A DNA stretch of 64,000 bases from Natrinema sp. SYSU A 869. GTDB taxonomy: Archaea > Halobacteriota > Halobacteria > Halobacteriales > Natrialbaceae. A program made the position numbers and the translations under genes. Positions 1 to 64,000 of the stretch are shown piece after piece; position 1 is the first letter of the stretch, and every line of letters starts with the position of its first letter. The stretch is from NCBI RefSeq assembly GCF_019879105.1, contig NZ_CP082248.1, positions 620,001 through 684,000 on the forward strand, read 5' to 3'. The notes beneath the pieces are model-generated. The model had not been told where the DNA came from. It searched no databases and saw only the letters and a list, made by a program, of their open reading frames with translations.

Positions 1-61
1 CGGAGGTGGGGGGTGGGCGCTGTAATTCTTTGGCGCTGTCGCCTTGGGGACACCCGCCAAG

Positions 62-91
62 GGGTCGTTCGCGCGAAGCGCGAAACGACCC
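62..91. repeat. Strong stem-loop near window edge
   Basis: Seen in sequence: GGGTCG plus TTCGCGC pairs with GCGCGAA plus CGACCC around a GAA loop, 13 pairs with one bulged A. It lies downstream of the decayed gene at 290-1033 (minus strand). It could be an RNA terminator/stabiliser or the edge of an element truncated by the window. No function is proven. Confidence 0.5.
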
Positions 92-289
92 TGCAGGCGT
101 TGCGGTGCGATCGCGGTGCCGACCCCGCCCTTAAGGCGCGGACTACAATCAGATTTGTCTAATCAGGGCTATTATTCAAACTGAATTGCAGAAAACAGCA
201 AAAACGAGAGTATTGCCACTATGCGGGCCGGTTCACCGATCCGTGACTGCGCTGACGAACCCGGTTTCAGTCCCGCCACTGGGTGTCTT

Positions 290-1033
290 CTAGGTCAGCT
301 CGACGCCACACAACGCGGTCGGGTCGTTCCCTGACCGCGACCACTTCTTAAGGGCTTCACTGGCGATCGTCCTGACGTTCTCGAAGCTATCGGCCTTCAA
401 CCGGGAAAGGATCGTATCGATCCGCATTCGTCGAGGCTCGCCCTGGTCGTCGAACTTAAGGTCGGTGCCGTTCTTCGCGAGCCACTCCTGAAAGGGAGAG
501 GACTCGGCGACGTGATCGGCCAAGCCATGATGTGCTGCACCCGATCGGCGTAGCTCTCGATCGCGTACTCGGCGGACTCGACGAGCGCTCGTAATTCCTC
601 GCGGTGCTTCCAAGCTCGAAACGACACGTCGCCTTGATCCAGCTCGAGAATCTCGCCAAAGTCGTTGATCGTGCGGTAGATCGTCGCGGGATGCTTCCCA
701 GCTGGTCGGCGAGATCGTCGACGGTCGCACCGCCTCAGTCACAACCGTCTCGGACACGTCGCGAGCGGTCTCGCCCATCTCTCGCAGCGTCGTCATCAAC
801 AGGTGGTCCGTCTTCGCCTCGAGGCGCGGTGTTGGATCCTCGTACAGTTCGACCAGCTCGTCTCGAGCGACAGCGTCGAAGTGGTCGTCTGCGGCGTAGA
901 CGCTGCTTCCGTCGGGACCAAGCGGGATGTCTTCCCAGTTCAGCGCGTTCAACAGCGTCTCCTTGATCTACTCGGTCACCTCGTGGCGATCGGCCCATGC
1001 CCATGCCTCGTTGTCGTTCATCGACTTATTCAC
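290..1033 (-). pseudogene. Decayed winged-helix DNA-binding protein gene
   Basis: Reading the minus strand from the GTG at 1033 (or ATG at 1021) gives MNDNEAWAWADRHEVTE, then an in-frame TAG, then IKETLLNALNWEDIPLG. Good coding sequence then continues only if the frame is changed about three times: near 730 into TVDDLADQLGSIP, near 690 into YRTINDFGEILELDQGDV, and near 530 back into FQEWLAKNGTDLKF. TVDDLADQLG...IYRTINDFGEILEL reads as the recognition part of a winged helix followed by a coiled-coil-like segment. One nonsense codon plus several frameshifts make a pseudogene far more likely than sequencing error. The intact ancestor was about 245 residues, probably a plasmid regulator; I do not recognise its family. 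Confidence 0.6.
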
Positions 1034-1387
1034 CAGAACCTTCTCCTTCGGATGATACGATGGGGACTCATATCGGTAATGGGCTATGGAAATATTTATT
1101 TATTCCAACTACTAAATCGATGATGTTAGGTATGGGATCAAATGGAATACTAGGTAACATACTCAATACGATAACTGTAGGCCAGACCGCCGACGCGTGG
1201 TTTCTCAGACAGATGACCAGCCCCAATACGTCTGGACTGGCCTACAAAACGGTGACTGGGCTGATAGCCCATTGCGATATCATCCGTCGTGGGAGCAACT
1301 CCACGTGGGATGGATTACTCGAATCAGCGACTGAGATCGTTGATCTCGAGACGCTGCTGGGAACACGACGTCCAAATATCCACCATT
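1034..1387. other. Gap with TATA-like element; no convincing gene
   Basis: An AT-rich stretch (ATATTTATTTATT, 1088-1100) resembles an archaeal TATA box, about 290 bases before the first plus-strand gene. An open frame of 132 codons crosses here (997-1395), but it overlaps the pseudogene and has no recognisable motif, so I do not call it. The AT-rich stretch may be the promoter of the secretion-type operon that follows. Confidence 0.35.
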
Positions 1388-1855
1388 ATGAGTGATAATT
1401 CACCTCGTGAGTCATCCGAATCGGTCACCAAATGCCCTCATTCGGTATTCAGTTTCTCGACCCAGACTCGCCGGTTGTTCGGCCAGATTAGGTCAACAAT
1501 CCAGCCACTGGCAGTGTGGCTCGTGTTTTTGATCGTCATCTCTGGGTCAGTAGCTGCGCAGTCGGAGGTCGGAGATGTCTACTGTGGGACCGGTGTCGAG
1601 ACTGGAATCGGGATCGTCTTTGGTGCCGTTGCTGGTCTCGGGCTTCCTGCAACCGGATTCTACGTTGGTCGGTCCGGTCTTTCGTACATGCGTGCTGGTG
1701 GGAATCCAGAGAAGAAGAACCAGGCCAAGGAGAGGCTCGTGATGTCAGGAATCGGGTTCGGGATCATCGTCCTCGCCCTGATCTCACCAGAACTTATCGA
1801 CAAGGTCGGCAGTCAGATGGGATTTGGCTTCTCAGACTGTGTGCGGCCGTTCTAA
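1388..1855 (+). CDS. Small membrane protein, first gene of conjugation-like operon
   Basis: 155 residues from the ATG at 1388; a longer in-frame start at 1289 lacks coding character. A hydrophobic segment (about residues 37-56, ending SVAAQ, signal-peptide-like), a glycine-rich hydrophobic segment (about 65-90) and a third near the C-terminus (GIGFGIIVLALI) flank a basic loop, GGNPEKKNQAKERL. Size, topology and place at the head of a membrane/lipoprotein/VirB3-like series resemble VirB2-type pilin subunits, but this is inference from context. It is followed after 30 bases by the large secreted protein gene and is probably co-transcribed with it. Confidence 0.7.
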   Translation: MSDNSPRESSESVTKCPHSVFSFSTQTRRLFGQIRSTIQPLAVWLVFLIVISGSVAAQSEVGDVYCGTGVETGIGIVFGAVAGLGLPATGFYVGRSGLSYMRAGGNPEKKNQAKERLVMSGIGFGIIVLALISPELIDKVGSQMGFGFSDCVRPF

Positions 1856-2803
1856 TCCACTAAACGGAGCATTTGACTGAAACCAATGACCACGCCACGT
1901 GTGATCGTCATCGCCCTTACGCTCCTCGCTGCGAGCGGGGGCATTGTTTGCCTGACTGCAGGAGCCTCTGCAGCTGAGCCAAACTCGAGTACGGTGATTC
2001 CCGATGACGGACCTGCATACGGTGTGAACGAGACGCGGTTCCCGCTGCTGTGGTCGGAAGACCTCGAGCAGAGGAACCGCTCGAGTGACGAATTCGAGGC
2101 CAACGTGTCCTCCGCTGCGGATTTTTCCACCCGACTTGCTGGCTCAACAGACGCTCCGTTCGAACAACCGATGGGAGACGTCGAGACCTGGAACAGGGGA
2201 GATGTGCAGGACTTCTCTCCCGGCGACGAGGAAACGTCGGTTCATCCCGAGAGTGCACAACTCGAGAACGGGCTCTACATCACGGATGCGTATGCGAGCA
2301 TCGTTGCAGTCCAGCCGTCGACGGTGTTGCATTCGGGGAATAACTCCACCCGATACATCGCTCCAGACGGAGAGATCCTCGCGATTACCGACTATCGAGT
2401 CCGTGTTCCGGACGACGATATCAATGGATCAGTCCGCGACCGATGGTCGATTGCCGAGACTGATATCGACACTGTCGAACTACGGGCGGACGGTCGGGTA
2501 CTCGAATCCGACAATAACCATCGATCCACACTCGAGTACAGTGGGCTATCAGGGACACAGAACCTCTCCGTCGAGGTTGACATCTCTGTTCGCCTCCGTC
2601 ACGAAATGCGAACGTGCGAGGAGTACAATAGTACTACAGAGTCCTGTGACGGAGAATGGGAGACTGAAACTGAATATCCCACTGAGCAGGTAACAGTAGA
2701 CGACTCCCGCCAGACAGTCGTTACTCGGCTGTGTTGAATCACTAGACAGCGGCGGAATGGTTCGCTAAATCGAAGGTCTTGAAGCGGGAGACTTCAGTTG
2801 TTC

Positions 2804-3634
2804 ATGACCCAAATCTCCCGCTTCATTGGGGCAGTTGTGCCGATTGCTCAAAACGTTACTGGCGATGGAGACGAATCCGCCGCCCCGAAAGGTGGCGGCG
2901 GATTCGCCGACTATGCCCTCGTTTCCCTGCATTGTCTGCGGATTTACCTCGATACGTCCTATCGAATGACGATCGATCTGCTGAAGGAAATGCCGCAAAT
3001 AACAGGGGAGATCGGCCTTGATACGGCCGATCTCCCCGCACCATCTACGCTGTGTAAGGCGTTTGATCGGATCGAGATGAGCGTTTGTCGAGTGTTGCTG
3101 TGCCAGTCGGCACAGCTACACGACCTCTCTGAGCACGCTGCGATCGACGCTACGTTCTATGAACGAGATCGTGCAAGCCGTCACTACTGCCACCGAACGA
3201 ATTATCGTGTTCAGACGCTCAAAGTTACAAAACTCGTCGATACAGCAACGCAAGCTGTGCTTGATCTTCACTGCTCGACGACGTTAGAAGGCAGCGACGC
3301 AGATCTCTGTGAGCAGATCGCCCGCCGGAACGCGGGCGATCTGCGGTCTCTAGCCGCTGATAAGGGCTATGACAAGCAACAACTCCGCGAACGACTCCGT
3401 GAACTCGACATTCGCCCGCTGATCAAACACCGGATCTTCGCTCCGTACGATCACGCACACAACGCCCGCATTGATGAAGATCGGTACGCTCAGCGGTCAA
3501 TGGCCGAAACCGTCAACTCAGCCGTCAAGCGCTCGCTCGGCTACGCCGTGCGAGCGCGTAACTGGTATCGAGAGTTCCGTGAAATTTCTCTGATGTGTGT
3601 CGTCTACAACATCAAACGTGCCGTCAAACAGTGA
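2804..3634 (+). CDS. IS5-family DDE transposase
   Basis: 276 residues from the ATG at 2804 (a TTG two codons upstream is also open). DDE-type features: AIDATFYERD (first Asp), LAADKGYD (second Asp) and the C-terminal SMAETVNSAVKRSLG with the catalytic Glu, followed by WYREFREI. The family catalyses cut-and-paste transposition with 8-9 base target duplications, as seen. The coding sequence contains at least five inverted repeats with stems of 7-13 bp. Confidence 0.93.
   Translation: MTQISRFIGAVVPIAQNVTGDGDESAAPKGGGGFADYALVSLHCLRIYLDTSYRMTIDLLKEMPQITGEIGLDTADLPAPSTLCKAFDRIEMSVCRVLLCQSAQLHDLSEHAAIDATFYERDRASRHYCHRTNYRVQTLKVTKLVDTATQAVLDLHCSTTLEGSDADLCEQIARRNAGDLRSLAADKGYDKQQLRERLRELDIRPLIKHRIFAPYDHAHNARIDEDRYAQRSMAETVNSAVKRSLGYAVRARNWYREFREISLMCVVYNIKRAVKQ
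2873..3557. repeat. Array of intragenic perfect hairpins in IS5-type transposase gene
   Basis: Seen directly: 2873-2905 (12-bp stem, 9-base loop), 3005-3037 (13-bp stem, 7-base loop), 3097-3116 (8 bp, 4-base loop), 3313-3344 (13 bp, 6-base loop) and 3529-3557 (7 bp plus a nested CGGC/GCCG). All are within the transposase frame and encode conserved-looking protein. They would fold in either mRNA or single-stranded DNA. The same hairpins occur in the copy at 22620-23559. Confidence 0.85.
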
Positions 3635-4584
3635 AATCCACCGCCTTACAGCGATTCAACAGAGCCCGTTACTCAATTCAACGAGAGTAGCGGAACGCGA
3701 GTGACGTTCGAGAGCGACGAGAACCGCACCGGTGTCGTCGTCCATCCGGGTACCACGTGGTCAGCAATCGATATTGACAGTGAGACCCGTCTTCGAGGGA
3801 ATTGGCGGTTCTACTCCGCCGGAGTCGACGGCTGGCAGACGATGGTGTCTCAGACAGAGACGGACACTACCCGCACGGATTCGTCCGTTCGCCCAGCACA
3901 GGTCCACGCCATACCCACGCAGAAACAACCGGATATCTCGAGCGAGACAACGGATAATGCTGAGCCACCGTTGGTTATCGAAGAGACGTGGGGAAGCGAA
4001 CAGGACGGGCCATCACTCCCGAACAGGACCGATATTGCGACTGCCGATCGCTATGTGAACACGACATCGATCGCTGTCCAATCGCGAACGCTTCCAGTAG
4101 CAACCGTCGATGAGGTGACCGTTCACGGCATCGTTCGCGGCCAGTCACGGACAGTCTCGATCGATGATAACGGAACCGTTCGCGAAACGAACCTCGAGTT
4201 GACGGTCCTCGAAGCGAACTCGACAGGAGCCCTCGTTCAGGCAACGGTCACGGAGAACGCGACCAGCGAGCCGATTACAACTGGGCGAGTCGAAGTCGGC
4301 AATCAGTCGGCCGCTGTGAACGCTAGTGGAATGGCCGTTCTCGAACTCGAGGAGCGGCCGTCCTTGCTCGTTGATGGTCAGTACGTCCCAGCGGAGTGGT
4401 GGCGTGCAGACCACCTGTACGGCACAGCAAAGGACCGAGCGAAGGTACCCCCGAAGTATCCTGCCTTCCAGAAACTCATTCAGTTAGTCCTCGTAACGCT
4501 CCTCTGGTTCCTGCCGGTCGCGCTAGCCGTTTACGGCTTTGACTACCTGTCTGGAGGCACGTTTCTCGGACTTACAACTCAACA

Positions 4585-5437
4585 ATGACAGAAGACACTC
4601 ATACGGACGAGAGTCGTATCGCTCGTCGATCAGTCCTCGCTGGCCTCGGCGTGAGTACAGCCGCTCTTGCTGGCTGTACGTCGGAGTCCGATTCCCCGAA
4701 CAATAGTACAGACGGGAATGGAATTAGTGCCGACGGGAGCGACGTATTCAATTCCGTCAAGATCGTCGAAGAGAGTCTCGAGATCGAAGTAACCGATGAT
4801 GCTTCGGTCGAGTTCATCAACCTCGTCGATCCGGATGGTGAACTCCACGATCAACAGCGTCTCGAGACTGGCGAAACCAAGACGTCGTTCGAAATTTCGG
4901 AGAATCAGATGAGACTCCTGCCGGAGAATATGAGTTAATTGCCCTCGATGGAGACCAACAGCTCGGTACGACAACGATCACGCTCAAGGCAGATTGTACG
5001 ATCACGGACGTGTTGTGGGCGGCAGAGAACCCCGACATGGACTGGGACAAGAATTCGCCTGTCTGGGATGAGTATGCAGCTGTCGTAATCAAGAATAAAG
5101 GAACAATTCCATCGTTGCTCACCGAACTCGAATGGGCAGGGGCACCAGTCGCCCGACTACAGTCCAAGGAATCGCAGTCGTACTACCATGAAACGCGCTT
5201 GCCGCCGGGAGAGACTACAGTCTATTCAAACGGCCTGTCTATCGAACCGAAAACGCGCTGAGTTCACTTGCCTGTGGAGAACTCGGTACAGAACCGATGA
5301 CCGTGACGGCTGTCGTCCAAGTAGGCTCAGATCCTTCCTATACCCAGCAAATCAAGTATGGGGGAGACCAGTCATGTGAACTTTCTATCATAGAAGGGGG
5401 GCCAACTGAATCGACATCTAATGGAGATGAGAATTAA
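4585..5437 (+). pseudogene. Frameshifted secreted lipoprotein gene
   Basis: Starts with a twin-arginine-like region (IARRSVLAGLGVSTAALAGC) with a lipobox ending at Cys, as in haloarchaeal Tat lipoproteins. The frame runs to a stop at 4936, but coding character moves to another frame near 4899 (ETPAGEYELIALDGDQ...) and again near 5252 (ALSSLACGELGTEP), ending at the TAA at 5435-5437 directly before the next ATG. Two indels make it a pseudogene or an error-prone assembly stretch. The ATG overlaps the previous gene's stop, so it is part of the operon. The mature domain is about 250 residues, beta-rich, family not recognised. Confidence 0.65.
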
Positions 5438-6645
5438 ATGGCATGGCTGCAAGAGGAGGTTGAGAACGCAATCGAGAACGTCATTGAGGATTTCACCAAT
5501 GCACTTCTCAATCTTATAAACAATATCTATGAGGCGATTTTAGGGCCGATTGTCGGAGTACCGTCTCCAAAGTCAGATTCAGGATATATGGTGGTTGGGA
5601 CTCCAGATAATGCGCCATGGGGGAGTCTCTACCAAGACGTATATCTGGCATATATCATGCCGTTAGCAATCATGATGGTAGTTATTGCCTTTGCATTTAT
5701 TGGCCTCCGTGCGGGCTCAATGAGCGAGTACCGACGAAAACAGCTTCTGCGACGGCTTGGACTCGTATTCATGGGGACCTTCGTTTGGTTTCCACTGGTA
5801 TCGGTTCCGATGCAATTTATCGACGCAGTCGGAATGACGATGGCCCCAACTGAGGAGATGTCAGCAGGGCTTGGCGGCCTTATCCAATCCTCTCTCGGGG
5901 GCACGTTTGCCATTCTCGCGATGGTCGTCATATCGAACTTCTTTTGGTCATCGCGGGATTCATCGTTGCTCTCCGCTGGATCGCCCTTTTCGTATTAACA
6001 CCAATCATGCCATTACTGGGTGTTCTCTGGGCAATGGAAGTCTGGCCGTTTAGTCCAGCGGCGAACATGGCACGTCAAGCTGCAGGTGTCTACCCGGGAT
6101 TAGTACTTGCTGGACTTCCACCAGCGATCCTCTTCCGGATTGGATGGGAAGTCGGTGGGCTCGAGTCTTCTGTTGATGGACTCTTCTCGCTGTTTATCGG
6201 GTTGATGCTAATCCCTGCAGCGATTATCACGATGGTCATGACGGTCTACTGGAGTAGCCCGGCAATGCGGACCATCGCCCGGACAGGTGTCTCCGCGACG
6301 AATCCTGCAGCAGCCAAATCTGGGGCTGCGAAGGCAAAACGTACCTCTGGAAAGGCCGTCCGTGGTGCTCGAAACGTCCATCGTGGATACGCAGACAATC
6401 AGATTGGTGCTATAACGAAAAGCGGACAGACGACACTCGAGAGCGGTAACTCGAAAGCGTACAAACTCGGCTCCTCAGCTCGCTCGACGAAGACTCACGC
6501 CGGCCGATACAACAACCTGCGGAAGTCGAAGACGGGTCGAATGCGCGATAAAGCCGCCGATGATGCCCGCAAGGCGACACAGAAGACATCGACTCGAGCG
6601 AAGCGTGAGTTCAAAAACACGAAAGAGAAGGTATCGCGATGGTGA
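5438..6645 (+). pseudogene. Polytopic membrane protein (VirB6/TrbL-like topology), frameshifted
   Basis: The first frame (5438-5998) has an amphipathic helical N-terminus and hydrophobic segments (YIMPLAIMMVVIAFAFIGL; LGLVFMGTFVWFPLVSVPM). Near 5931 the coding frame changes and continues in 5944-6645 with VIAGFIVALRWIALFVLTPIMPLL and further membrane segments, then a basic cytoplasmic tail rich in Lys/Arg/Ser. Joined, it gives about 400 residues with 6-7 membrane spans. Topology and neighbours resemble VirB6/TrbL channel proteins of type IV secretion systems; sequence homology is not proven. The TGA at 6643-6645 overlaps the next gene. Confidence 0.6.
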
Positions 6646-6956
6646 TTTCGATGAGCACAAACACAGCAGACCATGAGTATAACGCGCGAAAGATCCACCA
6701 GTCACTGGGTGGCACAACGGCGTTCTTCCGGGGGTACACGATCGGCGAACTCATGCTGTTCCTTGCAGTGGCGTTCGTCACCGTTGTTGCAGCGACGTTC
6801 GTCCCGGCGGCACTGACGATTCCGATACTGGGATTCGGGATCATGCTCACGACGCTGCTGTTCTTGCTTCACAAGGTCAAGCCTCAGTCGATCACATCGA
6901 GAGGCTCACGATCTCCTCCAGTAGGCACTGAATCTACGTCCGTAATGTCTGGATAG
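6639..6956 (+). CDS. VirB3/PrgI-like small membrane protein, 3' end replaced by ISH3
   Basis: Start at 6639, or at 6651 (MSTNTADHEYNARKIH). Two adjacent membrane segments (IGELMLFLAVAFVTVVAATFV; ALTIPILGFGIMLTTLLFLL) follow a short cytoplasmic head, like VirB3/PrgI-type proteins that normally precede the VirB4 ATPase gene. The native frame ends at position 6881 (HKVKP); the last 25 codons are read from the ISH3 terminal repeat. The expected downstream ATPase gene is absent, consistent with loss at the IS. Confidence 0.55.
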   Translation: MVISMSTNTADHEYNARKIHQSLGGTTAFFRGYTIGELMLFLAVAFVTVVAATFVPAALTIPILGFGIMLTTLLFLLHKVKPQSITSRGSRSPPVGTESTSVMSG

Positions 6957-7070
6957 CCTTCGGAACGATGGTGGTGGCAGGATCTGACATCAGTCAGTCG
7001 CTGTCGGCGGCGGATCGCCGCCGACGCGACAGTGTAGCCACTCACGAGCGCAGCCCCAATTCAGGGACAG

Positions 7071-8216
7071 CTACCGGAAGAACCGGTCGTCGGGTGGTTG
7101 ATTCGCTGGGACAGCTCTGCGCACACCGAGGGCTGTCCAGGCAGCACGAACCACCATCTCACAGAACTCCGTGAACGACCACTCCCAGAGGCGGCGCCCC
7201 CCACGGCGGGGCGCCGCCACGTACATCCAGTGGAGGTATCGCCAGACGTTCTGCAGCAACAGACTCACGACAAACAGCAATAACCGAAGCCCAGCGTCCC
7301 GTGAACTGGTGAGAGCGAGGCTCTGCTTGGCTAATCGGTAGCTTGATTCGATGCCGAAGCGCTTGCGATAGTGTTCTCGTGCATCCTGTGGTGTGTCAAT
7401 GAACGGCGCGTCAACGGCGTAGCCGTGACGCGCCACCCCGTGCTCGTCGTATCGTCCTCGCTGGTAGACACAGTCGATGAACACAGGGAATGTTACCCGC
7501 CCAGCGAGTTCGTGTTCGATCACGCGACTCCAGCCTCTGCTGAGTTCGTCTTGAATCGTCTCACCCCACTTGACGATTGGCATGATGTAGGCGTAGTTGT
7601 GCGCGTACAGCAGTTCGAGACAGGTGCTGTTGTAGAATCCGCGATCAAGGTAGACGGCCTTGACGCGCAGGTCAAGGCCGTCGGGGAGTTCGAGGAACTC
7701 ATCAAGAGCATCGCTGGTGACTTCGCCAGCGACCAGCTGGCGAACCGCCAGTGTGTATCGCTTGTTACGCACCCGTGCGTAGAGCGTGACGTAGGCGTGA
7801 AAGGCAGTGGTTCCTCGTTTCGCCTGCGAGAAATACAGTGACTCCGTCTCGTCCTCGTCACCGTAGTAGGGATCGAGGTGGAGGTCGGCGACGACCTCCA
7901 CCGGTCGATCTGGAAGCGTCTCAAGAACATCCCGTTGAAGGAGCGTGTTCCCAACCGCTTCAACGGTATCAAGATCGAACTGATCGGTAAGATATCCACG
8001 GACGGTATTGGCGTGGGGCGAGTCGTTTGTTTTCTCGCAGACGTGATTGATTGAGGTCCCGCCGGCGCTGGCGCCGGCGAGGACCTCGTACAATTCCTCC
8101 GTCGTGACCGCTACATTCTCCCCGAGCTCCAGCGAAAGTTCCTCATCGAGACTGTTGACGACAAAATTAAGCAGGTGCTCTTCTTTTAGCTCGTTGTCTG
8201 CTTGGGTTGCTTTCAC
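7071..8216 (-). CDS. ISH3-family transposase
   Basis: 381 residues, full length for the family. Recognisable blocks: VVADLHLDPYYGDED with first catalytic Asp, KRGTTAFHAYVTLYA, AVYLDRGFYNST with second Asp, and HYRKRFGIESSYRLAKQ with the catalytic Glu, then the usual C-terminus RRAVPANQPPDDRF. The protein appears intact. The coding sequence carries a series of long internal inverted repeats. Confidence 0.93.
   Translation of the reverse strand: MKATQADNELKEEHLLNFVVNSLDEELSLELGENVAVTTEELYEVLAGASAGGTSINHVCEKTNDSPHANTVRGYLTDQFDLDTVEAVGNTLLQRDVLETLPDRPVEVVADLHLDPYYGDEDETESLYFSQAKRGTTAFHAYVTLYARVRNKRYTLAVRQLVAGEVTSDALDEFLELPDGLDLRVKAVYLDRGFYNSTCLELLYAHNYAYIMPIVKWGETIQDELSRGWSRVIEHELAGRVTFPVFIDCVYQRGRYDEHGVARHGYAVDAPFIDTPQDAREHYRKRFGIESSYRLAKQSLALTSSRDAGLRLLLFVVSLLLQNVWRYLHWMYVAAPRRGGRRLWEWSFTEFCEMVVRAAWTALGVRRAVPANQPPDDRFFR
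7190..8087. repeat. Array of intragenic perfect hairpins in ISH3 transposase gene
   Basis: Seen directly: 7190-7218 (11-bp stem, 7-base loop), 7405-7434 (9 bp plus nested 4 bp), 7655-7680 (10 bp, 6-base loop), 7722-7744 (9 bp, 5-base loop), 7877-7902 (11 bp, 4-base loop) and 8053-8087 (two stacked stems of 7 and 8 bp separated by small bulges). All lie inside the open reading frame. Confidence 0.85.
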
Positions 8217-8316
8217 ACCTTCGCCAAGCAGACACTCATCCTAATCCGATGTGATCGACTGAGGATTACACTTGCAAAATGGTGTATCGTCTCCTTCTCG
8301 AAGATAATCGAATAAT

Positions 8317-8650
8317 TTAGATGTTTTTTATTTGGCTATCGATGAAATCGCCTGTATGATCCGCATCGGGTTTCGAGTCGTCGATCACAGCCCACGTGAC
8401 TCGGTCGGCCGAGGCGTTTGCGGTATTCCGGACACTGTGAGAGAGCAACGCGATCGCGTCCCGAGCATCTGAATCCGAATATCGGACGATGTACTCGAGC
8501 TCGTCGCCACCGACCACGCCGGGTTCGACGCCGACGCTCGCTCGCTTCTCGAGAATCGGGCGATCGAACACGCGGGGAGAGCGACACTCACGCTTCGAGA
8601 GGTCCGAAATCGGGACTATCTCAAGGGACTGACGGCGTTGATTGACAACG
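8317..8650 (-). pseudogene. 3' fragment of an Orc1/Cdc6-type replication initiator
   Basis: The minus-strand frame reads ILEKRASVGVEPGVVGGDEL...DSDARDAIALLSHSVRNTA...ADRVTWAVIDDSKPDAD and ends with a normal stop. The pattern LxxRAxxGVxPGVV...DARxAIxLLxxSVRxTA...VT matches the sensor-2/lid region of archaeal Orc1/Cdc6. Coding-like third positions run from about 8320 to 8570; further upstream the match fades. No ATPase core is present, so this is a remnant of a plasmid replication gene cut at about 8575-8650. Alternative: an unrelated short regulator. Confidence 0.45.
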
Positions 8651-8733
8651 TGGCCGGTGGCAGGGTTCGGCTTTCGAAGCGAGATATCGTCGTTTCGGCG
8701 GATGCGGCGCGGAGTCTGAGGACGGTTCAGTAG
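8590..8733 (+). other. Possible 3' fragment of another gene, head-to-head with Orc1 scrap
   Basis: The plus frame reads LTLREVRNRDYLKGLTALIDNVAGGRVRLSKRDIVVSADAARSL and stops at 8733, with haloarchaeal-looking codon use but no start. It begins where the minus-strand Orc1-like coding character ends, which suggests a junction near 8575-8600 joining two truncated genes. The family is not recognised, and it could be a chance frame. Confidence 0.22.
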
Positions 8734-9241
8734 TGGTCAGTGTTTCTCACGCGCGTGGTCTATAGGCCCGTCTATCGATCTGTTCTCAAGGCGGCACATC
8801 GGCTGTAATCGGACGTACTCGAGTCGGCGCTATTCGACCTTGAGACCTTGAGAGTTAGATTCGCAAGACGATTCATGATGAGCCAGTCGTGATAGGTCAA
8901 ACGACTAGAATTATCACTCTCGTGTTGTAACCGTCGCGTGGGATAATACGGTCTTACAACCGGGCCGGTCCTTTCATCGGCCCCGTCCATATTAGTGAAT
9001 CACCGGCCCCCTGAGCGGGGCTGTCGAAGCTTAGAATATCGGCAGCGGATTCTGGCCAATTAACATACTAGTCCACTGCAATACTCTCATACGGATACAA
9101 TGCCGTGTCCCACAGCATTATCTTCAGTCAATCAGATGATTGAATTGTCGCCTTTCCAGAAGTGGCAGTGGCTCGCGAAGAACGGAGCCTGGCCTTTCAA
9201 ATGGAACCAACTATGATATGTTCTACTCTCATCCGATATAC
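8734..9241. other. Intergenic, no gene seen
   Basis: About 500 bases upstream of the tRNA without a convincing coding frame on either strand. The stretch before the tRNA (GATATGTTCTACTCTCATCCGATATA region, 9213-9240) is AT-richer and probably holds the tRNA promoter. Confidence 0.4.
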
Positions 9242-9347
9242 GGGCCCTTAGCTCAGCCTGGTTAGAGCGCTCGGCTCATAACACGATCTGACCCGTTAGA
9301 TCGTGTGAGACACCGAGTGGTCGATGGTTCGAATCCGTCAGGGCCCA
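9242..9347 (+). tRNA. Elongator tRNA-Met (CAT) with 31-nt intron
   Basis: Acceptor stem GGGCCCT/AGGGCCC, D-arm with GCTCAGCCTGGTTAGAGC, anticodon stem CTCGG (9270-9274)/CCGAG (9313-9317), loop CT-CAT-A, and T-arm with GGTTCGAATCC. An intron at 9281-9311, after position 37, folds into a CACGATCT/AGATCGTG stem, giving the bulge-helix-bulge expected by the archaeal splicing endonuclease. Introns in elongator tRNA-Met are typical of haloarchaea; this one is short. tRNA 3' ends are common integration sites, and element debris starts within 10 bases. Confidence 0.93.
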
Positions 9348-9354
9348 TCCGCAC

Positions 9355-9576
9355 TGCTCTATTGAAAATGGGAGACAGCGTAGGGATGCAACAATTTTGA
9401 TGGTTGCTATTTAGCAAAATACTCGTAATTGTAAGTGGAATATTTTCGGTTCAAGATGATCACCACAAGCACCGCCAGATTCGGTGAGAAAGTCGCATCA
9501 CTTCTCGGCCAGAATGCGGAATTCGTTGGCTCAGAATCTACTGACCCCGCCGCTGTACCGCATTTTCAATAGAGCA
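9355..9576. repeat. MITE-like element with 16-bp perfect terminal inverted repeats
   Basis: TGCTCTATTGAAAATG at 9355-9370 is matched exactly by its reverse complement at 9561-9576; total span 222 bases. There is no transposase frame inside. No convincing target duplication is visible (flanks ...CCGCAC and CTTCGA...). It starts eight bases after the tRNA. It could be a miniature IS derivative or the two arms of a deleted IS. The right arm supplies a stop codon to the small frame that crosses it. Confidence 0.65.
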
Positions 9577-9721
9577 CTTCGACGAGGTCTGCGGGAAAGA
9601 GGGAAATCAATCGGCGGCGTATGAGTGTTGGAGAGAGTTCGGGTTTCACAATCTCTCTCTCTACGCGGTTTCTGAAGATAACCTCGTCAAGACGCTGGCG
9701 TCTGCCGGTTCCGCTCCTTAA
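9456..9721 (+). pseudogene. Small unknown gene broken at the inverted-repeat arm
   Basis: ATG at 9456 opens MITTSTARFGEKVASLLGQ and runs to a TAG at 9570-9572 inside the right arm of the inverted repeat. Immediately after, a different frame (from 9572) reads EHFDEVCGKEGNQSAAYECW...SAGSAP and stops at 9721. The two halves look like one protein of about 88 residues interrupted by a frameshift, or a native 3' part fused to MITE sequence. Family not recognised. Confidence 0.35.
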
Positions 9722-9989
9722 CCGAACACGGATGGTTCGGGAATCAACAGGTCTTCGCTTGTTTTTGAGTTTCCGAGTTTCGTGATACGGACTGAGTCAT
9801 TTCTGGAGTATATAAACTACGTCAGAGTGAAGGGTCATATAGGTTGGTGAGTTTCCGGGTTTCGAGTAAACTCGGAAGCTCCTCTGAATATGTGGCACGG
9901 GGTTTGTATCGTGGTTATTGCTCTATCCAGCAGCCTCAAAGACGGCTTCCAGTAGAACAAGTATTGGTGGAGAACGGCCAGCCCTCACA
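9722..9989. other. Intergenic, no gene seen
   Basis: Downstream of the toxin gene (which reads leftward) and of the broken small gene. No plausible frame, repeat or RNA structure was identified beyond AT-richer stretches near 9800-9850. Confidence 0.35.
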
Positions 9990-10439
9990 TCACGGCTCGC
10001 CAGTATCTTCAGGCACGACGGTGAAACCGAGGGTTCGAAAGTCACCGTCAAAAGCAAAGATGCGATCGATATTACGCTCATCAGCCAGGACACCGGTGAG
10101 GTGATCAACGAGAGAAATCTCCTGATCATCGTATCGATCGAACTCTGTTACAGCGGCATCGAAGGCCACCCGGTCCGCGTGGATCACCGTCACGTTCGGC
10201 GAGGAACGTATCTGTTGAAGCGCCCTCGAAGCAGTGTCGTGACTATTCCGTAGGAGGAGCGTCGCCAGCTCTCCGAGTACGTGGCTGGTTGTGTAGATCG
10301 GTCGATACGCGAGATCGCCGGCGAGGATCGCCTCGCGGACGGCAGTTGCTCGAGCGTGGCGGGCATCGTCCTCATCAAAGATTGCGTACCATGCGCTCGT
10401 ATCCACAAACACCGGTGTCGTGCCGGGATCGTCGGTCAT
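9990..10439 (-). CDS. PIN-domain ribonuclease toxin (VapC type)
   Basis: 149 residues. PIN acidic residues are in place: Asp13 in VFVDTSAWYAI, Glu57 in VLGELATLL, Asp112 in ISLVDHLTGVLA, and Asp131/Asp133 in FAFDGDF. The family forms Mg-dependent RNases that act as toxins, often on tRNA or rRNA. The start overlaps by 4 bases the stop of the upstream wHTH gene, so the two are translationally coupled as a toxin-antitoxin pair. Likely active. Confidence 0.88.
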   Translation of the reverse strand: MTDDPGTTPVFVDTSAWYAIFDEDDARHARATAVREAILAGDLAYRPIYTTSHVLGELATLLLRNSHDTASRALQQIRSSPNVTVIHADRVAFDAAVTEFDRYDDQEISLVDHLTGVLADERNIDRIFAFDGDFRTLGFTVVPEDTGEP

Positions 10440-10828
10440 TCGTTCTTGCCGTCGCTCTTACCCGCGATCGCGTCGGCAAGGTATGCGTCGGTGTTCGCCG
10501 ACACATCGGTCTCGCCGCTCGAGAACGTCACAGGGTCGGTGAACAATGGATCGGACGGGTCAAACTCATCGACCGGCCCCTCCCGGTCAGCATCGACGAT
10601 CCACCATACGACCGCTCCGGCGCCGACCTTCCTACGAGCGACGATACCTTCGTCTTGGAGTTTGAGGAGCTTCTGCCGAGCGGCTTCAGACGTCCGCCCA
10701 AGCGCCTCACCGACCTCTTTCGCGGTGACGATCGGATCAGGTGATCGTCGCATGACCTCGAGGACCCCCTCAGGGGTGACGGTCTCGACGTACTCTCCGC
10801 GGTCATTTCGTTTCCGGTCGGAGCTCAT
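10436..10828 (-). CDS. Winged-helix antitoxin/regulator paired with VapC
   Basis: 130 residues. The N-terminal half is a winged helix (VTPEGVLEVMRRSPDPIVTAKEVGEALGRTSEAARQKL). The acidic C-terminal half (VDEFDPSDPLFTDPVTFSSGE) is a plausible toxin-neutralising tail ending NTDAYLADAIAGK. Position immediately before a PIN toxin with a 4-base overlap supports an antitoxin that represses its own operon. A TATA-like stretch (TATACTGATG) lies about 10-15 bases before the ATG, consistent with a leaderless or nearly leaderless transcript. Confidence 0.8.
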   Translation of the reverse strand: MSSDRKRNDRGEYVETVTPEGVLEVMRRSPDPIVTAKEVGEALGRTSEAARQKLLKLQDEGIVARRKVGAGAVVWWIVDADREGPVDEFDPSDPLFTDPVTFSSGETDVSANTDAYLADAIAGKSDGKNE

Positions 10829-11050
10829 ACATCAGTATACGAAACCCGCCAACATAAGCCTATTGCTGCGCAGCTTGTGGATCTGGCTAAACCCGTTATC
10901 CCGTGGCAATAGGGATGGAAGGACCCTAAACATCTGACGTACAATAATGTTCCCGCCCTTCGAGGTGTGACATGGCGTCCGACTAACGTCGGAGTTATAC
11001 ACAAATTCCGACATTCAAGCCCACCAATTCCAGCCCAAAAATGAGAGTGG

Positions 11051-11206
11051 TCAGATCTCTATCCGAGCTATCTCACCCTCGTGGTAGTACTCCGTCATCT
11101 CAGGAGGCTTCTGGTCCGAACGGCGACAGCGGATCAATCCGTTGCCGAGTGGCTGGTACGAGTCGAACCGCTTGCTTGTGCCGTCCTCTAAGAGAATCGT
11201 GACCAT
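11051..11206 (-). CDS. Small conserved-looking protein, end of micro-operon
   Basis: 51 residues from the ATG at 11206 (MVTILLEDGTSKRFDSYQPL...). I chose this start because it lies two bases after the stop of the preceding small zinc-finger gene; the longer frame to 11272 overlaps that gene. A short beta-rich protein of the kind common in haloarchaeal viruses and plasmids. Function unknown. Confidence 0.6.
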   Translation of the reverse strand: MVTILLEDGTSKRFDSYQPLGNGLIRCRRSDQKPPEMTEYYHEGEIARIEI

Positions 11207-11208
11207 CG

Positions 11209-11358
11209 TCAGATCTCTGGGATGACCCCTACGCCATGGTACATGTGTCGCTGGTCCCGACATTTCGAGCAAGCGTGCAAGATACCATCGTTATCCCCGA
11301 ACACGCGAATGTACCGTTCCGAATGATGAGCGCCGCAGTTCTGACAGTAACTACTCAT
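11209..11358 (-). CDS. Small four-cysteine zinc-ribbon protein
   Basis: 49 residues: MSSYCQNCGAHHSERYIRVF then HACSKCRDQRHMYHG. Two CxxC knuckles 22-25 residues apart form a rubredoxin-like zinc ribbon, resembling a small haloarchaeal family (DUF7563, as I recall). It overlaps the upstream 35-residue frame by 8 bases and is followed after 2 bases by the next small gene. Probably a DNA/RNA-binding accessory protein of a mobile element. Confidence 0.7.
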   Translation of the reverse strand: MSSYCQNCGAHHSERYIRVFGDNDGILHACSKCRDQRHMYHGVGVIPEI

Positions 11359-11458
11359 CGTGCACCTCTTCGGGAACACACGTTGCACGCGCTCGAGCGA
11401 TCTCGAATTTCTCGAGTTCTATCTGCTCGCGTCCGGCGTCGGTCACTCGCCGGCGCAT
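11351..11458 (-). CDS. 35-residue frame between two zinc-binding genes
   Basis: ATG at 11458 overlaps the stop of the large zinc-binding gene (ATGA), and the frame MRRRVTDAGREQIELEKFE... ends at 11351, overlapping the ATG of the next gene. The double overlap suggests real translational coupling. Sequence is helical and charged, possibly the remnant of a winged helix (RRRVTDAGREQIELEKFEI resembles the wing and last helix). Function unknown. Confidence 0.45.
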   Translation of the reverse strand: MRRRVTDAGREQIELEKFEIARARATCVPEEVHDE

Positions 11459-12075
11459 CAGTGATCCCCTCTGAACCGGCAGCCCTCTTTGTGAGTGGCA
11501 TACTCTTTGCGTTCAGTGAGGATTTCACGGCCACAGTCCCAGCAGCGAACGTAATCCTCGCCAGTGGGATGATCGTACTTGTCGACCTCCGGGAACGGTC
11601 CTTCCCACGGGTCGCTTTCGTCCTCGAGAACCTCCGCATCAGTGGCTACCTCACGAACCGACACGCCGCCGTCAGTGGCGGCCTTACGGCCGGTGAGAGT
11701 GTCGGCGTCGGCAGTGTCGGACTCGTCATGCTTGGTCGGAACGAACACGCCTAGATCGTCGTCGATCGCGTCCTCGTCGATCCACTCCGGGATCTCCTTG
11801 AATCCGACCGCGTAGCGCGCACGATGGACGTGCTTGCACACGTCATTGTCGTCTAGGTTGTACTCCTGATCCGGGCATTCTTCGCCGTTCTTCTTGTGAC
11901 ATGTTCCTTCAACGACGTGAACGTGATATTCGCGTCCGGATTCGGTCGTCACCGAGTAGCGGTTCGAATTGTCCTGAACGGCCGGCAAGTCGCCGAGAAC
12001 CGTCATGATCTCGGTCAGCGCCTTTGCCTCTCGAGTCTCGATACCTTCAAACGTGTCCGCTTGTTCAGTCATCAT
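11458..12075 (-). CDS. Zinc-binding protein with SWIM-like and CxxC...HxxxC motifs
   Basis: 205 residues. The middle has a Cys/His cluster (GTCHKKNGEECPDQ...DDNDVCKHVHRARYAVG) reminiscent of a SWIM-type CxCx(n)CxH finger. The C-terminus has VRCWDCGREILTERKEYATHKEGC, a second zinc site. Known haloarchaeal virus/plasmid proteins have this arrangement; I infer nucleic-acid binding. First gene of a leftward operon of four small genes and divergent from the repressor gene at 12264, so the operator array between them may control both. Confidence 0.72.
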   Translation of the reverse strand: MMTEQADTFEGIETREAKALTEIMTVLGDLPAVQDNSNRYSVTTESGREYHVHVVEGTCHKKNGEECPDQEYNLDDNDVCKHVHRARYAVGFKEIPEWIDEDAIDDDLGVFVPTKHDESDTADADTLTGRKAATDGGVSVREVATDAEVLEDESDPWEGPFPEVDKYDHPTGEDYVRCWDCGREILTERKEYATHKEGCRFRGDH

Positions 12076-12104
12076 GGGTTATCTACTTCAAGACAGCCCA
12101 GCTC

Positions 12105-12146
12105 GCCTGTTGGCGCAGGCGGGCATTCCTTCCATCTTGAATGCCC
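12105..12146. promoter_or_regulatory. Two hairpins in 5' region of the zinc-finger operon
   Basis: GCCTG/CAGGC (12105-12120) and GGGCATTC/GAATGCCC (12121-12146) stand between the operators and the leftward start at 12075. With a TATA-like TTTTATGG near 12192 the leftward mRNA would have about 90-100 bases of leader containing both. They could affect translation or mRNA stability; no known riboswitch is recognised. Confidence 0.35.
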
Positions 12147-12171
12147 CTTGGAACCGGGTCTGCCTCCACTT

Positions 12172-12231
12172 CTTGCTATGTAGCAAGTGACCATAAAACC
12201 TTCCATATAGCAAGTACTTGCTTTGTAGCAA
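12172..12231. promoter_or_regulatory. Array of TTGCT-N4-AGCAA operators
   Basis: Three palindromes share one consensus: CTTGCTATGTAGCAAG (12172-12187), AGCAAGTACTTGCT (12209-12222, inverted arrangement) and TTGCTTTGTAGCAA (12218-12231). They sit in the divergent region between the zinc-finger operon and the small wHTH gene, the last one touching the TATA box. This is a classic autoregulatory operator layout; the 70-residue wHTH protein encoded next is the obvious candidate binder. Confidence 0.7.
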
Positions 12232-12242
12232 TTATTAAATAG
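12231..12242 (+). promoter_or_regulatory. TATA box for the wHTH repressor gene
   Basis: ATTATTAAATAG lies about 24-30 bases before the ATG at 12264, placing the start of transcription at or next to the start codon, i.e. a leaderless mRNA as usual in haloarchaea. The right-most operator overlaps its 5' edge, so bound repressor should exclude TBP. Confidence 0.6.
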
Positions 12243-12263
12243 ACGGAGCGGTAAGGTTTTGAC

Positions 12264-12476
12264 ATGGAGCAAGAACCGTTGCATATGGTCTACTCCGAGG
12301 AGGATTACCTTGAAGCGATTCGAGAGAACGCCCCCGCAACGACGCAAGAGGTGGCCGACACCGTCGGTGTTACTCGACAGGGTGCCGACTACCGTCTCCG
12401 CAAGCTCGAGGACAACGGTCTGGTCTCGAGCGAAATGCTCGGGAATACGCTCATCTGGACGGTGAACGACAGGTGA
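12264..12476 (+). CDS. Small winged-helix repressor
   Basis: 70 residues: DYLEAIRENAPATTQEVADTVGVTRQGADYRLRKLEDNGLVSSE is a complete winged helix. Size and place beside an operator array resemble haloarchaeal virus or plasmid repressors. Its last codons overlap the GTG start of the HNH gene. Probably autoregulated. Confidence 0.78.
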   Translation: MEQEPLHMVYSEEDYLEAIRENAPATTQEVADTVGVTRQGADYRLRKLEDNGLVSSEMLGNTLIWTVNDR

Positions 12477-12988
12477 GCTCTGCTGCCGAGTGTCCCACGG
12501 GCAGGGAAGGGTTTGACACTAAACGGGGTATGAAAATACACCATGCCAGTGTCCACAACGAGAGTATCGCGGCCTATCCTGCTCAAGAATTCACTTGCAA
12601 GTGGTGCGATGAGATATTCTCCCGTGAAGTGAGACCGGAAGACACCCGGAGTTTCTGCTCACAGTCGTGTGCATCGAAGTACAGACACAAGGAGAGAGGG
12701 AACAACCTCTACAATGGGGCGGGCGGACCGAAAAAGAGAGCGTTAGAACGCGACAACTACACTTGCCAGCGGTGCGGGGACGAAGTGGAAGACGGCCACC
12801 GAAAAAGTCCTAAAAGCGGAGAAGTACATCACATTATCCCGAGAGCCGCCGGTGGGCCGGATGCGTTGCCAAATCTCGTAACGTTGTGTCTCCGGTGCCA
12901 CAAAGAGGCCCACCGAGACATGGGTGAGATTCACGAATACGCACCAGATGTCCTCAAGGAGTTGCAAGACGTTGTCTGCGAGGGTTAG
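12473..12988 (+). CDS. HNH endonuclease with N-terminal zinc fingers
   Basis: 171 residues, GTG start overlapping the repressor stop. The N-terminus resembles a C2H2 finger (CPTGREGFDTKRGMKIHHASVH) and is followed by CKWCDEIF...FCSQSCASKY. The C-terminal HNH domain has CQRCGDEV, then EVHHIIPRAAGGPDALPNL and CLRCHKEAH (about residues 98-147), keeping His-His, Asn and His catalytic positions plus four zinc cysteines. Such nucleases accompany mobile elements as homing or restriction-like enzymes. Target unknown. Confidence 0.82.
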   Translation: MSSAAECPTGREGFDTKRGMKIHHASVHNESIAAYPAQEFTCKWCDEIFSREVRPEDTRSFCSQSCASKYRHKERGNNLYNGAGGPKKRALERDNYTCQRCGDEVEDGHRKSPKSGEVHHIIPRAAGGPDALPNLVTLCLRCHKEAHRDMGEIHEYAPDVLKELQDVVCEG

Positions 12989-13501
12989 AGCAACTATTGA
13001 GTTGTCTCTGTGAGAACACTTATGGACAAGGGTCAAAATGACTGAGGTAATCAAAACCGAACGAAGATCAGACTACGGAGGTAGGATAGTCCGAGGGCTG
13101 GGACCCCTCGAAGTAAGCACGCTCGCGCCCACGCGAACGCATTTCAAGCCTACGACGACACGAGGTCGTCTACTCTGTCCCTATCATGGGTGGAGTAAAA
13201 GACCTTTCGTCGTCGTTCGATCTGTGCATGGGGTGTTGTGGCGTGTTAGGACACTCAAGCCACAAGAATGATGGAAACACGAACGACGGAAGCGAACGAA
13301 TCGGCGCCGAACTCGAGCAGCTCGACGACTCGAGAAATTTTCACCCTCTCCAGACCCGCGAGAGTCTAAGGAGATAGAAGAAACCCGCCGAAACGCCGGA
13401 AACCACGAGCGAGAGCACACTAGCGCTCGAGCGATTGCGGCGACGCTTGCTCACTACTACTACGTCACAGTACGTGACGTTGCTCTCTCAGAGGTGGTTC
13501 G
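12989..13501. other. Gap without a convincing gene
   Basis: Short frames occur (for example 13038-13271), but their composition is unlike haloarchaeal proteins and they have no motif. The last 60 bases before 13502 (CTACTACTACGTCACAGTACGTGACG) contain the inverted repeat CGTCAC-AGTA-CGTGACG, which might be an operator for the following operon. Confidence 0.35.
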
Positions 13502-13774
13502 ATGAGTTCCACGAATACCCTCGGTCTTCGTTGGAAGCGTCCTCCGGAGTGGGAGAAATTCGAGAGAGCGGCTCACGATATTTTCCCGTCACGGGACTCA
13601 GCAACCGGGTATCTCGTAGAATTGGCGTGGCACGATTTTCGAAGTGACCACAAAGCCGAGGAGATAGTCAGTCGACTTCTCGAGGCAGTCGGTACGAACT
13701 CGGCTCCCGAAGAGGGTAAAAAATTCTCACGCGGTCTCGAGACGTCGGTGATGGTCGAACAACCGTTCGAGTGA
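13502..13774 (+). CDS. Small protein, first of a three-gene element operon
   Basis: 90 residues, MSSTNTLGLRWKRPPEWEKFERAAHDIFPSR..., a helical acidic protein. The WKRPPEWEKF start resembles short DNA-binding or partner proteins coded ahead of plasmid replication genes, but I do not recognise the family. The stop overlaps the GTG of the next gene (GTGA). Confidence 0.65.
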   Translation: MSSTNTLGLRWKRPPEWEKFERAAHDIFPSRDSATGYLVELAWHDFRSDHKAEEIVSRLLEAVGTNSAPEEGKKFSRGLETSVMVEQPFE

Positions 13775-14868
13775 GTTCGTCGGTCAAAGAGGAGATGGCT
13801 GACTTTGCTGACGAGAAAGACGTCGCGAACTACGAGATTCTCCGCGCGGTCGTGTGTTATCGTCTCGATGGTGGGGCACTTGGATGGGTCGGTCGACAGC
13901 TCAAAAAACTCGAAACACGACTCGATCTCGACACGGACGTCTCACTCGATGACCCAACGCGAAAGCGAAACAAGATCATCGATCGACTGCGCGAACTCGC
14001 CGGCGACGGCGAACTCACGTCGTTCACGCTCGAGGAATTCAATGAAGCAGTCGAGACCCATCCCAATCTGAAGATATCGGCGTCGAAGCACACTCGCGAG
14101 CGGCACCTTCCGAACGTGCTCGACGAACTCGAGTTCACGTGGCACCCGTCCAAGTCGAATCTGTTCGTCTCGACGGACGAGATCGATATCCCGGACGTTC
14201 GCGATCCGCGTTCGAAACCGAAAGCGATGCTGAGCGAGGCAGACAAGCGACTCGCGGTCAAGGTCGATGCACTCGAGAAACTCGCGAGTCTCTCCGACTC
14301 TCGCGAGCGATACCAGTACACCAAGGACGAGGCAGTCGGGATCAACGGGCTCGCCTACAACAACGCGGGCAAGTACATGCGGCAGGTCGCTGATTCGCCG
14401 GGATTCTCGTTCAACGAGGACAACGACGTCCTCCGAGTAACCAAGCGCGATATCCTGAAGACGGAGATCGCGAACGACGACGCACTCGAGATTATCGGAC
14501 ACCTCGCGATCGAAACCGAGAGCAAGGCCGATCGAGACGCCGAACTCCCGGATGAGAGCGGTCAAGAGTGGCTCGAGTCGACACTCGAGGAACTCGAAGA
14601 CGTCGATGTTGAGGAGGTCCCCGAGCCCGCTCTCGAGACCGTCGTTCAGAACAAGATCGCACGGGCGCGATATCCTGACGAGATCGACGAGACGGACACA
14701 ATATCTGGCGAGGCAGTCGAGAGAGTGACCGGTGAGGAGATCGAGACCGTGATCGAGACGCTCGGTCTGGGCGATAGCGAGCCCGATGAACTCGCGAACG
14801 TCGATGACCAGCTCGAGGTGCTCGAGGCTGGTCGCAAGGCAGCGGCAACGGACGGAGGATATGAGTGA
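13771..14868 (+). CDS. Unknown 365-residue acidic helical protein of a mobile element
   Basis: GTG start overlapping the previous stop. There are several helix-rich repeats; the segments RKRNKIIDRLRELAGDGELTSF, YQYTKDEAVGINGLAYNNAGKYM and RVTKRDILKTEIANDDALEII could be winged-helix-like units. The C-terminal third is strongly acidic. Coupling on both sides suggests one complex with its neighbours. It may be a plasmid replication or partition protein, but no catalytic motif is seen, so this stays a guess. Confidence 0.65.
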   Translation: MSSSVKEEMADFADEKDVANYEILRAVVCYRLDGGALGWVGRQLKKLETRLDLDTDVSLDDPTRKRNKIIDRLRELAGDGELTSFTLEEFNEAVETHPNLKISASKHTRERHLPNVLDELEFTWHPSKSNLFVSTDEIDIPDVRDPRSKPKAMLSEADKRLAVKVDALEKLASLSDSRERYQYTKDEAVGINGLAYNNAGKYMRQVADSPGFSFNEDNDVLRVTKRDILKTEIANDDALEIIGHLAIETESKADRDAELPDESGQEWLESTLEELEDVDVEEVPEPALETVVQNKIARARYPDEIDETDTISGEAVERVTGEEIETVIETLGLGDSEPDELANVDDQLEVLEAGRKAAATDGGYE

Positions 14869-15248
14869 TGATGGTTCCCGGCGCGGTGGTCTGGTTTGAT
14901 GAGGCGGTCGAAAATCTCGCGTGTCGTCACGGCGTGCTCTCGGCGGAGGATCGAGAGTTTCGCGAGACGATCGCGGCGATAATGATCGCCGACACGCACC
15001 CAGAACTCGAGGATCCGGATAATGTCAGGGAGAATGATATTACCGCCGAACCCGTCCATCTGTTCGTGAGCGAGGTCGTGTTGGGGATGCTGCTGCAATC
15101 CGGGATAATTCGTGTTGGTCTGCGACGCGTTCGGCTTCCTCGAGGATCGTCGGCAATCTCGGTCAGTCGTCTGCACTCTCAGAAGTCTCCCGAATGTCGG
15201 TCACGACTTCGGACCGGGATCTGTCGATGGCAACGTCCTCGTCCGTGA
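14865..15248 (+). CDS. Unknown protein, probably 3'-truncated at the BCCT gene junction
   Basis: Starts by GTGATGATG overlap with the preceding gene. Residues 1 to about 85 (VPGAVVWFDEAVENLACRHG...SEVVLGMLLQSGIIRVG) look native. From about 15120 on the protein becomes Arg/Ser-rich and runs antiparallel over the 3' end of the BCCT transporter. This is where element DNA seems to join chromosomal-type DNA. The function is unknown. Confidence 0.45.
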   Translation: MMMVPGAVVWFDEAVENLACRHGVLSAEDREFRETIAAIMIADTHPELEDPDNVRENDITAEPVHLFVSEVVLGMLLQSGIIRVGLRRVRLPRGSSAISVSRLHSQKSPECRSRLRTGICRWQRPRP

Positions 15249-16905
15249 TATCCTGAACGCGGTCGGCGAACTCCTCGGATTGGAGAAGTTCGTACTCCGT
15301 CTGAAGTCCGAGATACATCGTATAACACATCACGATGAGGACGAGTGAGAACGGGAAACCGGTCGCGATTGCTGCGGTCTGGAGGGCGTTGAGACCCCCG
15401 CTGTACAGCAACAGGGCGGCGACGACGCCTTCGGTGATCGCCCAGAAGATACGCTGGGTCTTCGGCACGTCATGTTTCCCGCCGGAAGTCAAGTGGTCGA
15501 TGACCAGCGAGCCAGAGTCCGAGGACGTGACGAAGAACATGGCCACGACCAAGATGGCTAGCAGCCCGAAGACGGCGCCGAACGGAAACTGGTCTAGCAG
15601 GGCGAACATTGCGACCGTCTGGCCAGCTTGTTCGTGGGCTGTGAGGACCGCGCCGTTACCCTGTAGCGAGTTGAACAGTGCACTCCCCCCGAAGGCGGCG
15701 AGCCAGACCGTCGAGAACAGCGACGGAATAACGAGGACGCCGACGACGAACTCCTTAATGGTCCGTCCTCTCGAGATGCGAGCGATGAACGTCCCGACGA
15801 ACGGCGACCAGGCGATCCACCACGCCCAGTAGAACACCGTCCAGTCGTTGACCGTCGACGATCCGTCACTAAGAGTGCCGGTGAAAAACGCCAGCGACGG
15901 GAGGTTGGTGAAGTACGACCCGAGCCCTTGCACCCAGGCGCCGAAGATGAAGACGGTCGGCCCGACAAGGACCACGAATCCGAACAGGGCGAACATCAGG
16001 TAGACGTTCAGCGTGCTCAGGCGCTTGACGCCGCCTTCCAAGCCGGCGGCGACGGAGGCCGTCGCGATGGTGGTGATGATGGCGATAAGCAGTATCTGTG
16101 GGACCGTTCCCGTCGGGACGCTTACGACGCCCAGGATGTCACCAAGGATGTACGAGAGCCCGGTGTTGATCTGTTTGACACCGAGGCCAAGTGACGTCGC
16201 GAGGCCGAACAGCGTCGCGAACACGGTTACAAGATCGATGAGATGTCCTGGCCAGCCGTAGATACGGTCGCCAAGCAGCGGCCAGAATATCGATCGGAAG
16301 GTCAGGGGGAGGCCGCGGTTGAACGAGAAGAACGCCAGACTGAGCCCAACCAGTCCGTAGATTCCCCACGGGTGAATTCCCCAATGGAAGAACGTCTGCG
16401 TCAAGGCTGCGACGCCCGCCATCCCCGTCCCCGCTTCGGCGTCGAAGAACCCAGGAACGTCGGAGTAGTAGACCATCGGCTCCGAGACGCTGTAGAACAT
16501 CAGCCCGATACCCATGCCTGCGCTGAACAGCATCGCCATCCACGAGAAGTCGCTGAATTCCTTCTCGGCCTCGACGCCACCGATTCGGATCTTCCCGTAT
16601 TTGCTGAACGCGAAAAACAGGAGGACAGCGATGAAGAAGTTCACCGAGAGGAGGTAGAACCAGCTGAAGTTCCCTTCGAAGAAGCTCCGAACGTCTGAGT
16701 ATACCGTGGCCGCCTGTTCGCCGAGGAGGACGGTCGCGGCGACGAACACGGCGACCAGCAGGAGTGTGACCGGGAAGACGACTGGGTGCACGTCGAATCC
16801 CCACTTCTGGACGTTCGTGTCGCCGGGATCGCGTTCGGACTCCGGGTGGAACAGATCCATCTGGAGACCCTCCGTCAGCCCGCCAGAGTCGTCATTGTCG
16901 TCCAT
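15163..16905 (-). CDS. BCCT-family compatible-solute transporter
   Basis: 580 residues with twelve membrane spans. Family signatures: GMGIGLMFYSVSEPMVYY and the tryptophan-rich VFYWAWWIAWSPFVGTFIARISRGRT. BCCT proteins import betaine, carnitine or choline by sodium or proton symport and serve osmoprotection. An acidic N-terminal tail and a 60-residue acidic C-terminal tail are cytoplasmic, possible osmosensors. No partner gene is adjacent. Composition and intactness suggest chromosomal origin. Substrate cannot be fixed from sequence by eye, though glycine betaine is most likely in a halophile. Confidence 0.93.
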   Translation of the reverse strand: MDDNDDSGGLTEGLQMDLFHPESERDPGDTNVQKWGFDVHPVVFPVTLLLVAVFVAATVLLGEQAATVYSDVRSFFEGNFSWFYLLSVNFFIAVLLFFAFSKYGKIRIGGVEAEKEFSDFSWMAMLFSAGMGIGLMFYSVSEPMVYYSDVPGFFDAEAGTGMAGVAALTQTFFHWGIHPWGIYGLVGLSLAFFSFNRGLPLTFRSIFWPLLGDRIYGWPGHLIDLVTVFATLFGLATSLGLGVKQINTGLSYILGDILGVVSVPTGTVPQILLIAIITTIATASVAAGLEGGVKRLSTLNVYLMFALFGFVVLVGPTVFIFGAWVQGLGSYFTNLPSLAFFTGTLSDGSSTVNDWTVFYWAWWIAWSPFVGTFIARISRGRTIKEFVVGVLVIPSLFSTVWLAAFGGSALFNSLQGNGAVLTAHEQAGQTVAMFALLDQFPFGAVFGLLAILVVAMFFVTSSDSGSLVIDHLTSGGKHDVPKTQRIFWAITEGVVAALLLYSGGLNALQTAAIATGFPFSLVLIVMCYTMYLGLQTEYELLQSEEFADRVQDITDEDVAIDRSRSEVVTDIRETSESADD

Positions 16906-17313
16906 CTGTCACCCGCTCCTGTTCCGGTTTGGCTGTCGTTCAGTCGGCCTCGAATCGGGCCGCTCCGCTTGTGGGACGACGGTCAGTTCGACGGCTGGGG
17001 ATGTCGAACTGGGGATGGTATTCGGTCGGTCAAGTGCTTGATACGCCTGCGGTGTCGCTGCTGTGTTTGTGTCCTTGCGCAGCATCGGCTGTTCAGTTCG
17101 TTGCATTCAGCACTGGCTTGTTGTTGTCCACCTGAATTCGGACGGGAAAAGCGATGCAGTCGGGTTCTCAGATGCGAGTTCTTCTTACCTCACGTCCACC
17201 TGCTTAACACACTTGAATGTTCGCGTAGCAGCTGTCAGAACTGGTGAATTCGCCAACTGAACGTCTCCCCTTCGAATCGCTTTTCCGTGTCAAGGCGAGA
17301 CGTTCCGGGCATC
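16906..17313. other. Intergenic between BCCT and nadE
   Basis: About 400 bases without a supported gene; divergent promoters for the transporter and nadE must lie here. No clear TATA box could be fixed. Confidence 0.3.
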
Positions 17314-18165
17314 ATGGCGAACCTCTACGAACAGACCCAGCGCGAGATTGACCCACTCGACCTCCGCTTCTCCGAGAGCGAACTCGAAGCACGCGTCACC
17401 CACCTCACTGACTTCATCGCCGCACAAGTCGACGCAGCTGGCGTCGACGGCGCACTTATCGCGCTCTCAGGCGGTATCGACAGTACAGCGACCGCCCACC
17501 TTGCGGTCGAGGCCCTCGGTGCAGACGCAGTCCACGGCCTCCTTCTACCGAAAGAGGTCAACGAGGACGCGAACATGAGCGACGCCAAACAGGCCGCCCG
17601 TGAACTCGGCATCACGTACGACGTTCTCGAAATCGACGGCATCGTCGACGAGATCCTCGACACATACGATGCGGAGCCGGACGACAACTCTGAGGGCCGC
17701 TGGGAAGGACGACACGTCGGGAATACGAGTGCCCGCGTCCGAATGACACTGAACTATCTCGTCGCAAACTACGAGAATAAACTAGTTCTCGGAACGGGGA
17801 ACCGCGCCGAACTCGGCACCGGCTACGTGACGAAATTCGGCGACGGAGGCGTTGACTGTAACCCGCTCGGGAACCTCTACAAACAGCAGGTTCGGCAAGT
17901 CGCCGCCCACCTCGGGGTCGACGAATCCCTCGTTCAGAAGACGCCGACCGGCGGCATGGTCGACTACGATACTGATGAGGAGGAGTTCGGTATTGACTAC
18001 GACACCCTCGACGCGATCCTCGCACTCCACGTCGACGGCGGTGTCCCCGCCTCGGCCACTGCCCGCTTCACGGGCACCTCCGTTGACGACGTCGAGCACA
18101 TCGTCGAAATGCACGAGCAGAGCGAACACAAGCGTACGCCACCATTGGCCCCAGAACCTCTGTAA
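17314..18165 (+). CDS. nadE: NAD+ synthase, ammonia-dependent
   Basis: 283 residues from the ATG at 17314; an upstream in-frame ATG/GTG at 17287 adds nine unlikely residues. The ATP-pyrophosphatase P-loop SGGIDS is at residues 52-57. Other family blocks: LLLPKEVNEDANMSDA, GNTSARVRMTLNY, LVLGTGNRAELGTGYVTKFGDGG and NPLGNLYKQQV. It catalyses amidation of deamido-NAD to NAD+ in the cytoplasm. The lack of an N-terminal nitrilase domain indicates use of ammonia. A housekeeping gene, apparently intact. Confidence 0.95.
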   Translation: MANLYEQTQREIDPLDLRFSESELEARVTHLTDFIAAQVDAAGVDGALIALSGGIDSTATAHLAVEALGADAVHGLLLPKEVNEDANMSDAKQAARELGITYDVLEIDGIVDEILDTYDAEPDDNSEGRWEGRHVGNTSARVRMTLNYLVANYENKLVLGTGNRAELGTGYVTKFGDGGVDCNPLGNLYKQQVRQVAAHLGVDESLVQKTPTGGMVDYDTDEEEFGIDYDTLDAILALHVDGGVPASATARFTGTSVDDVEHIVEMHEQSEHKRTPPLAPEPL

Positions 18166-18360
18166 CCTAGAACGGGCGTGCTCACTTGTTTTCGAGTGCT
18201 GCGTAAATATCCGCGTAGTAGCGTCTGTCAGGCTTCCTCATTTCGAGGACGTCACCGAGACAATCGACAAGTAGGACGGCGATGTCTGGTCCGATGAAGC
18301 AAAACAAGCGGCGACGCGAGAACTCCGCAAGTTCTGGGACGATAACGGGGATGAGAAGTG

Positions 18361-18480
18361 ATGGCGACCAGCGGTGACATGGTCGAGATGAAAGCCGAGT
18401 TCGAGCGCCCGTTGACTGATGAAAAGGTCGCCGAGCGTTTCTGGGCGATTGCCGAGTTCTTGCAGGGAGACGATGAATGA
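18361..18480 (+). CDS. 39-residue small protein near integrase remnant
   Basis: MATSGDMVEMKAEFERPLTDEKVAERFWAIAEFLQGDDE, preceded at once by another broken frame (WSDEAKQAATRELRKFWDDNGDEK) ending at 18361. Overlaps the next ATG at 18474. Such strings of tiny coupled genes are common next to integrases in haloarchaeal proviruses. Function unknown. Confidence 0.45.
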   Translation: MATSGDMVEMKAEFERPLTDEKVAERFWAIAEFLQGDDE

Positions 18481-18640
18481 TAACGGGTTCGACATCCGCT
18501 GGCGTGGTGTCGATGGGAAGGCCAAAAACTCGCTTTTGAGCTGCACTGACGGCGGTTACATAGGGTCGAGTGCGTCCGCTATGTGGGAATATGGGAGCCG
18601 ATTAGCCGCGAGCCGGTCGAAGACGTCACCCTCGAGTTGT
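18474..18640 (+). pseudogene. 5' part of a small element gene fused to integrase tail
   Basis: ATG at 18474 opens MNDNGFDIRWRGVDGKAKNSLL...GGYIGSSASAMW with good codon use to about 18590, then loses coding character and runs into an integrase 3' end in another frame. A deletion fused the two. Unknown function. Confidence 0.4.
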
Positions 18641-18641
18641 C

Positions 18642-18746
18642 ATGTCGGTCGGTGGCTGGGATTCGTTCCAAGCAATCGAACCCTATCTGAACGCACCCAC
18701 TGCCGACGTAGTCAATGAGGCCTTCGAGAACGCTGGCCTAGCGTAA
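18642..18746 (+). pseudogene. C-terminal scrap of a tyrosine recombinase
   Basis: Encodes SVGGWDSFQAIEPYLNAPTADVVNEAFENAGLA, with the GW position and the EPYL nucleophile Tyr of the integrase family, then a stop. Nearly identical to the end of the integrase at 33196-33909. The rest of the gene is missing. Confidence 0.8.
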
Positions 18747-18815
18747 CATTCGATCAACAGGGTGTCATAGAAAGTTTCCATACCCTCTCTCTGTGACTAC
18801 CCGACAAACGGTAAG
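18642..18815 (+). repeat. 174-bp repeat (integrase end plus downstream), copy 1
   Basis: Matches 33127-33300 in inverted orientation with few differences, including 70 bases after the integrase stop up to GGTAAGTACAGG. It might include an attachment site. The two copies face each other across 14.3 kb, so recombination between them would invert that interval. Confidence 0.75.
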
Positions 18816-19439
18816 TACAGGCGAAGGCGTTACCGCGACGAGCATCTGCGAACGAAGTGAGCAGTTCACCGCCGAAGCGGGCGAAGCCCGCGGAGGCGGT
18901 CTTTTAGCGTAGATTTTTGCAAGCGGTTCGAGCGACCGAAGGGAGCGAGGATCCGCAGCAAAAAGGTACTTGTGCACATGTAGTGAACGGGTAGTTCAGA
19001 CCAGATTGCGTGAAAAGAACTCCATTCGGATCGTTCTCTGACACCTTCTGGAACAAGCAAGATGGACAGTCCCCTACTGTTGCTCGAGTTCAGTGATACG
19101 CTGGCGCCAGGGCTGACAGTCCCCCTGTCGCGTGTTGGCCGACGCGACGCCGTATCGCTCGTGGATGGTCTCACTGAACTGGAGCTCGCAATTGACAGTC
19201 CCCTACTGCTGTCGAGTTCACTCTTGAACTCGAGTCCCCGTGATTTGCTGTTACTGGAACCGTGGTGTTTCGCACAAGATGGCACCCAACTAGTGGACCG
19301 TCCAGTAAGTTCCTACCCGGTTACGTAGCGAGTCTCACGGTAGACACGAGGAGGGGAGCACTCCGCTGCCAAGAGTCGTCCCCATCTATCAGTTCCCTAA
19401 TTGGTACAAATTAACTGGCAGGTTCACTAGCTCCAGCAA
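18816..19439. other. Gap with GGACAGTCC-type repeats, no gene
   Basis: No supported gene. Near 19060-19210 a motif GACAGTCCCCTACTG occurs at least twice (around 19062 and 19196), with a third variant GACAGTCCCCCTG near 19118. These resemble the reverse complement of the CTGTCC motif that recurs at 21700-22110. Also 18880-18910 has a GCGGGCGAAGCCCGC hairpin. Confidence 0.4.
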
Positions 19440-20140
19440 CTATCTAACTCGGACAGTTCGTGATTCTTCTGGGGCATTCCACCCTAACTTACTCCAGATA
19501 TTCCGCCACTTCGTTGGATACTTTCTGTGAATCGTCAAGTCCTGTCCATCTATACAAAAGTAGAGCGACCCCTCTCTTGGCCCGTGACTGTTGCAAGCCA
19601 ATACGTATTCCACTTTGTAGCAGCCATCATTGGCGAATTCGGGGTGGTCGTAATACAACGAGAATATATCTCCTTCATAGATTATATTTTCAATGTACAG
19701 GTCGTGGGGTTCGCTTTTGGCACCAATAAACCCGTACGTGCGCTCTTCATCGATTTATAGGGTTGTCTCGCAAACCTCATTAATTGAATCACCATCATCA
19801 AACCACCAATCGAAAAGTGTAAAACTGAGATAGACATCTTCAGCCGAATCATTCCCGGCATTTACCAGGGAAAGCTCGGCAGAGATTGTTGTCGAATCTG
19901 GACCGGTTATAGGGTCGTGATCACCAGGTGTAGCATCTAATAGAAGTTCTGGTCGATTATAGAAATATCTATGATATGCTAATCCCGTCCCCAACAGAGC
20001 CACTACCGCTGCCATCTCCGCACTTAGTAGGACAGTCCCGATCCAATCGAGAAACACTCCAATAGTCGGTAGTTCCCATCGAATCAGAAGTTAGTCGAGA
20101 CTGATGAGGTTAGATTCTCAGGAAGCGTCTGAATGGGTGT

Positions 20141-21313
20141 ATGAAGTGCCTCTACCATCCAGACACCGTTCTTACGGCCTCTGACCTTGAAACCTTAGCG
20201 CTTGATCTCCTCTCTGAGATCCCGATCCCCGGAGTCGAAGGCTGCGGCTTCGACTCCGGGATTATCCGACAGACGCTCCTCCAGGCCGCTGTCGATCAGA
20301 AATCCATCAAGGCTGTCACTGACACCACTCGTGGAACGTACTCCGATGACTACACGCTTGCCCAACTTCACACGGTCCCGCCTGCTGAACTCGAAGCAAT
20401 CGCTAACCGCCTTCTCTGTCAGCAGGCGGCGATGATCCTCGGCGCTGGGCCGAGGATCATCTGCCTCGACTTCGTCGATATCCATTATCATGGCTGTCCA
20501 CACGCTGAACCTGGTGTAATCTGTCACACGAAGCCTCGCGATGGCACCTCCCAGTGCCATCGCTACCTTGCTGGATTTGTTCTTTGTCGGGCCAAACCAC
20601 TGGTCGTCGCAGTCACACCCGTTCGTGGTGATGAACCGAAGAGCGACGCGGTCGAGCGAGTGCTCGACCACGTCGCGGCCCTCCCCTTTGATGTCGCTGG
20701 CGTTCTTGCCGACCGTGGGTTCTACGACGGAACGTCGATCGAGCGACTGAATGCAGTCGCATCAGTCGCTCTTCCAGTCGTGCGGCGCGGAAAACAGATG
20801 GCAGAGAAACTCGACACGACGGTGTCCTACTGGACGGAGTACGTGATGTACGAGGGGAGCGAGCGGGAACTACGCTTCCCGCTCGCGGTCTGTGTCTCCT
20901 ACCAGCAGGGCAATCGAGGTAAACACGGCTTGCTCGTTCGGGCGTACGTGGCGTGCGATCTGACCGATCGCACGCCGAAAGATGTCGAAGCACTCTACCA
21001 GAAGCGCTCAGCGATCGAGACAGCTTTCCGAACGATACGTGAAGCGCGTGCACGAACCAGCACGACTGATCCAGTCGTGCGGCTGTTGTTCGTTCTGGTG
21101 AGCTTCCTGTTGCGGAATCTCTGGGTGATCGTTCGGTGGGGCGTGCTCGCCACGCCGCAGCGCGGCGGGCGAGCACTGCCTGTCTGGTTCCGGTTCGAGG
21201 TCTTCCGCGAGTGGATTGATCACGCACTCGACGACACGTTACGGCGGAAATGGGAAGCACCGACGAACTGTACCGGGATTCCGGCGACCTATAGCCAGCT
21301 GGACGCGGGCTGA
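20141..21313 (+). CDS. ISH3-like DDE transposase
   Basis: 390 residues. Catalytic blocks: ICLDFVDIHYHG (first Asp), GVLADRGFYDGTSIERL (second Asp) and YQKRSAIETAFRTIREAR (Glu), followed by VRLLFVLVSFLLRNLWV as in ISH3 transposases. It appears intact. The coding region holds nine or more long inverted repeats. Confidence 0.9.
   Translation: MKCLYHPDTVLTASDLETLALDLLSEIPIPGVEGCGFDSGIIRQTLLQAAVDQKSIKAVTDTTRGTYSDDYTLAQLHTVPPAELEAIANRLLCQQAAMILGAGPRIICLDFVDIHYHGCPHAEPGVICHTKPRDGTSQCHRYLAGFVLCRAKPLVVAVTPVRGDEPKSDAVERVLDHVAALPFDVAGVLADRGFYDGTSIERLNAVASVALPVVRRGKQMAEKLDTTVSYWTEYVMYEGSERELRFPLAVCVSYQQGNRGKHGLLVRAYVACDLTDRTPKDVEALYQKRSAIETAFRTIREARARTSTTDPVVRLLFVLVSFLLRNLWVIVRWGVLATPQRGGRALPVWFRFEVFREWIDHALDDTLRRKWEAPTNCTGIPATYSQLDAG
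20228..21176. repeat. Array of intragenic perfect hairpins in ISH3-like transposase gene
   Basis: Seen directly: 20228-20260 (13-bp stem, 7-base loop), 20378-20429 (11 bp, 30-base loop), 20431-20461 (12 bp, 7), 20538-20563 (10 bp, 6), 20643-20676 (8+6 bp with one mismatch, loop 4), 20859-20886 (11 bp, 6), 20950-20976 (11 bp, 5), 21060-21080 (9 bp, 3) and 21143-21176 (9 bp with nested 6 bp). On average one hairpin per 105 bases of coding sequence. Confidence 0.88.
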
Positions 21314-21540
21314 GATCGCCCGCGTCCAGCGGCAACCCTATACCGGAGCGACGGCCTCGCATCGTGTCTGGCGCGACGGCTCTCTCACTGTCGTGAGATC
21401 GCCGTCTGAGCGTGCCGCAGGGAATCACTCGGTCTGATCTCTTTCAGTCCTTCTAAAAATCGAGTCAGCAATCAGGATCGATGGGAACTACCGATAGTAG
21501 CTGTTATCTTGGTGAGCCAATCCATTGCAAATTCTAGCAT

Positions 21541-22459
21541 TCTCAGGAAGATGATTCCAGGCTTAAATAGTCCGTCGCTTTGACCCGACTTATCGCCCTT
21601 GGTACTGTTGGCACTCCATCAGTGCATCAAGATGTGATGAATTGACCTGTGTCGCTCACGTCGGCACCCAAGATGCCGGTAGCACTGGCTGACACCCCAC
21701 GCTGACGCTTTGCGTCTTTGTCGGTCTGTTCCGGCAGCAGAGGACTGTCCTCACTCTTGTCGGTGGAGACTGTCCTGTGTAGTCACAGCCATGCTTTGCT
21801 GGTCCTCACTCGGTCCCTGGGGTTTCCTCATTGCTGTCCGCTACGTCCTGCTGTTGCGGCCTCTCGCTTTGCGGTCTTTTGCTGTGCGGTACACTGGCCT
21901 GGTCTGCTGGCGGCTTGCTGTCCTCCTGGTGTTGACTGTTCCGCTGGCGGTACACTCTGCTTTGGGGCCACTGCTCGCATTGCTGGACTGTCCCCCCTTC
22001 ATCTCTGCATCTTTCCGCTCTGGGTCCGGCACACCCTGACTGTCCCACAGTCTCATTCGGCTGTCTTCCTCGCCGTCGCTCTCGAGTGGACTGTCCCACT
22101 GCTGGTTGTTCCCTACTCTGGGTACCTGGTGCTCACTCGAGTTTCCTTCGGCTCTGTGCGTCCGCTGGGGTGCCCCTGTTCGCGTCATCTCGTCCTCCCA
22201 CTCTCTTGTGATCTCTTCGGGTGCCATCCTCTGCTGTGGTCGTGGCGTGATTCGTTCCACTCGCGTAGGGTTCTGTCTGCTTGGGTAGCGCTTCCGTCGC
22301 GTTGCTCGAGAGACTGATACGTCTCTGATTCTTTGCCCGGTTGACTTGTGGCCCCTGTGGTTTGATTGGTTCCTTATTGGTCGGTGTTTCTGGGATAGTT
22401 GGATAATAGTAGGATAATTACTAAGTAGATAGGCGTTATCTATAGGGTGTGGTCAATGT
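21541..22459. other. Pyrimidine-rich region with CTGTCC repeats, no convincing gene
   Basis: From about 21700 to 22330 the plus strand is strongly rich in C and T. (A/G)CTGTCC recurs, for example near 21742, 21769, 21983, 22037 and 22088, with CTGTCC also near 21835 and 21919. Long open frames on both strands here (21718-22317 plus; 21841-22260 minus) are low-complexity and I do not trust them. It could be a structured RNA, iteron-like binding array or degraded repeat DNA. A TATA-like GGATAATTACTAAG near 22412 probably serves the gene at 22460. Confidence 0.4.
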
Positions 22460-22619
22460 ATGAGTTCCGAGAGTTCGGGCAAATTCGACGAGATTTCTGA
22501 GCAGATCACTGAGGATCGTGGAGCGTTGCTCACGGCTCTAAGTCGATCGGACAGTGACGAACGTTCGACGACAGAACTCCGCCGTGAAGCAGGGATCCCG
22601 TCGGGGAGTATGAGCTACC

Positions 22620-23559
22620 AGCTCTGTTGAATCGCTGTAAGGCGGTGGATTTCACTGTTTGACGGCACGTTTGATGTTGTAGACGACACACATCAGAGAA
22701 ATTTCACGGAACTCTCGATACCAGTTACGCGCTCGCACGGCGTAGCCGAGCGAGCGCTTGACGGCTGAGTTGACGGTTTCGGCCATTGACCGCTGAGCGT
22801 ACCGATCTTCATCAATGCGGGCGTTGTGTGCGTGATCGTACGGAGCGAAGATCCGGTGTTTGATCAGCGGGCGAATGTCGAGTTCACGGAGTCGTTCGCG
22901 GAGTTGTTGCTTGTCATAGCCCTTATCAGCGGCTAGAGACCGCAGATCGCCCGCGTTCCGGCGGGCGATCTGCTCACAGAGATCTGCGTCGCTGCCTTCT
23001 AACGTCGTCGAGCAGTGAAGATCAAGCACAGCTTGCGTTGCTGTATCGACGAGTTTTGTAACTTTGAGCGTCTGAACACGATAATTCGTTCGGTGGCAGT
23101 AGTGACGGCTTGCACGATCTCGTTCATAGAACGTAGCGTCGATCGCAGCGTGCTCAGAGAGGTCGTGTAGCTGTGCCGACTGGCACAGCAACACTCGACA
23201 AACGCTCATCTCGATCCGATCAAACGCCTTACACAGCGTAGATGGTGCGGGGAGATCGGCCGTATCAAGGCCGATCTCCCCTGTTATTTGCGGCATTTCC
23301 TTCAGCAGATCGATCGTCATTCGATAGGACGTATCGAGGTAAATCCGCAGACAATGCAGGGAAACGAGGGCATAGTCGGCGAATCCGCCGCCACCTTTCG
23401 GGGCGGCGGATTCGTCTCCATCGCCAGTAACGTTTTGAGCAATCGGCACAACTGCCCCAATGAAGCGGGAGATTTGGGTCATGAACAACTGAAGTCTCCC
23501 GCTTCAAGACCTTCGATTTAGCGAACCATTCCGCCGCTGTCTAGTGATTCAACACAGCC
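22620..23559 (-). mobile_element. IS5-type insertion sequence, copy 2 (940 bp)
   Basis: Same element as 2727-3666, inverted. Target duplication GAGCTACC at 22612-22619 and 23560-23567. One terminal base differs (A instead of G at 22620). Confidence 0.92.
22652..23482 (-). CDS. IS5-family DDE transposase, copy 2
   Basis: Protein identical to the product of 2804-3634 as far as read, with the same internal hairpins in reverse order. Both copies are intact, so either could mobilise the other. Confidence 0.93.
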   Translation of the reverse strand: MTQISRFIGAVVPIAQNVTGDGDESAAPKGGGGFADYALVSLHCLRIYLDTSYRMTIDLLKEMPQITGEIGLDTADLPAPSTLCKAFDRIEMSVCRVLLCQSAQLHDLSEHAAIDATFYERDRASRHYCHRTNYRVQTLKVTKLVDTATQAVLDLHCSTTLEGSDADLCEQIARRNAGDLRSLAADKGYDKQQLRERLRELDIRPLIKHRIFAPYDHAHNARIDEDRYAQRSMAETVNSAVKRSLGYAVRARNWYREFREISLMCVVYNIKRAVKQ

Positions 23560-23859
23560 GAGCTACCACATGCAGACGCTCGTTGATCTTGGGCTAGTGG
23601 AAGTCGTCGGAGAGACCGAAGGGGAGGGAACGATCCCGGCGAACGTCTATTCCATTACCTCGCTCGGTCAGGAGTTCCTGGACTCGAGCCATTGGCGCTC
23701 GTTCCCGACGTATGATGATATAGAGCGACTCGAGAACCATGTGAGTAGTCTTGAGGACGAACTCGAGACTCTGAAAGACGTCGTCCGTCGCGGACTCGGT
23801 GATGACCTCCGGACAATCATCAGCGAAGAAGTCGAGAAGGAGTTGGAACAGCGGGAGCG

Positions 23860-26565
23860 TTAGTCGAGTGTTTCGAGCAACCCGTCAAGCGTCCCGGTTT
23901 CTTCGTCCTCTTCTGGATCGTCGTCTCCCGTCCCATCAGCACCGAGACTCTCGAGTGGGACAGTCATGCCGTCAATGTAGACTTGGAGCGAATCGCCATC
24001 AGACGGCACAACAAGGATGTGCCAGCCGTCGCCGTGATCTGGTAGTTCGCCGTCATCGAAGATGTGCTCGGGAATGACCGGGGTTTTGACCGTCCGAAGG
24101 TTCTCGGTCGCTCCAGGATCGACCGAAGGGTACCGGTCGGCGTCGGTGAAGATGCTCTCCACGTTGGGGAAGCGAGCATGCTCTTCGCCGGAGCTATCGC
24201 GAAGGATGTACTTGCCAGTCCGTTCGTTGCGAACCCAGACGTCTTCGCGAGCGCCGTCACGATAGATTTGCTCATCGTCGATGCTCAATGGGTGCAAGTT
24301 GTAGAAGCGCGTCTCTCCGTCCGGCTTGTGGTTCTCGTGCGCTCCCAGTGGCTCTTCAGCGAGCGTCTTCCATACGTTCGGTGCGATCGACTCGCGGGCG
24401 ATGAACAGGCATTGCTCTCCGTCGTTGACGGCACTGGCAAGATTCTTTACCGTTTGGCCCTGTTTGGTGCTCCCAGTGGCCTTCTCGGCTTCGATCGAGA
24501 CGTTATTCAGGTCGGTCAGCTGGGTAAGCACAGGTTCTTTCTCTTCAAATTCAGCCACACGGTTCGCGATCTCTCGAGCAGACGCCGAGTCGCCTAACTG
24601 CAGCGCATCGTCTAGGTTGGCCGTCGCATCAGGCATATCTGAGCCGTCTTGCTGGGGGATATCCACCAGAAGCCCGGTGTCCATCAACGGATCATAGGCG
24701 TCTCGAAGCAGCTGCTTGTGACCTTCGCCGCCGTTGTTCTCCTGGACGCTTTCATCGTCGTCAGCGAGGGAGTTCCCGCCAGAGAAGATAGCCTGCTTCC
24801 CCTGCTCGGTACACCGAACGTATAGCTTCCCGCCACGGTCCTCTCGTTCGATCTCACGGGCAGAGAGGTAGTCCAGAGCCGAGGAAACCTTGGATGGAGT
24901 GGAGACGTCCACATCGTACAGGTAGTCGTCCAGGCGCTCCGGGACGTCGTTTAGGAACACAAAGCCATCGTCGGACCCCTGTCGGAGCGCTTCGTCGTAG
25001 ATCGCCTTGCACACTCGAGATTGTTGCCATGGTGTGAGGGTCGTACTCTCGGCTTCTTGTCTACTTGGTGTCCCGAAGAAATGGGATTCGTCCTTGATCT
25101 CTTCTGGACTCTCTGGGATCTCCCCATACTGTTCTACGGAGCGGCGCTTGAGGTCGAGTACGTCGGTATCGCTCATGAGAGCGGCGTTGCCTACTTCGCT
25201 CCGTACCTCGCGAACGGGCGGGAATGTGTTGACCCGGTAGGAGTGCGTGAAGTCGTCGTTATCGTCGTGGGTCCGCATGTACATGGAGTACCGCGAGAGA
25301 TTCGAGAGGTCCGAGTCGTCGATCGTATGCTGGCCGGCGATATACTTCGCGTCCTGTCCACTGGTTCCGAAGCTAACGAACGTCTCAATCTGACTCTCGA
25401 CGGCATTTGTGAGGCTCTCGGGGAGCTGGTAACTCGGTGCCTGACAGGCAAGGACGAACCAGAGCCCGTAGCCGCCGGCCTCAGAGAGCATTTCATCGAC
25501 GTTGGACTCTCGAGTTACCGCCTTGTCGAACTCGTCCCACACGCAGAAGAACGGATCCTCGTTCTCGCTCATCTTCTTCGCGTTGTAGAAGCGCCGAACG
25601 AGCGGCGTCGTGATGAAGTTCTTCTCGGTTTCCCCGAGCGAGGGATCCAACCGTAGGACCGCTATCTTCCCGTCATCGACGATATCCTGGATCCGGATCG
25701 TCGGCTCTCGAGTGGAGAGCATGGTCCGGAGCGTCGCGTTGTGGACGACATTATCCATGCGGCCGGCCAACGGCTCGAGGTCAGCGTCTTCCTTCTCCTT
25801 GATCCGGTCGGCTGTCTCCCGGATGAAGTGGACCCGTTCTTCGTTCATCCAATCGGCGAATTGCTCGAGGTTATCCTGAGACGAGCATGCTGCAGCAAGA
25901 TCGACGGGAGTGCATGTCTTCCCCGATTGCGTCATTCCCCGGATCAGCGTCCGCGTGACGCGACTCATGAGCGCTCCCCAGTAGTTATCGGACCCGCCGG
26001 TCTGGGCGAACGCAGCGGACATGTCATCGGCCAAGCTCTCTACGTAACTCGAGTGAGCGACTGATCCCGGCTCAAGCTCATCGGGAACCTCGAGGAGATT
26101 GAACCGGACCATTTCTTCGAAATCATCACCAGTGTCGATAAAGACAAAGTCCTCTTCTGTCCGATCCTCCGGCCACTCGGCGATGAACTCCTCATCATCG
26201 GCGAAAAAGCGGCGTTGCAGGATATAGAGCCCGATCAATGCGGCGACCCCTCCGAGGAGGACGATGAAGTTGGGTAGTGCAGACTCGCTCGGCGTTGGGA
26301 CAGGCCCAATTGACATTGGCTTTCCCCCGCCACCGCCGCCGCTCTCGTAGAGCGCAATTGTGTACGTACCGCCGTAGGAGATCGGGGTCGAACCGTTCAG
26401 TTCCGCGCTAAGCGTTGCTATACTGCCGTCATTTTGGGTCCCGTCCCAAACTCGTCTAGAGTTCGCCTCTGGTAGCGTCAACTGACACCTCCATTGTGAT
26501 GGCTGTTTTGGCTGATCGCTCGAGCAGTTCGTCGGCGAACGCCGCGAACTGCTCGGGATCGGCAT
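23860..26565 (-). CDS. TraG/VirD4-like coupling ATPase, N-terminal part lost at ISH6 junction
   Basis: The first 40 or so codons of the frame are read from the ISH6 end; native sequence begins about 26450. It has an extracytoplasmic stretch ending in a glycine run, one membrane segment (FIVLLGGVAALIGLYIL), then a TraG/TraD C-terminal half: SQDNLEQFADWMNEERVHFIRET, IQDIVDDGKIAVLRLDP, a Walker-B-like FFCVWDEFDK and FVLACQAPSYQLPESLTNAVE. GMTQSGKT resembles a Walker A but lies too close to these blocks; the true nucleotide-binding N-domain seems missing. An acidic C-terminal extension of about 380 residues follows. Probably the coupling protein of the same conjugation system as 1.4-7 kb, now inactive. 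Confidence 0.7.
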   Translation of the reverse strand: MPIPSSSRRSPTNCSSDQPKQPSQWRCQLTLPEANSRRVWDGTQNDGSIATLSAELNGSTPISYGGTYTIALYESGGGGGGKPMSIGPVPTPSESALPNFIVLLGGVAALIGLYILQRRFFADDEEFIAEWPEDRTEEDFVFIDTGDDFEEMVRFNLLEVPDELEPGSVAHSSYVESLADDMSAAFAQTGGSDNYWGALMSRVTRTLIRGMTQSGKTCTPVDLAAACSSQDNLEQFADWMNEERVHFIRETADRIKEKEDADLEPLAGRMDNVVHNATLRTMLSTREPTIRIQDIVDDGKIAVLRLDPSLGETEKNFITTPLVRRFYNAKKMSENEDPFFCVWDEFDKAVTRESNVDEMLSEAGGYGLWFVLACQAPSYQLPESLTNAVESQIETFVSFGTSGQDAKYIAGQHTIDDSDLSNLSRYSMYMRTHDDNDDFTHSYRVNTFPPVREVRSEVGNAALMSDTDVLDLKRRSVEQYGEIPESPEEIKDESHFFGTPSRQEAESTTLTPWQQSRVCKAIYDEALRQGSDDGFVFLNDVPERLDDYLYDVDVSTPSKVSSALDYLSAREIEREDRGGKLYVRCTEQGKQAIFSGGNSLADDDESVQENNGGEGHKQLLRDAYDPLMDTGLLVDIPQQDGSDMPDATANLDDALQLGDSASAREIANRVAEFEEKEPVLTQLTDLNNVSIEAEKATGSTKQGQTVKNLASAVNDGEQCLFIARESIAPNVWKTLAEEPLGAHENHKPDGETRFYNLHPLSIDDEQIYRDGAREDVWVRNERTGKYILRDSSGEEHARFPNVESIFTDADRYPSVDPGATENLRTVKTPVIPEHIFDDGELPDHGDGWHILVVPSDGDSLQVYIDGMTVPLESLGADGTGDDDPEEDEETGTLDGLLETLD

Positions 26566-27547
26566 ACTGCACCAGATTCAACCAGAGAAGCGACTCTAAC
26601 CCCGCTTCTGACCACCGCATCCATTGATTCTTACACCGCTTCGAAACTTCACCCCTGGCTCGTTCGACCACGTTTGACGTCCACGGAACCTGCTGTTGGT
26701 CAAGCGCGAGTTCCGCGAACGTCACAGTTGCTTCTGCCCATTCCTGGAGGTACGCCGTAGCTTTCGGGGAGTCTTGACGCTCTAACCTCCAGGCTTCCTT
26801 CCGGAGAGTCTCGAGCGTTTGGTCGATCCGCGAGCGAATCGCCAAACGCTCATTCCTCGGTGCATGGAGTGCAACAGAGTTCTTCAGATGGAACAGATCA
26901 TCCGTAACGCCAGAGACGATTGCTTTCCGTTCGGAGAGCGGAAACGCATCATCTTTTCAGAGCTTGTACCCGAGCGTTCGACCGACGTGAACGAGATCGA
27001 GCTGGTGAGATCGATCACCACTCTCGAACGCATCGACGAGCGCCTTCTCGGCGTCACTGACGACCGTGGCGTCGTCAGTGACCGCCTCAGTCTCTTCGAG
27101 GGCTTCTGCTGTTTCATCCCAGGATTCGTTAACGTTGACGTCTAAGAGTGTGGTTTCTGTGTCGTCACTCTCGGCTGTTTGCCCGAGGGTGACGTTGACA
27201 TCATGGTAGGAGCAGTGATCCTGCTGGCTATGACACTTCGTTCCATCAGGAACGACAGTGTCTGCGTTCGTCCCAGGAAGCCGATCACGAACGAAGTCAC
27301 CGAGCTTGCTGCTGTATTCACGGACTCGCCGGTTGAGCGTCGAAATTGAGGGCATGGGAGTGAAGCCGTCGCCGTGGGCGACGGCATCACGATAGCTGAG
27401 CGAAGTAGCGAGTTCGGCAGCCTGGAGTGAGATATCCTCTTGATAGATGCGCTGGCCGTCGAAGTCGATAAGATCCTTGAGCGGACGGAAATAGGTCGGG
27501 TCGCCGTCGATAGCAGCCATTCGAGCAGTTCTCTGATTCACCAACAA
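26456..27547 (-). pseudogene. ISH6-type transposase with internal TGA
   Basis: One continuous frame of 364 codons broken by a TGA at 26957-26959 (LGYKL*KDDAFPLSERKA), where Trp would fit (TGG to TGA). The N-terminal part has MAAIDGDPTYFRPLKDLIDFDGQRIYQ and VPDGTKCHSQQDHCSY. The C-terminal part has VPWTSNVVERARGEVSKRCKNQWMRWS, with a likely catalytic Glu. A single nonsense change inactivates it unless read through. Start not certain; no ATG before codon 10. Confidence 0.7.
26521..27385. repeat. Intragenic hairpins in ISH6-type transposase gene
   Basis: Seen directly: 26521-26555 (11-bp stem, 13-base loop), 27003-27020 (6 bp, 6-base loop), 27053-27082 (12 bp, 6-base loop) and 27365-27385 (9 bp, 3-base loop). 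Fewer than in the other elements but of the same style. Confidence 0.8.
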
Positions 27548-27650
27548 CGTGCTTCACAAGAGCGCTGTTTGATGTCGATTGCTTTACCGCGTTATCTGAG
27601 CCTTCAATCTGACCAAGTGTTTACAAGCTAGCTATCCGATATCCAAGTGG

Positions 27651-27938
27651 ATGGACGGCGTTCTCTGGTATCTGCTTGCGAGTTCTCGCGGCGGTCCGAC
27701 TCGCGTCCGGATCATCCGAGCGCTTAACGAGCGGCCGCGGAACGCCAACGAACTTGCGACCGAACTCGACATGGATTACACGACAATTCGCCACCATCTC
27801 GATGTGTTGCTGGACAACAACGTAGTCAGGACGGGCGGCGGCAACTACGGCACCGTGTACCTGTTCACCGATCAGGTGAAATCGAACTGGAATACTGTCG
27901 ATGAGATCCTTGAGACAGTCGACCCAGAAGAGCCGTAA
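27651..27938 (+). CDS. ArsR-like winged-helix regulator
   Basis: 95 residues. VLWYLLASSRGGPTRVRIIRALNERPRNANELATELDMDYTTIRHHLDVLLDNNVVRTGG is a full ArsR/GntR-like winged helix. It stands 54 bases before a small membrane protein gene and the halocyanin lipoprotein gene, an arrangement I recognise as recurring in haloarchaea. No metal-binding cysteines are seen, so the signal is unknown. Confidence 0.85.
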   Translation: MDGVLWYLLASSRGGPTRVRIIRALNERPRNANELATELDMDYTTIRHHLDVLLDNNVVRTGGGNYGTVYLFTDQVKSNWNTVDEILETVDPEEP

Positions 27939-27992
27939 TTTGGGACAAAATTTGGATAGCACCTATAACGATGACGACGAAATAGCAATCTG

Positions 27993-28295
27993 ATGGAAGC
28001 CTGGCTCAACGCGGCGAGGGCGGCAGCGGGGGTGAATGTAGTACTCTTGCTCGCTCTTGGTTCGGTCTGGCTTCACAATTACCGGCAGCACGGTGCTCGC
28101 CACACGCTTGGGCTCCTCGTGTTTGCCGCGTTGCTCCTCGTTCAAAACGGTCTCTGGCTGTATTTCTACGTTCTTCACCCGGACTTCATCGGCTGGTTCG
28201 TCAATTCTGGTACTGACGTGCAGGTCGGTGTGACGATGTTGTGCGGTCTTGAGCTTGTTGCACTGCTGTTTTTAACCCGAATTACGTGGCTTTGA
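27993..28295 (+). CDS. Small three-span membrane protein
   Basis: 100 residues: three hydrophobic segments (about 11-27, 37-58 and 77-96). Position between a wHTH regulator and a secreted redox lipoprotein matches a small haloarchaeal membrane family (DUF7521, from memory). Possibly a sensor or quinone-interacting partner; no motif supports a specific role. Confidence 0.75.
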   Translation: MEAWLNAARAAAGVNVVLLLALGSVWLHNYRQHGARHTLGLLVFAALLLVQNGLWLYFYVLHPDFIGWFVNSGTDVQVGVTMLCGLELVALLFLTRITWL

Positions 28296-28374
28296 CAGGT
28301 CTCTCGCCAACTTTGGACGAATTTTGGATGAAGTCCGGAAAATGACCTTATGCTGAAACGTCGACCGATCAGGT

Positions 28375-29379
28375 ATGCGCCTGAACCGACGCACACTACT
28401 CGGGGCGACAGCTGGAGCGATCACCATGGCGGGATGCCTTGGGTCCGATAATTCGAGCGGCGAACCGGTGTCTAGTCCTGGCAACGAGAGTGGGAACGAA
28501 ACTAACGGCGGAAACGAAACGGGCGACAATGGGTCATCCAGTGACCCAGCGGGTCCGACGGTGCAGGTCTACTGCCACTGTGATCGCGAGCCTATCCTCG
28601 TGGGGCCGACCGGCCAGACGCTGTACATGTTCGAGCAGGATACGCAGGGTGAAGGGGCGAGCGCCTGTTATGATGACTGCGCTGAGAACTGGCCGCCGCT
28701 GACGGTTGACGAGGAACCGACCGTCGGTGAAGACGTTGCGGCCGAGGTAACGACGTTCGAACGTGAGGACGGGTCGATGCAGGTGGCTGCAAACGGTTGG
28801 CCGCTGTACTACTTTGCTCGTGACCAGGCGTTGGGCGATGTCGAAGGCCAGGGCCTCAACGATGTCTGGTGGGTCCTTGACCCTGACGGGGCTTCCATCC
28901 GATCTGACCTCGGGTCGCATAGCCATGGTGGCGACGTGCCGGAAAGTCCGTCTGAGAACGCTGATGTCGCGATGGTGTCCGATGATGGACACCACTTCGA
29001 TCCCCACCTTGTCTGGATCGAACCGGGCGGCACTGTGACGTGGACGCTGGAGAGCGGGAGCCATACGACGACCGCCTACTCTGCTGATGTAGAAAAACCA
29101 CAGCGGATTCCCGACGATGCAGATGGCTGGGATAGCGGCATCCTGCAAGAGGAGGGAGACACGTTCGAACACACATTTGACGTTGAGGGTGTGTACGACT
29201 ACTTCTGCCAGCCCCACGAAGGAATGGGGATGGTGGGAAGTGTGATCGTTGGCGAGCCAGATCCGCACGAACAACCCGGACTCGAACTACCCCAAGAGGA
29301 CTTGCCAGACGGGGCGCGAGAGATGCTCGAACAGTTGAATCAGGCGGCAAACGAGGCACTCGGGCATACACACGAGTGA
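28375..29379 (+). CDS. Tat lipoprotein: DUF-repeat domain fused to halocyanin
   Basis: 334 residues. Twin-arginine signal RRTLLGATAGAITMAGC with lipobox Cys21, then a Ser/Gly/Asn-rich linker. Residues about 65-180 form a secreted-repeat module with two units (ILVGPTGQTLYMFEQD..., then MQVAANGWPLYYFARDQALGDV; PF03640-like). Residues about 200-300 are a type I copper domain with His in SGSHTTT and a Cys-His-Met cluster YFCQPHEGMGM, all blue-copper ligands. The C-terminal helix is acidic. I infer a membrane-attached electron carrier outside the cell. Operon with the two preceding genes. Confidence 0.88.
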   Translation: MRLNRRTLLGATAGAITMAGCLGSDNSSGEPVSSPGNESGNETNGGNETGDNGSSSDPAGPTVQVYCHCDREPILVGPTGQTLYMFEQDTQGEGASACYDDCAENWPPLTVDEEPTVGEDVAAEVTTFEREDGSMQVAANGWPLYYFARDQALGDVEGQGLNDVWWVLDPDGASIRSDLGSHSHGGDVPESPSENADVAMVSDDGHHFDPHLVWIEPGGTVTWTLESGSHTTTAYSADVEKPQRIPDDADGWDSGILQEEGDTFEHTFDVEGVYDYFCQPHEGMGMVGSVIVGEPDPHEQPGLELPQEDLPDGAREMLEQLNQAANEALGHTHE

Positions 29380-29482
29380 TCGCCTGAGGACTCGGAGCGG
29401 CTACTCTCTATTAATCGCTAATCCCGAAAGTCACTGGCATAGGACAACGAGCAGATAATCCACTGGAACCTATAGTAGTCCT

Positions 29483-29820
29483 ATGGTCGTACTCCTCGAA
29501 TTCACGATCGATGCCGAGGGATTCGTAATAGGCGAGATTCTCAAGCAGGCAACGGGTGTCTATACCGTTGAATTGGAGCGGGTCATCCCGCTGGGTGAAC
29601 GCCCTATCCCCTTCCTATGGGTGACAAGCGACGACCTCGATACGTTTGAAGAGAATGTCCTCTCACACCCTCTCGTGCAGAAGGTCCACAAACTGGAGCG
29701 AATCGATGATCACGGCCTCTATCGAATTGAATGGGCGGAGGACCCGCCCAACAATCTGCTCGTAGGCATCCAGAACACGAATGGAACCCTCCTTGATGCC
29801 CACGGCGGTGAGAACTGGTT
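29483..29820 (+). pseudogene. bat-type HTH_10 regulator, 3'-truncated
   Basis: MVVLLEFTIDAEGFVIGEIL...ELERVIPLGERPIPFLW...LERIDDHGLYRIEW is the N-terminal half of the bacterio-opsin-activator-like regulators of haloarchaea (usually about 215 residues). After GTLLDAHGGENW the frame leaves the family and ends at 29998 over another gene. The C-terminal HTH_10 is missing, so it is non-functional. Confidence 0.7.
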
Positions 29821-29841
29821 TTCACCGATGTTCGCCAACAT

Positions 29842-30231
29842 ATGTCGGACGAAAACTGTTGTCAGGGGAAGGACAGCCGTCCACACATCGTCGCGGCTGA
29901 TGGTGGCTAACGGGCCGATGAGATCTTTACTGCCCTCGCCGATAGGCAGCGACGGTGCGTACTCCACTGTCTCCAGAACGAAGAGCGGGCCTCACTGACC
30001 GATGTCGCGATGCAGATCGCTACGTGGGAATACGACGCTTCACCCGATGATATGCCAGACGAGGCGATCGAGGAATACAAGGTGATGCTTTTCCACCACC
30101 ATCTCCCGAAACTCCGTGAAGCACGCCTTGTCGAATATGACGAGCGCTCGCAACAACTCCTCTTGCGTGAGTGTCCCGACCTCGTCGAGGTCTGCCTCGA
30201 ACACTGTCAGGAGCAGGATCTCCCCGGCTGA
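29842..30231 (+). pseudogene. Haloarchaeal wHTH protein (DUF7344 type) with in-frame stop
   Basis: From the ATG at 29842: MSDENCCQGKDSRPHIVAADGG, TAA, then RADEIFTALADRQRRCVLHCLQ...FHHHLPKLREARLVEYDE. DEIFTALADRQRR is the characteristic start of this winged-helix family. The stop at 29908-29910 lies before the domain; no good start follows until ATG 30010. Either a nonsense mutation or a shortened protein. It is fused to the truncated bat gene. Confidence 0.6.
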
Positions 30232-30232
30232 C

Positions 30233-30487
30233 CTACTCGAGATCATACAGAATAAGCGTACCCTCACCGCGAATAGTGACCTCCAGTCCCTCATAGAAGA
30301 ACGTGATCACAACCACGTTACAGCTGCGGACGAGCGTATCAACGGCGTCAGTCGAAATGTGCTCTCTTAACGGTGTGAGGTCCATCGGGTCAGCGTCTCG
30401 AACACGAGCAACTGCATGGAGCAACGCTCTCGACGGTAACTCATCTTCTGTGAAGTCAAAGCGGTGTTCAGTCCCATGGTCTGTCAT
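30233..30487 (-). CDS. HalOD1 output-domain protein
   Basis: 84 residues from the ATG at 30487 (an in-frame extension to 30697 is not credible). RALLHAVARVRDADPMDLTPLREHISTDAVDTLVRS...VVVITFFYEGLEVTIRGEGTLILYD has the fold and spacing of HalOD1, a small haloarchaeal output domain thought to act in signalling. Convergent with the preceding gene, one base apart. Confidence 0.82.
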   Translation of the reverse strand: MTDHGTEHRFDFTEDELPSRALLHAVARVRDADPMDLTPLREHISTDAVDTLVRSCNVVVITFFYEGLEVTIRGEGTLILYDLE

Positions 30488-30708
30488 TATATTCCTCCAG
30501 ACGGGGCGGCAGCAGTCCCCACAGGGTGTGGGACTATAACATGCATGGATGGGAGTGTAATGACTATTCATGGGGCCGTTAGAGCGTTCATGGAGCGCCT
30601 CGATCTCGCGGACCGAGATAAAGGATGGACTCTCGAGCACTATCCCCATGCTGCGAGCGCCGGGGGTAGAGACACAAACTGTCACCCACATATCCAATAT
30701 AGAGGGAG

Positions 30709-30879
30709 ATGGTGGACGATCCCGATCTCGGCTCCGGCGAGTTGCGTGATCCGGAGATCATGAAGGCGTGGAACGTGTGGTGCCGTCGAGGAGTCATTCT
30801 CCCGGGATACGCGAGGGACATCGCCAGACTGCGCCGCCTACACCGAGAATGGGGCCGAGAGGAAGAGCCGTTGCGGTAA
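30709..30879 (+). CDS. 56-residue hypothetical protein
   Basis: MVDDPDLGSGELRDPEIMKAWNVWCRRGVILPGY...LRRLHREWGREEEPLR. Acidic then basic-helical with good codon bias; AGAGGGAG just before the ATG could be a ribosome binding site. Probably a mobile-element accessory protein. Function unknown. Confidence 0.5.
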   Translation: MVDDPDLGSGELRDPEIMKAWNVWCRRGVILPGYARDIARLRRLHREWGREEEPLR

Positions 30880-31358
30880 CGGAGCAGCCCACCAATAGGA
30901 TTTACCGCTGGAAGACCCGGCCAAGAGTGAGAGAGAAAGGTTTCACTCCCAAACCATAGGACAGTACCCGCTCGAGCGCGACGCTCTCCTGAGGACTTAT
31001 TGTGGCACAGTAACATGGTCTATATGCAGGGGCAGCTGGACATCCCCGGTTCAACCCCCTGCAGAGGAGGATTGAGCTACCTCGGCCACCACTTCCCGAC
31101 GTAGCTTTTCAGTGCTATCGACGTCCTCGAGGTCGTCGCAGGAGACGTTTTCCCCAAGCGAAGACGGCACAGCCGAGTCGACCGACGATCGAGAATCGCA
31201 AGGCGGCAGAGGGAAAAATCCCCAGCAGAAATTTCACCTCACCCTCTGGCGAGTCGACCGACGGTTGCGAGGAGTAGATCGTGACTGTCGCCGAGCAGTT
31301 CGATGACCTTCCGAAGAAAGCGGTGACCGAGCCGGTGATCATGAATAAGACCGCACGG

Positions 31359-31556
31359 TCAAAGTATCCCGACGAAAAGCTCGAATCCGTTGATAATCGT
31401 CTCCTCATCGGGCTTCGAGAGGTAGGGCTCGAGGCTCTGATAGTCGTCCCAGCCACCGACTTCCATTACAACCCGTGGCTTCATCCGTTCCCGAACGAGC
31501 ATCGTATGCGCGCAGTATCAGCGAAGGTCATGCGAGGAGATTACGATTGTGTTCCG
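31359..31556 (-). pseudogene. Tyrosine recombinase C-terminal remnant with stop
   Basis: Minus strand reads VISSHDLR, TGA, YCAHTMLVRERMKPRVVMEVGGWDDYQSLEPYLSKPDEETI. HxxR, GW and the Tyr nucleophile of the integrase family are visible. A stop interrupts the catalytic block and the 5' part is replaced by the gene at 31541. It differs clearly from the integrase at 33196, so it came from another element. Confidence 0.75.
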
Positions 31557-32524
31557 ACTGACGTCCCGGGGTTGAACTCCGTCAAGTCCTCAATCCGCTG
31601 TTCTAGTTCTCCAACTTCCTGCCGCAACTCCTCAGCTTCTGGATCGTCACTCAACGCCAGTTGGTCTTTCAGTCCTTGGAGACGGCTTTCCTTGCTTTCC
31701 TCGTCAACCTCGGCTTTGCGGACGTATTCGCGTTCGTCGATCTCGTACACCGCCGACTCTGAGAGTTCAGTCACCTCAAGCGCCTCATCGACCTTCTCGC
31801 GATCAACGGACATGAGCCGCTCGCGAGGGATACCGGCATCTTCGAGCACACGGAGCACCTCCTCGTCGGCTTTGAGCGAGCGGTTGCGTCGAGTCGTGCG
31901 TTGGACCGATCCATACTGGCCGTACACCGGCTTATCATGGTGAAGCCGGTCAAGAAGAACTTCACGAACCTCTGTGCGAAGGTCGCCCGCATTCCGTTGG
32001 ACATCCGAGAGTAGTGTATAGAGATTGATGAGCACTGGCGTCTCCCACTCGTCGAGTTCCGCTGGATTATGCCGCTCGAGAGCGTCGATCAAGAGCAGCA
32101 TGTCGGCGTAGACGTCAAGATCTGGTTCCGTCCGGTCTTGATTCTGCTCGTCAGTGGAGGGAGAGACACCCTTGATGAGTTGCGAGGTTGTTGGCTCGTC
32201 GGTCTCAGTGAGCGTCCCCGCCCGGTCGTTACACTCATAGCGAGGGTGAAGACTCAGAACTGCCGCGTACGGTTCCGCGTCCAGGGGGAGCCGTTGGAGG
32301 TCGAATGTGCCCCCAGAATCGGTGATTCGGCCGGCTAAGGTCTCGAATTGGTCGCGTTGCAACGGCTGCGAGTCGCCGGTATCGGTGAACTTAATCACGA
32401 TACGGGACTCTTGAGCGCTGATAATACGAAACTGCTTCTCAGTGAGCGGTGTTGTGAGTGTGGCGTCCTCTCCAAGAGCATCGCATTCATCGAGGAGTGT
32501 CTGCCAGCTCGTCCCAAAAGGCAT
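31541..32524 (-). CDS. Unknown 327-residue protein with C-terminal coiled coil
   Basis: MPFGTSWQTLLDECDALGEDATLTTPLTEKQFRI...; a beta-rich N-terminal domain (about 1-105), an acidic linker, a helical middle (LLLIDALERHNPAELDEWETPVLINLY...), and a coiled-coil end (LKDQLALSDDPEAEELRQEVGELEQRIEDL). Codon use is typical. It occurs here beside integrase debris, so it probably belongs to a mobile element. Family not recognised. Confidence 0.65.
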   Translation of the reverse strand: MPFGTSWQTLLDECDALGEDATLTTPLTEKQFRIISAQESRIVIKFTDTGDSQPLQRDQFETLAGRITDSGGTFDLQRLPLDAEPYAAVLSLHPRYECNDRAGTLTETDEPTTSQLIKGVSPSTDEQNQDRTEPDLDVYADMLLLIDALERHNPAELDEWETPVLINLYTLLSDVQRNAGDLRTEVREVLLDRLHHDKPVYGQYGSVQRTTRRNRSLKADEEVLRVLEDAGIPRERLMSVDREKVDEALEVTELSESAVYEIDEREYVRKAEVDEESKESRLQGLKDQLALSDDPEAEELRQEVGELEQRIEDLTEFNPGTSVGTQS

Positions 32525-32738
32525 GGCCGTATGTAGTGGCCCAACGAAAAAACGTCTTCCCTTGCTCTACAGACCGTCATAGAGAGGTTTACCACCTCGA
32601 CACTATCCTTGATCGAGAGGGTGTTATAGAATGATCCGCATGACGTTCTTTTCACTCAATCTGGAGCGAACTATCCGTTCACTACACGTGCGAACTGAAC
32701 ACCAGAAGTGTTATTTACTCATTCAAGTCATCTAATGT

Positions 32739-33086
32739 ATGGGAGACGAAATTTCGTTTGATGGCCGGTCACTTGTTGGCGTTGCGAACGACGAAGACGG
32801 GGAAGTGGGTGCAGATACCGTCTTCCATTTTGAACAGGCCGGCGAACGAATCTATGCAAACTACTCTGGTGGCGATATTATAGATGGGCACTTGGTTGGG
32901 ACATTCGATGGGGAACAATGGGACATCAGATACACCCAAATAAATACGGATAATGAAACCGCAACTGGCCACTCTGTTGGTGATGTCGAACTCCTCAACG
33001 ATGGGCGTATTAGAGTTGAAGATAAGTGGGAGTGGGAATCAAAATCCGGTACTGGCGAGTCAATTCATGAAGAAATTGACCAGTAG
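32739..33086 (+). CDS. Small beta-sheet protein (n-acetylglutamate-synthase-like annotation family)
   Basis: 115 residues: ISFDGRSLVGVANDEDGEVGADTVFHFEQAGERIYANYSGGDIIDGHLVGTF ... RIRVEDKWEWESKSGTGESI. Matches a widespread small bacterial family often mis-named n-acetylglutamate synthase: antiparallel beta strands, WxYSGG-like motif and EKWxW near the end. No enzyme function is established. Bacterial relatives suggest horizontal transfer; AT content is slightly higher than in neighbours. Confidence 0.65.
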   Translation: MGDEISFDGRSLVGVANDEDGEVGADTVFHFEQAGERIYANYSGGDIIDGHLVGTFDGEQWDIRYTQINTDNETATGHSVGDVELLNDGRIRVEDKWEWESKSGTGESIHEEIDQ

Positions 33087-33126
33087 ATAGTCCTAACAAA
33101 TCATATCTCGTCTGGTCACTACTTGA

Positions 33127-33300
33127 CCTGTACTTACCGTTTGTCGGGTAGTCACAGAGAGAGGAACTTTTCTATGACACCCTGTTGGTCGAATGTTACG
33201 CTAGGCCAGCGTCCTCGAAAGCCTTATTGACTACGTCGGCAGTTGGAGCGTTCAGATAGGGTTCGATTGCTTGGAACGAATCCCAACCACCGACCGCCAT
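33127..33300 (-). repeat. 174-bp repeat (integrase end plus downstream), copy 2
   Basis: Inverted partner of 18642-18815. Includes the last 35 codons of the integrase and about 70 downstream bases (GTGTCATAGAAA...GACTACCCGACAAACGGTAAGTACAGG) with a small indel. Confidence 0.75.
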
Positions 33301-33909
33301 GACAACTCGAGGGTTCACCTGCTTATCAACGAGAAGCCGCTGTGCATACCGGCGTCGGAGATCGTGAGAACTTACGTACTGATAGTCGTCATCACCCGTC
33401 TCGTCGGCTGTGCGTTCTGCTGTACGCTTTATAACTGCACGCACACCACGCTCAGTGAGATCGACCAGCGGCTCATCGCTATCGATATCTTCAGCGTTCT
33501 GATAGCGGTGGATGTCACCTTCCACGTCCTTCGGAAGATAGGCGTCTCGAGGCTTTCCGCCGTTGCCTGTGGTATCTTGTCCTTCAGGAACTCGAAGACG
33601 ATAGTGCTCCCCGCCGTCGGTGCGTTTGACGTGTTTCGGCTTTACTTGGGGAATTTCAAACGCTCGAAGCCCAACGTAGTCACCCAACTGGATGGTGTCA
33701 ATGACTGAAATTGAAACGTCGAAGTGGCATTCAGGATATCCGTTTCCGGACTCATCGACGAGTGGAACGACATCGTAATCGACGCGTCGAACTATCGCCG
33801 AAAAAGGGACCGAATACCACTCCGTAGCCGATGCAGTCCAGGGATACGTCGCGAGGTACCAGTCTTCGACCCCGACTCGGGATCGTCCCTCATGTTGTCC
33901 GACCGCCAC
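33196..33909 (-). pseudogene. Tyrosine recombinase/integrase, N-terminally truncated
   Basis: The native part runs from about 33720 to the stop at 33196: VIDTIQLGDYVGLRAFEIPQVK with the first catalytic Arg, YQYVSSHDLRRRYAQRLL with His-x-x-Arg, VVMAVGGWDSF (His/Trp position) and EPYLNAP with the Tyr nucleophile. The core-binding N-terminal domain is missing; the first 60 codons of the open frame overlap the 3' end of a membrane protein gene in another frame. Not functional as it stands unless the short form has trans activity. Confidence 0.75.
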
Positions 33910-34574
33910 GCCGGAAGGTCAACGGGGAGGTTCGACGCGGCGACACCGGAAATCACCCCCATCGAGGACGCCAACACGGCGATTTGTAGTTCGAATCGAC
34001 TAAAATCTAGCGAGTCGGACTGCAGGAGCGTCCACACCATTCCGGAAACGAACAGCACCACTCCAGCAATGGTCAACCACTTGTCTGCGACGGACAAACC
34101 GTCTTCCCGTTGCGTGAGTCGAATCACGACGACACCCGTGACGAAGTGGACGATGAACACTGCGAGGAGGGATCCCGCGATTGACAGTGCTGCGAACGGG
34201 TTCCACGACGGGAGCGCCGACATGAAACTGGCGAGCAGGTCGGTCGGAACGAGACCGGCGACGAACTGCACGAACGCCCGAAGCACTGCGGCAATCAGGG
34301 AGTCGATCACCGCGAGGATCCGGACCGCGAGTCGAACCTCGCCGTCGAGGAGCGCCCGCGCGAGGTCACGAACTAGTCCACTGTCGAGAAGTTCGGCGAG
34401 GAGAAAGAGGCCGAATGGCGGAATTACTCCCAACACGAAAACCCAGCGCACGACCCACGAAAGGACGCCGCTCCGGGGGACGGTTCGCGCGACGAACCAG
34501 ACGATAATGGCGAACGGAACGATTGCAAGCGGCGATTCCTGGAGGACGCTGAGCGTCGTTTCGAATATGGACAC
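33792..34574 (-). CDS. Polytopic membrane protein, unknown
   Basis: 260 residues with about five hydrophobic segments (LAIVPFAIIVWFVARTV; WVFVLGVIPPFGLFLLAELL; LSIAGSLLAVFIVHFVTGVVVI; WLTIAGVVLFVSGMVWTLL; IAVLASSMGVISGVAA) and a basic C-terminal tail. The N-terminal SPLAIVPF and VPRSGVLSWVVRW resemble haloarchaeal transporter-like small proteins. Family not recognised. It overlaps the integrase frame, marking a junction. Confidence 0.65.
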   Translation of the reverse strand: MSIFETTLSVLQESPLAIVPFAIIVWFVARTVPRSGVLSWVVRWVFVLGVIPPFGLFLLAELLDSGLVRDLARALLDGEVRLAVRILAVIDSLIAAVLRAFVQFVAGLVPTDLLASFMSALPSWNPFAALSIAGSLLAVFIVHFVTGVVVIRLTQREDGLSVADKWLTIAGVVLFVSGMVWTLLQSDSLDFSRFELQIAVLASSMGVISGVAASNLPVDLPAWRSDNMRDDPESGSKTGTSRRIPGLHRLRSGIRSLFRR

Positions 34575-34793
34575 GGAGCGGTGGACGCACTGAAACTGGA
34601 ACGAGAGTATTGAGAACTTTTCGGCTCCGGAAGTAAAAGAAAGAGAGCTCCCGATTCCGTTTTTGATCTCTTGCGTTTACACTCCGGTTCCGAGGGTACT
34701 GATGGATTTCGGGAGATTACGCTCGCCGCCGCAGTCTACAACGTCGAACTTATATGGTACACATACGGACAGAGGAGAACCAGATAGGCTCTC

Positions 34794-35009
34794 CTACTCC
34801 GGACCCGCAAGGACCTGCACATTGGACTGCGTCACGCAGAGACGAAACTCACCAACCGAGAATCTCACCTCGAGGTCATCGTTCGCTGAGTCGACGAGTT
34901 GCTTGAGCGCTTCGATGTCGATCACCCGTTGCAATTGGTACTCGTCATGACCGAGTCCCTGCTCTTCGAGTGCAGTGACGATCTCGAGGAGCAGATTTCG
35001 CTCACTCAT
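34794..35009 (-). CDS. HalOD1-like small signalling protein, copy A
   Basis: 71 residues: LLLEIVTALEEQGLGHDEYQLQRVIDIEALKQLVDSA...EVRFSVGEFRLCVTQSNVQVL, a HalOD1-type fold. It overlaps the ArdC stop by 8 bases and so is translated with it. The coupling of HalOD1 to ArdC is conserved in copy B. Confidence 0.75.
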   Translation of the reverse strand: MSERNLLLEIVTALEEQGLGHDEYQLQRVIDIEALKQLVDSANDDLEVRFSVGEFRLCVTQSNVQVLAGPE

Positions 35010-35940
35010 CTTCCATCACCTCGTCGACGACATCAACGATCTCTGCCGCTGTCGAACTGATCCGTTCGAGTCGGTCGAAGATTGCCTCTGGTTTGTCGCC
35101 CTCCCACGCGGCCAGATAGAACGCCGAGCCGCTCGTATCCAGTCCGAAGTACCGCCCAACGATATAGCCGACTCCCTCGGCCTCGAGTTCGCGTTTCGAG
35201 CGGTCAGTCTCGTCGTCGACGTCACCATGCAAGCGTGCGTGGGCGTATTCGTGGACGAGCGTCACAGCGAGAGCTGCGCTGTTCTCACGATTTCGGACCT
35301 CGATTAGTGGTTGCTCTGCAGGAGAGCGATACTGACAGATGCCTTTGGCGTCGCCGTGAGTCCACTCCGTTGGGGAGACGACCTCTACATCTACGTTGAG
35401 TGATGAGGCCACCTCGAGAAGCACTGGGAGCAGTCCGTCGGCATCTCCACTCGCTTCGGTCTCGAGTCCGGGCAGTGGCTCTCCCTCAGTTTGGGAAATA
35501 TCGAAGACGGGCGCTGGCCGGAAGCCCACGAGCCCTTTTGACCACTCTTCGGGTGCTGTCTCGTCGTATTCGCAGTCGCTTCGATCGTGGTACGATGGCG
35601 AGTTCTCACACTCGGGGCACTGCTTGGCGATGATCGGTGCCCAGATCCAGATCGCGTTTTCGCCCTCCTTCACATGCCGGTCGAATTCGTCTTGCCACGT
35701 CCGATAACCGGCGATACGAGTCGCGTTCGGACACTGGCGAGTAATCAGCAGCGTATTTCGGTAGGAGTAGTCGTGGAAGTGACTTTGGACATCGAGCCAC
35801 TCTTGGAACTGCTCACTCGAGACTGCGTCGTCAACCTCGTCGACGAGGTCTTCGACCCAGGCTTCCATCGTACTGTGCATCTCGTCACGTCTGGTGTCCG
35901 AGTCATTGAAGGACACCGGCGAACAGTCGTTGGTAGTCAT
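35002..35940 (-). CDS. ArdC-like antirestriction protein: ssDNA-binding plus zincin domain
   Basis: 312 residues. N-terminal DUF1738/ArdC ssDNA-binding domain (MEAWVEDLVDEVDDAVSSEQFQEWLDV...YSYRNTLLITRQC...WQDEFDRHVKEGE) with an inserted CxxC finger (QCPECENS). C-terminal zinc metallopeptidase-like domain with HEYAH at residues 230-234 and a downstream Glu in ELEAEGVGYIVGRYFG. ArdC proteins protect incoming plasmid DNA from restriction during conjugation. Intact here. Confidence 0.88.
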   Translation of the reverse strand: MTTNDCSPVSFNDSDTRRDEMHSTMEAWVEDLVDEVDDAVSSEQFQEWLDVQSHFHDYSYRNTLLITRQCPNATRIAGYRTWQDEFDRHVKEGENAIWIWAPIIAKQCPECENSPSYHDRSDCEYDETAPEEWSKGLVGFRPAPVFDISQTEGEPLPGLETEASGDADGLLPVLLEVASSLNVDVEVVSPTEWTHGDAKGICQYRSPAEQPLIEVRNRENSAALAVTLVHEYAHARLHGDVDDETDRSKRELEAEGVGYIVGRYFGLDTSGSAFYLAAWEGDKPEAIFDRLERISSTAAEIVDVVDEVMEDE

Positions 35941-36064
35941 TGCTCTCGATGACGGACGCTCAATTCTGGAACGCCCCTCACCCCTCAGGGGGAGAAAAAA
36001 CGAACTCGAGTCAGCGTTCGAGCGGATCCGCTACAAGCGCCTCATCGGGTTCTCTGCTACCAAC

Positions 36065-36988
36065 TTAGGCGTCGATCTCGAGTAACTCGTCTCGACGGCT
36101 TCGAAGTGTGTTTGGTGATGTTCCTGCAATGTCGGCAATCCGATGCTGTGACAGACAGAACCCGGCTTGCTCAGCAGCGAGATAGAGACACCCCGCTGCG
36201 ACGCCACTCGGCCGGCAGCCAATTGTGATCCCAGTTTCCCTCGCTCTCTGTGCGAACTCGAGTGCTCGTCGACGCACGTGGTCTGGGACTTCGAGGTCCG
36301 TTGCAAGCCGTGGAATGCGATCTGCTGCCGAAGTCGGCTGTGTCGGTAACTCGAGTTCGACGTTCATCGCGTCGTAGGCAGTGGTGAGTCTACTCTGTTC
36401 ACAGCGGGCACTGGACGCAACTTCTGCCCGGGATCGTCCGAGTCCGTTACAGCGAGCGATTGCGTAGACGCTGGCTGCGGCCACTGATTCGAGCGAGCGG
36501 CCCCGACAGAGGTGTTCGGACTGTGCACGTCGGAAGAGCGCACACGCCTGATCACGGATACTGTCTGCGAGACCGAGACTCGCGACGATCCGCCGTACTT
36601 CACTGAGTCCATAGGCGAGGTTTCGGTCTGCTTTCGATTGCCACTGTGCACGGGACTGTTCGCGACGCAGTCGGTTCAGTCGTCTTCGCTTCGTGCTTGA
36701 TAGGGTGTTTCCATTTCCATCCTGCTTGTAGCCAATCTCGGTAGAGAGACCTCGATCGTGGCGTGTCGGCGTCAGTGGTGCGCCAGTCCGTTTCTGGGTT
36801 TCTCCGTCGTCATTTCGTCCCCAGTCAGGACTTCGGTCCAAGTGGTTGTTCTCGAGGATGCGTCCACAGTCCTCACAGATCGTTTCGTGGCTGGTCTGTC
36901 GAACACTACCGCCACAGTCCGGACAGTCAGTTGCAGTCGTCTGGACGTCTTCGTCGAACGCAGTCGTGTCGATGTCTCTCGTTGCCAT
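36065..36988 (-). CDS. tfb: Transcription initiation factor TFB, copy A
   Basis: 307 residues. N-terminal zinc ribbon CPDCGG...CEDCGRIL (Cys 22, 25, 38 and 41), B-finger/linker, then two cyclin-fold repeats (LNRLRREQSRAQWQSKADRNLAYGLSEVRRIVASLGL...; VPDHVRRRALEFAQRARETGITIGCRPSGVAAGCLYLAA). TFB recruits RNA polymerase to TATA/BRE promoters; haloarchaea carry many paralogs. It is shorter and more divergent than a core TFB, so probably a specialised factor carried by the element. Confidence 0.92.
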   Translation of the reverse strand: MATRDIDTTAFDEDVQTTATDCPDCGGSVRQTSHETICEDCGRILENNHLDRSPDWGRNDDGETQKRTGAPLTPTRHDRGLSTEIGYKQDGNGNTLSSTKRRRLNRLRREQSRAQWQSKADRNLAYGLSEVRRIVASLGLADSIRDQACALFRRAQSEHLCRGRSLESVAAASVYAIARCNGLGRSRAEVASSARCEQSRLTTAYDAMNVELELPTQPTSAADRIPRLATDLEVPDHVRRRALEFAQRARETGITIGCRPSGVAAGCLYLAAEQAGFCLSQHRIADIAGTSPNTLRSRRDELLEIDA

Positions 36989-37436
36989 CTGTAGTTCCGA
37001 AGGGACAACAGAATAGCCCCTTCACCACTTCTGGGGCGATAAACAGCGACGGTTGATTAGAGGAATCCTCTATGGGACTAGAATGATACCTCGAGTCCGG
37101 TATAGACAAATCACATGATATTGTCGACCCGTTCGAGCGCCGAACGAAATCAATCCTCAGAACTACTCGTTAACTTATAAGCAAAACCCTACGCCATCCA
37201 TTGGATTCGAAGTGTTCTGAAAACGGATGGGCGCTGCAGGCTCCGGCTCGACTGTCGAACGAATCGACCTCTGAGGCGTGAGACGTCCGAATTCGGGGGT
37301 CTGAAAATCGAATTATATAATAGGATTCCAACATGTTTCTCGCGTCGTACTGAATACAGCACGTCGCTGTACCGAGATCAAAGCTTGATTAATCCGGTCA
37401 GTGCGTGCTACTGAAATCGCACTCAGTGAAGTCCCG
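36989..37436. other. Intergenic, no gene seen
   Basis: About 450 bases. A TATA-like TTAACTTATAAGC near 37167 and the TFB promoter are expected here. No plausible frame. Confidence 0.35.
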
Positions 37437-38198
37437 TTACAGGGAGACCTGCTCCCCATCCTCGGGTACAACCACGTCCTCGGTCTCTGCTCGCAATTCC
37501 TCCCGCGAGAGCAGACAGTGATTGATCGCTTCCATATGAACGACCGTGACCGTCGCGTCAGTGGCCTCACGGACGGCGCTGATGTCCTCGATACCCATCG
37601 TGATGGGTTTACCCTGATCGAATTGCGCTTCGCCGCCGTTGAGGATGACCATATCGAGGTCGAATCGGTCCAGCGTCTCTTCCACCGGGTCGTACCAGAT
37701 TGTATCGCCAGCAATGTACAGCGTCTCGTCACCTTCGAAGACAAACCCGGAAACCGGGCCCATCCCCTCGGCTAATTCGCCATGTCCGTGCTGGCCCGGC
37801 GTCCGGTGAATCGTAATGCCATCGAAGGTAGCCTTGTCGTCAACAGGTCGCACGTCGATGAACCCTTCGTCAGTGAACGCCTCGGCCTCTTCAGGCTGAC
37901 AAAAGAGCGGGACGTCCGTCTCAAGTTCCTCTTTCGCCGCCTCGTCCCAATGGTCGGTGTGACGATGGGTGACAGCGACTGCGTCGTAGTCAAGATCAAC
38001 GTCTGGTAGCGGAACGAGCGGATTCCGGCGTTGATTCTCGGTCGTGAGGAACTCGGGAACTGCCGGGTTATCTGTCACCGTCGGCATCTCTCCTTGCGGT
38101 GTGAACATCGGATCAACGAGGAATGTCGTCCCGTTGATTGTCGCAAGGACGGTAGCGTTTCGTACGAGTTGTACACTAATGTCGGAGTCACTCGTCAT
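37437..38198 (-). CDS. Metallo-beta-lactamase-fold hydrolase
   Basis: 253 residues. Metal site AVTHRHTDHWD (HxHxDH, about residues 77-84), later His in RTPGQHGHGEL, Asp in LYIAGDTIWYDP and a final His in TVVHMEAINH. This is the UlaG/RomA-like branch of MBL proteins, whose members hydrolyse lactones or phospholipids; substrate unknown. No operon partner. Confidence 0.85.
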   Translation of the reverse strand: MTSDSDISVQLVRNATVLATINGTTFLVDPMFTPQGEMPTVTDNPAVPEFLTTENQRRNPLVPLPDVDLDYDAVAVTHRHTDHWDEAAKEELETDVPLFCQPEEAEAFTDEGFIDVRPVDDKATFDGITIHRTPGQHGHGELAEGMGPVSGFVFEGDETLYIAGDTIWYDPVEETLDRFDLDMVILNGGEAQFDQGKPITMGIEDISAVREATDATVTVVHMEAINHCLLSREELRAETEDVVVPEDGEQVSL

Positions 38199-38276
38199 AC
38201 ACGAGTGCTTGGAGAGACGAAGGATTACGAATTACTTCGAAATATTCCAAGTAGTCCTCCCGAGTGCGTTGTACAC

Positions 38277-39044
38277 CTACTGAATGAACTCGATGTCTTC
38301 GGGGTCAAGCGCCGCGTCAATATCGACGGTCATCGAATCAGCTGCGAACTGTTCTGCGAGCCATGCTTCAGCGCGGTTCAATCGATACTGGAACGTTGAA
38401 TTCGGTACATCGGTTTCGTCCGCGATCTCGGTGACTGTAGCCTGTCGTGGTTCCTCGTAGTAGCCGTGGCTCAGTGCGGCTTCGAGCGCCGACTTCTGTT
38501 CAGGTGTGAGGTCGGTCTGTACCCGACTATCTTCAAGAAGACACGGTGGCTCCCCGAGTCGTTCAACGGTGAGCGACAACCCATCGCGGAGATTGTTCCG
38601 AATTTCGTCGTGCATTGCTCCAATTGAATCATCGATGAGTAAATGCCAGCGGGATTGGTCACCCCGGCGTTCGGACCGCATAATCAATCCTTCACCGACG
38701 TGCTTTGCAGCGACGAGGGGAATCGACCGCGGGCCGTCGCCTTCCCTGCGGAGCGAGTAGATCTTCCGTGATTCAGGATTCGACGAGAGAATCTCAAACT
38801 GCCACTCGGTGATAGGCGCGCCGCACATTCCGGTCGTGTTCGAATCATTGGCAATCCGCTCCAGGCGGTCATCGTACTCGTTAAGGACGGAGGCCGGACC
38901 GACGACTTTGTCGATTCTCCACACCGCCTCGCTCGTTGCGTGCACCTCCATTGACCGGGCGTGCAGGTCCGGGTTGTCGATGAAGAGATCCATCAACTCA
39001 TCGGTACCCCTCTCGTACTCAACGGTGAAAATGACCTCTCGCAT
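38277..39044 (-). CDS. bat-like HTH_10 transcription regulator
   Basis: 255 residues. The N-terminal BAT/GAF-like sensing domain is followed by the C-terminal HTH_10: LTPEQKSALEAALSHGYYEEPRQATVTEIADETDVPNSTFQYRLNRAEAWLA. These haloarchaeal regulators control small local regulons. It reads toward the MBL gene with an 80-base gap, so the two may be linked. Confidence 0.88.
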   Translation of the reverse strand: MREVIFTVEYERGTDELMDLFIDNPDLHARSMEVHATSEAVWRIDKVVGPASVLNEYDDRLERIANDSNTTGMCGAPITEWQFEILSSNPESRKIYSLRREGDGPRSIPLVAAKHVGEGLIMRSERRGDQSRWHLLIDDSIGAMHDEIRNNLRDGLSLTVERLGEPPCLLEDSRVQTDLTPEQKSALEAALSHGYYEEPRQATVTEIADETDVPNSTFQYRLNRAEAWLAEQFAADSMTVDIDAALDPEDIEFIQ

Positions 39045-39102
39045 AATACTGTAGGTTCGCGTTCGCCGCGTATAACCGCTGGGAACCGTTTCTGGCAGAT
39101 CG

Positions 39103-39498
39103 TCATTCCTCGCCGTCCCGGATGACCATTACCTTGACCCGATTTACGCCGTCAAAGTCGCGGAGTCGGTAGGTGAGGTTACGTACCTGCTCGGCTGGCC
39201 CCCGACAAAACAGTGATTCGAGACACCACTCACCTTGGTGCGTATGACTCGTGTTGAGGATAACATCTTGGTACCCGTGTTGAACTGCGTGTAGTTCCTG
39301 TATCACTTCGTGATGGCGATAATCGAACGCGACGAGCGCGACGATCTCTCCGCTTGTCTCTTTGAGGCGGGAGTGTGACTCAATATACTCCAGCATCGCT
39401 TCTCGAACCGCTCGGGACCTGTTGTCGATGTCCTGCTCTTGCCAGACTCGGTCGAACTCTTCTATTACTTCGTCTGGAATATTGAAACTCGTTCGCAT
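39103..39498 (-). CDS. NikR-like ribbon-helix-helix metal regulator
   Basis: 131 residues. N-terminal ribbon-helix-helix (RTSFNIPDEVIEEFDRVWQ...NRSRAVREAMLEYIE) and C-terminal ACT-like domain with HTHQGEWC (His85, His87 and Cys92, plus His74), close to the nickel ligands of NikR. Divergent from a NicO-type transporter gene, so it probably represses it in response to nickel or cobalt. Confidence 0.85.
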   Translation of the reverse strand: MRTSFNIPDEVIEEFDRVWQEQDIDNRSRAVREAMLEYIESHSRLKETSGEIVALVAFDYRHHEVIQELHAVQHGYQDVILNTSHTHQGEWCLESLFCRGPAEQVRNLTYRLRDFDGVNRVKVMVIRDGEE

Positions 39499-39601
39499 AG
39501 TTACTGGTTCGTCGGGATTCTACAAGAGGATCTCGTATGACGAGTCACCCATTTCGGTATTAACAACCGTTATTCACGTCGATAGCAGATTCTCACTCAG
39601 G

Positions 39602-40432
39602 ATGTTACACGGCGAAGCGTTTGGTCTCTTCCTCGGGGCAGTCGCGCTCGGTGCCGTTCACGGCATCGAACCGGGTCACGGGTGGCCCGTTGCCGCCTCA
39701 TATGCGCTCGACCAGACGAACAAGTGGGTGTACGGGTTCGCGGCGAGTCTCATCATCGGCGTCGGCCACCTTATCAGTAGTATCGCTATGGTAGGGGTAT
39801 TCTTCTACGCGAAGGACTACTTCAACCTCACGCAGGTCAACGAGCCGATGACAATACTCGGTGGTATCCAGATCGGCGGGCCAGTCAGTCTTGTGGCCGG
39901 TGTCCTGCTCATCGCGCTTGGGATTCGTGAATATTCCCACGGGCATTCTCACGGCAGTCACGATGGTGAGGGCCACTCCAACCATCACAGCCATGACCAC
40001 CAACACGATCTGGACGAACATTCAAACCATTCTCACGAGCAGGGCCATTCACACAACCACAACAATGGGCTGATCACTCGTTTGAAAGGCTTCGTTCCCT
40101 TCGTCGGTGGGCACTCTCACTCACATGATGACCCCGAAGCAACTGCTGATCGTGGCCTCCTTGGGATCGCGTGGTTCGCATTCGTACTCGGATTCGCCCA
40201 CGAAGAGGAATTCGAGATTATTGCACTCTGCGCCGGGTCTAACCACTGCCTCGAACTGATGAGTGCGTACGCCCTCACCGTCATCGCGGGTATCGTCGGA
40301 CTGACGATGCTGTTGATTGCAGGCTACCAGCACTCAGAGGAGAAAGTCGAGCAGTACACGCCGTACCTCCCAACGTTTTCCGCAGCTGTCCTCATCATCA
40401 TGGGATTTGGTTTCATTACCGGGGTATTCTGA
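39602..40432 (+). CDS. NicO-family nickel/cobalt transporter with His-rich loop
   Basis: 276 residues from the ATG at 39602. HGIEPGHG at 20-27 is the family metal-binding signature (HxxxPGHG type). Membrane spans flank a cytoplasmic or external loop at about 111-175 with more than 20 histidines (HGHSHGSHDGEGHSNHHSHD...), like RcnA. GFAHEEEFEI is the second conserved helix. The family exports or imports Ni2+/Co2+; the histidine loop favours efflux. Divergent partner nikR suggests metal-regulated expression. TATA-like GGTATTAAC lies about 45 bases before the ATG. Confidence 0.88.
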   Translation: MLHGEAFGLFLGAVALGAVHGIEPGHGWPVAASYALDQTNKWVYGFAASLIIGVGHLISSIAMVGVFFYAKDYFNLTQVNEPMTILGGIQIGGPVSLVAGVLLIALGIREYSHGHSHGSHDGEGHSNHHSHDHQHDLDEHSNHSHEQGHSHNHNNGLITRLKGFVPFVGGHSHSHDDPEATADRGLLGIAWFAFVLGFAHEEEFEIIALCAGSNHCLELMSAYALTVIAGIVGLTMLLIAGYQHSEEKVEQYTPYLPTFSAAVLIIMGFGFITGVF

Positions 40433-40539
40433 CTTGCCCGTTCAATTCGCATATATACTTACCAGACTATTCATGTCGGTTAGGGATGAAATTTATATGG
40501 TACATAAACGGACAGAGGTGAACCAGATAGGCTCTCCTA

Positions 40540-40752
40540 CTACGTACTCGGAAGGACCTGCACATCGGACTGTGTCACGCAGAGACGAAACTCACCAACC
40601 GAGAATCTGACCTCGAGATCAGCACCTGCTGAGTCGACGAGTTGCTCGAGCGCTTCGATGTCGATCACCCGTTGGAATTGGTACTCGTCATGACCGAGTC
40701 CCCGCTCTTCGAGTGCAGTGACGATCTCGAGGAGGAGATTTCGCTCATTCAT
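40540..40752 (-). CDS. HalOD1-like small signalling protein, copy B
   Basis: 70 residues, about 85% identical to the copy at 34794 (ALEERGLGHDEYQFQRVIDIEALEQLVDSA). It overlaps the ardC remnant stop by 8 bases. Intact, although its upstream gene is not. Confidence 0.72.
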   Translation of the reverse strand: MNERNLLLEIVTALEERGLGHDEYQFQRVIDIEALEQLVDSAGADLEVRFSVGEFRLCVTQSDVQVLPST

Positions 40753-41360
40753 CCACCATCACCTCGTCGACGACAGCGATGATCTCTGCGGCTGTCGAAC
40801 TGATCCGTTCGAGTCGGTCCAAGATTGCCTCTGGTTCGTCGCCTTCCCACGCGGCCAGATAGAACGCCGACCCGCTCGTATCCAGCCCGAAGTACCGACC
40901 CACGATATAGCCGACTCCCTCGGCCTCGAGTTCGCGTTTCGAGCGGTCAGTCTCGTCGTCGACATCACCATGCAAGCGTGCGTGGGCGTATTCGTGGACG
41001 AGCGTCACAGCGAGAGCTGCGCTGTTCTCACGATCGCGAACCTCGACCAGTGGTCGTTCTGCAGGAGAGCGATACTGACAGATGCCTTTGGCGTCGCCGT
41101 GAGTCCACTCCGTTGGGGAGACGACTTCTACATCTACGTCGAGTGATGAGGCCACCTCGAGAAGCACTGGGAGCAGTCCGTCGGCATCTCCACTCGCTTC
41201 GGTCTCGAGTTCGGGGAGTGGCTCTCCCTCAGTTTGGGAAATATCGAAGACGGGCGCTGGCCGGAAGCCCACGAGTCCTTTTGACTGCCGTGTTGAATAG
41301 CGATCTAATCGGTTGATATCGCGGGTTAGAAAGGTGAAGTCGAAGAAATCGATTCTGTCC

Positions 41361-42184
41361 ATGGAAGTCGATCTCCTCGACTTCGTTGAGCAGTGTCGCC
41401 ACCTAGCCAAACAAGCGTTGGGGAAGCACGCGGGCGAGCCCGCCAGCGGCGGGTTCGCCCGCTGGGTCCATGTCGTACTGCACTGTTTTCGACTCGAAGA
41501 GGGCCACAGCTACCGCGAAACGCCGAATCGACTGGAGTACATGACTGAGATTCGTGATATACTCGGCCTAGATCGGGACGATCTGCCGGAGTACACGACG
41601 ATCTACAAGTCGTTCGACCGGCTGAAATGTGGGTATGGCGGGCGTTGCTGCGCGTTTCCGCGCAGCAACACCCGCAGTCTGGCCACGCAGCACTCGACAG
41701 CACGTTCTTCGACCGACGTTCAGCCTCATCGTACTACCGCCAGCGGTCGGGAAGTACCGTTCAAACGCTGAAAGTGACGACATTAACCGGCAGGGAGTCC
41801 CTTGCTGTTCTTGACGTCCATATCTCGGCCCGGTGGAAACACGATACGAAGACCGGGCCGCAGGTCGTCCGCCGGAACGCGGACGACCTGCTGTCCGTCG
41901 CGGCGGACAAAGCGTTCCACAACTGGGTCACAAAATATGAGTTCTACGCGCTCGGTGTCGATCCACTCATTTTACAGCGTGGATCGAGACCGCTCACGGT
42001 AGGACATAACGCACTCATCCGGGCAAAAGGCTACTCTCAGCGCTGGATGGCTGAAACCTCGTACTCAACAACGAAGCGCTCGCTCGGCGATGCCGTGCGA
42101 GCGCTGGGCTGGTATCGACAGTTCCGTGAGATCGTCTTGATGTTCGCCCTCATCAACATTGAACCGTTGTGTGAATCGCTCTAA
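41361..42184 (+). pseudogene. IS5-family transposase, frameshifted
   Basis: Frame 1 (from ATG 41361) reads MEVDLLDFVEQCRHLAKQAL...YKSFDRLK. At about 41627 coding moves to another frame, MWVWRALLRVSAQQH...LDSTFFDRR...VAADKAFHNW...MAETSYSTTKRSLGDAVRALGWYRQFREI. One base is missing in the A run (GAAATG). The context is not a typical slippery heptamer, so I prefer decay to programmed frameshifting. Confidence 0.8.
41430..41891. repeat. Array of intragenic hairpins in second IS5-type transposase gene
   Basis: Seen directly: 41430-41462 (15-bp stem with one G-T pair, 3-base loop), 41644-41669 (11 bp, 4-base loop), 41826-41860 (9 bp, 17-base loop) and 41860-41891 (13 bp, loop CGGAAC). The last has the same loop sequence and protein position as hairpin 3313-3344 of the other IS5 element although the stem bases differ, so the pairing is maintained by compensating changes. 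Confidence 0.88.
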
Positions 42185-42858
42185 CCATGACTCAGCATCT
42201 ATTCAACACGGCACTTTTGACCACTCTTCGGGTGCTGTTTCGTCGTATTCGCAGTCGCTTTGATCGTGGTACGATGGCGAGTTCTCACACTCGGGGCACT
42301 GCTTCGCAATGATCGGTGCCCAGATCCAGATTGCACTCTCGCCTTCTTTCACATGACGGTCGAATTCGTCTTGCCACGTCCGATAGCCGGCGACGCGGGT
42401 CGCGTTCGGACACTGACGAGTGATTAGCAGCGTATTTCGGTAAGAGTAATCGTGAAAGCAGCTCTGGACGTCGAGCCACTCCTGGAACTGCTCACTCGAA
42501 CTGCGTCATCAACCTCGTCGACGAGGTCGTCGACCCAGGCTTCCATCGTACTGTGCATCTCGTCACGTCTGGTGTCCGAGTCATCGAAGGACACCGGCGA
42601 ACAGTCACTTGGAGTCATCGTTTGTGACGACGGACGCTCCATTCTGGAACGCCCTTCACCCCCTTCGGGGGACGAAAAACACACTCGAGGGAGCTCTCGA
42701 CCGACTCCATTCCAGTAGGAAGCACTCCAATATATTCCGAAAAATATAATAAGAAAACAACCTCATGTACAGAGAACGCACCGATTGTTCGGTGCAGTCT
42801 ATGTTCGTGTATTAATCCGACAAGAAAGGATTTACGTATTTGCGACTTACCTGCTTAT

Positions 42859-43296
42859 ATGAACCGCCGTCAGACCCTCGCGGCCCTCGGTACAACAGCC
42901 CTTACGTGGGTCTCAGGGTGTGCCACTCTTGAGGCCGAACTGGGAATGCGGACAGATACGCTCGGTGCAGTGACGCTGGCAAACAGTCTCCCAGAGTCGG
43001 TTGAGGTCTCGCTCGAAATCCTCCGTGATGGAAATCGCGTTCATCAGGCGTCGTATCAACTTGACTCAGGATCAGAACGAGAACGGCCACAGTACACCAT
43101 TAATGAGTGGGGAGAGAATCCGAATGCACAACGGTGGGCTGTTCGAGCCAAGACACCACAAAGTGAGTGGAAAGACGCGACAATCGACGCTGCGACGGGC
43201 TCTGAAAACGAATGCTACAGTGTGACCGTCGTCACTGATGAGCGACCGGAGTCACTTCTCGTCCTTCTTGGCGGATGTAAACCGCACAACCGCTAA
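42859..43296 (+). CDS. Small secreted lipoprotein
   Basis: 145 residues. MNRRQTLAALGTTALTWVSGC is a Tat-type lipoprotein signal with Cys21. The mature domain is beta-rich (VTLANSLPESVEVSLEILRDGNRVHQASYQLD) like small haloarchaeal lipoproteins. Present only in block B, inserted between ardC and tfb. Function unknown. Confidence 0.75.
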   Translation: MNRRQTLAALGTTALTWVSGCATLEAELGMRTDTLGAVTLANSLPESVEVSLEILRDGNRVHQASYQLDSGSERERPQYTINEWGENPNAQRWAVRAKTPQSEWKDATIDAATGSENECYSVTVVTDERPESLLVLLGGCKPHNR

Positions 43297-43374
43297 CGAT
43301 TACTGCTACACTCACACACGTCGTTACCATCGCCCAATTCATCATCGCCCAGATTTCCGGATAAAGAAACCGCG

Positions 43375-44346
43375 CTACCAACTACTCGTTACAAGCGTCT
43401 CATCTGGGTTGCGATGATCAGACTCAGGGATCGATCTCGAGTAAGTCGTCTTGCCGACTGCGGAGCGTGTTTGGGATGTTCCTGCGATATCGGCGATCCG
43501 CTGCTGGGAAAGACACAAACCGACTCGCTGGGCCGCGAGATAGAGACACCCCGCTGCGACGCCACTCGGCCGGTAGCCGATCGTCAATCCGCGTTCGCGT
43601 GCCTCCTGTGCGAGCTCGAGCGCTAGTCGACGAACATGATCTGGGACCTCAAGTTCTGTCGCAAGCCTCGGAATACGATCTGTTGCTGCAATCGGCTGTG
43701 TCGGTAACTCAAGTTCGACGTTCATCGCGTCGTAGGCAGTGGTGAGTCTCTCCTGGTCACAGCGGGCACTGGACGCAACTTCTGCCCGGGATCGTCCGAG
43801 TCCGTTACAGCGAGCGATTGCGTAGACGCTGGCTGCGGCCACTGACTCGAGCGAGCGGCCCCGACAGAGGTGTTCGGACTGTGCACGTCGGAAGAGCGCA
43901 CATGCTTGGTCACGGATACTGTCTGCGAGACCGAGACTCGCAACGATCCGCCGCACTTCACTGAGTCCATAGGCGAGGTTCCGGTCTGCTTTCGACTGCC
44001 ACTGTGCGCGGGACTGTTCGCGACGCAGTCGATTCAGTTGTCGTCGCTTTGTGCTCGAGAGCGTGTTTCCGTTTCCATCCGTCTTGTAGCCAATTTCGGT
44101 GGACAGGCCTCGATCGTGACGTGTCGGCGTCAGTGGTGCGCCGGTCCGTTTCTGAGAGTCTCCGTCGTCATTTCGTCCCCAGTCAGGCCTTCGGTCCAAG
44201 TGGTTATTCTCGAGGATACGTCCGCAGTCCTCGCAGATCGTTTCGCGACCGGTCTGTCGAATACGACCGCCACAGTCCGGACAGTCAGTTGCAGTCGTCT
44301 GGACGTCTTCGTCGAACGCCGTCGTATAGATGTCTCTCGTTGCCAT
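43375..44346 (-). pseudogene. tfb: TFB copy B, frameshifted near the C-terminus
   Basis: Starts at the ATG at 44346 (MATRDIYTTAFDEDVQTT); zinc ribbon and both cyclin folds are present (RIRQTGRETICEDCG; HVRRLALELAQEARERGLTIGYRPSGVAAG). After RIADIAGTS a one-base loss shifts the frame, replacing the final NTLRSRRDELLEIDA with 30 unrelated residues that run to 43375. The last recognition helix is therefore altered; the protein might still be made but is probably impaired. Confidence 0.75.
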
Positions 44347-44568
44347 CGATAACTCCGAAGGGAACAACTGATCAGCCCCTTCACCTCTTCTGGGACGATA
44401 AACATCGCTAAGGAGCTGTTGTCGATCTCCCTGTTGGAACGGCCGCGGATCCCTCACTCACTTTTTCGACTACTTGGTGGGCGAGGATCTCTCTATCAGA
44501 CCAACTGGAACGGAGCCCTCTCAGCACAATGGTTACCGAGAAGAAGGCCGACCTACGAGGGATAACAA

Positions 44569-45003
44569 TTAGAGTGCTCGTGGATCGCTATCGACGATGC
44601 TCGCAAACGCGACGTTCTCCTGAACCTGCTCGATTTCGACGGTCGGCTCGTCACCAGGTTGGGAACCGGGGACAATCACGACGTAGCCACGTTCGACTTT
44701 TGCAATACCGTCGCCCTGATTGCCGACAGTCTTAATTGTTACATCACGCACTTCGCCTTCATCGACAGGGGGTTCTGACGGGGCGCGACTCACGGTCTCC
44801 TGAGAAGGCGGTTGCTGTGGCCCCTGTTGCATCGATGACTCTGTCGAGGCAGGAGACTCAAGAATCGCTACGCGATACGTTTCGTTAGCTGACAACGCTT
44901 TATGATCGACTTCACTCGAAGGAACTTCAATAATGTACGTCCCATCTTGCTCTTCGATTGGAGCGCTGAACAGAGAGCGAAGGGAATTAGGGATCTTGAC
45001 CAT
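44569..45003 (-). CDS. TRAM-domain protein with N-terminal extension
   Basis: 144 residues. C-terminal TRAM (about 82-140): VDEGEVRDVTIKTVGNQGDGIAKVERGYVVIVPGSQPGDEPTVEIEQVQENVAFASIV. N-terminal part MVKIPNSLRSLFSAPIEEQDGTYIIEVPSSEVDHKAL and a Gln/Pro-rich linker. Haloarchaeal TRAM proteins bind RNA and may act as chaperones. Intact. Confidence 0.9.
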   Translation of the reverse strand: MVKIPNSLRSLFSAPIEEQDGTYIIEVPSSEVDHKALSANETYRVAILESPASTESSMQQGPQQPPSQETVSRAPSEPPVDEGEVRDVTIKTVGNQGDGIAKVERGYVVIVPGSQPGDEPTVEIEQVQENVAFASIVDSDPRAL

Positions 45004-45541
45004 TGAGTTTGTAGTACTCAGTACCCACGGGACAAGTAAGTTTAACCAAGAAGGTTGGCGAGTTCGTAGAGGTTTTCTTTGCGGTTGTACTCAATTGAGA
45101 GGAATGAACTCTCTGGTTTTCACGGGATTTCGTGGCTCGTCAGAGTCATCTCATTGTTTTGAGTCGACTGATTCCGTGAAGTTCACTTGAGAAACCGGAC
45201 GTGGCGCGTCCGGGTCCCCCTAGGAGGTGTGGCTAAGGCCAAGGGTTCAAACCAACCGCTATACCTTCGGAGACAGGGTGGTAGCTATATCGATAATTGT
45301 TCGCCAGAGAAACACAAATTGGAGCGGACCGCCTCCACTGTGTAGTTATGAGCATGTAGGGAACTTTAATAACAGTTTGGATAGGATGACTCCTCTATTC
45401 TCTCCCCGCTGCGATCTCTCGGCGGTATTGTACGTCTCGTCACTGATCGGTGTTTTACTCCAATTCTGGGTTTTCTCCCCGCTACGACGACCGAAGCGAC
45501 GAGATGATTAACGTGACTGATTGTCATACTACGAGATCACT
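45004..45541. other. Intergenic, no gene seen
   Basis: About 540 bases. A hairpin CCGGACGTGGCGCGTCCGG (45193-45211) and a tRNA-like GGGTTCAAACC (45243-45253) occur, but no cloverleaf can be built. Small frames lack support. Confidence 0.35.
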
Positions 45542-45760
45542 TTACTCTGTGAAGTCACGGTTCGAAACGTTGGCGAGTCGGCCCATGCCTGCATCTAGGA
45601 GACGGTAAATGGCCCAGTCGGCGCCTTCGGTACCGGCGTCGATGAGCTTGAGTTCACCGTTAGCATCGCCTTCCCCGAGCTGCCGCTGCTCCGATTGAAG
45701 CGAGTCGGACGGTCGACGTTCGATAGCAGGGTGGTTTGACAGCCGATACTTCTTTGCACT
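45542..45760 (-). pseudogene. 3' fragment of an unknown gene at cluster border
   Basis: Minus strand reads HPAIERRPSDSLQSEQRQLGEGDANGELKLIDAGTEGADWAIYRLLDAGMGRLANVSNRDFTE and stops at 45542. Coding character ends near 45760, next to the palindrome before the tubulin-like cluster. Probably the broken end of the previous chromosomal neighbour, marking where the cluster was joined. Confidence 0.4.
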
Positions 45761-45763
45761 TCT

Positions 45764-45775
45764 ACTGTCGACAGT
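45764..45775. promoter_or_regulatory. 12-bp palindrome upstream of the tubulin-like cluster
   Basis: ACTGTCGACAGT is a perfect palindrome 32 bases before the ATG at 45808, about where a promoter or operator would be. Could be a regulator site for the first gene of the cluster. No matching copy was found before the other cluster genes. Confidence 0.35.
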
Positions 45776-45807
45776 TCCGACATGCAGACCGAGTTGAGGG
45801 TGGTGGG

Positions 45808-47319
45808 ATGGAGGCGTTCGTGACGCAGTCACACGGATCCACCGTCGAAGTGGGGAACGGCCTGATGGCCTGGGTTGGTCGACCCAGCGCAGCGCTCTCA
45901 CTGGCCGACGATCCGCTTCCGCTCGTGCTGGCCGGGGCAGTAGTGACAATCATCGGTGCCGCAGTCGTCGTTCGAGCGCGAGCCAAGGACTCGAGTACCG
46001 GTCCCGACAACCGCTCGAGCGGGGATCCGACCGGGAGCGAAGTCAGAGAGCGGTCCGCGCAGGTCTCGTTCGAGGAACGGATCGGGGAGACGACCCTCGA
46101 TCGACTCGCACCGATTCTCCCCGACGCGGTCGGCCGCGTTCGTGATCTCGAGTCCGACGGCTGTGATGATCGCGAAACCGAGCGAGAGCGAATCAACCGC
46201 GCCGAGCGGGAACTCCGCCGCGGCCTCAAGGACGCGCTTGCAGACGGCCGCCTCGATACGGGGTTGACCGGGCCGGACGACGAACCCTACGAGATCGTGA
46301 ACCTTCCGAGTCGCTACCGCGAGTTCACCGTGCCGCCATCGGGGCGGACGGTCCACGTCGGAGAGGCCGAGAGGGCCGTTCGGGACCAACTCGAGGACGG
46401 CACCCTCCGGGACGCGGCCATTGCCGCTGCGGCAGTTGACGACCATCGCGAAAAGATTCGGCAGTACGTTCAGGATCGCGAGGAAGAGATCGTCGACCTG
46501 CGGAACGAAATCGACGCGACGCTCGTAGACGTCCGCGACCTGAGCGGCCGACTCGACGGGAAGCTGGCGGACCGTGTCGAGGAGTTCGTCCTCGACGGAC
46601 GACACGACGATGTCGACGGCGTCGCCGAGATCGAACGCGACATCTCGGACGCGATGCACTCGCTGCACCGCTGTTCGTTCGAGGACGCGCGACGGGAACT
46701 CCGAACCGCGCGCGAGGCCGCCGCCGACCTGCTCGTCACCGTCGACTTCCTCGGTGGGCTGGTCGGCACCGTCGAACACGGGAGCGGAACGGTCGAAGTG
46801 CCGACCGTCGTGTCGACGGCGCTCGTAACCGACCTCGCACCAATCATCGAACGACAGTACGATGTCGACGCGTCGGTCGACGGGACCGCAATCGCCATCA
46901 CCGAACGGAACATGCCCGGCGACGAGGACGATGTGTCGAGGATATCGGACGTGGCAACACCCGCGACCGAGCAGACGCCTGCGGGTGAGTCGACCGGCGG
47001 ATCGACGGGGACCCGGAATCACGTCGCAACCGAGTCAGTCGCCGACGAAATCCTGTTTGTCCTCCGGGAACTCGGCGGAAACGCGGACGGCGATACCGTC
47101 CAGTGCCAGACCGAACGGCTCCCAAAAGGAATCGCGCAGCCGGCCGTTCTTGAGGAACTGGCCGCGTTCTGCCGACGACAGACTGATGTCGTCGCCACCG
47201 TTGACCTCCAGGAGGGGGCACCGCCGGGCTTTCTCGAGATCGAGTTTACCGACCGGACGACGGTCAGGGGCGGTCTCGAGACGTTACGAGAGCGGTTCGT
47301 CGAGCGCCACGGCGGCTAA
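45808..47319 (+). CDS. Single-span membrane protein with long cytoplasmic coiled-coil domain
   Basis: 503 residues from the ATG at 45808; an in-frame extension to 45736 lacks coding bias. One membrane segment at about 36-56 (LPLVLAGAVVTIIGAAVVV), then basic residues, so the C-terminus is cytoplasmic. A long helical region follows (ERTEREL-type: ERINRAERELRRGLKDALADG; DREEEIVDLRNEIDATLVDVRDLSGRLDGKL). The last 100 residues (VADEILFVLRELGGNADGDTV...FLEIEFTDR) may form a winged-helix-like end domain also seen in the protein at 54339. Candidate membrane anchor for the tubulin-like filaments. No homolog recognised. Confidence 0.8.
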   Translation: MEAFVTQSHGSTVEVGNGLMAWVGRPSAALSLADDPLPLVLAGAVVTIIGAAVVVRARAKDSSTGPDNRSSGDPTGSEVRERSAQVSFEERIGETTLDRLAPILPDAVGRVRDLESDGCDDRETERERINRAERELRRGLKDALADGRLDTGLTGPDDEPYEIVNLPSRYREFTVPPSGRTVHVGEAERAVRDQLEDGTLRDAAIAAAAVDDHREKIRQYVQDREEEIVDLRNEIDATLVDVRDLSGRLDGKLADRVEEFVLDGRHDDVDGVAEIERDISDAMHSLHRCSFEDARRELRTAREAAADLLVTVDFLGGLVGTVEHGSGTVEVPTVVSTALVTDLAPIIERQYDVDASVDGTAIAITERNMPGDEDDVSRISDVATPATEQTPAGESTGGSTGTRNHVATESVADEILFVLRELGGNADGDTVQCQTERLPKGIAQPAVLEELAAFCRRQTDVVATVDLQEGAPPGFLEIEFTDRTTVRGGLETLRERFVERHGG

Positions 47320-47483
47320 GACGAGTGTAGGTGCAGCTTCGATCGCTGGTGGGTGCCGACAGACGGGTGTGCGATCGCACGTTCAGTTGGTATGTTCTAT
47401 GTAGGTATTCATGTAATAATTTAACATCTCGAAAACTGAGTCTGGTAGAGTCCAAGATCGAAATCGCTGCCGGTCCACACGTA

Positions 47484-47496
47484 ATCCTTTAGATAG
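47484..47496 (+). promoter_or_regulatory. TATA-like element before first tubulin-like gene
   Basis: TCCTTTAGATAGT lies 32-42 bases before the ATG at 47527, allowing a leader of only a few bases. The 207-base gap before it also has the palindrome GTGCGATCGCAC (47369-47380), perhaps the end signal of the previous gene. This suggests that gene 47527 has its own promoter. Confidence 0.4.
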
Positions 47497-47526
47497 TTCC
47501 GACGAAGGGATAGGACAGTACTGAGA

Positions 47527-49125
47527 ATGACGAATCTCTGTAAAATTTGTATGGCGCAGGCGGGCGAGTGGGAGCGGGCGACCCTCGTCGAACACGTCCG
47601 AGACGCACACGGCGACGAGCCGGAGTCCGTCGAACAGGTGTATCCAGACCTGCGCGAGGAGGTGTTCGCTCCGGAACCACCCGAGGACGATTCGACCGGC
47701 AACGAAACTCGATCGGGACCGGCGAAATCGACCGAGACGCTCAGCGAGGACCTGCTCGATAGCACCTATGGGAAGAAGTGGTTTCTCGTCGGCGTCGGCG
47801 GCGCGGGGAACAATATTCTCGATGCGATCTTGCTCCGTCGCGAGACGCTGGCGGAGAACAACGAGCGCCGCGCTCGGATCTGGGAGGGCGGACTCGCCGG
47901 TTACGGGCTCCTGAACACGAACGTCAGCGAACTCGAGCAGACCTACTACGCACAGGAGGAGAAGGGCTACAGCCGCAATGACCTGTTGCCGAACTGTATC
48001 ATCGGGTTCGGCCGCCACGATTATGCAGGCGCCGGCTATCGGTGGGACATCGGCAAGGAGTTGATGGAGGCCGATTTCGAGGGCGACTCCGACCCCTTCC
48101 GAGAGCGCTGGGACATGAAAATAGAACGGATTCAGGACTCGCAGGCCGTAATGTTCGTCCACAGCGTCACGAAGGGGACCGGCTGCGGTGCGACGCCGGT
48201 CGTCGCCGATAACCTCAGATCCGACGTCCTCGAGGACGACACGGTCGTCCCGAAACCGCTTTTCAGCAGCGTCGTCATTCCGTCGGAGGGTACCGAGTAC
48301 TCGGAGTTCGGCGGCCGCGCGAAGGTAAACGGCGTCGTCGGACTCGCGCGCACCTCCCGAGCGGTCGACGCGATCATCCCGTTCGATAACAACTGCCTCG
48401 AGAACGTTCAGGCGGACATCCGGCCGCAGATCGACCGGCTTGCGGAGTACAACCCGCCGCAGTATACGGAGATAAACCGACCGCTCGTCGCGTTCCTCGA
48501 GGCGTTTACCATGTCATCAGTGCCGCAGTTCCTCGATCAGGACGCGACGATGTCGATCATGGGCGACGTGTTCGATCCGGCCGACAGCTTCCGGCCGGTC
48601 GAGGACAAGTATCAGCTGAATCCCGACGTGTCGTTCACGCCGGCGGTGATCCTCGCGCCGATACTGGGGCGATCACGTGCGAGCGTGATCGATCGGTCGA
48701 AACTCGAGATTCTCGTCCGGAATGCGCTGTTTCAGAACAAACTGGCCGAGTTCGATCCGACGACCGCCTGGGGCGGGACGTTCCTCGTGTACGGTCCTCC
48801 CGAAAAGATGGACGCCGTGTCGGATTTCGTCGGCGACGGGACGCTGACGGAGATCATCTCCGGCGAGGAGTTCCTCGACGCGGGCAACGTCTCGGGAATC
48901 GAAACCGTCGACGTCCACGTCAAACAACTCGTGACGCCGGACCTCGACGACGTCCACCTCTGGGGGACGCTGTGGAATCCGGAGATGCCGTCGCTGTCGG
49001 AGATGTACGATCAGGCCCAGCGACTCAAGCAGGAGGGCAACAGCGAACAGGCCGAAAACGTCCGCGAGGAGTGGGACGCGGTCGAGGCGCTGTTTTCGGC
49101 GCTCGGTCGGGAGAACATGGCGTAA
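47527..49125 (+). CDS. Tubulin/FtsZ-superfamily GTPase 1 with N-terminal C2H2 zinc finger
   Basis: 532 residues. Residues 5-28 form a C2H2 finger (CKIC...LVEHVRDAH). An acidic linker leads to the GTPase fold: LVGVGGAGNN (87-96, first nucleotide loop) and VTKGTGCGATPVVADNL (214-230), equal to the GGGTGTG signature of FtsZ/tubulin but with Lys for the first Gly. AVDAIIPFDNNCLEN (279-293) matches the DxxIxxxN block. The T7-loop position (about 313-325, TEINRPLVAFLEA) lacks the catalytic Asp of FtsZ, so it may hydrolyse GTP poorly or need a partner. The C-terminus is longer than in FtsZ and helical. Neither FtsZ nor CetZ. Confidence 0.88.
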   Translation: MTNLCKICMAQAGEWERATLVEHVRDAHGDEPESVEQVYPDLREEVFAPEPPEDDSTGNETRSGPAKSTETLSEDLLDSTYGKKWFLVGVGGAGNNILDAILLRRETLAENNERRARIWEGGLAGYGLLNTNVSELEQTYYAQEEKGYSRNDLLPNCIIGFGRHDYAGAGYRWDIGKELMEADFEGDSDPFRERWDMKIERIQDSQAVMFVHSVTKGTGCGATPVVADNLRSDVLEDDTVVPKPLFSSVVIPSEGTEYSEFGGRAKVNGVVGLARTSRAVDAIIPFDNNCLENVQADIRPQIDRLAEYNPPQYTEINRPLVAFLEAFTMSSVPQFLDQDATMSIMGDVFDPADSFRPVEDKYQLNPDVSFTPAVILAPILGRSRASVIDRSKLEILVRNALFQNKLAEFDPTTAWGGTFLVYGPPEKMDAVSDFVGDGTLTEIISGEEFLDAGNVSGIETVDVHVKQLVTPDLDDVHLWGTLWNPEMPSLSEMYDQAQRLKQEGNSEQAENVREEWDAVEALFSALGRENMA

Positions 49126-49236
49126 TCGGCTGTTATCTCGCCGACCCGGTCGGCTCGTCGACGTATCATCGCGTGACGGAACTGGCCGTCCATCGCGTCC
49201 AGCATTCATCCATATGTGAATTATAGGGAATGAAAT

Positions 49237-49246
49237 GTAAATATTA
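49237..49246 (+). promoter_or_regulatory. TATA box for the small ORF/PH-domain gene
   Basis: TGTAAATATT is centred about 24 bases before the ATG at 49265, the usual distance for a leaderless haloarchaeal transcript that would start at the 39-residue frame. Confidence 0.5.
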
Positions 49247-49264
49247 CGGGTCTTTGTTCGACAC

Positions 49265-49384
49265 ATGCCAACGATGACGGACGACAGCTGTGGGGAGGGA
49301 GAGTTCGTAGTACTGGAGACCGGAAGAGAGACGGATCGTCACCGGTCAGACGCGACGACTACCGCTCGGCGACAGCGCCCGTAA
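49265..49384 (+). CDS. 39-residue leader frame before the PH-domain gene
   Basis: MPTMTDDSCGEGEFVVLETGR... ends at 49384, six bases before the ATG of the PH-domain gene. The TATA-to-ATG distance fits leaderless translation. The tail is Arg/Thr-rich. It may be a small real protein or a translated leader that couples translation to the next gene. Confidence 0.4.
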   Translation: MPTMTDDSCGEGEFVVLETGRETDRHRSDATTTARRQRP

Positions 49385-49390
49385 CGACCG

Positions 49391-51345
49391 ATGTCAGAAG
49401 AAGACGCCCATCAGGCGAGCACCACCGGCATCAACCCACTCGACGGGGAAGTCGTCCTCAAAACGTTCACCCGTCCTGGATCAACTGGAAGTGGCGACTG
49501 TTCGGATCGATACTGTTCCTCATGGCCGGTCTCAGCGTCGGTGGCGGTGGGAGGACCGTCATTATGGGGATCGGAATGTTGCTCTTCCTCAACGTGTACC
49601 TCGCCCGAAGGCGGAGCCGCTATATCGTCACGAACCAGCGGGTCAAAAAGAAAACCGGCTTACTGAGTACGTCGACCGGTGAGACGCGGCTGAGCAACAT
49701 CAACGGAATCTCGACCGGATCCGGTATCCTCGAAGGACTGGTCGGAAAAGGAACGGTCTCTATCACGGACGCCGCCGGTGAGACGTTTCCCATCAAAGGC
49801 GTCGGCGACTACGAAAAGCTCGCCCGGACGCTCCGCGAACGGCATCAGCAATCCATGCAACCGGGCCGCGGTCACGGGGCGGCCGCTCAGCCCGGTCCCG
49901 GTCCGGCCCAGCACCGCGGCGGTTCGGCCCCGGTGCGGCAGGCACAACAAGGGGCCGACGGCGGTCAGAACAGCTCTCAATCCGGCGACCGAGCGGCAGC
50001 CGAGTCGACCGAGGCCGCCGACAGTCCCAAGGACCGCTGTCTCGAGTGCGGCTCCCGCGTCGACGCGGGCGTGAGTTTCTGTCCGGAATGCGGGGCCGAC
50101 GATCCGTTCACGCCGTCGACGAGCGACGGGACCGACGAGACGGCGGCCGAGACCGACACCGAGCCTGCGCCCGAACGCGACACACCGACGCATCCGATCG
50201 CCTCGATCGCGGAGTCGGTCGCCAAGCGCTGCCGGCCGGACTCGAGCGCTGCGACGGAGCTGTGTCAGACGCTGTCGGCCGAGGAGACCGACGAGCGGCG
50301 GCTCGAGGACGCCCTCGAAGCGGCGGTCGATACGCTCGAGACGGCTGCCACGGTGACCGACGCCGTCGAGAGGGTCGACGATCCCACCGAACGCCGGCAG
50401 CTGGAGTCCGCGCGCCGGACGATCACCGGCGAGCGCGGCCGCCTGCCCGCCGAGATCGAACCGATCCTCGATCGGACGATCGCAGTCAGCGAGGACCTTG
50501 AGGCGTGTGAACGCGAACGCGAACAGCTCCGAGAGGCCGCCGACGCGGTCTGTCAGGCCGCGAGACGGAATACGCGCGTAAAGCTCCGAAGCGGGGACGT
50601 CACCGACCGGACGGTCGCGGTGGCCGAAGCGATCGAGGACGGCGATCTTGGCGGCGACTCGACCGAACCGATCATCCCGGCAGTCGCCGGCGAACTCGAG
50701 CGCTCCATGCAACCGGAGTCGTCCCAATCCCGAGAACTGCTCGAGACGCTGGAGAAGCCGGAGTCCGACGGCGTCGAAGCGGTGTTGCGATCGACGGTCG
50801 ATTCCCTCGATTCCTACGCGGACCTGCGGGCCACCGTCGCCGACATCGGCGAGCGCGACGTTCGGCGACGACTCGACGCCCTCGACGACGAACTTGGGCG
50901 GAAGGATGGCGACGTCTACCGACACCTCGCCGACCGCGTGCGGGAACTCGAGGCGATGCTCGAGCGCGATGGCGTCACGGACGTGCAGCTGTACGCGATC
51001 TACCAGGAGTCGACATTCTACGATCGGACGCTGTTGCCGCGGCTGTCCAGATCGCTGGGCGGCGACGGCGAGGCCGACCTCGAGCGGTCGGTCGCCGATC
51101 TCGATGATCGGATCGACGCGATCGAGCGCGAGTACATCGACGTCCGAGCCGATCACAACCACACCATTCCGCGGCACTTCCTCTCGCTGGCCGACGACCT
51201 CCGGGCGGAGGCTCAACGCGTCGACGGCGACAGCCCGATGCGTGCGGCCGGCCTCTGCTCGGCGGCCGACGAGGTGCTCGGCCACGTCGAAGCGCTCTAC
51301 GAGCGAAACGAGTACAGCGTCATGCTCCGGCGGCTCCGCGGGTAG
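49391..51345 (+). pseudogene. Bacterial-PH-domain membrane protein with zinc ribbon, apparent frameshift
   Basis: Starts MSEEDAHQASTTGINPLDGEVVLKT; near 49464 the frame must change by one base to continue HPSWINWKWRLFGSILFLMAGLSVGGGGRTVIMGIGMLLFLNVYLA, a membrane hairpin, then a bPH2/DUF304 domain (RYIVTNQRVKKKTGLLSTSTGETRLSNINGI...VSITDAAGETFPIKGV). A zinc ribbon CLECGS...CPECG (codons near 50037-50092) and a 400-residue helical domain follow. Joined length is 651 residues. The rest of the gene is fully open, so a recent one-base loss, a sequencing error or recoding are all possible. Likely membrane/lipid platform of the cluster. Confidence 0.75.
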
Positions 51346-51585
51346 GACGCTCCCAACTCGGTTCGATATTCACACATCGGTCGCACGACAGCTGTGCGAT
51401 CGGGTGTGCCTTGACTTTCAGTGGCTACTATATCTTCTGTTACTCTAGCGTCATCTAGCAGAGAATGACACGAGTTATATTCGGTTGCTTGAACGTAGAT
51501 TCTATCGGATAACACTAACAGAAACACGCGATTGCAGGGCCATCAGTTTTAAGATACGTTGCTCGAGTGGTTTGATTGACAAGAC

Positions 51586-51645
51586 ATGTCCGATCCGATA
51601 ACTACATTTGGAGTCGAACAGTACGATATTTTGATAATTGTATGA
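51586..51645 (+). CDS. 19-residue leader peptide overlapping tubulin-like gene 2
   Basis: ATG at 51586 gives MSDPITTFGVEQYDILIIV and a TGA that overlaps the ATG of the tubulin-like gene (ATGA at 51642-51645). A TATA-like TTTTAAGA at 51547-51554 lies about 32 bases upstream, so the mRNA may begin at or near this ATG. It may serve translational coupling. A chance frame is possible. Confidence 0.35.
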   Translation: MSDPITTFGVEQYDILIIV

Positions 51646-53069
51646 CGTACCTGTTCGTTGGGGCTGGACAAGCAGGGGGAGCGATCGTCGATGCGATATT
51701 CGATTACACCGACGATTCACTGCTGGGGATGTTCGACTCGGCCGACATTTCGACGCTCGGCCGGCCGCTGGTGTTCAATTCGACGATGCGGGACCTCCAG
51801 AACCTCTCGAACGTTCCAGCCGAAGACCAGTACGGAATCGCGGAGCAACACGGCCTCGTCCAGGGGACCGAACCCGGGTTCGAGGAGATGGTAACTGGCG
51901 GGTTCGGCCGGAACCCGGTCGACGCCGACGAGGTGATGGCAGAGCACGCGCCACAGATTCAGACGATCCTCGGCGAGAAATTCGACCCGTCGTTCGCGAA
52001 CGAGGCGGCGTTTGCAAACGAGACGGCGTTCGACGACGACTCGGTTGACGAGGACGCGCCGCTCGACGAGGACGGCGAGAACGATATGCCGGACGACGAG
52101 GATACGCCGCTCGACGAGGGCGATGAGGACGACGCGCCGGCCGAGACGCTCTCGGAACCGGCGGTCGAGCCGACGGGATCGGGCGTCCAGTTCGCGTTCC
52201 TGTTTCTCGGACTCGGCGGCGGAACCGGCTGCGGAATCGGCCCGCATCTCGCTCGCGAGATCAAAGCGTTCACCGACGGGCGGACAAAGGTGGTCGCGGT
52301 GGCGGTGTTGCCGAACACACAGAGCGCCGACGCGGTCGGTGGGGCCGACGACGGCGACGACGTTAGCGCCGGCCGACAGGCCTGGAACGCGCGCTATGGT
52401 CTCGATCGCCTCGAGGACGAGGTCGACGGGATCATCCTGATCGACAACCAGCGAATCTCCTATCTCGACTCGGCGGGCGGAGAGTTCGGGGAGTACAACG
52501 AGTACGTCGCCGCGTCGATCTACGATCTGGTCGCCGGACCGGTGTTGAGCGGGATCAATCCCAGTGCGGTCGAGGGTATCGATACGCCCGACATCGACGT
52601 TCGGGACATCGTCACATCGCTCTCCTTCGGCGTCGCCGGCGAGGAGACGGAACCGGGTTACGCCGCGATCGGCCGCTCGGTGACGATGACGCGATCGCTG
52701 CCGGGGTATCTGTTGCCGTTCGTCGGCAAGCGTGATATCGACAGCGCCGCGCTGTCGCGGCTGTCGGCTGCCAAGCAGTCGCTCGCGAAGGCCGACATCG
52801 GCGATTCTCAGAAGGCGATTTCACTGATCAGGGCGCCGAAATCGAACCTCGGTACCGGGAGCCACAGCATCGAGATCGGGACGGTCAAGGAGTACCTCGA
52901 GCGGAGCAGCAAGCTGAGCGAGGTGAATCTCGGAGTCGCGATGAGCGACCGGAACCTCGCGTCGGTGACGACGCTGCTGACCTACCGTCGCGACGACCTC
53001 GACCGGCTCGCGGACATCGAAGCGGCCGCCGAGGCTTACGAGGAGGAGACGGAGGAGTTGCTCGCATGA
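51642..53069 (+). CDS. Tubulin/FtsZ-superfamily GTPase 2 with acidic insert
   Basis: 475 residues from ATG 51642; the in-frame TTG at 51576 adds residues without homology to the fold. YLFVGAGQAGGAIVDAIF (3-20) is the first nucleotide loop, and FLGLGGGTGCGIGPHLA (188-204) the tubulin signature. DGIILIDNQRI (262-272) is the DxxIxxxN block. DIDVRDIVTSLSFG (317-330) resembles the FtsZ T7 loop NxDFxD, including the Asp that completes the neighbour's GTP site, so polymerisation-coupled hydrolysis is plausible. Between the loops, residues about 131-170 are a repetitive Asp/Glu insert. First gene of a run of overlapping genes; stop overlaps the next start. Confidence 0.9.
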   Translation: MTYLFVGAGQAGGAIVDAIFDYTDDSLLGMFDSADISTLGRPLVFNSTMRDLQNLSNVPAEDQYGIAEQHGLVQGTEPGFEEMVTGGFGRNPVDADEVMAEHAPQIQTILGEKFDPSFANEAAFANETAFDDDSVDEDAPLDEDGENDMPDDEDTPLDEGDEDDAPAETLSEPAVEPTGSGVQFAFLFLGLGGGTGCGIGPHLAREIKAFTDGRTKVVAVAVLPNTQSADAVGGADDGDDVSAGRQAWNARYGLDRLEDEVDGIILIDNQRISYLDSAGGEFGEYNEYVAASIYDLVAGPVLSGINPSAVEGIDTPDIDVRDIVTSLSFGVAGEETEPGYAAIGRSVTMTRSLPGYLLPFVGKRDIDSAALSRLSAAKQSLAKADIGDSQKAISLIRAPKSNLGTGSHSIEIGTVKEYLERSSKLSEVNLGVAMSDRNLASVTTLLTYRRDDLDRLADIEAAAEAYEEETEELLA

Positions 53070-53332
53070 GACGGCGACAACGGAGCGCGGTGTGCCTCCT
53101 CGCAGTCGTCGCCGTACTCGTCGTGCTCACGGCGACGGTCGCGGCCGACGGGTCCGCAGTGAAAACGACCATCGACGAGACCGAGGCAGCGGCTAACGCG
53201 ATGGCACTCGCGGATCAGACGATGCTGATCGCGGCCGGCGGAGCGCTGCTCGGAATCGGGTTCGGCGCCGCGGTCGCGAGCGGTATCACCTACTGGTACA
53301 AGAACCGGGAAATCGGAGGGCGGTTGCAATGA
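53066..53332 (+). CDS. Small secreted single-span membrane protein
   Basis: 88 residues: signal peptide (about 1-27, SAVCLLAVVAVLVVLTATVAA), a short external helix (KTTIDETEAAANAMALADQ), a membrane span (LIAAGGALLGIGFGAAVASGITYWY) and a short basic cytoplasmic end. ATG overlaps the tubulin-like stop and its stop overlaps the next ATG. Size suggests an adaptor subunit between filament and membrane. Confidence 0.8.
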   Translation: MRRRQRSAVCLLAVVAVLVVLTATVAADGSAVKTTIDETEAAANAMALADQTMLIAAGGALLGIGFGAAVASGITYWYKNREIGGRLQ

Positions 53333-54342
53333 AGGCGGGACGGCAGCTCTTGTTTCTCACGGTGATTCTAAGCGTTACGCTCGCGGTCGGTGCCGGATCG
53401 GCCGCCGGCGCGCCCGACAAGAACTGTCCCGCCACCGGCCAAGTTGTCGTTGGTGTCGCAAACGGTGAGGAACTCGAGGACAGCGCCACGCTGACCGAGG
53501 GATCGACGTTCGAACTCGTCTACTGTGACGACGGGGCGGCACACACGAACGCGTGGTTGGATGGAACTGTCGACGAATTTGACATCCGGGAGTCCGCGGA
53601 TGCGGGCGAAGAGGGTGTCTATACCGTCAGACTCACCGGTGATGGATCGGGAGCTGTCAACTTCGCTGACCATGTCACTCTCAACGAAGACGAAGCTACG
53701 GGGCTATCGATCACGGTAGCGACCACCGGCACTGATGGGAGCGCGCTCGAGCGGATCGACGACTCGCGAGTCGACGACTACCTCGCTGCACAGGAGGCGC
53801 TGGCGAACGCGACGGCGGAACTCGACGAGACGACGACGGCCCTCGAGAACGGCGAGGCGGATATCGCAGCAGCCGAGAACGATTTGAATGAACTCAACGA
53901 CGCGTACGGGACCATGACCGAACGAGAGAAAGCACTCACTGACTCCCTCCTCAATCGAGCGGAAGCTGGGAACGCGAGCGGAGCGGTCGGCGCGCTCGCG
54001 GCGGTTCAAACGAACGCGAGCGAGCAACGCGACGCGACGGCATCGACCCTCGAGCGATACCGCGGGATCGTCGAGACGGAGCGAACCGAGGCACAGTCGA
54101 CGGTTCGGCTGCTGACGCTGGGATCGCTCGCCGCCGGCCTGATGGTCGGCGGGGTCGCGGGCGTTGCAGTCCCGCTCGTCGCAGCACGGCGCGTCGAGGA
54201 GACGATGAAGCTGAGCCGGAACGTCTCCTACGACCGAAAGACGGCGCTCGTGCCGATACTCGTCGGGCTCGTTCTGGCGACCGCCGGCGCCGCCCTCCTC
54301 GCGGTCGTCGTCGAGCCGTCCCTCCTCGAGGTGGTCCGATGA
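53329..54342 (+). CDS. Secreted beta/coiled-coil protein with two C-terminal membrane spans
   Basis: 337 residues. Signal peptide (1-27), a beta domain with two Cys (NCPATGQ...LVYCDDG, likely a disulfide), then an extracellular coiled coil (EALANATAELDETTTALENGEADIAAAENDLNELN), and two spans near the end (LLTLGSLAAGLMVGGVAGVAV; ALVPILVGLVLATAGAALLAVV) with a basic loop between. Four-base overlaps on both sides. No family recognised. Confidence 0.8.
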   Translation: MKAGRQLLFLTVILSVTLAVGAGSAAGAPDKNCPATGQVVVGVANGEELEDSATLTEGSTFELVYCDDGAAHTNAWLDGTVDEFDIRESADAGEEGVYTVRLTGDGSGAVNFADHVTLNEDEATGLSITVATTGTDGSALERIDDSRVDDYLAAQEALANATAELDETTTALENGEADIAAAENDLNELNDAYGTMTEREKALTDSLLNRAEAGNASGAVGALAAVQTNASEQRDATASTLERYRGIVETERTEAQSTVRLLTLGSLAAGLMVGGVAGVAVPLVAARRVEETMKLSRNVSYDRKTALVPILVGLVLATAGAALLAVVVEPSLLEVVR

Positions 54343-56429
54343 ACGCGAACGCGAAGAGCGCGCTGGGAATCGGTGCCGTCGTCGTCCTGGCGGCCGCGAT
54401 CGGTGCCGGGGTGTTCGTTACGACCAGTTCCAATATCGCGGTCTGGTTCGTTATCGGCGGGATCCCGCTGCTTATCGTCAGTGGGATCGCGCTGTACGTC
54501 CGCGGCGTCGTGTCCCGCAGCGGGACGAGCGAACAACAGTACGTGAAGCAGCAGGCGCGGGCGGTCGCACAGGACTTTCAGGAGACGGTCCGGGAACGAA
54601 ACGACCTCCGGGAGGCCTACCCGGACTGGGAGTTCACCGCGGACGCGCAACTCGAGTCGATCGCGGGCGATTTCCGGGCACAGGGCGTCGCGTTCGACCT
54701 TGAGACGGGCGCGTTCGACCTCACCAAAAAGGTCGGAAACGCCGAGGTACAGGCGTTCGAGTCGATTTCGGCCGAAGTTGAGCGCCTCAACGAGGATATC
54801 GGAACAGCGTTCCGGGAGTTCGCGACCACTGAACTGTCCCACATCGAGGACGCTCTCGACCGACTCGAGGATGTCGATCTGGTTACTCGAGATGCGGTGA
54901 TCACCGGACCGGATGAAGACGCGGCCGTCCCGGCGTGTCGCGATACGGTCGACGCCGCGAGGGCGACCGCAACGGAGACGATCGAAACGGCGATCGAAAC
55001 CGTCCGCGAGATGGGGCGTGGCGATCAGCGACCCGAAGACAGCGAGGCGATCGATCGAGACCTCGAGGCGGCCGCGGACGCCGTCGGCCGAAACGAGTTC
55101 GGAGCCGCCGTCGAGTCGGTACTCGAGGCGCGGGACCGCCTCCGCGATCAGTTCTCCGGCTCGTTCGACGCGGAGCGAGAATCGGTATTGTCGCTGGTCA
55201 ACGCCGTCGAAGACGCCGGCGTGGCCGCACACGTTGACGCCGCGTACCTCGACGCGGTCGCAGACGTCGAGTCGGCCGTCACCGGCATGGACTCCGCGCT
55301 GGATCTCTCGGAGGTGAGCCACCGTCGTGCGGACCTTCGGCGGACCTGCGTCGACATGGTCGCCGGAATGGAGCGCGATCTCACGGACGAGGTCGAACCG
55401 CTTCGAACGGAGGAGCTTCCGCCCGGCTACTACACGGAGCCGGCGATCGCCGGCGAGACGTTCGTCGACGAACTCGAGAGGATCGACGACTTCGAGCGGT
55501 TCACCGAGCGGTGGCGTGAGGTCGCCGGCTCGCTGGCCGATGCCGTCGACACTGCGAGTACCAAAGCCGCCGTCGTGGAGGCCTACGACGACGTCGCCGA
55601 GATCATCGAGGCCGAACTCGAGACGTCGGGCGAGGTCACGAACGACGATCTGCCGGTACGTGACGCCGCGGAGTTCCTCGGGCTCTACTACCGGCGCAAC
55701 GAGTCGGTCGAACTCGAGCCGGACGTGCCGGTGCTCCGACGCGGCGACGTCGAGAGCCACGACCTCACCGTCGATGTCACCTACGAGCGCGGCGGATCGA
55801 AGCGGACGGCGACGCTGTCGCTGTCGGGCTCGGGCGACGACGAGACGGCGACCGTGGAGACGCGAGTCGCCGGAACAGCGACGTTCGAGGACGTGTCGGC
55901 CGATAACCACACGCTCGAGGCCGATCCCGGCGACGACGCGTTCGCACCGATCGATCGGGAGGTCCGGATCGACGGGGAGACGAGCGTCGAAATCGAGTTC
56001 ACCGAACAGAGCCTCCGCGAGCGGGTCTGTACCGTCACCGACGCGGACATGAGCGAGCACCTGTCGGAGCTCCGCCCGCGCCTCGAGGAGCTGTACGAGG
56101 ACGAGGGCCACGTATCGACGGCGATGGAGCTGCCGGTGCGATCGGCACACGCGCCCTGTCTGCTCGCCGTCTGGGCCGAGACGGACGGCTACGATGCGAC
56201 GGAGACCGCCGACGGCGATATCGTCGTCTTCGAGCACGACCAGCTCGAGCGGGAGTTGACCAACGTGGTCAGGTACAACCTCGAGCCGGGCGAGCGACTT
56301 CCCTTCGACGACCTCGAGCGGAACTTCCTGACGGCACCGGTCCCGCGGTCGGTCCTTCGGGACGCCGTCGCAGAGCTGAGCGAGGAGCACAACGTGACGA
56401 CAACCGACGACGCGATCGAGATGAAGTAA
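54339..56429 (+). CDS. Membrane-anchored 696-residue cytoplasmic coiled-coil/Ig protein
   Basis: Two N-terminal spans (LGIGAVVVLAAAIGAGVFV; IAVWFVIGGIPLLIVSGIAL), then a long cytoplasmic helical region rich in Glu/Arg/Ala (about 65-420). A beta sandwich follows (DLTVDVTYERGGSKRTATLSLSGSG...VEIEF, about 475-550), then an end domain (VVRYNLEPGERLPFDDLERNFLTAPVPRSVLRDAVAELSEEHN). The end resembles the C-terminus of the 45808 protein in length and pattern. Likely scaffold beside tubulin-like GTPase 3, which follows after three bases. The long minus-strand frame over it is a shadow. Confidence 0.8.
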   Translation: MNANAKSALGIGAVVVLAAAIGAGVFVTTSSNIAVWFVIGGIPLLIVSGIALYVRGVVSRSGTSEQQYVKQQARAVAQDFQETVRERNDLREAYPDWEFTADAQLESIAGDFRAQGVAFDLETGAFDLTKKVGNAEVQAFESISAEVERLNEDIGTAFREFATTELSHIEDALDRLEDVDLVTRDAVITGPDEDAAVPACRDTVDAARATATETIETAIETVREMGRGDQRPEDSEAIDRDLEAAADAVGRNEFGAAVESVLEARDRLRDQFSGSFDAERESVLSLVNAVEDAGVAAHVDAAYLDAVADVESAVTGMDSALDLSEVSHRRADLRRTCVDMVAGMERDLTDEVEPLRTEELPPGYYTEPAIAGETFVDELERIDDFERFTERWREVAGSLADAVDTASTKAAVVEAYDDVAEIIEAELETSGEVTNDDLPVRDAAEFLGLYYRRNESVELEPDVPVLRRGDVESHDLTVDVTYERGGSKRTATLSLSGSGDDETATVETRVAGTATFEDVSADNHTLEADPGDDAFAPIDREVRIDGETSVEIEFTEQSLRERVCTVTDADMSEHLSELRPRLEELYEDEGHVSTAMELPVRSAHAPCLLAVWAETDGYDATETADGDIVVFEHDQLERELTNVVRYNLEPGERLPFDDLERNFLTAPVPRSVLRDAVAELSEEHNVTTTDDAIEMK

Positions 56430-56432
56430 CAC

Positions 56433-57659
56433 ATGGCACAAACGGACACGTTTACGAGATGGAGCGTCATCGCCTCGGGAGAGGGTGGCGGGCGAATCGC
56501 ATCGCAGTTCTTCGACCGCACCGAGAATCCGGGCATCGACGACCGGATTCTGGTGATGAACACGAACAGAGCGGACCTGCGGAACACGATCGACCGGCTC
56601 AAAGCGAAACTGGGAGCCACGGAAGACGAAGACGTGATCGAATCCCACGCCCTCGAGTTCGGCTCCCAGCAGGGGGCCGGGAACTTCTTCCCGAACGGCG
56701 AGACCTGCGCGCGCGAGGATCTCGATCGGATCGTCAACCGAATCACCGAGTTCGGAACGACTGACGCGTTCATGCACGTCGCGACGCTGGGCGGCGGCAC
56801 CGGCAACGGGTCGATCCCCTACGTCGTCGATCAGTTCAAGGACGGACTCAGCGATTTGAACGACGACAACGCCGCCGAAGAGTGGATGGACAGCGTGATC
56901 CACGCCGCCTTCGGCGTCTGGCCCTACTACTACGAGCAGCCCCAGCGCCACTTCAACGCGGTCTGTGGTCTCTCACGACTGCTCCGGACGGACGACGACG
57001 AGCAGAACGCCGACATGGTGTTGCTCGCCTCGAACTCCCACCTCGACGACGACGAAACAGGGGCCGGCGATCAGTACGACTCGATCAACGACGCGATCAT
57101 CACCGCGGTCGACCTGATGATCGGAGCCGGCCGGGAGACCCGCAGCGTCATCGATATCAAGGACTACGTGACGATTCCCTCCCAGATGGACGCCTACCAC
57201 TTCACGCCCGCCGTCGCGACTGACCTCAACGGCTCCGTCTACGAACTCGAGTATATGCTCGATCAAGCGGCGGAGGGAACGTTCGTGCCGATGGACGTGG
57301 AGACGACGACGGCCGCCTACGCGATCGTTCGCGCGCCCGAACGCATGATCGACGACGGGGAGATCACCGAGCCGGAGGTTTACGAAGCGTTCCGCGAGTG
57401 GACCGGCAAGAACGGCATCAACGTCGCCGGACAGGCGAGTCTCACGCCGAAACGCGGGCGCGGCAGCGACGTTGACGTGCTCCTGTTGCTCGGCGGCTTC
57501 GATCTGAACCCGCTGCTCGACCACTCGTGGGACGACTTCGAAATGCTCGGCGACAGCCTCGCCGGGCAGTCCCGCGGCGGCGGTACCGACCTCACGACCG
57601 CCCAGCTCGACCGAATCGTCGATAACCTCGAGTCGTACGTCGAACGGAACGCGGAGTGA
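56433..57659 (+). CDS. Tubulin/FtsZ-superfamily GTPase 3
   Basis: 408 residues, close to FtsZ length. SVIASGEGGGRIASQFF (11-27) is the first loop, LGGGTGNGSIPYVV (119-132) the signature motif. NADMVLLASNSHL (192-204) is the DxxIxxxN block. VIDIKDYVTIPSQMD (239-253) resembles the T7 loop, with an Asp in the catalytic place. It is less like CetZ/FtsZ in the C-terminal half, which ends FDLNPLLDHSWDDFEMLGDSL. It differs strongly from GTPases 1 and 2, so the three are ancient paralogs rather than recent copies. Tight spacing with neighbours (3 and 2 bases). Confidence 0.9.
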   Translation: MAQTDTFTRWSVIASGEGGGRIASQFFDRTENPGIDDRILVMNTNRADLRNTIDRLKAKLGATEDEDVIESHALEFGSQQGAGNFFPNGETCAREDLDRIVNRITEFGTTDAFMHVATLGGGTGNGSIPYVVDQFKDGLSDLNDDNAAEEWMDSVIHAAFGVWPYYYEQPQRHFNAVCGLSRLLRTDDDEQNADMVLLASNSHLDDDETGAGDQYDSINDAIITAVDLMIGAGRETRSVIDIKDYVTIPSQMDAYHFTPAVATDLNGSVYELEYMLDQAAEGTFVPMDVETTTAAYAIVRAPERMIDDGEITEPEVYEAFREWTGKNGINVAGQASLTPKRGRGSDVDVLLLLGGFDLNPLLDHSWDDFEMLGDSLAGQSRGGGTDLTTAQLDRIVDNLESYVERNAE

Positions 57660-57661
57660 CC

Positions 57662-60622
57662 ATGACGGCACTGGCATCCATCCCCGACGATCGCTCGACC
57701 GCGAGCGGCGTACTCCTCCCACTCGTCCTCGCGGTCACAGTCGCCGGCGCACTGATCGCACCGGTGACGGCCGCATCGGCAGCGACGACGCAGGATAACA
57801 GCGGCGAAATCAGCATCGAGCGCACTAACGATTTCCTCGAGATCTCCCTCTCAGGGTTCGACGAACGACCGGACGAGGTAACGATCGAGGTCGCCGCAGC
57901 GAACGAGAGCGCGTCGACAATCGGGAACAGTAGCGACGGGCAGGCCGAGGTGGCGATCACCGAACTGGTTTCGGAGATCAATCACGTCTCGTTGAGCGAT
58001 GCGAACGTGACGGTAACGGCCGGCGACGCGTCCGAATCGGAGACCCTCGATCTCCGCACGATCGCGTTCGCCGATGCGGATGACGTGCCGGTCTGGCTCA
58101 GCGGCGGCGACGGGTCGCAGGTCATACTCCCGCTCGATCAACGCGACACGGTCGGGCTCACGGAAAGCGATTCGATCACGATCTCCGCCAACGGCGATGA
58201 TCTCTCTGCCGACGTGCGGGCGAACGGAACGCAGCTCGCGATCGACCAGTCCGCGCTCGTAGAGACGGTCGGTTCCACCGACGAAATCGCCCTCGAGGCG
58301 TCCATCGTCGACGATCGACCGACCGAACGAACCCTTCAGCCGCAACTGCGCGACGTGGCCGACCGGCCGGTGCTCTGGTACCCGCTGCTCGAGCCCGGGA
58401 CCGCGTACGGAATATCCGCCGAAGACGATCGGGAGAGGCAGTACGTGAACAGCAGCGTCGATCCCGTTCGCGCCGGCGAGATCGACCTGTCGCCCCTTTC
58501 GGGGGCAGCCGCGGTGACGGCCTCCGTATCGATGGCCGATGAGGGTACCACGGTACTCGAGAACGAAGAACTCACGCTCGAGCGACCGGCCCCGCTCTCC
58601 GCGACGGTCATGGACGACGGTGCGGCGGTATCGTTCGACCAGAGTGTCGACGGCCTCGGTGTCTCCAGCGTTATCGTCAATTCGAGTGTAGGTGGGGTAA
58701 CGCAGTACGCACTCGGAGACGGGACGATGATCGAGAACAGACGGCTCGCGCTCTCGAACGCAACAGTGACCGCGACAGATAAACTCGTGTTGGCGACCGA
58801 CGCGGGGATTGCTCGAGTGACGCTCAATGCCGCCGAATCCGGATCGGACAGAGACAATCCTAAGGGAATGATTTCAACGCTACTCGACGTAGGTATAGTT
58901 GGCGCACCGCTTCTGATACCAGGTCTCCTAGGACTCGTCGTTGGATACGGTTCGTATTGGTCTCGTAATGAACGGACGAAGAAACGACTCGGCATCAGCG
59001 CGATCATTGCTACCGGACTCGCATCGGCGACCGCAATCGGACTTGTTTTCCTCCTCCCTGGAGAGCCGCCATCGATAGCACCGTCATTCTTTGGCGCGGG
59101 TATCGATATCTCGTTCCTCGAGGTGGCGTTGTGGCCCCATGGTTTCGCCGGATCCGGTGTCCTCCTCGGAGCGGTGCTGGCACCGGTACTCTACTACCGA
59201 CTCAGCTACCCGATCGGCGTCGATCGGAGCGCCGGGTTCACAGTCGACGTGACCGTCACTGACGGGAATCAGCCACTGACCGGCCGAACGAAAATCGGAT
59301 ACAGACGAGTGGACAATCCCGATGCCGAGGCAAACGAGACGGCGATCTCGGGCGGCGTGGGGCGGCTCACCGTTCCGGAACGTGGAACGTGGAACCTCGC
59401 CGCTAAACATAAATCGCATGAATCAGACGTCGTCAAAGTTAGTCGGCGAAAGACGAGCGTCACACTCACCATAGTGTTCCCGACGACGGTGACGGTTACC
59501 GACGGCACTGACAGCGAGCCGATCCCTGGCGCAGCAATCACGCGCACGGACAGCGATACCACTGAAACGACGGGCGTGAACGGTACTGCGACGCTCGAGC
59601 CGGGGACTCCGGGCTCGAGCATCGAGATAGAGATCACACACGAGAAGTACGCAACTCGAACGGAAACGATTAATTTCTCCCAGAACGGGGACCGGACGAT
59701 CGAACTCGCGCCCCGAACCGGACGCGCGCGGCTGGTCTCTCGCGTCGACGGCGTTCAGACACCGTCGATGCCGATTCGACTCAGTTCGCGAGAGAAGGCG
59801 TTACAGGATCGGTACGGAACCATTCACATGACGACCGACCGTGATGCAGTGGCCACTCGCGAGGGCCTCCTGATCGGCCAGTACCGCGCCGAGATCGATC
59901 CACCGGACGGTCGTGGCGAATTGTTCGACGGCGGGAAGCCAGTCCTGACTGTCCGCGAAGACCGGTCGACGAAGGTCGGCGTCGACGCCCACTTCACGTG
60001 GTCGCTGTCGTCGTCCCAACGGGATCGGATCGACCGCCTCCGGCGGAAGGTCCGAACGCTGTCCGACCATAGCGGACGGGACACGACCATCCCGCAGTAC
60101 TACGGCTCGGTCGTCGTCGCAATACTCGAGACGGTCGAGTCCCTGCCGGAGGACGGCCACCACTTCGCGCACAGCGAGGCGACGCCCGACGCCGTCGCGG
60201 ACGCGCTGCTTGCCGCCGCCGCGAAGGCGATCGACGCGATCAACGACGCGATGACGACCAAGCGAAACGTCGACCTCTTCGCCGCCTGTGCGGACATGCC
60301 CGATCCCGGCGTCGACTGGGACGGAGACTGCGACCTCGAGACGGTCCTCGAGTGGCTCGAGTCCGATGCGATAACGCAGCGAAACGAACTCAAGGACCGG
60401 TACGAGACCGTCACCGGGCAGGTCGAAACCGAGCGGAAGTCGGTCTCGGAGGCGGCTCCGGCAGAGGAGATGTTACGACACGCCTGGGACCTCGGCAGCG
60501 ACGCCGGTCGCGGTCCGGAGGCGATCGTCACCATCTACGTCTCCCTGCTGTTGCTTGAGGCGGTCGCGGACGTGTTCGAGCACGACGCCCTGTGCGATAG
60601 ACTCTCACGGACGGTGTTCTAA
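57662..60622 (+). CDS. Large membrane protein: external beta domains, membrane spans, internal Ig-like and helical domains
   Basis: 986 residues from ATG 57662 (GTG 57656 overlaps the previous stop). Signal peptide (VLLPLVLAVTVAGALIAPVTAAS), about 360 external residues of beta repeats, then three spans (ISTLLDVGIVGAPLLIPGLLGLVVG; AIIATGLASATAIGLVFLL; GVLLGAVLAPVLYYRLSYP). Internal part: carboxypeptidase-regulatory/Ig-like units (VTVTDGNQPLTGRTKIGYRR; VTVTDGTDSEPIPGAAITR...) and a helical C-terminus (about 790-986). The topology links an outside beta structure to a cytoplasmic adaptor next to GTPase 3. Confidence 0.8.
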   Translation: MTALASIPDDRSTASGVLLPLVLAVTVAGALIAPVTAASAATTQDNSGEISIERTNDFLEISLSGFDERPDEVTIEVAAANESASTIGNSSDGQAEVAITELVSEINHVSLSDANVTVTAGDASESETLDLRTIAFADADDVPVWLSGGDGSQVILPLDQRDTVGLTESDSITISANGDDLSADVRANGTQLAIDQSALVETVGSTDEIALEASIVDDRPTERTLQPQLRDVADRPVLWYPLLEPGTAYGISAEDDRERQYVNSSVDPVRAGEIDLSPLSGAAAVTASVSMADEGTTVLENEELTLERPAPLSATVMDDGAAVSFDQSVDGLGVSSVIVNSSVGGVTQYALGDGTMIENRRLALSNATVTATDKLVLATDAGIARVTLNAAESGSDRDNPKGMISTLLDVGIVGAPLLIPGLLGLVVGYGSYWSRNERTKKRLGISAIIATGLASATAIGLVFLLPGEPPSIAPSFFGAGIDISFLEVALWPHGFAGSGVLLGAVLAPVLYYRLSYPIGVDRSAGFTVDVTVTDGNQPLTGRTKIGYRRVDNPDAEANETAISGGVGRLTVPERGTWNLAAKHKSHESDVVKVSRRKTSVTLTIVFPTTVTVTDGTDSEPIPGAAITRTDSDTTETTGVNGTATLEPGTPGSSIEIEITHEKYATRTETINFSQNGDRTIELAPRTGRARLVSRVDGVQTPSMPIRLSSREKALQDRYGTIHMTTDRDAVATREGLLIGQYRAEIDPPDGRGELFDGGKPVLTVREDRSTKVGVDAHFTWSLSSSQRDRIDRLRRKVRTLSDHSGRDTTIPQYYGSVVVAILETVESLPEDGHHFAHSEATPDAVADALLAAAAKAIDAINDAMTTKRNVDLFAACADMPDPGVDWDGDCDLETVLEWLESDAITQRNELKDRYETVTGQVETERKSVSEAAPAEEMLRHAWDLGSDAGRGPEAIVTIYVSLLLLEAVADVFEHDALCDRLSRTVF

Positions 60623-60623
60623 C

Positions 60624-61619
60624 ATGCGCACACACGCTACTCGACGAGCGGTACTACTGACGGCGATACTCGTCGTCGCGACGATCGGGACGGTACCGCT
60701 CTTCGGCGGGACCGTCGCCGCACAGGAGGAGACCGCAAACGACTACTTCGAAACGTTCCGCGCGATGGAGGGAGTCGAAGCCTACGAGGAGTACGACGAG
60801 CTGGAGACCGTCCGGACGTTCGCCGTGTCCCAGACGCAGGTAACGGGCGAGCTCTCCGCCGCCGAGCGCGCGGAGTTCGAGGCGGTCCTCGGGACCCTGC
60901 AGTCGTTCGATCACGCCTACGCTCGCGCCGACGCGGGCGAGTACGAAGCGAGTCTCTCGGCCGCCGAAAACGTGAGCGCCCACATCGACGAGCTCGAGGG
61001 GTACGACCAGACGCAGGCGACGCTCGCCACCCTCGCACTGACGCGGTTCTACGAGCGACTCGGCGACGGTCTCTACGAGGAGGTCGACGCGACGAATCGG
61101 ACACCCGTTCGGATCGAGCGTCTCGAGATGACCGCAACGACCTACGAGCGGGCGGACATGCCGGAGGAGGCCACCCAGTTCAGGGTGCAGGCGGAACAGC
61201 TGAACGCCGAGTACGAACGCGATCGCGCGACCATCGATACCGCACGGAACGCCACTGCCACCTTCATCGAGGACTGTCCCGACTGCACGGACGTTCAGGC
61301 CGCCGTCAGCGCGAACGGCCTCGAGACGTTCGCAGCGTATCAAGACGCACAGACGACTCATAGCCGGGTTCGAGACGTGCAGGGCCACGCGGCCGATCAC
61401 GGGCTCGCCGAGCGCGAGGAGGAACTGGCCGCGATGGGCGACGAGGTTGCCGAAACGCGGACGACGCTCGCGATCGCCTCGAGCGCGGTTCTGATCGGCT
61501 ACGGCGTCGTCGTCGGGCTGGTCGGGACACTGCTCGTCGGGCGACTCTTCGCCTGGCGACGCACGTACGAGGCCGCTCGAGTCGGCTCGGTCGTGACGGT
61601 GGGTGAGAGCGATGTCTAA
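60624..61619 (+). CDS. Secreted helical protein with C-terminal membrane anchor
   Basis: 331 residues from ATG 60624. Signal peptide ending VAAQEE, then all-helical external domain with TPR-like pattern (DYFETFRAMEGVEAYEEYDEL; YERLGDGLYEEVDATNRT), one Cys pair (DCPDCTD), and a final span (LAIASSAVLIGYGVVVGLVGTLLVG) with a short basic tail. It overlaps the next gene by 8 bases. A probable partner of the large beta protein that follows. Confidence 0.78.
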   Translation: MRTHATRRAVLLTAILVVATIGTVPLFGGTVAAQEETANDYFETFRAMEGVEAYEEYDELETVRTFAVSQTQVTGELSAAERAEFEAVLGTLQSFDHAYARADAGEYEASLSAAENVSAHIDELEGYDQTQATLATLALTRFYERLGDGLYEEVDATNRTPVRIERLEMTATTYERADMPEEATQFRVQAEQLNAEYERDRATIDTARNATATFIEDCPDCTDVQAAVSANGLETFAAYQDAQTTHSRVRDVQGHAADHGLAEREEELAAMGDEVAETRTTLAIASSAVLIGYGVVVGLVGTLLVGRLFAWRRTYEAARVGSVVTVGESDV

Positions 61620-63861
61620 GCGAGCGCTGCTCCTCGCGGTCGTCCTCGCCGTCGGTCTAACGGTGGCTGTCGTGCCGGGGGCGGTCGCACAGAGTGGCGT
61701 CACGGTCGACGCCAGTGGCGGGACGGTCAATCTGGGTACCGAGACGGAGACGCGTTCGGTCGAGATCACTAACGACAGAAACGAGTCCGTCTCCGTCGAC
61801 GTTTCGTCGCTGTCTGGAATCAGCGTCGATCCGGATCAACGGACCGTTCCCGCCGGAACGACGGAAACGATCACCCTCGAAATCGACGGAGACGACGACG
61901 CAGGCGGTGGGACAGTCACCGTGAGCGCCGGTGGGAGCGAGGACAGCTTCAGAGTCGAACGCCTCGCGATCGCCGGCTTCGAGGACGAACCGCTTGACGT
62001 CGGCGACGTGCTCGTCGGCGAGAGCGCATCCGGAGACGCGAGCATCGAGGAACTCACCGGCGAGGAAACCCTCAGTAGGGTCGATGCAACCGTCGTCAGT
62101 ACCGATCCGGACGCGGATCTCGGAGTCAGCGCGAGCGGTACGGCGATGAACTGGAACGTCTACGTCGACAGCGGCGTCGAGCAGCATGAGACGCTCTCGT
62201 GGGAGGTCGAACTCGTCCCGAACGGGAACGACGAGGCGGCTCGAACCGTCGAGGTCGAGAGCCGTGTCATCCACCCCGCCGAGTTCGGTGCGGTCTCCCT
62301 CGAGGACGACCTGACGTTCGACGAGCCGCGGAGCTCGACGTCGACGATCACGAAGACGGTCGACCTCGAGGTCGAGAACGCCGGCGACCTCAAACTCGAA
62401 GTCGATCGAGTGACGGCGTCCGCCTCGACCCGTGGACTCGACGTGTCGGTCGCGGACCAACTCGATACGATTGACGGCCAGTCGACCGAGACGATCGAAT
62501 TGGCGGTAACGGCGAACACCGGACTCAGCGAAGGGGAGTACGACGTCTCGGGGTCCATCAGCGCTGCGGACTACAGTATCAGTGACGCGAGCTACGACGG
62601 GACCGTCGAAATCGAACACGGCACGCGACTAGATATCTCCAGTCGGATCGACATCGGTGATGTGCCGATCGGCGAGCCCGAACGACGGTCGACGACCGTC
62701 GGCGAGGCGCTTGGCTACAACGACGTCAATTCCCTCGAGATAACGCGCGAAGAGGGACCGGAGAGCTGGCTGACGATCGAAGAGGCTCCGTCGGAACTCG
62801 CAGCTGGCAGCTCGCAGGCAGTCGTCTTCCAGACGGCCTTCGACACCGACGCGGAGCTGGGAACCAGCTACGAGTGGACGTACACCGTCACCGGTGACGG
62901 CGTCGAGGAACAGACCGTGACCGTCGTCGCGTCACCGGTGCCGCTCGATCTCGATCCGATTCGACGGGACGTCTCCGCGTACGACGGAACGGTCGCCGAC
63001 CAAACCGTCGCGATGATCGACACGATGGACGAACGGATGCGAAGCAATGACGTTTCCAGCGAGGACGTCACGGTCATCCTGTCCTACGGCAGCGCCTCGT
63101 CGCTATATCTCGAGTCGATGACGGCCGCACGCGAGCACCAATCGGCCGGCGAGTACGAGGCGGCCCAGACGGAAATCGTTCAGGCCGCGGCCGCCTACAA
63201 CACGATGACTCTCTACGGGGACGAACTCGAGGGCGAGGCCTTCCGGGACGACAGTTCGGAAGTAACGTCCGCTGCCGAGAGCGACCTGGCAGCCGTGATC
63301 AGCGACCAGCAAGCGCACTACGAGGAGCGCCTCGAGTCCGGTTCTATCTCGCTCGTGGCGGAAGCGACGGTTCAGCGACAGCTCGCTCGGATCGTCTCGC
63401 TTCAGGGCGACGACGAGCGGGCGGCAGCGCTCGAGTCGAACGCGAGCTCGGCGTTCGAGAACTACGCCGAGGCCGTCTCGGACGGGGAACGGGCCCGCCA
63501 GCGCGCTGAGGAGACGTGGACGGCGATGGAGTCCGAGCAGTTCGTCACGGTCGCCGGCCAGCCGCTACTCCTGAACCCGGCGGAGTACGACACGTACACC
63601 GAACGCGTCGATTTCATGAACGCCGCCTACGAGAACGCGACCGCGACGTTCGAGGAGGCCGGTGAAACGGGCCGCGCCGAAGCGGTCGCGACGAAGCACG
63701 AGGAACGGACGAGCGCGCTCCAGGTGACGCAGTGGTCGCTGTTCGGCGCGATCGCCGTGTACGCGATGCTCGTCATCGGTATCGTCCTCCGGACCGCACG
63801 CGGGATGTACTGGTATCTCCGGGACGCGCGTGAGTCGGTCAGCGGTGACTTCCTCGTGTGA
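61612..63861 (+). CDS. Secreted tandem-beta-domain protein with helical stalk and C-terminal anchor
   Basis: 749 residues from ATG 61612. Signal peptide (1-26, LLLAVVLAVGLTVAVVPGAVAQ), three to four Ig-like/ASPM-type domains (VNLGTETETRSVEITNDRNESVSVDVSSLSGISVDPDQRTVPAGTT pattern repeated near 335 and 390), a helical stalk (about 480-700), then a span (WSLFGAIAVYAMLVIGIVL) and a short cytoplasmic end. Last gene of the overlapping series; the surface-exposed end of the system. Confidence 0.8.
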   Translation: MSKRALLLAVVLAVGLTVAVVPGAVAQSGVTVDASGGTVNLGTETETRSVEITNDRNESVSVDVSSLSGISVDPDQRTVPAGTTETITLEIDGDDDAGGGTVTVSAGGSEDSFRVERLAIAGFEDEPLDVGDVLVGESASGDASIEELTGEETLSRVDATVVSTDPDADLGVSASGTAMNWNVYVDSGVEQHETLSWEVELVPNGNDEAARTVEVESRVIHPAEFGAVSLEDDLTFDEPRSSTSTITKTVDLEVENAGDLKLEVDRVTASASTRGLDVSVADQLDTIDGQSTETIELAVTANTGLSEGEYDVSGSISAADYSISDASYDGTVEIEHGTRLDISSRIDIGDVPIGEPERRSTTVGEALGYNDVNSLEITREEGPESWLTIEEAPSELAAGSSQAVVFQTAFDTDAELGTSYEWTYTVTGDGVEEQTVTVVASPVPLDLDPIRRDVSAYDGTVADQTVAMIDTMDERMRSNDVSSEDVTVILSYGSASSLYLESMTAAREHQSAGEYEAAQTEIVQAAAAYNTMTLYGDELEGEAFRDDSSEVTSAAESDLAAVISDQQAHYEERLESGSISLVAEATVQRQLARIVSLQGDDERAAALESNASSAFENYAEAVSDGERARQRAEETWTAMESEQFVTVAGQPLLLNPAEYDTYTERVDFMNAAYENATATFEEAGETGRAEAVATKHEERTSALQVTQWSLFGAIAVYAMLVIGIVLRTARGMYWYLRDARESVSGDFLV

Positions 63862-64000
63862 GTCGGTTCCAAGGGCGGTTCTCTCCCCACGAGACGGAAC
63901 AGGTAGATAGGGGTCAGAAAAAACTACTTTTCACTCGAGCCGGAACGGCGTCGACAGCGACGACAGCACGTTCGGATCAGTGGACGCGTCCTCGACTCGT
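63862..64000. other. Window end, no gene resolved
   Basis: After the last cluster gene no start is seen in the remaining 139 bases. A convergent gene may end near 63920-64000 on the minus strand, but it is cut by the window. Confidence 0.3.

Follow-up and report, generated by a model that had tools for sequence, protein, structure and literature searches.

The stretch of DNA analysed here (the window; 64,000 nt) comes from Natrinema sp. SYSU A 869 (GCF_019879105.1, NZ_CP082248.1, positions 620,001 to 684,000 of the forward strand), and its positions 45808-63861 hold a block of ten plus-strand genes, P0001-P0010. Three of them encode divergent GTPases of the tubulin/FtsZ superfamily (TSF), designated families T1 (P0002; 47527..49125), T2 (P0004; 51642..53069, with a variable acidic insert) and T3 (P0007; 56433..57659). 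From P0005 to P0010, neighbouring genes overlap or sit within a few bases of each other, as the original prediction for this locus had stated. The end point that it gave for the cluster, position 63861, did not hold: the system runs on into a convergent operon next door, past the end of the window. Conservation across loci does not extend to the upstream TFB/TRAM genes, and the start of P0001 at 45808 is plausible.

All three GTPases exceeded the cut-off of the Tubulin family PF00091 (33 bits), with scores of 44.2 (P0002), 47.2 (P0004) and 37.2 bits (P0007), confirming the proposed superfamily membership; they account for three of the nine such matches in this genome. Alignments of 20-24 orthologs showed the GTP-binding glycine loops and the GTGxG signature to be kept, with motif positions invariant or nearly so, and all three families retain the T4 GTGxG as well as a DxxD at the catalytic T7 position. 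In P0002, invariant residues comprise G89, G91, G92, A93, G94 and N95 of the T1 glycine loop GVGGAGNN (47791..47814), H212-G221 of the T4 loop HSVTKGTGCG (48160..48189), and D350 and D353 of the T7 motif DPAD (48574..48585), which is profile-aligned to DIKD of family T3. Reading the conserved LVAFLEAFTMSS block had suggested that P0002 is devoid of T7; this was rejected, as profile comparison places T7 at DPAD, ~25 residues further on, an assignment backed by LDVRD and LDVPD in the divergent P0002 copies of genomes G081 and G031. The P0002 N-terminus additionally carries a zinc-finger-like CxxC..H..H motif (C5, C8, H23 and H28 invariant in 20 orthologs). Among 22 orthologs of P0004, both the T4 loop GGGTGCG (52215..52235; G192-G198) and the aspartates of T7 DVRD (52596..52607; D319, D322) are invariant. 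P0007, conserved more widely than the other two families and with orthologs of up to 96% identity, has the T4 loop GGGTGNG (56790..56810; invariant or nearly so) and the T7 motif DIKD (57153..57164; D241 and D244 nearly invariant).

The three families had been described as unlike FtsZ, CetZ and each other. Indeed, T1, T2 and T3 formed separate clades outside both FtsZ and CetZ (support 100/100, 100/99 and 100/100), in a tree whose long branches and few outgroups leave the deep branching order unsure, and the FtsZ equivalog TIGR00065 scored 22-29 bits on P0002, P0004 and P0007, far below its cut-off of 295. Support for a tubulin fold in all three comes from profile comparisons, with probabilities of 98-99% against FtsZ/CetZ and of 97-98% among the families themselves. 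The top solved-structure scores for the T2 and T3 profiles fell to 3zid, 4b45 and 4b46 (3zid and 4b46 being the best solved relatives of P0004), which we take to be CetZ-type structures. P0002, the sole GTPase modelled, yielded an unusable AlphaFold model from a 10-sequence alignment (pLDDT 38), probably because this alignment is too shallow.

The GTPase genes are accompanied by genes for membrane or secreted partners, whose proposed nature was borne out by hydropathy: one transmembrane segment (TM) is predicted in P0001, and signal or TM segments in P0005, P0006, P0008, P0009 and P0010. P0001 (45808..47319), the proximal gene of the locus, encodes a protein with its TM near the N-terminus and a putatively cytoplasmic coiled coil; colinear orthologs of it are present in all 21 full loci. 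P0003 (49385..51345), predicted to combine an N-terminal TM with a long coiled coil, had been called a bPH2/zinc-ribbon protein; the bPH_2 domain was recovered (PF03703, 32.7 bits, cut-off 22), while the zinc ribbon fell just short (23.7 against 25). The N-terminus of P0003 is frameshifted in this assembly, the closest ortholog matching in two frames (49385-49468), and the annotated start at 49522 is therefore not native. P0005 (53329..54342) has a predicted signal peptide, a coiled coil and two C-terminal TMs according to hydropathy and orthologs. P0006 (54339..56429) was modelled by AlphaFold2 with a mean pLDDT of 84, its two N-terminal TMs being of low confidence, and continues with a ~370-residue helical region, a transthyretin/CarbopepD-like beta domain (residues 472-557; Z ~10, rmsd 2.2-2.5 over 81-82 residues in VIA-align) and two alpha/beta modules that appear winged-helix-like in the model (residues 571-696). 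Foldseek returned zero matches to this model at E <= 0.001, and VIA-align aligned the beta domain only. For P0008 (57656..60622), a signal peptide, N-terminal beta domains, central TMs, a CarboxypepD_reg-like domain (PF13620/PF13715, E ~1e-4, under cut-off) and a C-terminal helical part are predicted. P0009 (60624..61619; start set by ortholog alignment) combines a signal peptide with a helical ectodomain and a C-terminal TM, as judged by hydropathy, and P0010 (61603..63861) a signal peptide with putative HYDIN/ASH-type Ig domains (PF15780, 26.3 bits, cut-off 27), a helical domain and a C-terminal TM. A Pfam search of the ten genes and the genes of the adjoining operon that were examined gave no vWA or kinase match.

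This operon, E1-E2-E3-E4-E5, faces P0001-P0010 convergently; the 3′ end of its first gene occupies 63931..64000 on the minus strand, and the operon reaches ~7.6 kb past the window (L072:1-7589). E1 encodes an adaptin-like beta-propeller/Ig protein with no TM predicted by hydropathy; its ortholog in genome G037 matched PQQ_2 (37 bits, cut-off 27.6) and, below the cut-off, Alpha_adaptinC2 (E 0.057). E2 is a single-AAA ATPase: AAA was found in 17/17 members and CDC48_2 in six of the 17 (best E 7e-5), an MIT domain was absent from the matches listed for these 17 proteins, and the N-domain alone retrieved no solved relative from the PDB. E3 is a small helical protein. E4, likewise helical and placed upstream of the ATPase in adjacent operons, is proposed in the literature to be PspA/ESCRT-III-like (PMC10936438, main text). 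Neither Pfam Snf7/PspA nor, by hhalign, six haloarchaeal PspA sequences showed detectable similarity to it. E5, a conserved 372-residue protein, occupies the place of the published winged-helix protein and is taken to be that component, with no significant winged-helix match. Given these results for E4 and E5, what carries the ESCRT label is the ATPase, the position of the genes and the proposal in the literature. Within 5 kb of E5, Natrinema sp. SYSU A 869 has genes for a resolvase and an integrase.

All ten genes were expected to co-occur elsewhere, and they are colinear in 21/194 haloarchaeal genomes from several families; Haloquadratum walsbyi C23, for instance, has this gene set too, the three TSF genes included. 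Across the 194 genomes, the distributions of the P0002, E4 and E5 families coincide exactly, each family being present in the same 21. The E1-E5 operon adjoins the ten genes in Natrinema sp. SYSU A 869, as it does at almost every other locus that could be read far enough. The two halves lie apart in three haloarchaeal genomes; the E operon is ~260 kb off in G017, elsewhere in G061 and G098, and partly on another contig in G162. Identity matrices of T1, T2, T3, P0006, E2, E4 and E5 gave partial Spearman correlations of 0.59-0.87 given FtsZ1, and those of unit proteins correlated with FtsZ1 itself at 0.17-0.50. Given their occurrence in the same genomes and their strong co-divergence after correction for FtsZ1, the two halves act like a single unit of inheritance. 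Since the host genomes also encode FtsZ1 and FtsZ2, this unit is accessory.

A modular build-up is evident from reduced variants and from one non-halobacterial relative. Genomes G042 and G048 are without P0001 and retain T2 and T3 with their partners in the absence of E4/E5, and thus the tubulin module can exist without the latter; G031 and G081 hold a divergent P0001 copy, and full-length E2 is missing from the four partial-module genomes. In one genome outside Halobacteria, P0006-P0010 homologs (257 bits for P0006, 279 for P0007, 77 for P0009 and 268 for P0010, with P0008 also matched) have a propeller gene and a gene for a CDC48-like double-AAA protein as neighbours. In G436, a wH-like, a helical and a propeller gene are comparable to E5, E4 and E1 in position only, homology not being demonstrable.

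That divergent FtsZ-like families with membrane partners are known from comparative genomics proved a good lead, albeit one pointing to a family that misfits. FtsZl1 systems likewise feature divergent TSF proteins sharing operons with membrane proteins and are predicted to remodel membranes (Makarova and Koonin 2010, PMC2875224). However, their proteins have a coiled coil of their own, no identifiable T6-H7 and vWA, kinase, GTPase or OmpA neighbours, none of which is found in this locus; the intact T7 DxxD and the lack of vWA/kinase genes rule out FtsZl1 membership. The known system that does fit is Halo_adaptin, which is ESCRT-like and set out in the main text of Makarova et al. 2024 (PMC10936438); that text names Haloquadratum walsbyi and predicts a role in vesicle formation or membrane remodelling. 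E2 has the traits given there for its ATPase (Vps4-like single AAA, no MIT, VAT/CDC48-type N-domain), the E1 family corresponds to its propeller and Ig adaptin-like protein, and its locus likewise includes IG proteins, a membrane protein and a CetZ-related protein, although that text mentions one CetZ-related protein where three TSF genes are present here. The Halo_adaptin system is thus already known; the triple-tubulin composition and the linkage evidence are absent from the published main text, which, supplementary tables aside, contains no co-occurrence test, partial-module variants or non-Halobacteria relative, and the supplementary tables may list some of the genes. Meth_adaptin ESCRT systems, which the published ATPase tree groups with Halo_adaptin, have adaptin-like Ig proteins, but their loci as described in that text contain SPFH, GOLD and ProX proteins, a TSF gene being unmentioned (PMC10936438).

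We regard the ten genes as probably forming, with E1-E5, a single 15-gene unit, namely the Halo_adaptin ESCRT-like system, in which they make up the tubulin/membrane half; the most likely function of this unit is that of a membrane-remodelling machine for budding or sorting. Of the roles originally suggested, vesicle function agrees with the published Halo_adaptin prediction, while shape, surface and defence found no specific support. In such a machine, T1, T2 and T3 would assemble on the cytoplasmic face of the membrane, singly or copolymerised, with the coiled-coil proteins P0001, P0003 and P0006 holding them as membrane anchors. P0005, P0008, P0009 and P0010 may relay force, or a signal for cargo, to ectodomains of Ig type on the outside, and the AAA ATPase E2, which bears a CDC48/VAT-like N-domain, would together with E4/E5 remodel or take apart the coat, the output being a bud, a vesicle or a sorted membrane patch. 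More tentatively, and with considerable doubt, the three GTPases might obligately act, possibly as a heteromeric filament, with the ESCRT/Vps4-like AAA module and the transmembrane Ig partners as one budding machine, accreted on an older core that arose before Halobacteria or lies outside them and comprised one tubulin, a CDC48-like ATPase and homologs of P0006 and P0008-P0010.

Alternatively, the GTPases could form an accessory cytoskeleton resembling CetZ1/CetZ2 and serving cell shape or motility, with the AAA operon acting mainly as chaperone or disassembly factor. CetZ proteins are TSF GTPases of Halobacteria studied for shape and motility (PMC9856176), and CetZ-type structures score best for T2 and T3; yet T1-T3 branch off outside CetZ and FtsZ, each with full support, and reside in a large conserved membrane-protein operon, the CetZ paper describes no such secreted/Ig partner set, and occurrence is patchy across families, rendering this reading unlikely. 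Ectodomains of Ig/HYDIN or CarboxypepD-like fold, predicted for several of the ten proteins, and the propeller/Ig protein E1 would also suit a machine for assembling or exporting an envelope structure (an S-layer patch, adhesin or appendage), which the ESCRT-like genes would clear or recycle. However, none of the conserved genes matches a family of pilins, sortases, glycosyltransferases or S-layer proteins, and E1 has no predicted TM, so we consider this quite improbable. An anti-virus or conflict island moving as mobile cargo would account for the patchy distribution, the nearby resolvase and integrase genes and a divergence that tracks FtsZ1 only loosely. Against it stand a gene order conserved over a long stretch and the lack of any nuclease- or toxin-like family match; a PADLOC search gave weak matches only, in coiled-coil stretches and at E 0.0085 or worse, leading us to discard a defence system, and viral contigs hold no relative, which argues against a viral origin. 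We judge such an island highly improbable.

In eukaryotes, tubulin and ESCRT filaments act on membranes both separately and together. The joining of tubulin-type and ESCRT-type genes in one inherited archaeal unit offers a testable link between these two membrane machines, and since the archaea carrying it also have FtsZ1 and FtsZ2, the unit probably serves something other than ordinary division. Where its parts list had a single CetZ-like protein, it now has three GTPase families whose motifs are intact; the reduced versions constitute a natural series. Because either half could in principle be deleted in a haloarchaeon grown in culture, the published idea of a sorting or vesicle machine is directly testable. 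Were the unit to prove a single budding machine, it would represent a prokaryotic system that physically couples tubulin-type and ESCRT-type mechanics.

Profile searches of the window genome, a 5.67-Mb haloarchaeal genome in which the window occupies positions 620001–684000 of the 881-kb contig C2, returned nine Pfam Tubulin matches. The main contig carries six of them, including two FtsZ genes; the other three are P0002, P0004 and P0007 of the ten-gene cluster P0001–P0010 (window 45808–63861). Each of the three exceeded the Pfam Tubulin (PF00091) cut-off and scored far under the FtsZ equivalog cut-off. In profile-profile comparisons, the respective families (termed T1, T2 and T3) matched FtsZ/CetZ with 98–99% probability and one another with 97–98%. 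Alignment of 20–24 orthologs per family gave the sequences of P0002, P0004 and P0007, respectively, as GVGGAGNN, GAGQAG and GEGG for loop T1, as KGTGCG, GGGTGCG and GGGTGNG for loop T4, and as DPAD, DVRD and DIKD for T7, in which neither aspartate varies within families T1 and T2 and both are almost invariant within T3. The motifs in these alignments revealed no sign of a dead GTPase among the three. A CxxC..H..H motif at the P0002 N-terminus is invariant among orthologs and present too in two very divergent relatives. In a phylogenetic tree, the families formed three fully supported clades separate from FtsZ and CetZ, the deep branching order of which is unsure because of long branches. Thus, the original prediction of three superfamily members, each with a glycine loop and a GTGxG signature but unlike FtsZ, CetZ and each other, was borne out.

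Long P0007 relatives, scoring well over the CetZ background, occurred in 23 of 194 surveyed Halobacteria genomes (the window's own counted). In 21 of these 23, tblastn placed the ten genes in identical order and orientation, although at several loci P0005 was too divergent for tblastn and P0010 lay beyond the end of some stretches. Co-occurrence of all ten genes across haloarchaeal genomes, by which the prediction was to be checked, was hence found as colinearity in 21/194. One colinear locus, of 47.6% GC, belongs to G014, a genome that fits Haloquadratum walsbyi C23 (PMC3119063). Upstream of the cluster, the window carries a TFB (TFIIB) paralog and a TRAM-domain gene (43375–44457 and 44569–45003), which are not conserved at other loci.

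Comparing 20–60 kb contexts, we found a conserved operon pointing toward the cluster from the opposite side, its near end 69 bases beyond P0010 and almost all of it outside the window. It is transcribed in the order E5 (372 aa), E4 (345–350 aa, helical), E3 (about 240 aa), E2 (an AAA ATPase with a single AAA domain closest to CDC48/VCP) and E1 (about 1000 aa, propeller plus Ig). Six of 17 E2 members showed a weak CDC48 N-domain match, and no MIT domain was among the matches listed for the 17; an E1 ortholog matched a PQQ propeller above cut-off and the adaptin C-terminus weakly. The operon agrees with the Halo_adaptin ESCRT-like system as Makarova et al. (PMC10936438) describe it in their text. 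Our own sequence comparisons did not confirm a relationship of E4 to ESCRT-III/PspA, nor our domain comparisons a winged helix in E5. Just past the operon, the window genome encodes a resolvase-family protein (L072:7812–8567; window coordinate = L072 coordinate + 64000) and a tyrosine integrase (L072:11965–12675).

The P0002, E4 and E5 families had strong matches in exactly one common set of 21/194 genomes. Beyond this set, P0002 matched only divergent copies in G031 and G081, and E4 gave one stray weak match (G166); additional distant or weak E4-like matches lay in unit-bearing genomes (G124:C1:323528–324256, G139:C1:14759–15370, G147:C5:151430–152068). If independent, two such sets would be identical with a chance of 1/C(194,21), about 1e-28, the true figure being higher because the sampled genomes are related. 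In G017 (about 260 kb off), G061 and G098 the operon is located elsewhere, with both halves still present; a CetZ gene lies ~3 kb from the relocated operon in G017 (L111:3676–4857) and G061 (L112:3678–4859). Identity matrices of T1, T2, T3, P0006, E2, E4 and E5 intercorrelated with FtsZ1 held constant (partial Spearman 0.59–0.87), whereas their correlation with FtsZ1 was only 0.17–0.50. The shared genome set and correlated divergence therefore argue that both halves are inherited as one unit, which apparently was also transferred as one. The window T3 is 84% identical to that of G038, from another family, whereas the latter shares only 57% with T3 of G063 from its own family; FtsZ1 of G038 is 86% identical to the window's and 88% to that of G063. 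The window genome's E3–E4 cassette seems to have been swapped. Its E4 (L072:5326–6363) is 38% identical to that of the close relative G193 and 81% to that of G038, in contrast to T3, which is 95% identical to G193.

In the window genome, several indels fall within a stretch of about 25 kb. The P0003 N-terminus, whose native start is probably at about 49391, is divided between two frames (window 49385–49468) when compared with its closest ortholog, that of N. versiforme, which may reflect a sequencing indel or real damage. In the operon, a frame change interrupts E1 (L072:2186–2189), E5 is split near its N-terminus (L072:7323–7371), and E3 and E2 form one open frame (L072:3027–5324). Such clustering may stem from assembly error or from a decaying locus.

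Four genomes carry reduced variants, all lacking E4, E5 and a full-length E2: G042 and G048 retain only P0004–P0010 and E1, and G031 and G081 only divergent P0001–P0003 plus an E1-like or P0008-like gene. Hence, T1 travels with a P0001–P0003 module, and T2 and T3 with a P0004–P0010 module. Both divergent modules encode a zinc-finger-like T1 protein, accompanied in G081 (L109:5007–13621) by an E1-like gene and in G031 (L110:4441–16042) by a 1058-aa gene, propeller-like by eye, and a P0008-like gene. A solitary T3 copy in G048 (contig C8; L071:12477–13667), with a CDC48-like AAA gene (L180:8302–10563) at a distance of ~12 kb, has lost the T4 and T7 motifs, suggesting a degenerate or regulatory paralog. 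Outside Halobacteria, relatives occurred in one of 58 genomes of another class of the phylum, the MAG G436. Beside homologs of P0006, P0007, P0008 (twice), P0009 and P0010, its 20-kb contig C155 (L129, L130) encodes a propeller protein and a CDC48-like protein with two AAA domains; one tubulin-like gene is visible on it, and a separate coiled-coil protein (L129:3675–4772) has a VAT_N-like stretch by eye. This reads as a core that combined a single tubulin with an AAA ATPase and coiled-coil membrane proteins and that would have gained two further tubulin families in haloarchaea; alternatively, transfer between haloarchaea and the G436 lineage may have run in the reverse direction.

In an AlphaFold2 model of P0006 (mean pLDDT 84; good except in the TMs), a pair of TM helices precedes long helices that together span some 370 residues. 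A transthyretin/CarbopepD-like beta domain follows (Z about 10), and the protein ends in two small alpha/beta modules whose secondary structure resembles winged helices. The body is likely cytoplasmic, as the only two TMs lie at the extreme N-terminus. Being directly upstream of T3 and staying with it in every multi-gene variant, P0006 is the best candidate for a tubulin anchor.

The system itself is already published as Halo_adaptin (PMC10936438), whose published text counts one CetZ-related protein, in contrast to the three families here. Relative to the literature searched, and published supplementary tables aside, which may hold part, the three families, colinearity, exclusive co-occurrence, co-divergence, reduced versions and the relative outside Halobacteria are new. 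We propose that the GTPases would lie on the inner membrane face, anchored via P0001, P0003 and P0006, with P0005, P0008, P0009 and P0010 spanning the membrane to Ig-type ectodomains. E2 would act on E4/E5, remodelling the assembly, and the output would be budding or sorting, which Makarova et al. (PMC10936438) likewise predict for the ESCRT-like half.

Follow-up and report, generated by a model that had tools for sequence, protein, structure and literature searches.

A conserved haloarchaeal gene cassette encodes three divergent tubulin-superfamily GTPases, one of them with a putative zinc finger

Results

Organisation of the locus

Here we describe a conserved gene cassette in a 64,000-nt stretch of the Natrinema sp. 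SYSU A 869 genome (contig NZ_CP082248.1, positions 620,001 to 684,000; hereafter the window), which encodes three proteins of the tubulin superfamily together with proteins that carry many transmembrane (TM) segments and signal peptides (Table 1). In the loci that we read in detail and that hold full-length relatives, the cassette consists of 10 to 11 collinear genes in the order o0-G1-PH-G2-sTM-Ig-CC-G3-BIG-TM2-LAST, where G1 to G3 are GTPases 1 to 3, and in the window it spans positions 45811-63861. An orthologue of o0 lies directly upstream of GTPase 1 in every collinear locus, while the sTM and Ig genes were recognised by BLAST in some loci and not in every one. From GTPase 2 to LAST the genes are tightly packed, with neighbours overlapping by 4-17 nt or lying 3-4 nt apart. 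The stretch to the left of the cassette (39000-45700) carries genes for an M78-type peptidase, a TFB and a TRAM-domain protein besides a transposase-like ORF (41313-42184), and at about 45.7 kb the GC content climbs from 0.56 to 0.64.

Table 1. Cassette genes and GTPase 1 features, with coordinates given as positions in the window.
Feature	Coordinates	Strand	Remarks
o0, membrane-anchored coiled-coil protein, first cassette gene	45811..47319	+	inferred start codon; one weak TM segment
GTPase 1, zinc-finger (putative) tubulin/FtsZ-superfamily protein	47527..49125	+	532 aa; PF00091; 35-member alignment A1; AF2 model
Putative C2H2-type finger of GTPase 1, residues 5-28 (C5, C8, H23, H28; C-x2-C-x14-H-x4-H)	47539..47610	+	ligand conservation, variable loop
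Disordered acidic linker of GTPase 1, residues 51-81	47677..47769	+	pLDDT <50 at 51-81
T4 signature loop of GTPase 1, TKGTGCG, residues 215-221	48169..48189	+	35-member alignment
T7 loop of GTPase 1, GDVFDPAD, residues 346-353, with D350 (FtsZ D209) and D353 (FtsZ D212)	48562..48585	+	alignments, model
PH, membrane adaptor: bPH_2 domain, zinc ribbon, conserved helical C-terminal half	49391..51345	+	bPH_2 E=9e-8; Zn_Ribbon_1 E=4e-5
GTPase 2, tubulin superfamily, GGGTGCG, T7 DIDVRD	51642..53069	+	PF00091 E=4e-12; start MTYLF by homology
sTM, small protein, two hydrophobic segments	53066..53332	+	4-nt overlap with genes on both sides
Ig: signal peptide, extracellular region, coiled coil, C-terminal TM segments	53329..54342	+	
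CC: two N-terminal TM segments, long probably cytoplasmic part	54339..56429	+	
GTPase 3, tubulin superfamily, GGGTGNG, T7 VIDIKD	56433..57659	+	PF00091 E=5e-9
BIG: signal peptide, extracellular region, TM segments, carboxypeptidase-regulatory-like domain	57656..60622	+	
TM2: signal peptide, extracellular region, C-terminal TM	60624..61619	+	
LAST: signal peptide, ASH/HYDIN-type Ig-like domains, C-terminal TM	61603..63861	+	ASH E=9e-6

Beyond the right end of the window, LAST is followed by a convergent operon with an AAA+ ATPase, arranged as d2/d1-AAA+-d4-d5 in L081 and other genomes. This operon, which encodes a propeller/CARDB-like protein, the AAA+ protein, a coiled-coil protein and d5, was present in 9 of the 10 genomes checked; its ATPase matches the AAA model with E=8e-32 and is nearest to CDC48/VCP (Cdc48/Vps4 class). 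A search for known defence systems with PADLOC gave no convincing match.

The PH gene of the window appears to be frameshifted near 49460-49470, by mutation or assembly error: within 49391-49522, MSEEDAHQASTTGINPLDGEVVLK goes on in another frame as HPSWINWKWRLFGS. Unlike the window copy, the PH gene of L010 is one intact open frame. Comparison of PH across L010, L070, L071, L067, L063, L066, L062, L061 and L100 revealed a constant C-terminal half joined to a varying N-terminal anchor, which may be bPH_2, a DUF5518-type domain, a different TM domain or nothing that we recognised.

Family membership and predicted fold of GTPase 1

GTPase 1 contains the PF00091 tubulin GTPase domain (E=3.5e-11), its 44.2 bits lying above the curated cut-off of 33, whereas it scores 29.2 bits against the FtsZ equivalog TIGR00065, below the cut-off of 295.2, and gives no match to PF13809 (Tubulin_2) at E<=1. 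In its AF2 model (pLDDT 76.8, pTM 0.73) residues 82-532 form the full two-domain tubulin/FtsZ fold, with CetZ1 matched at Z 32.3, FtsZ at about 30 and tubulin at about 29, so that the C-terminal half of the 532-aa protein is predicted to be tubulin fold and there is no extension of the ∼1000-aa FtsZl1 coiled-coil/helical type. GTPase 3 also models as a tubulin fold (pLDDT 68), matching tubulins at Z about 23.8 and CetZ1 at Z 23.4. Six further members of the superfamily are encoded outside the cassette in the source genome, including two canonical FtsZ proteins with T7 motifs NLDFAD and NLDYAD and one CetZ-like protein.

An N-terminal putative zinc finger

The N-terminal element of GTPase 1 is, as judged from its sequence, a putative C2H2-type zinc finger. 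A first-pass annotation made from the window alone had proposed a finger made of Cys5, Cys8, His23 and His28, and these residues are conserved: among 35 relatives of GTPase 1, collected from genome contigs and from a 391-genome sample of the class Halobacteria, C5, C8 and H23 never vary and at least 90% have H28. The finger is retained in relatives down to about 30% identity, and the CxxC...HxxxxH arrangement persists, with different loop lengths, even in the two most distant relatives (33-34% identity); in the most distant, L058, the aligner misplaced the finger, and the protein has a classic C-x2-C-x12-H-x4-H of its own. Because the ligands stay constant while the loop between them varies from x8 to x14, we regard the finger as more than a chance arrangement. 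Profile matches are weak, with zf-Di19 at E=0.00028 (L057 fragment) and zf-C2H2 at E=0.0055 (L058 fragment) both falling under the curated Pfam cut-offs; in the window protein no zinc-finger model reaches its cut-off and zf-met2 is matched at E=0.16. The finger is joined to the GTPase domain by the acidic linker, the length of which is very variable among relatives. A single C2H2 finger is able to bind protein as well as nucleic acid; the neighbours of GTPase 1 encode membrane and coiled-coil proteins and give no sign of a DNA role.

The T7 and T4 loops

Both T7 aspartates of GTPase 1, D350 and D353, are invariant in 35/35 relatives, as are D319 and D322 of GTPase 2 (20-member alignment A2) and D241 and D244 of GTPase 3 (22-member alignment A3). 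When FtsZ1, FtsZ2, a CetZ and the three sets of GTPases were aligned together in two MAFFT modes, every member of the three sets (35/35, 20/20 and 22/22) had an Asp at both FtsZ positions, which in E. coli numbering are D209 and D212, and hhalign profile comparison matched D350/D353 of GTPase 1 with D241/D244 of GTPase 3. This equivalence is drawn with two hhalign runs set aside: that of GTPase 1 against FtsZ, which ended before T7, and that against GTPase 2, which slipped at T7. The counterpart of FtsZ D212 in alpha-tubulin is E254. In the AlphaFold model of GTPase 1, helices H7 (311-329) and H8 (351-360) put the Asp pair where T7 meets H8; since the model is weak around the T7 insertion (mean pLDDT 44-64 for residues 331-370), the placement leans mainly on sequence conservation and alignment.

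These results overturn the central claim of the first-pass annotation, that GTPase 1 has no Asp at the catalytic place of T7. It had named an alignment with an Asp in the T7 loop as its own refutation, and such an alignment was obtained; a missing T7 Asp is rejected on the MAFFT and hhalign alignments together with the AlphaFold model. The T7 loop of GTPase 1 is longer than that of FtsZ, with extra residues ahead of the motif that probably misled the earlier reading. Its identification of a T7 Asp in GTPases 2 and 3 (DIDVRD and DIKDY) was correct, the same pair being present in both. The suggestion that GTPase 1 depends on the other two for hydrolysis through the lack of this residue is not supported, given that both aspartates are invariant and that the T1 motif GVGGAGN and the T3/T6 Asn positions are intact in the 35-member alignment. 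The idea of a specialised subunit that works with partners gains indirect support: GTPase 1 is always found beside another tubulin-like gene, and its o0-G1-PH module can be missing where GTPases 2 and 3 are kept.

The T4 signature is altered as the first reading had it. In GTPase 1 TKGTGCG stands in place of GGGTGxG, with K216 in 34 of the 35 relatives and G217, T218, G219 and G221 invariant around one variable residue; the protein thus departs from the canonical GGGTG[ST]G, which is typical of most and not all members of the superfamily, and keeps the GTG-x-G core. Because two signature glycines are absent, hydrolysis or nucleotide affinity may be altered, and a T4-based hydrolysis defect in GTPase 1 is possible.

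Distribution and modularity of the cassette

Close relatives of GTPase 1 were found in 39 of 391 haloarchaeal genomes, and all 39 also encode a close GTPase 3. GTPase 1 always lies beside at least one other tubulin-like gene, which is GTPase 3 in these 39 genomes and FtsZl1 or a divergent tubulin-like protein at two distant loci. Outside Halobacteria, a profile search across 392 genomes of the phylum yielded weak matches only, limited to the nucleotide-binding region. A viral origin was rejected, as a degenerate-pattern scan of viral contigs found no relative. The tree distances of G1, G2 and G3 correlate (r 0.81-0.94), which is expected also from simple shared descent and joint inheritance. 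Copies of the cassette lie on plasmid PHS2 of the laboratory strain Halobacterium salinarum R1 (OE_RS12075 to OE_RS12015, where OE_RS12070 is GTPase 1 and OE_RS12015 an ATP-binding protein) and on Halobaculum plasmids, as well as on chromosome-size contigs in many genomes. One genome (G341) has at L085 a second copy, probably decaying, with the genes for GTPases 1 and 2 each broken into two ORFs.

The o0-GTPase 1-PH triad is a separable module of the cassette. It occurs without GTPases 2 and 3 in G081 and G031, where profile HMMs recover o0 (E 7e-12 and 2e-10), G1 (2e-94 and 2e-75) and PH (3e-19 and 8e-24). An FtsZl1 gene adjoins the triad in G081, and in G031 its vicinity encodes a divergent tubulin-like ORF, a MoxR-type ATPase and vWA-like and kinase-like proteins, all named by inspection of their sequences. 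The divergent tubulin-like ORF at L058 (6654-8024, + strand; GLGGGG / LDGGSGNG) is 456 aa long and has MoxR-type, vWA-like and kinase-like neighbours. Conversely, G042 and G048 carry GTPases 2 and 3 with membrane genes and no recognisable triad, FtsZl1 lying no more than about 20 kb away in each. This pattern suggests that the finger-tubulin triad and FtsZl1 take each other's place as partners, on the basis of four genomes in all and of two for the FtsZl1 swap itself. Counting as FtsZl1 any long open frame of about 30 bits or more, we found it in 3 of the 39 genomes with GTPase 1 and, by hand count, in about 60 of the 391 overall, which is too little to claim avoidance.

Discussion

A proposed membrane-anchored multi-tubulin machine

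The reading that we prefer, and hold with moderate confidence, is that GTPase 1 is the finger-tagged, catalytically equipped subunit of a membrane-anchored machine that comprises three tubulins, membrane proteins whose extracellular parts are large, and usually a Cdc48/Vps4-class AAA+ ATPase. In such a machine the three GTPases would form mixed or adjacent GTP-dependent protofilaments on the cytoplasmic face of the membrane, with o0 and PH recruiting GTPase 1, the finger docking a partner and the T7 aspartates completing the active site of the adjacent subunit. The AAA+ protein would dismantle or remodel the complex, and the outcome could be membrane shaping or the building of a surface structure, an inferred cellular role. 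A more ambitious version of this proposal, which we offer only tentatively, is that three distinct tubulins, one of them zinc-fingered, assemble together on the membrane of haloarchaea as a multi-tubulin machine that has not been described before. A dedicated AAA+ protein would take this machine apart, and a module that can be exchanged (either o0-finger tubulin-PH or FtsZl1) would set its place or target.

Other readings account for parts of the evidence. We think it unlikely that GTPase 1 is deficient in hydrolysis through T4, and not T7, and acts as a capping or regulatory subunit dependent on GTPases 2 and 3: the near-universal lysine in place of a signature glycine points that way, as does the fact that GTPase 1 never occurs without a tubulin-like partner while GTPases 2 and 3 do occur without GTPase 1 in two genomes, but the T7 Asp pair is invariant, and T1, the T4 core GTG and the Asn positions of T3 and T6 are conserved. 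Still less probable, in our judgement, is an apparatus at the cell surface, secretory or contact-dependent, in which filaments of tubulin would drive or support a structure that spans the envelope. Such an apparatus would fit the AAA+ ATPase and the several proteins that combine a signal peptide with Ig/ASH-like domains outside the cell and a TM anchor at the C-terminus, yet neither a secretion component nor a secreted effector was recognised.

DNA segregation of the TubZ type, with the finger tethering plasmid or chromosomal DNA, seems to us very improbable. C2H2 fingers may bind DNA and the cassette is found on the Halobacterium and Halobaculum plasmids and here on an 881-kb contig; against this, it also resides on the chromosome-size contigs noted above, the products of most partner genes are membrane-bound or secreted, and no DNA-binding adaptor gene was recognised among the cassette proteins. 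We give the least credence to a paralogue of the division ring, the role implied by the database name "cell division protein FtsZ" that four plasmid records bear and that membership of the superfamily would allow, as the genome has its two canonical FtsZ proteins elsewhere, GTPase 1 falls far short of the TIGR00065 cut-off (29 bits vs 295) and its presence is patchy (39/391).

The tubulin-type systems known so far mostly have one or two types of subunit. A conserved locus that couples three divergent tubulins, one of them finger-tagged, with a Cdc48/Vps4-class AAA+ ATPase would therefore be a new setting for studying tubulin specialisation, and the occurrence of the cassette in a strain of Halobacterium salinarum opens the proposed multi-tubulin machine to testing. 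The reading of GTPase 1 as catalytically dead at T7 is also corrected here.

Comparison with known systems

In the literature searched, which left most subscription journals and preprints outside its reach, we found no description of a finger-tagged tubulin or of a three-tubulin cassette, and none linking Halobacterium salinarum, PHS2 and FtsZ. Santana-Molina et al. (2023, PMC9871819) reported the Halo.Tub proteins, haloarchaeal tubulin-like paralogues that occur in several copies in "quasi-tandem disposition" and have coiled-coil neighbours. On this description they may include some of the cassette GTPases, and the available part of it mentions no finger, three-GTPase cassette or AAA+ partner.

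GTPase 1 resembles FtsZ in T1, T6, the D-x-x-D arrangement of T7 and the predicted fold, and differs from it in its T4 loop, its longer T7, its finger and its score below the FtsZ equivalog cut-off. The top fold match of the GTPase 1 model is the CetZ of haloarchaea (PDB 4b46, 4b45), aligned over 318 residues at 19% identity and with acidic residues at the same T7 place, whereas the CetZ of the source genome has the signature GGGTGSG, lacks a finger and is encoded outside the cassette.

The nearest described systems to the cassette are the FtsZl1 (Tubulin_2, PF13809) membrane-remodelling loci (Makarova and Koonin 2010, PMC2875224). Like the cassette, these loci set a divergent tubulin-superfamily GTPase alongside many membrane and coiled-coil proteins, and FtsZl1 lies beside genes of the cassette or of the triad in G042, G048 and G081. 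Unlike FtsZl1, GTPase 1 combines a putative finger with a full tubulin C-terminal fold, is about half as long, and has neither the coiled-coil extension nor a match to PF13809; and where the FtsZl1 loci carry a vWA/GTPase/kinase set, the cassette brings together three tubulins and an AAA+ ATPase.
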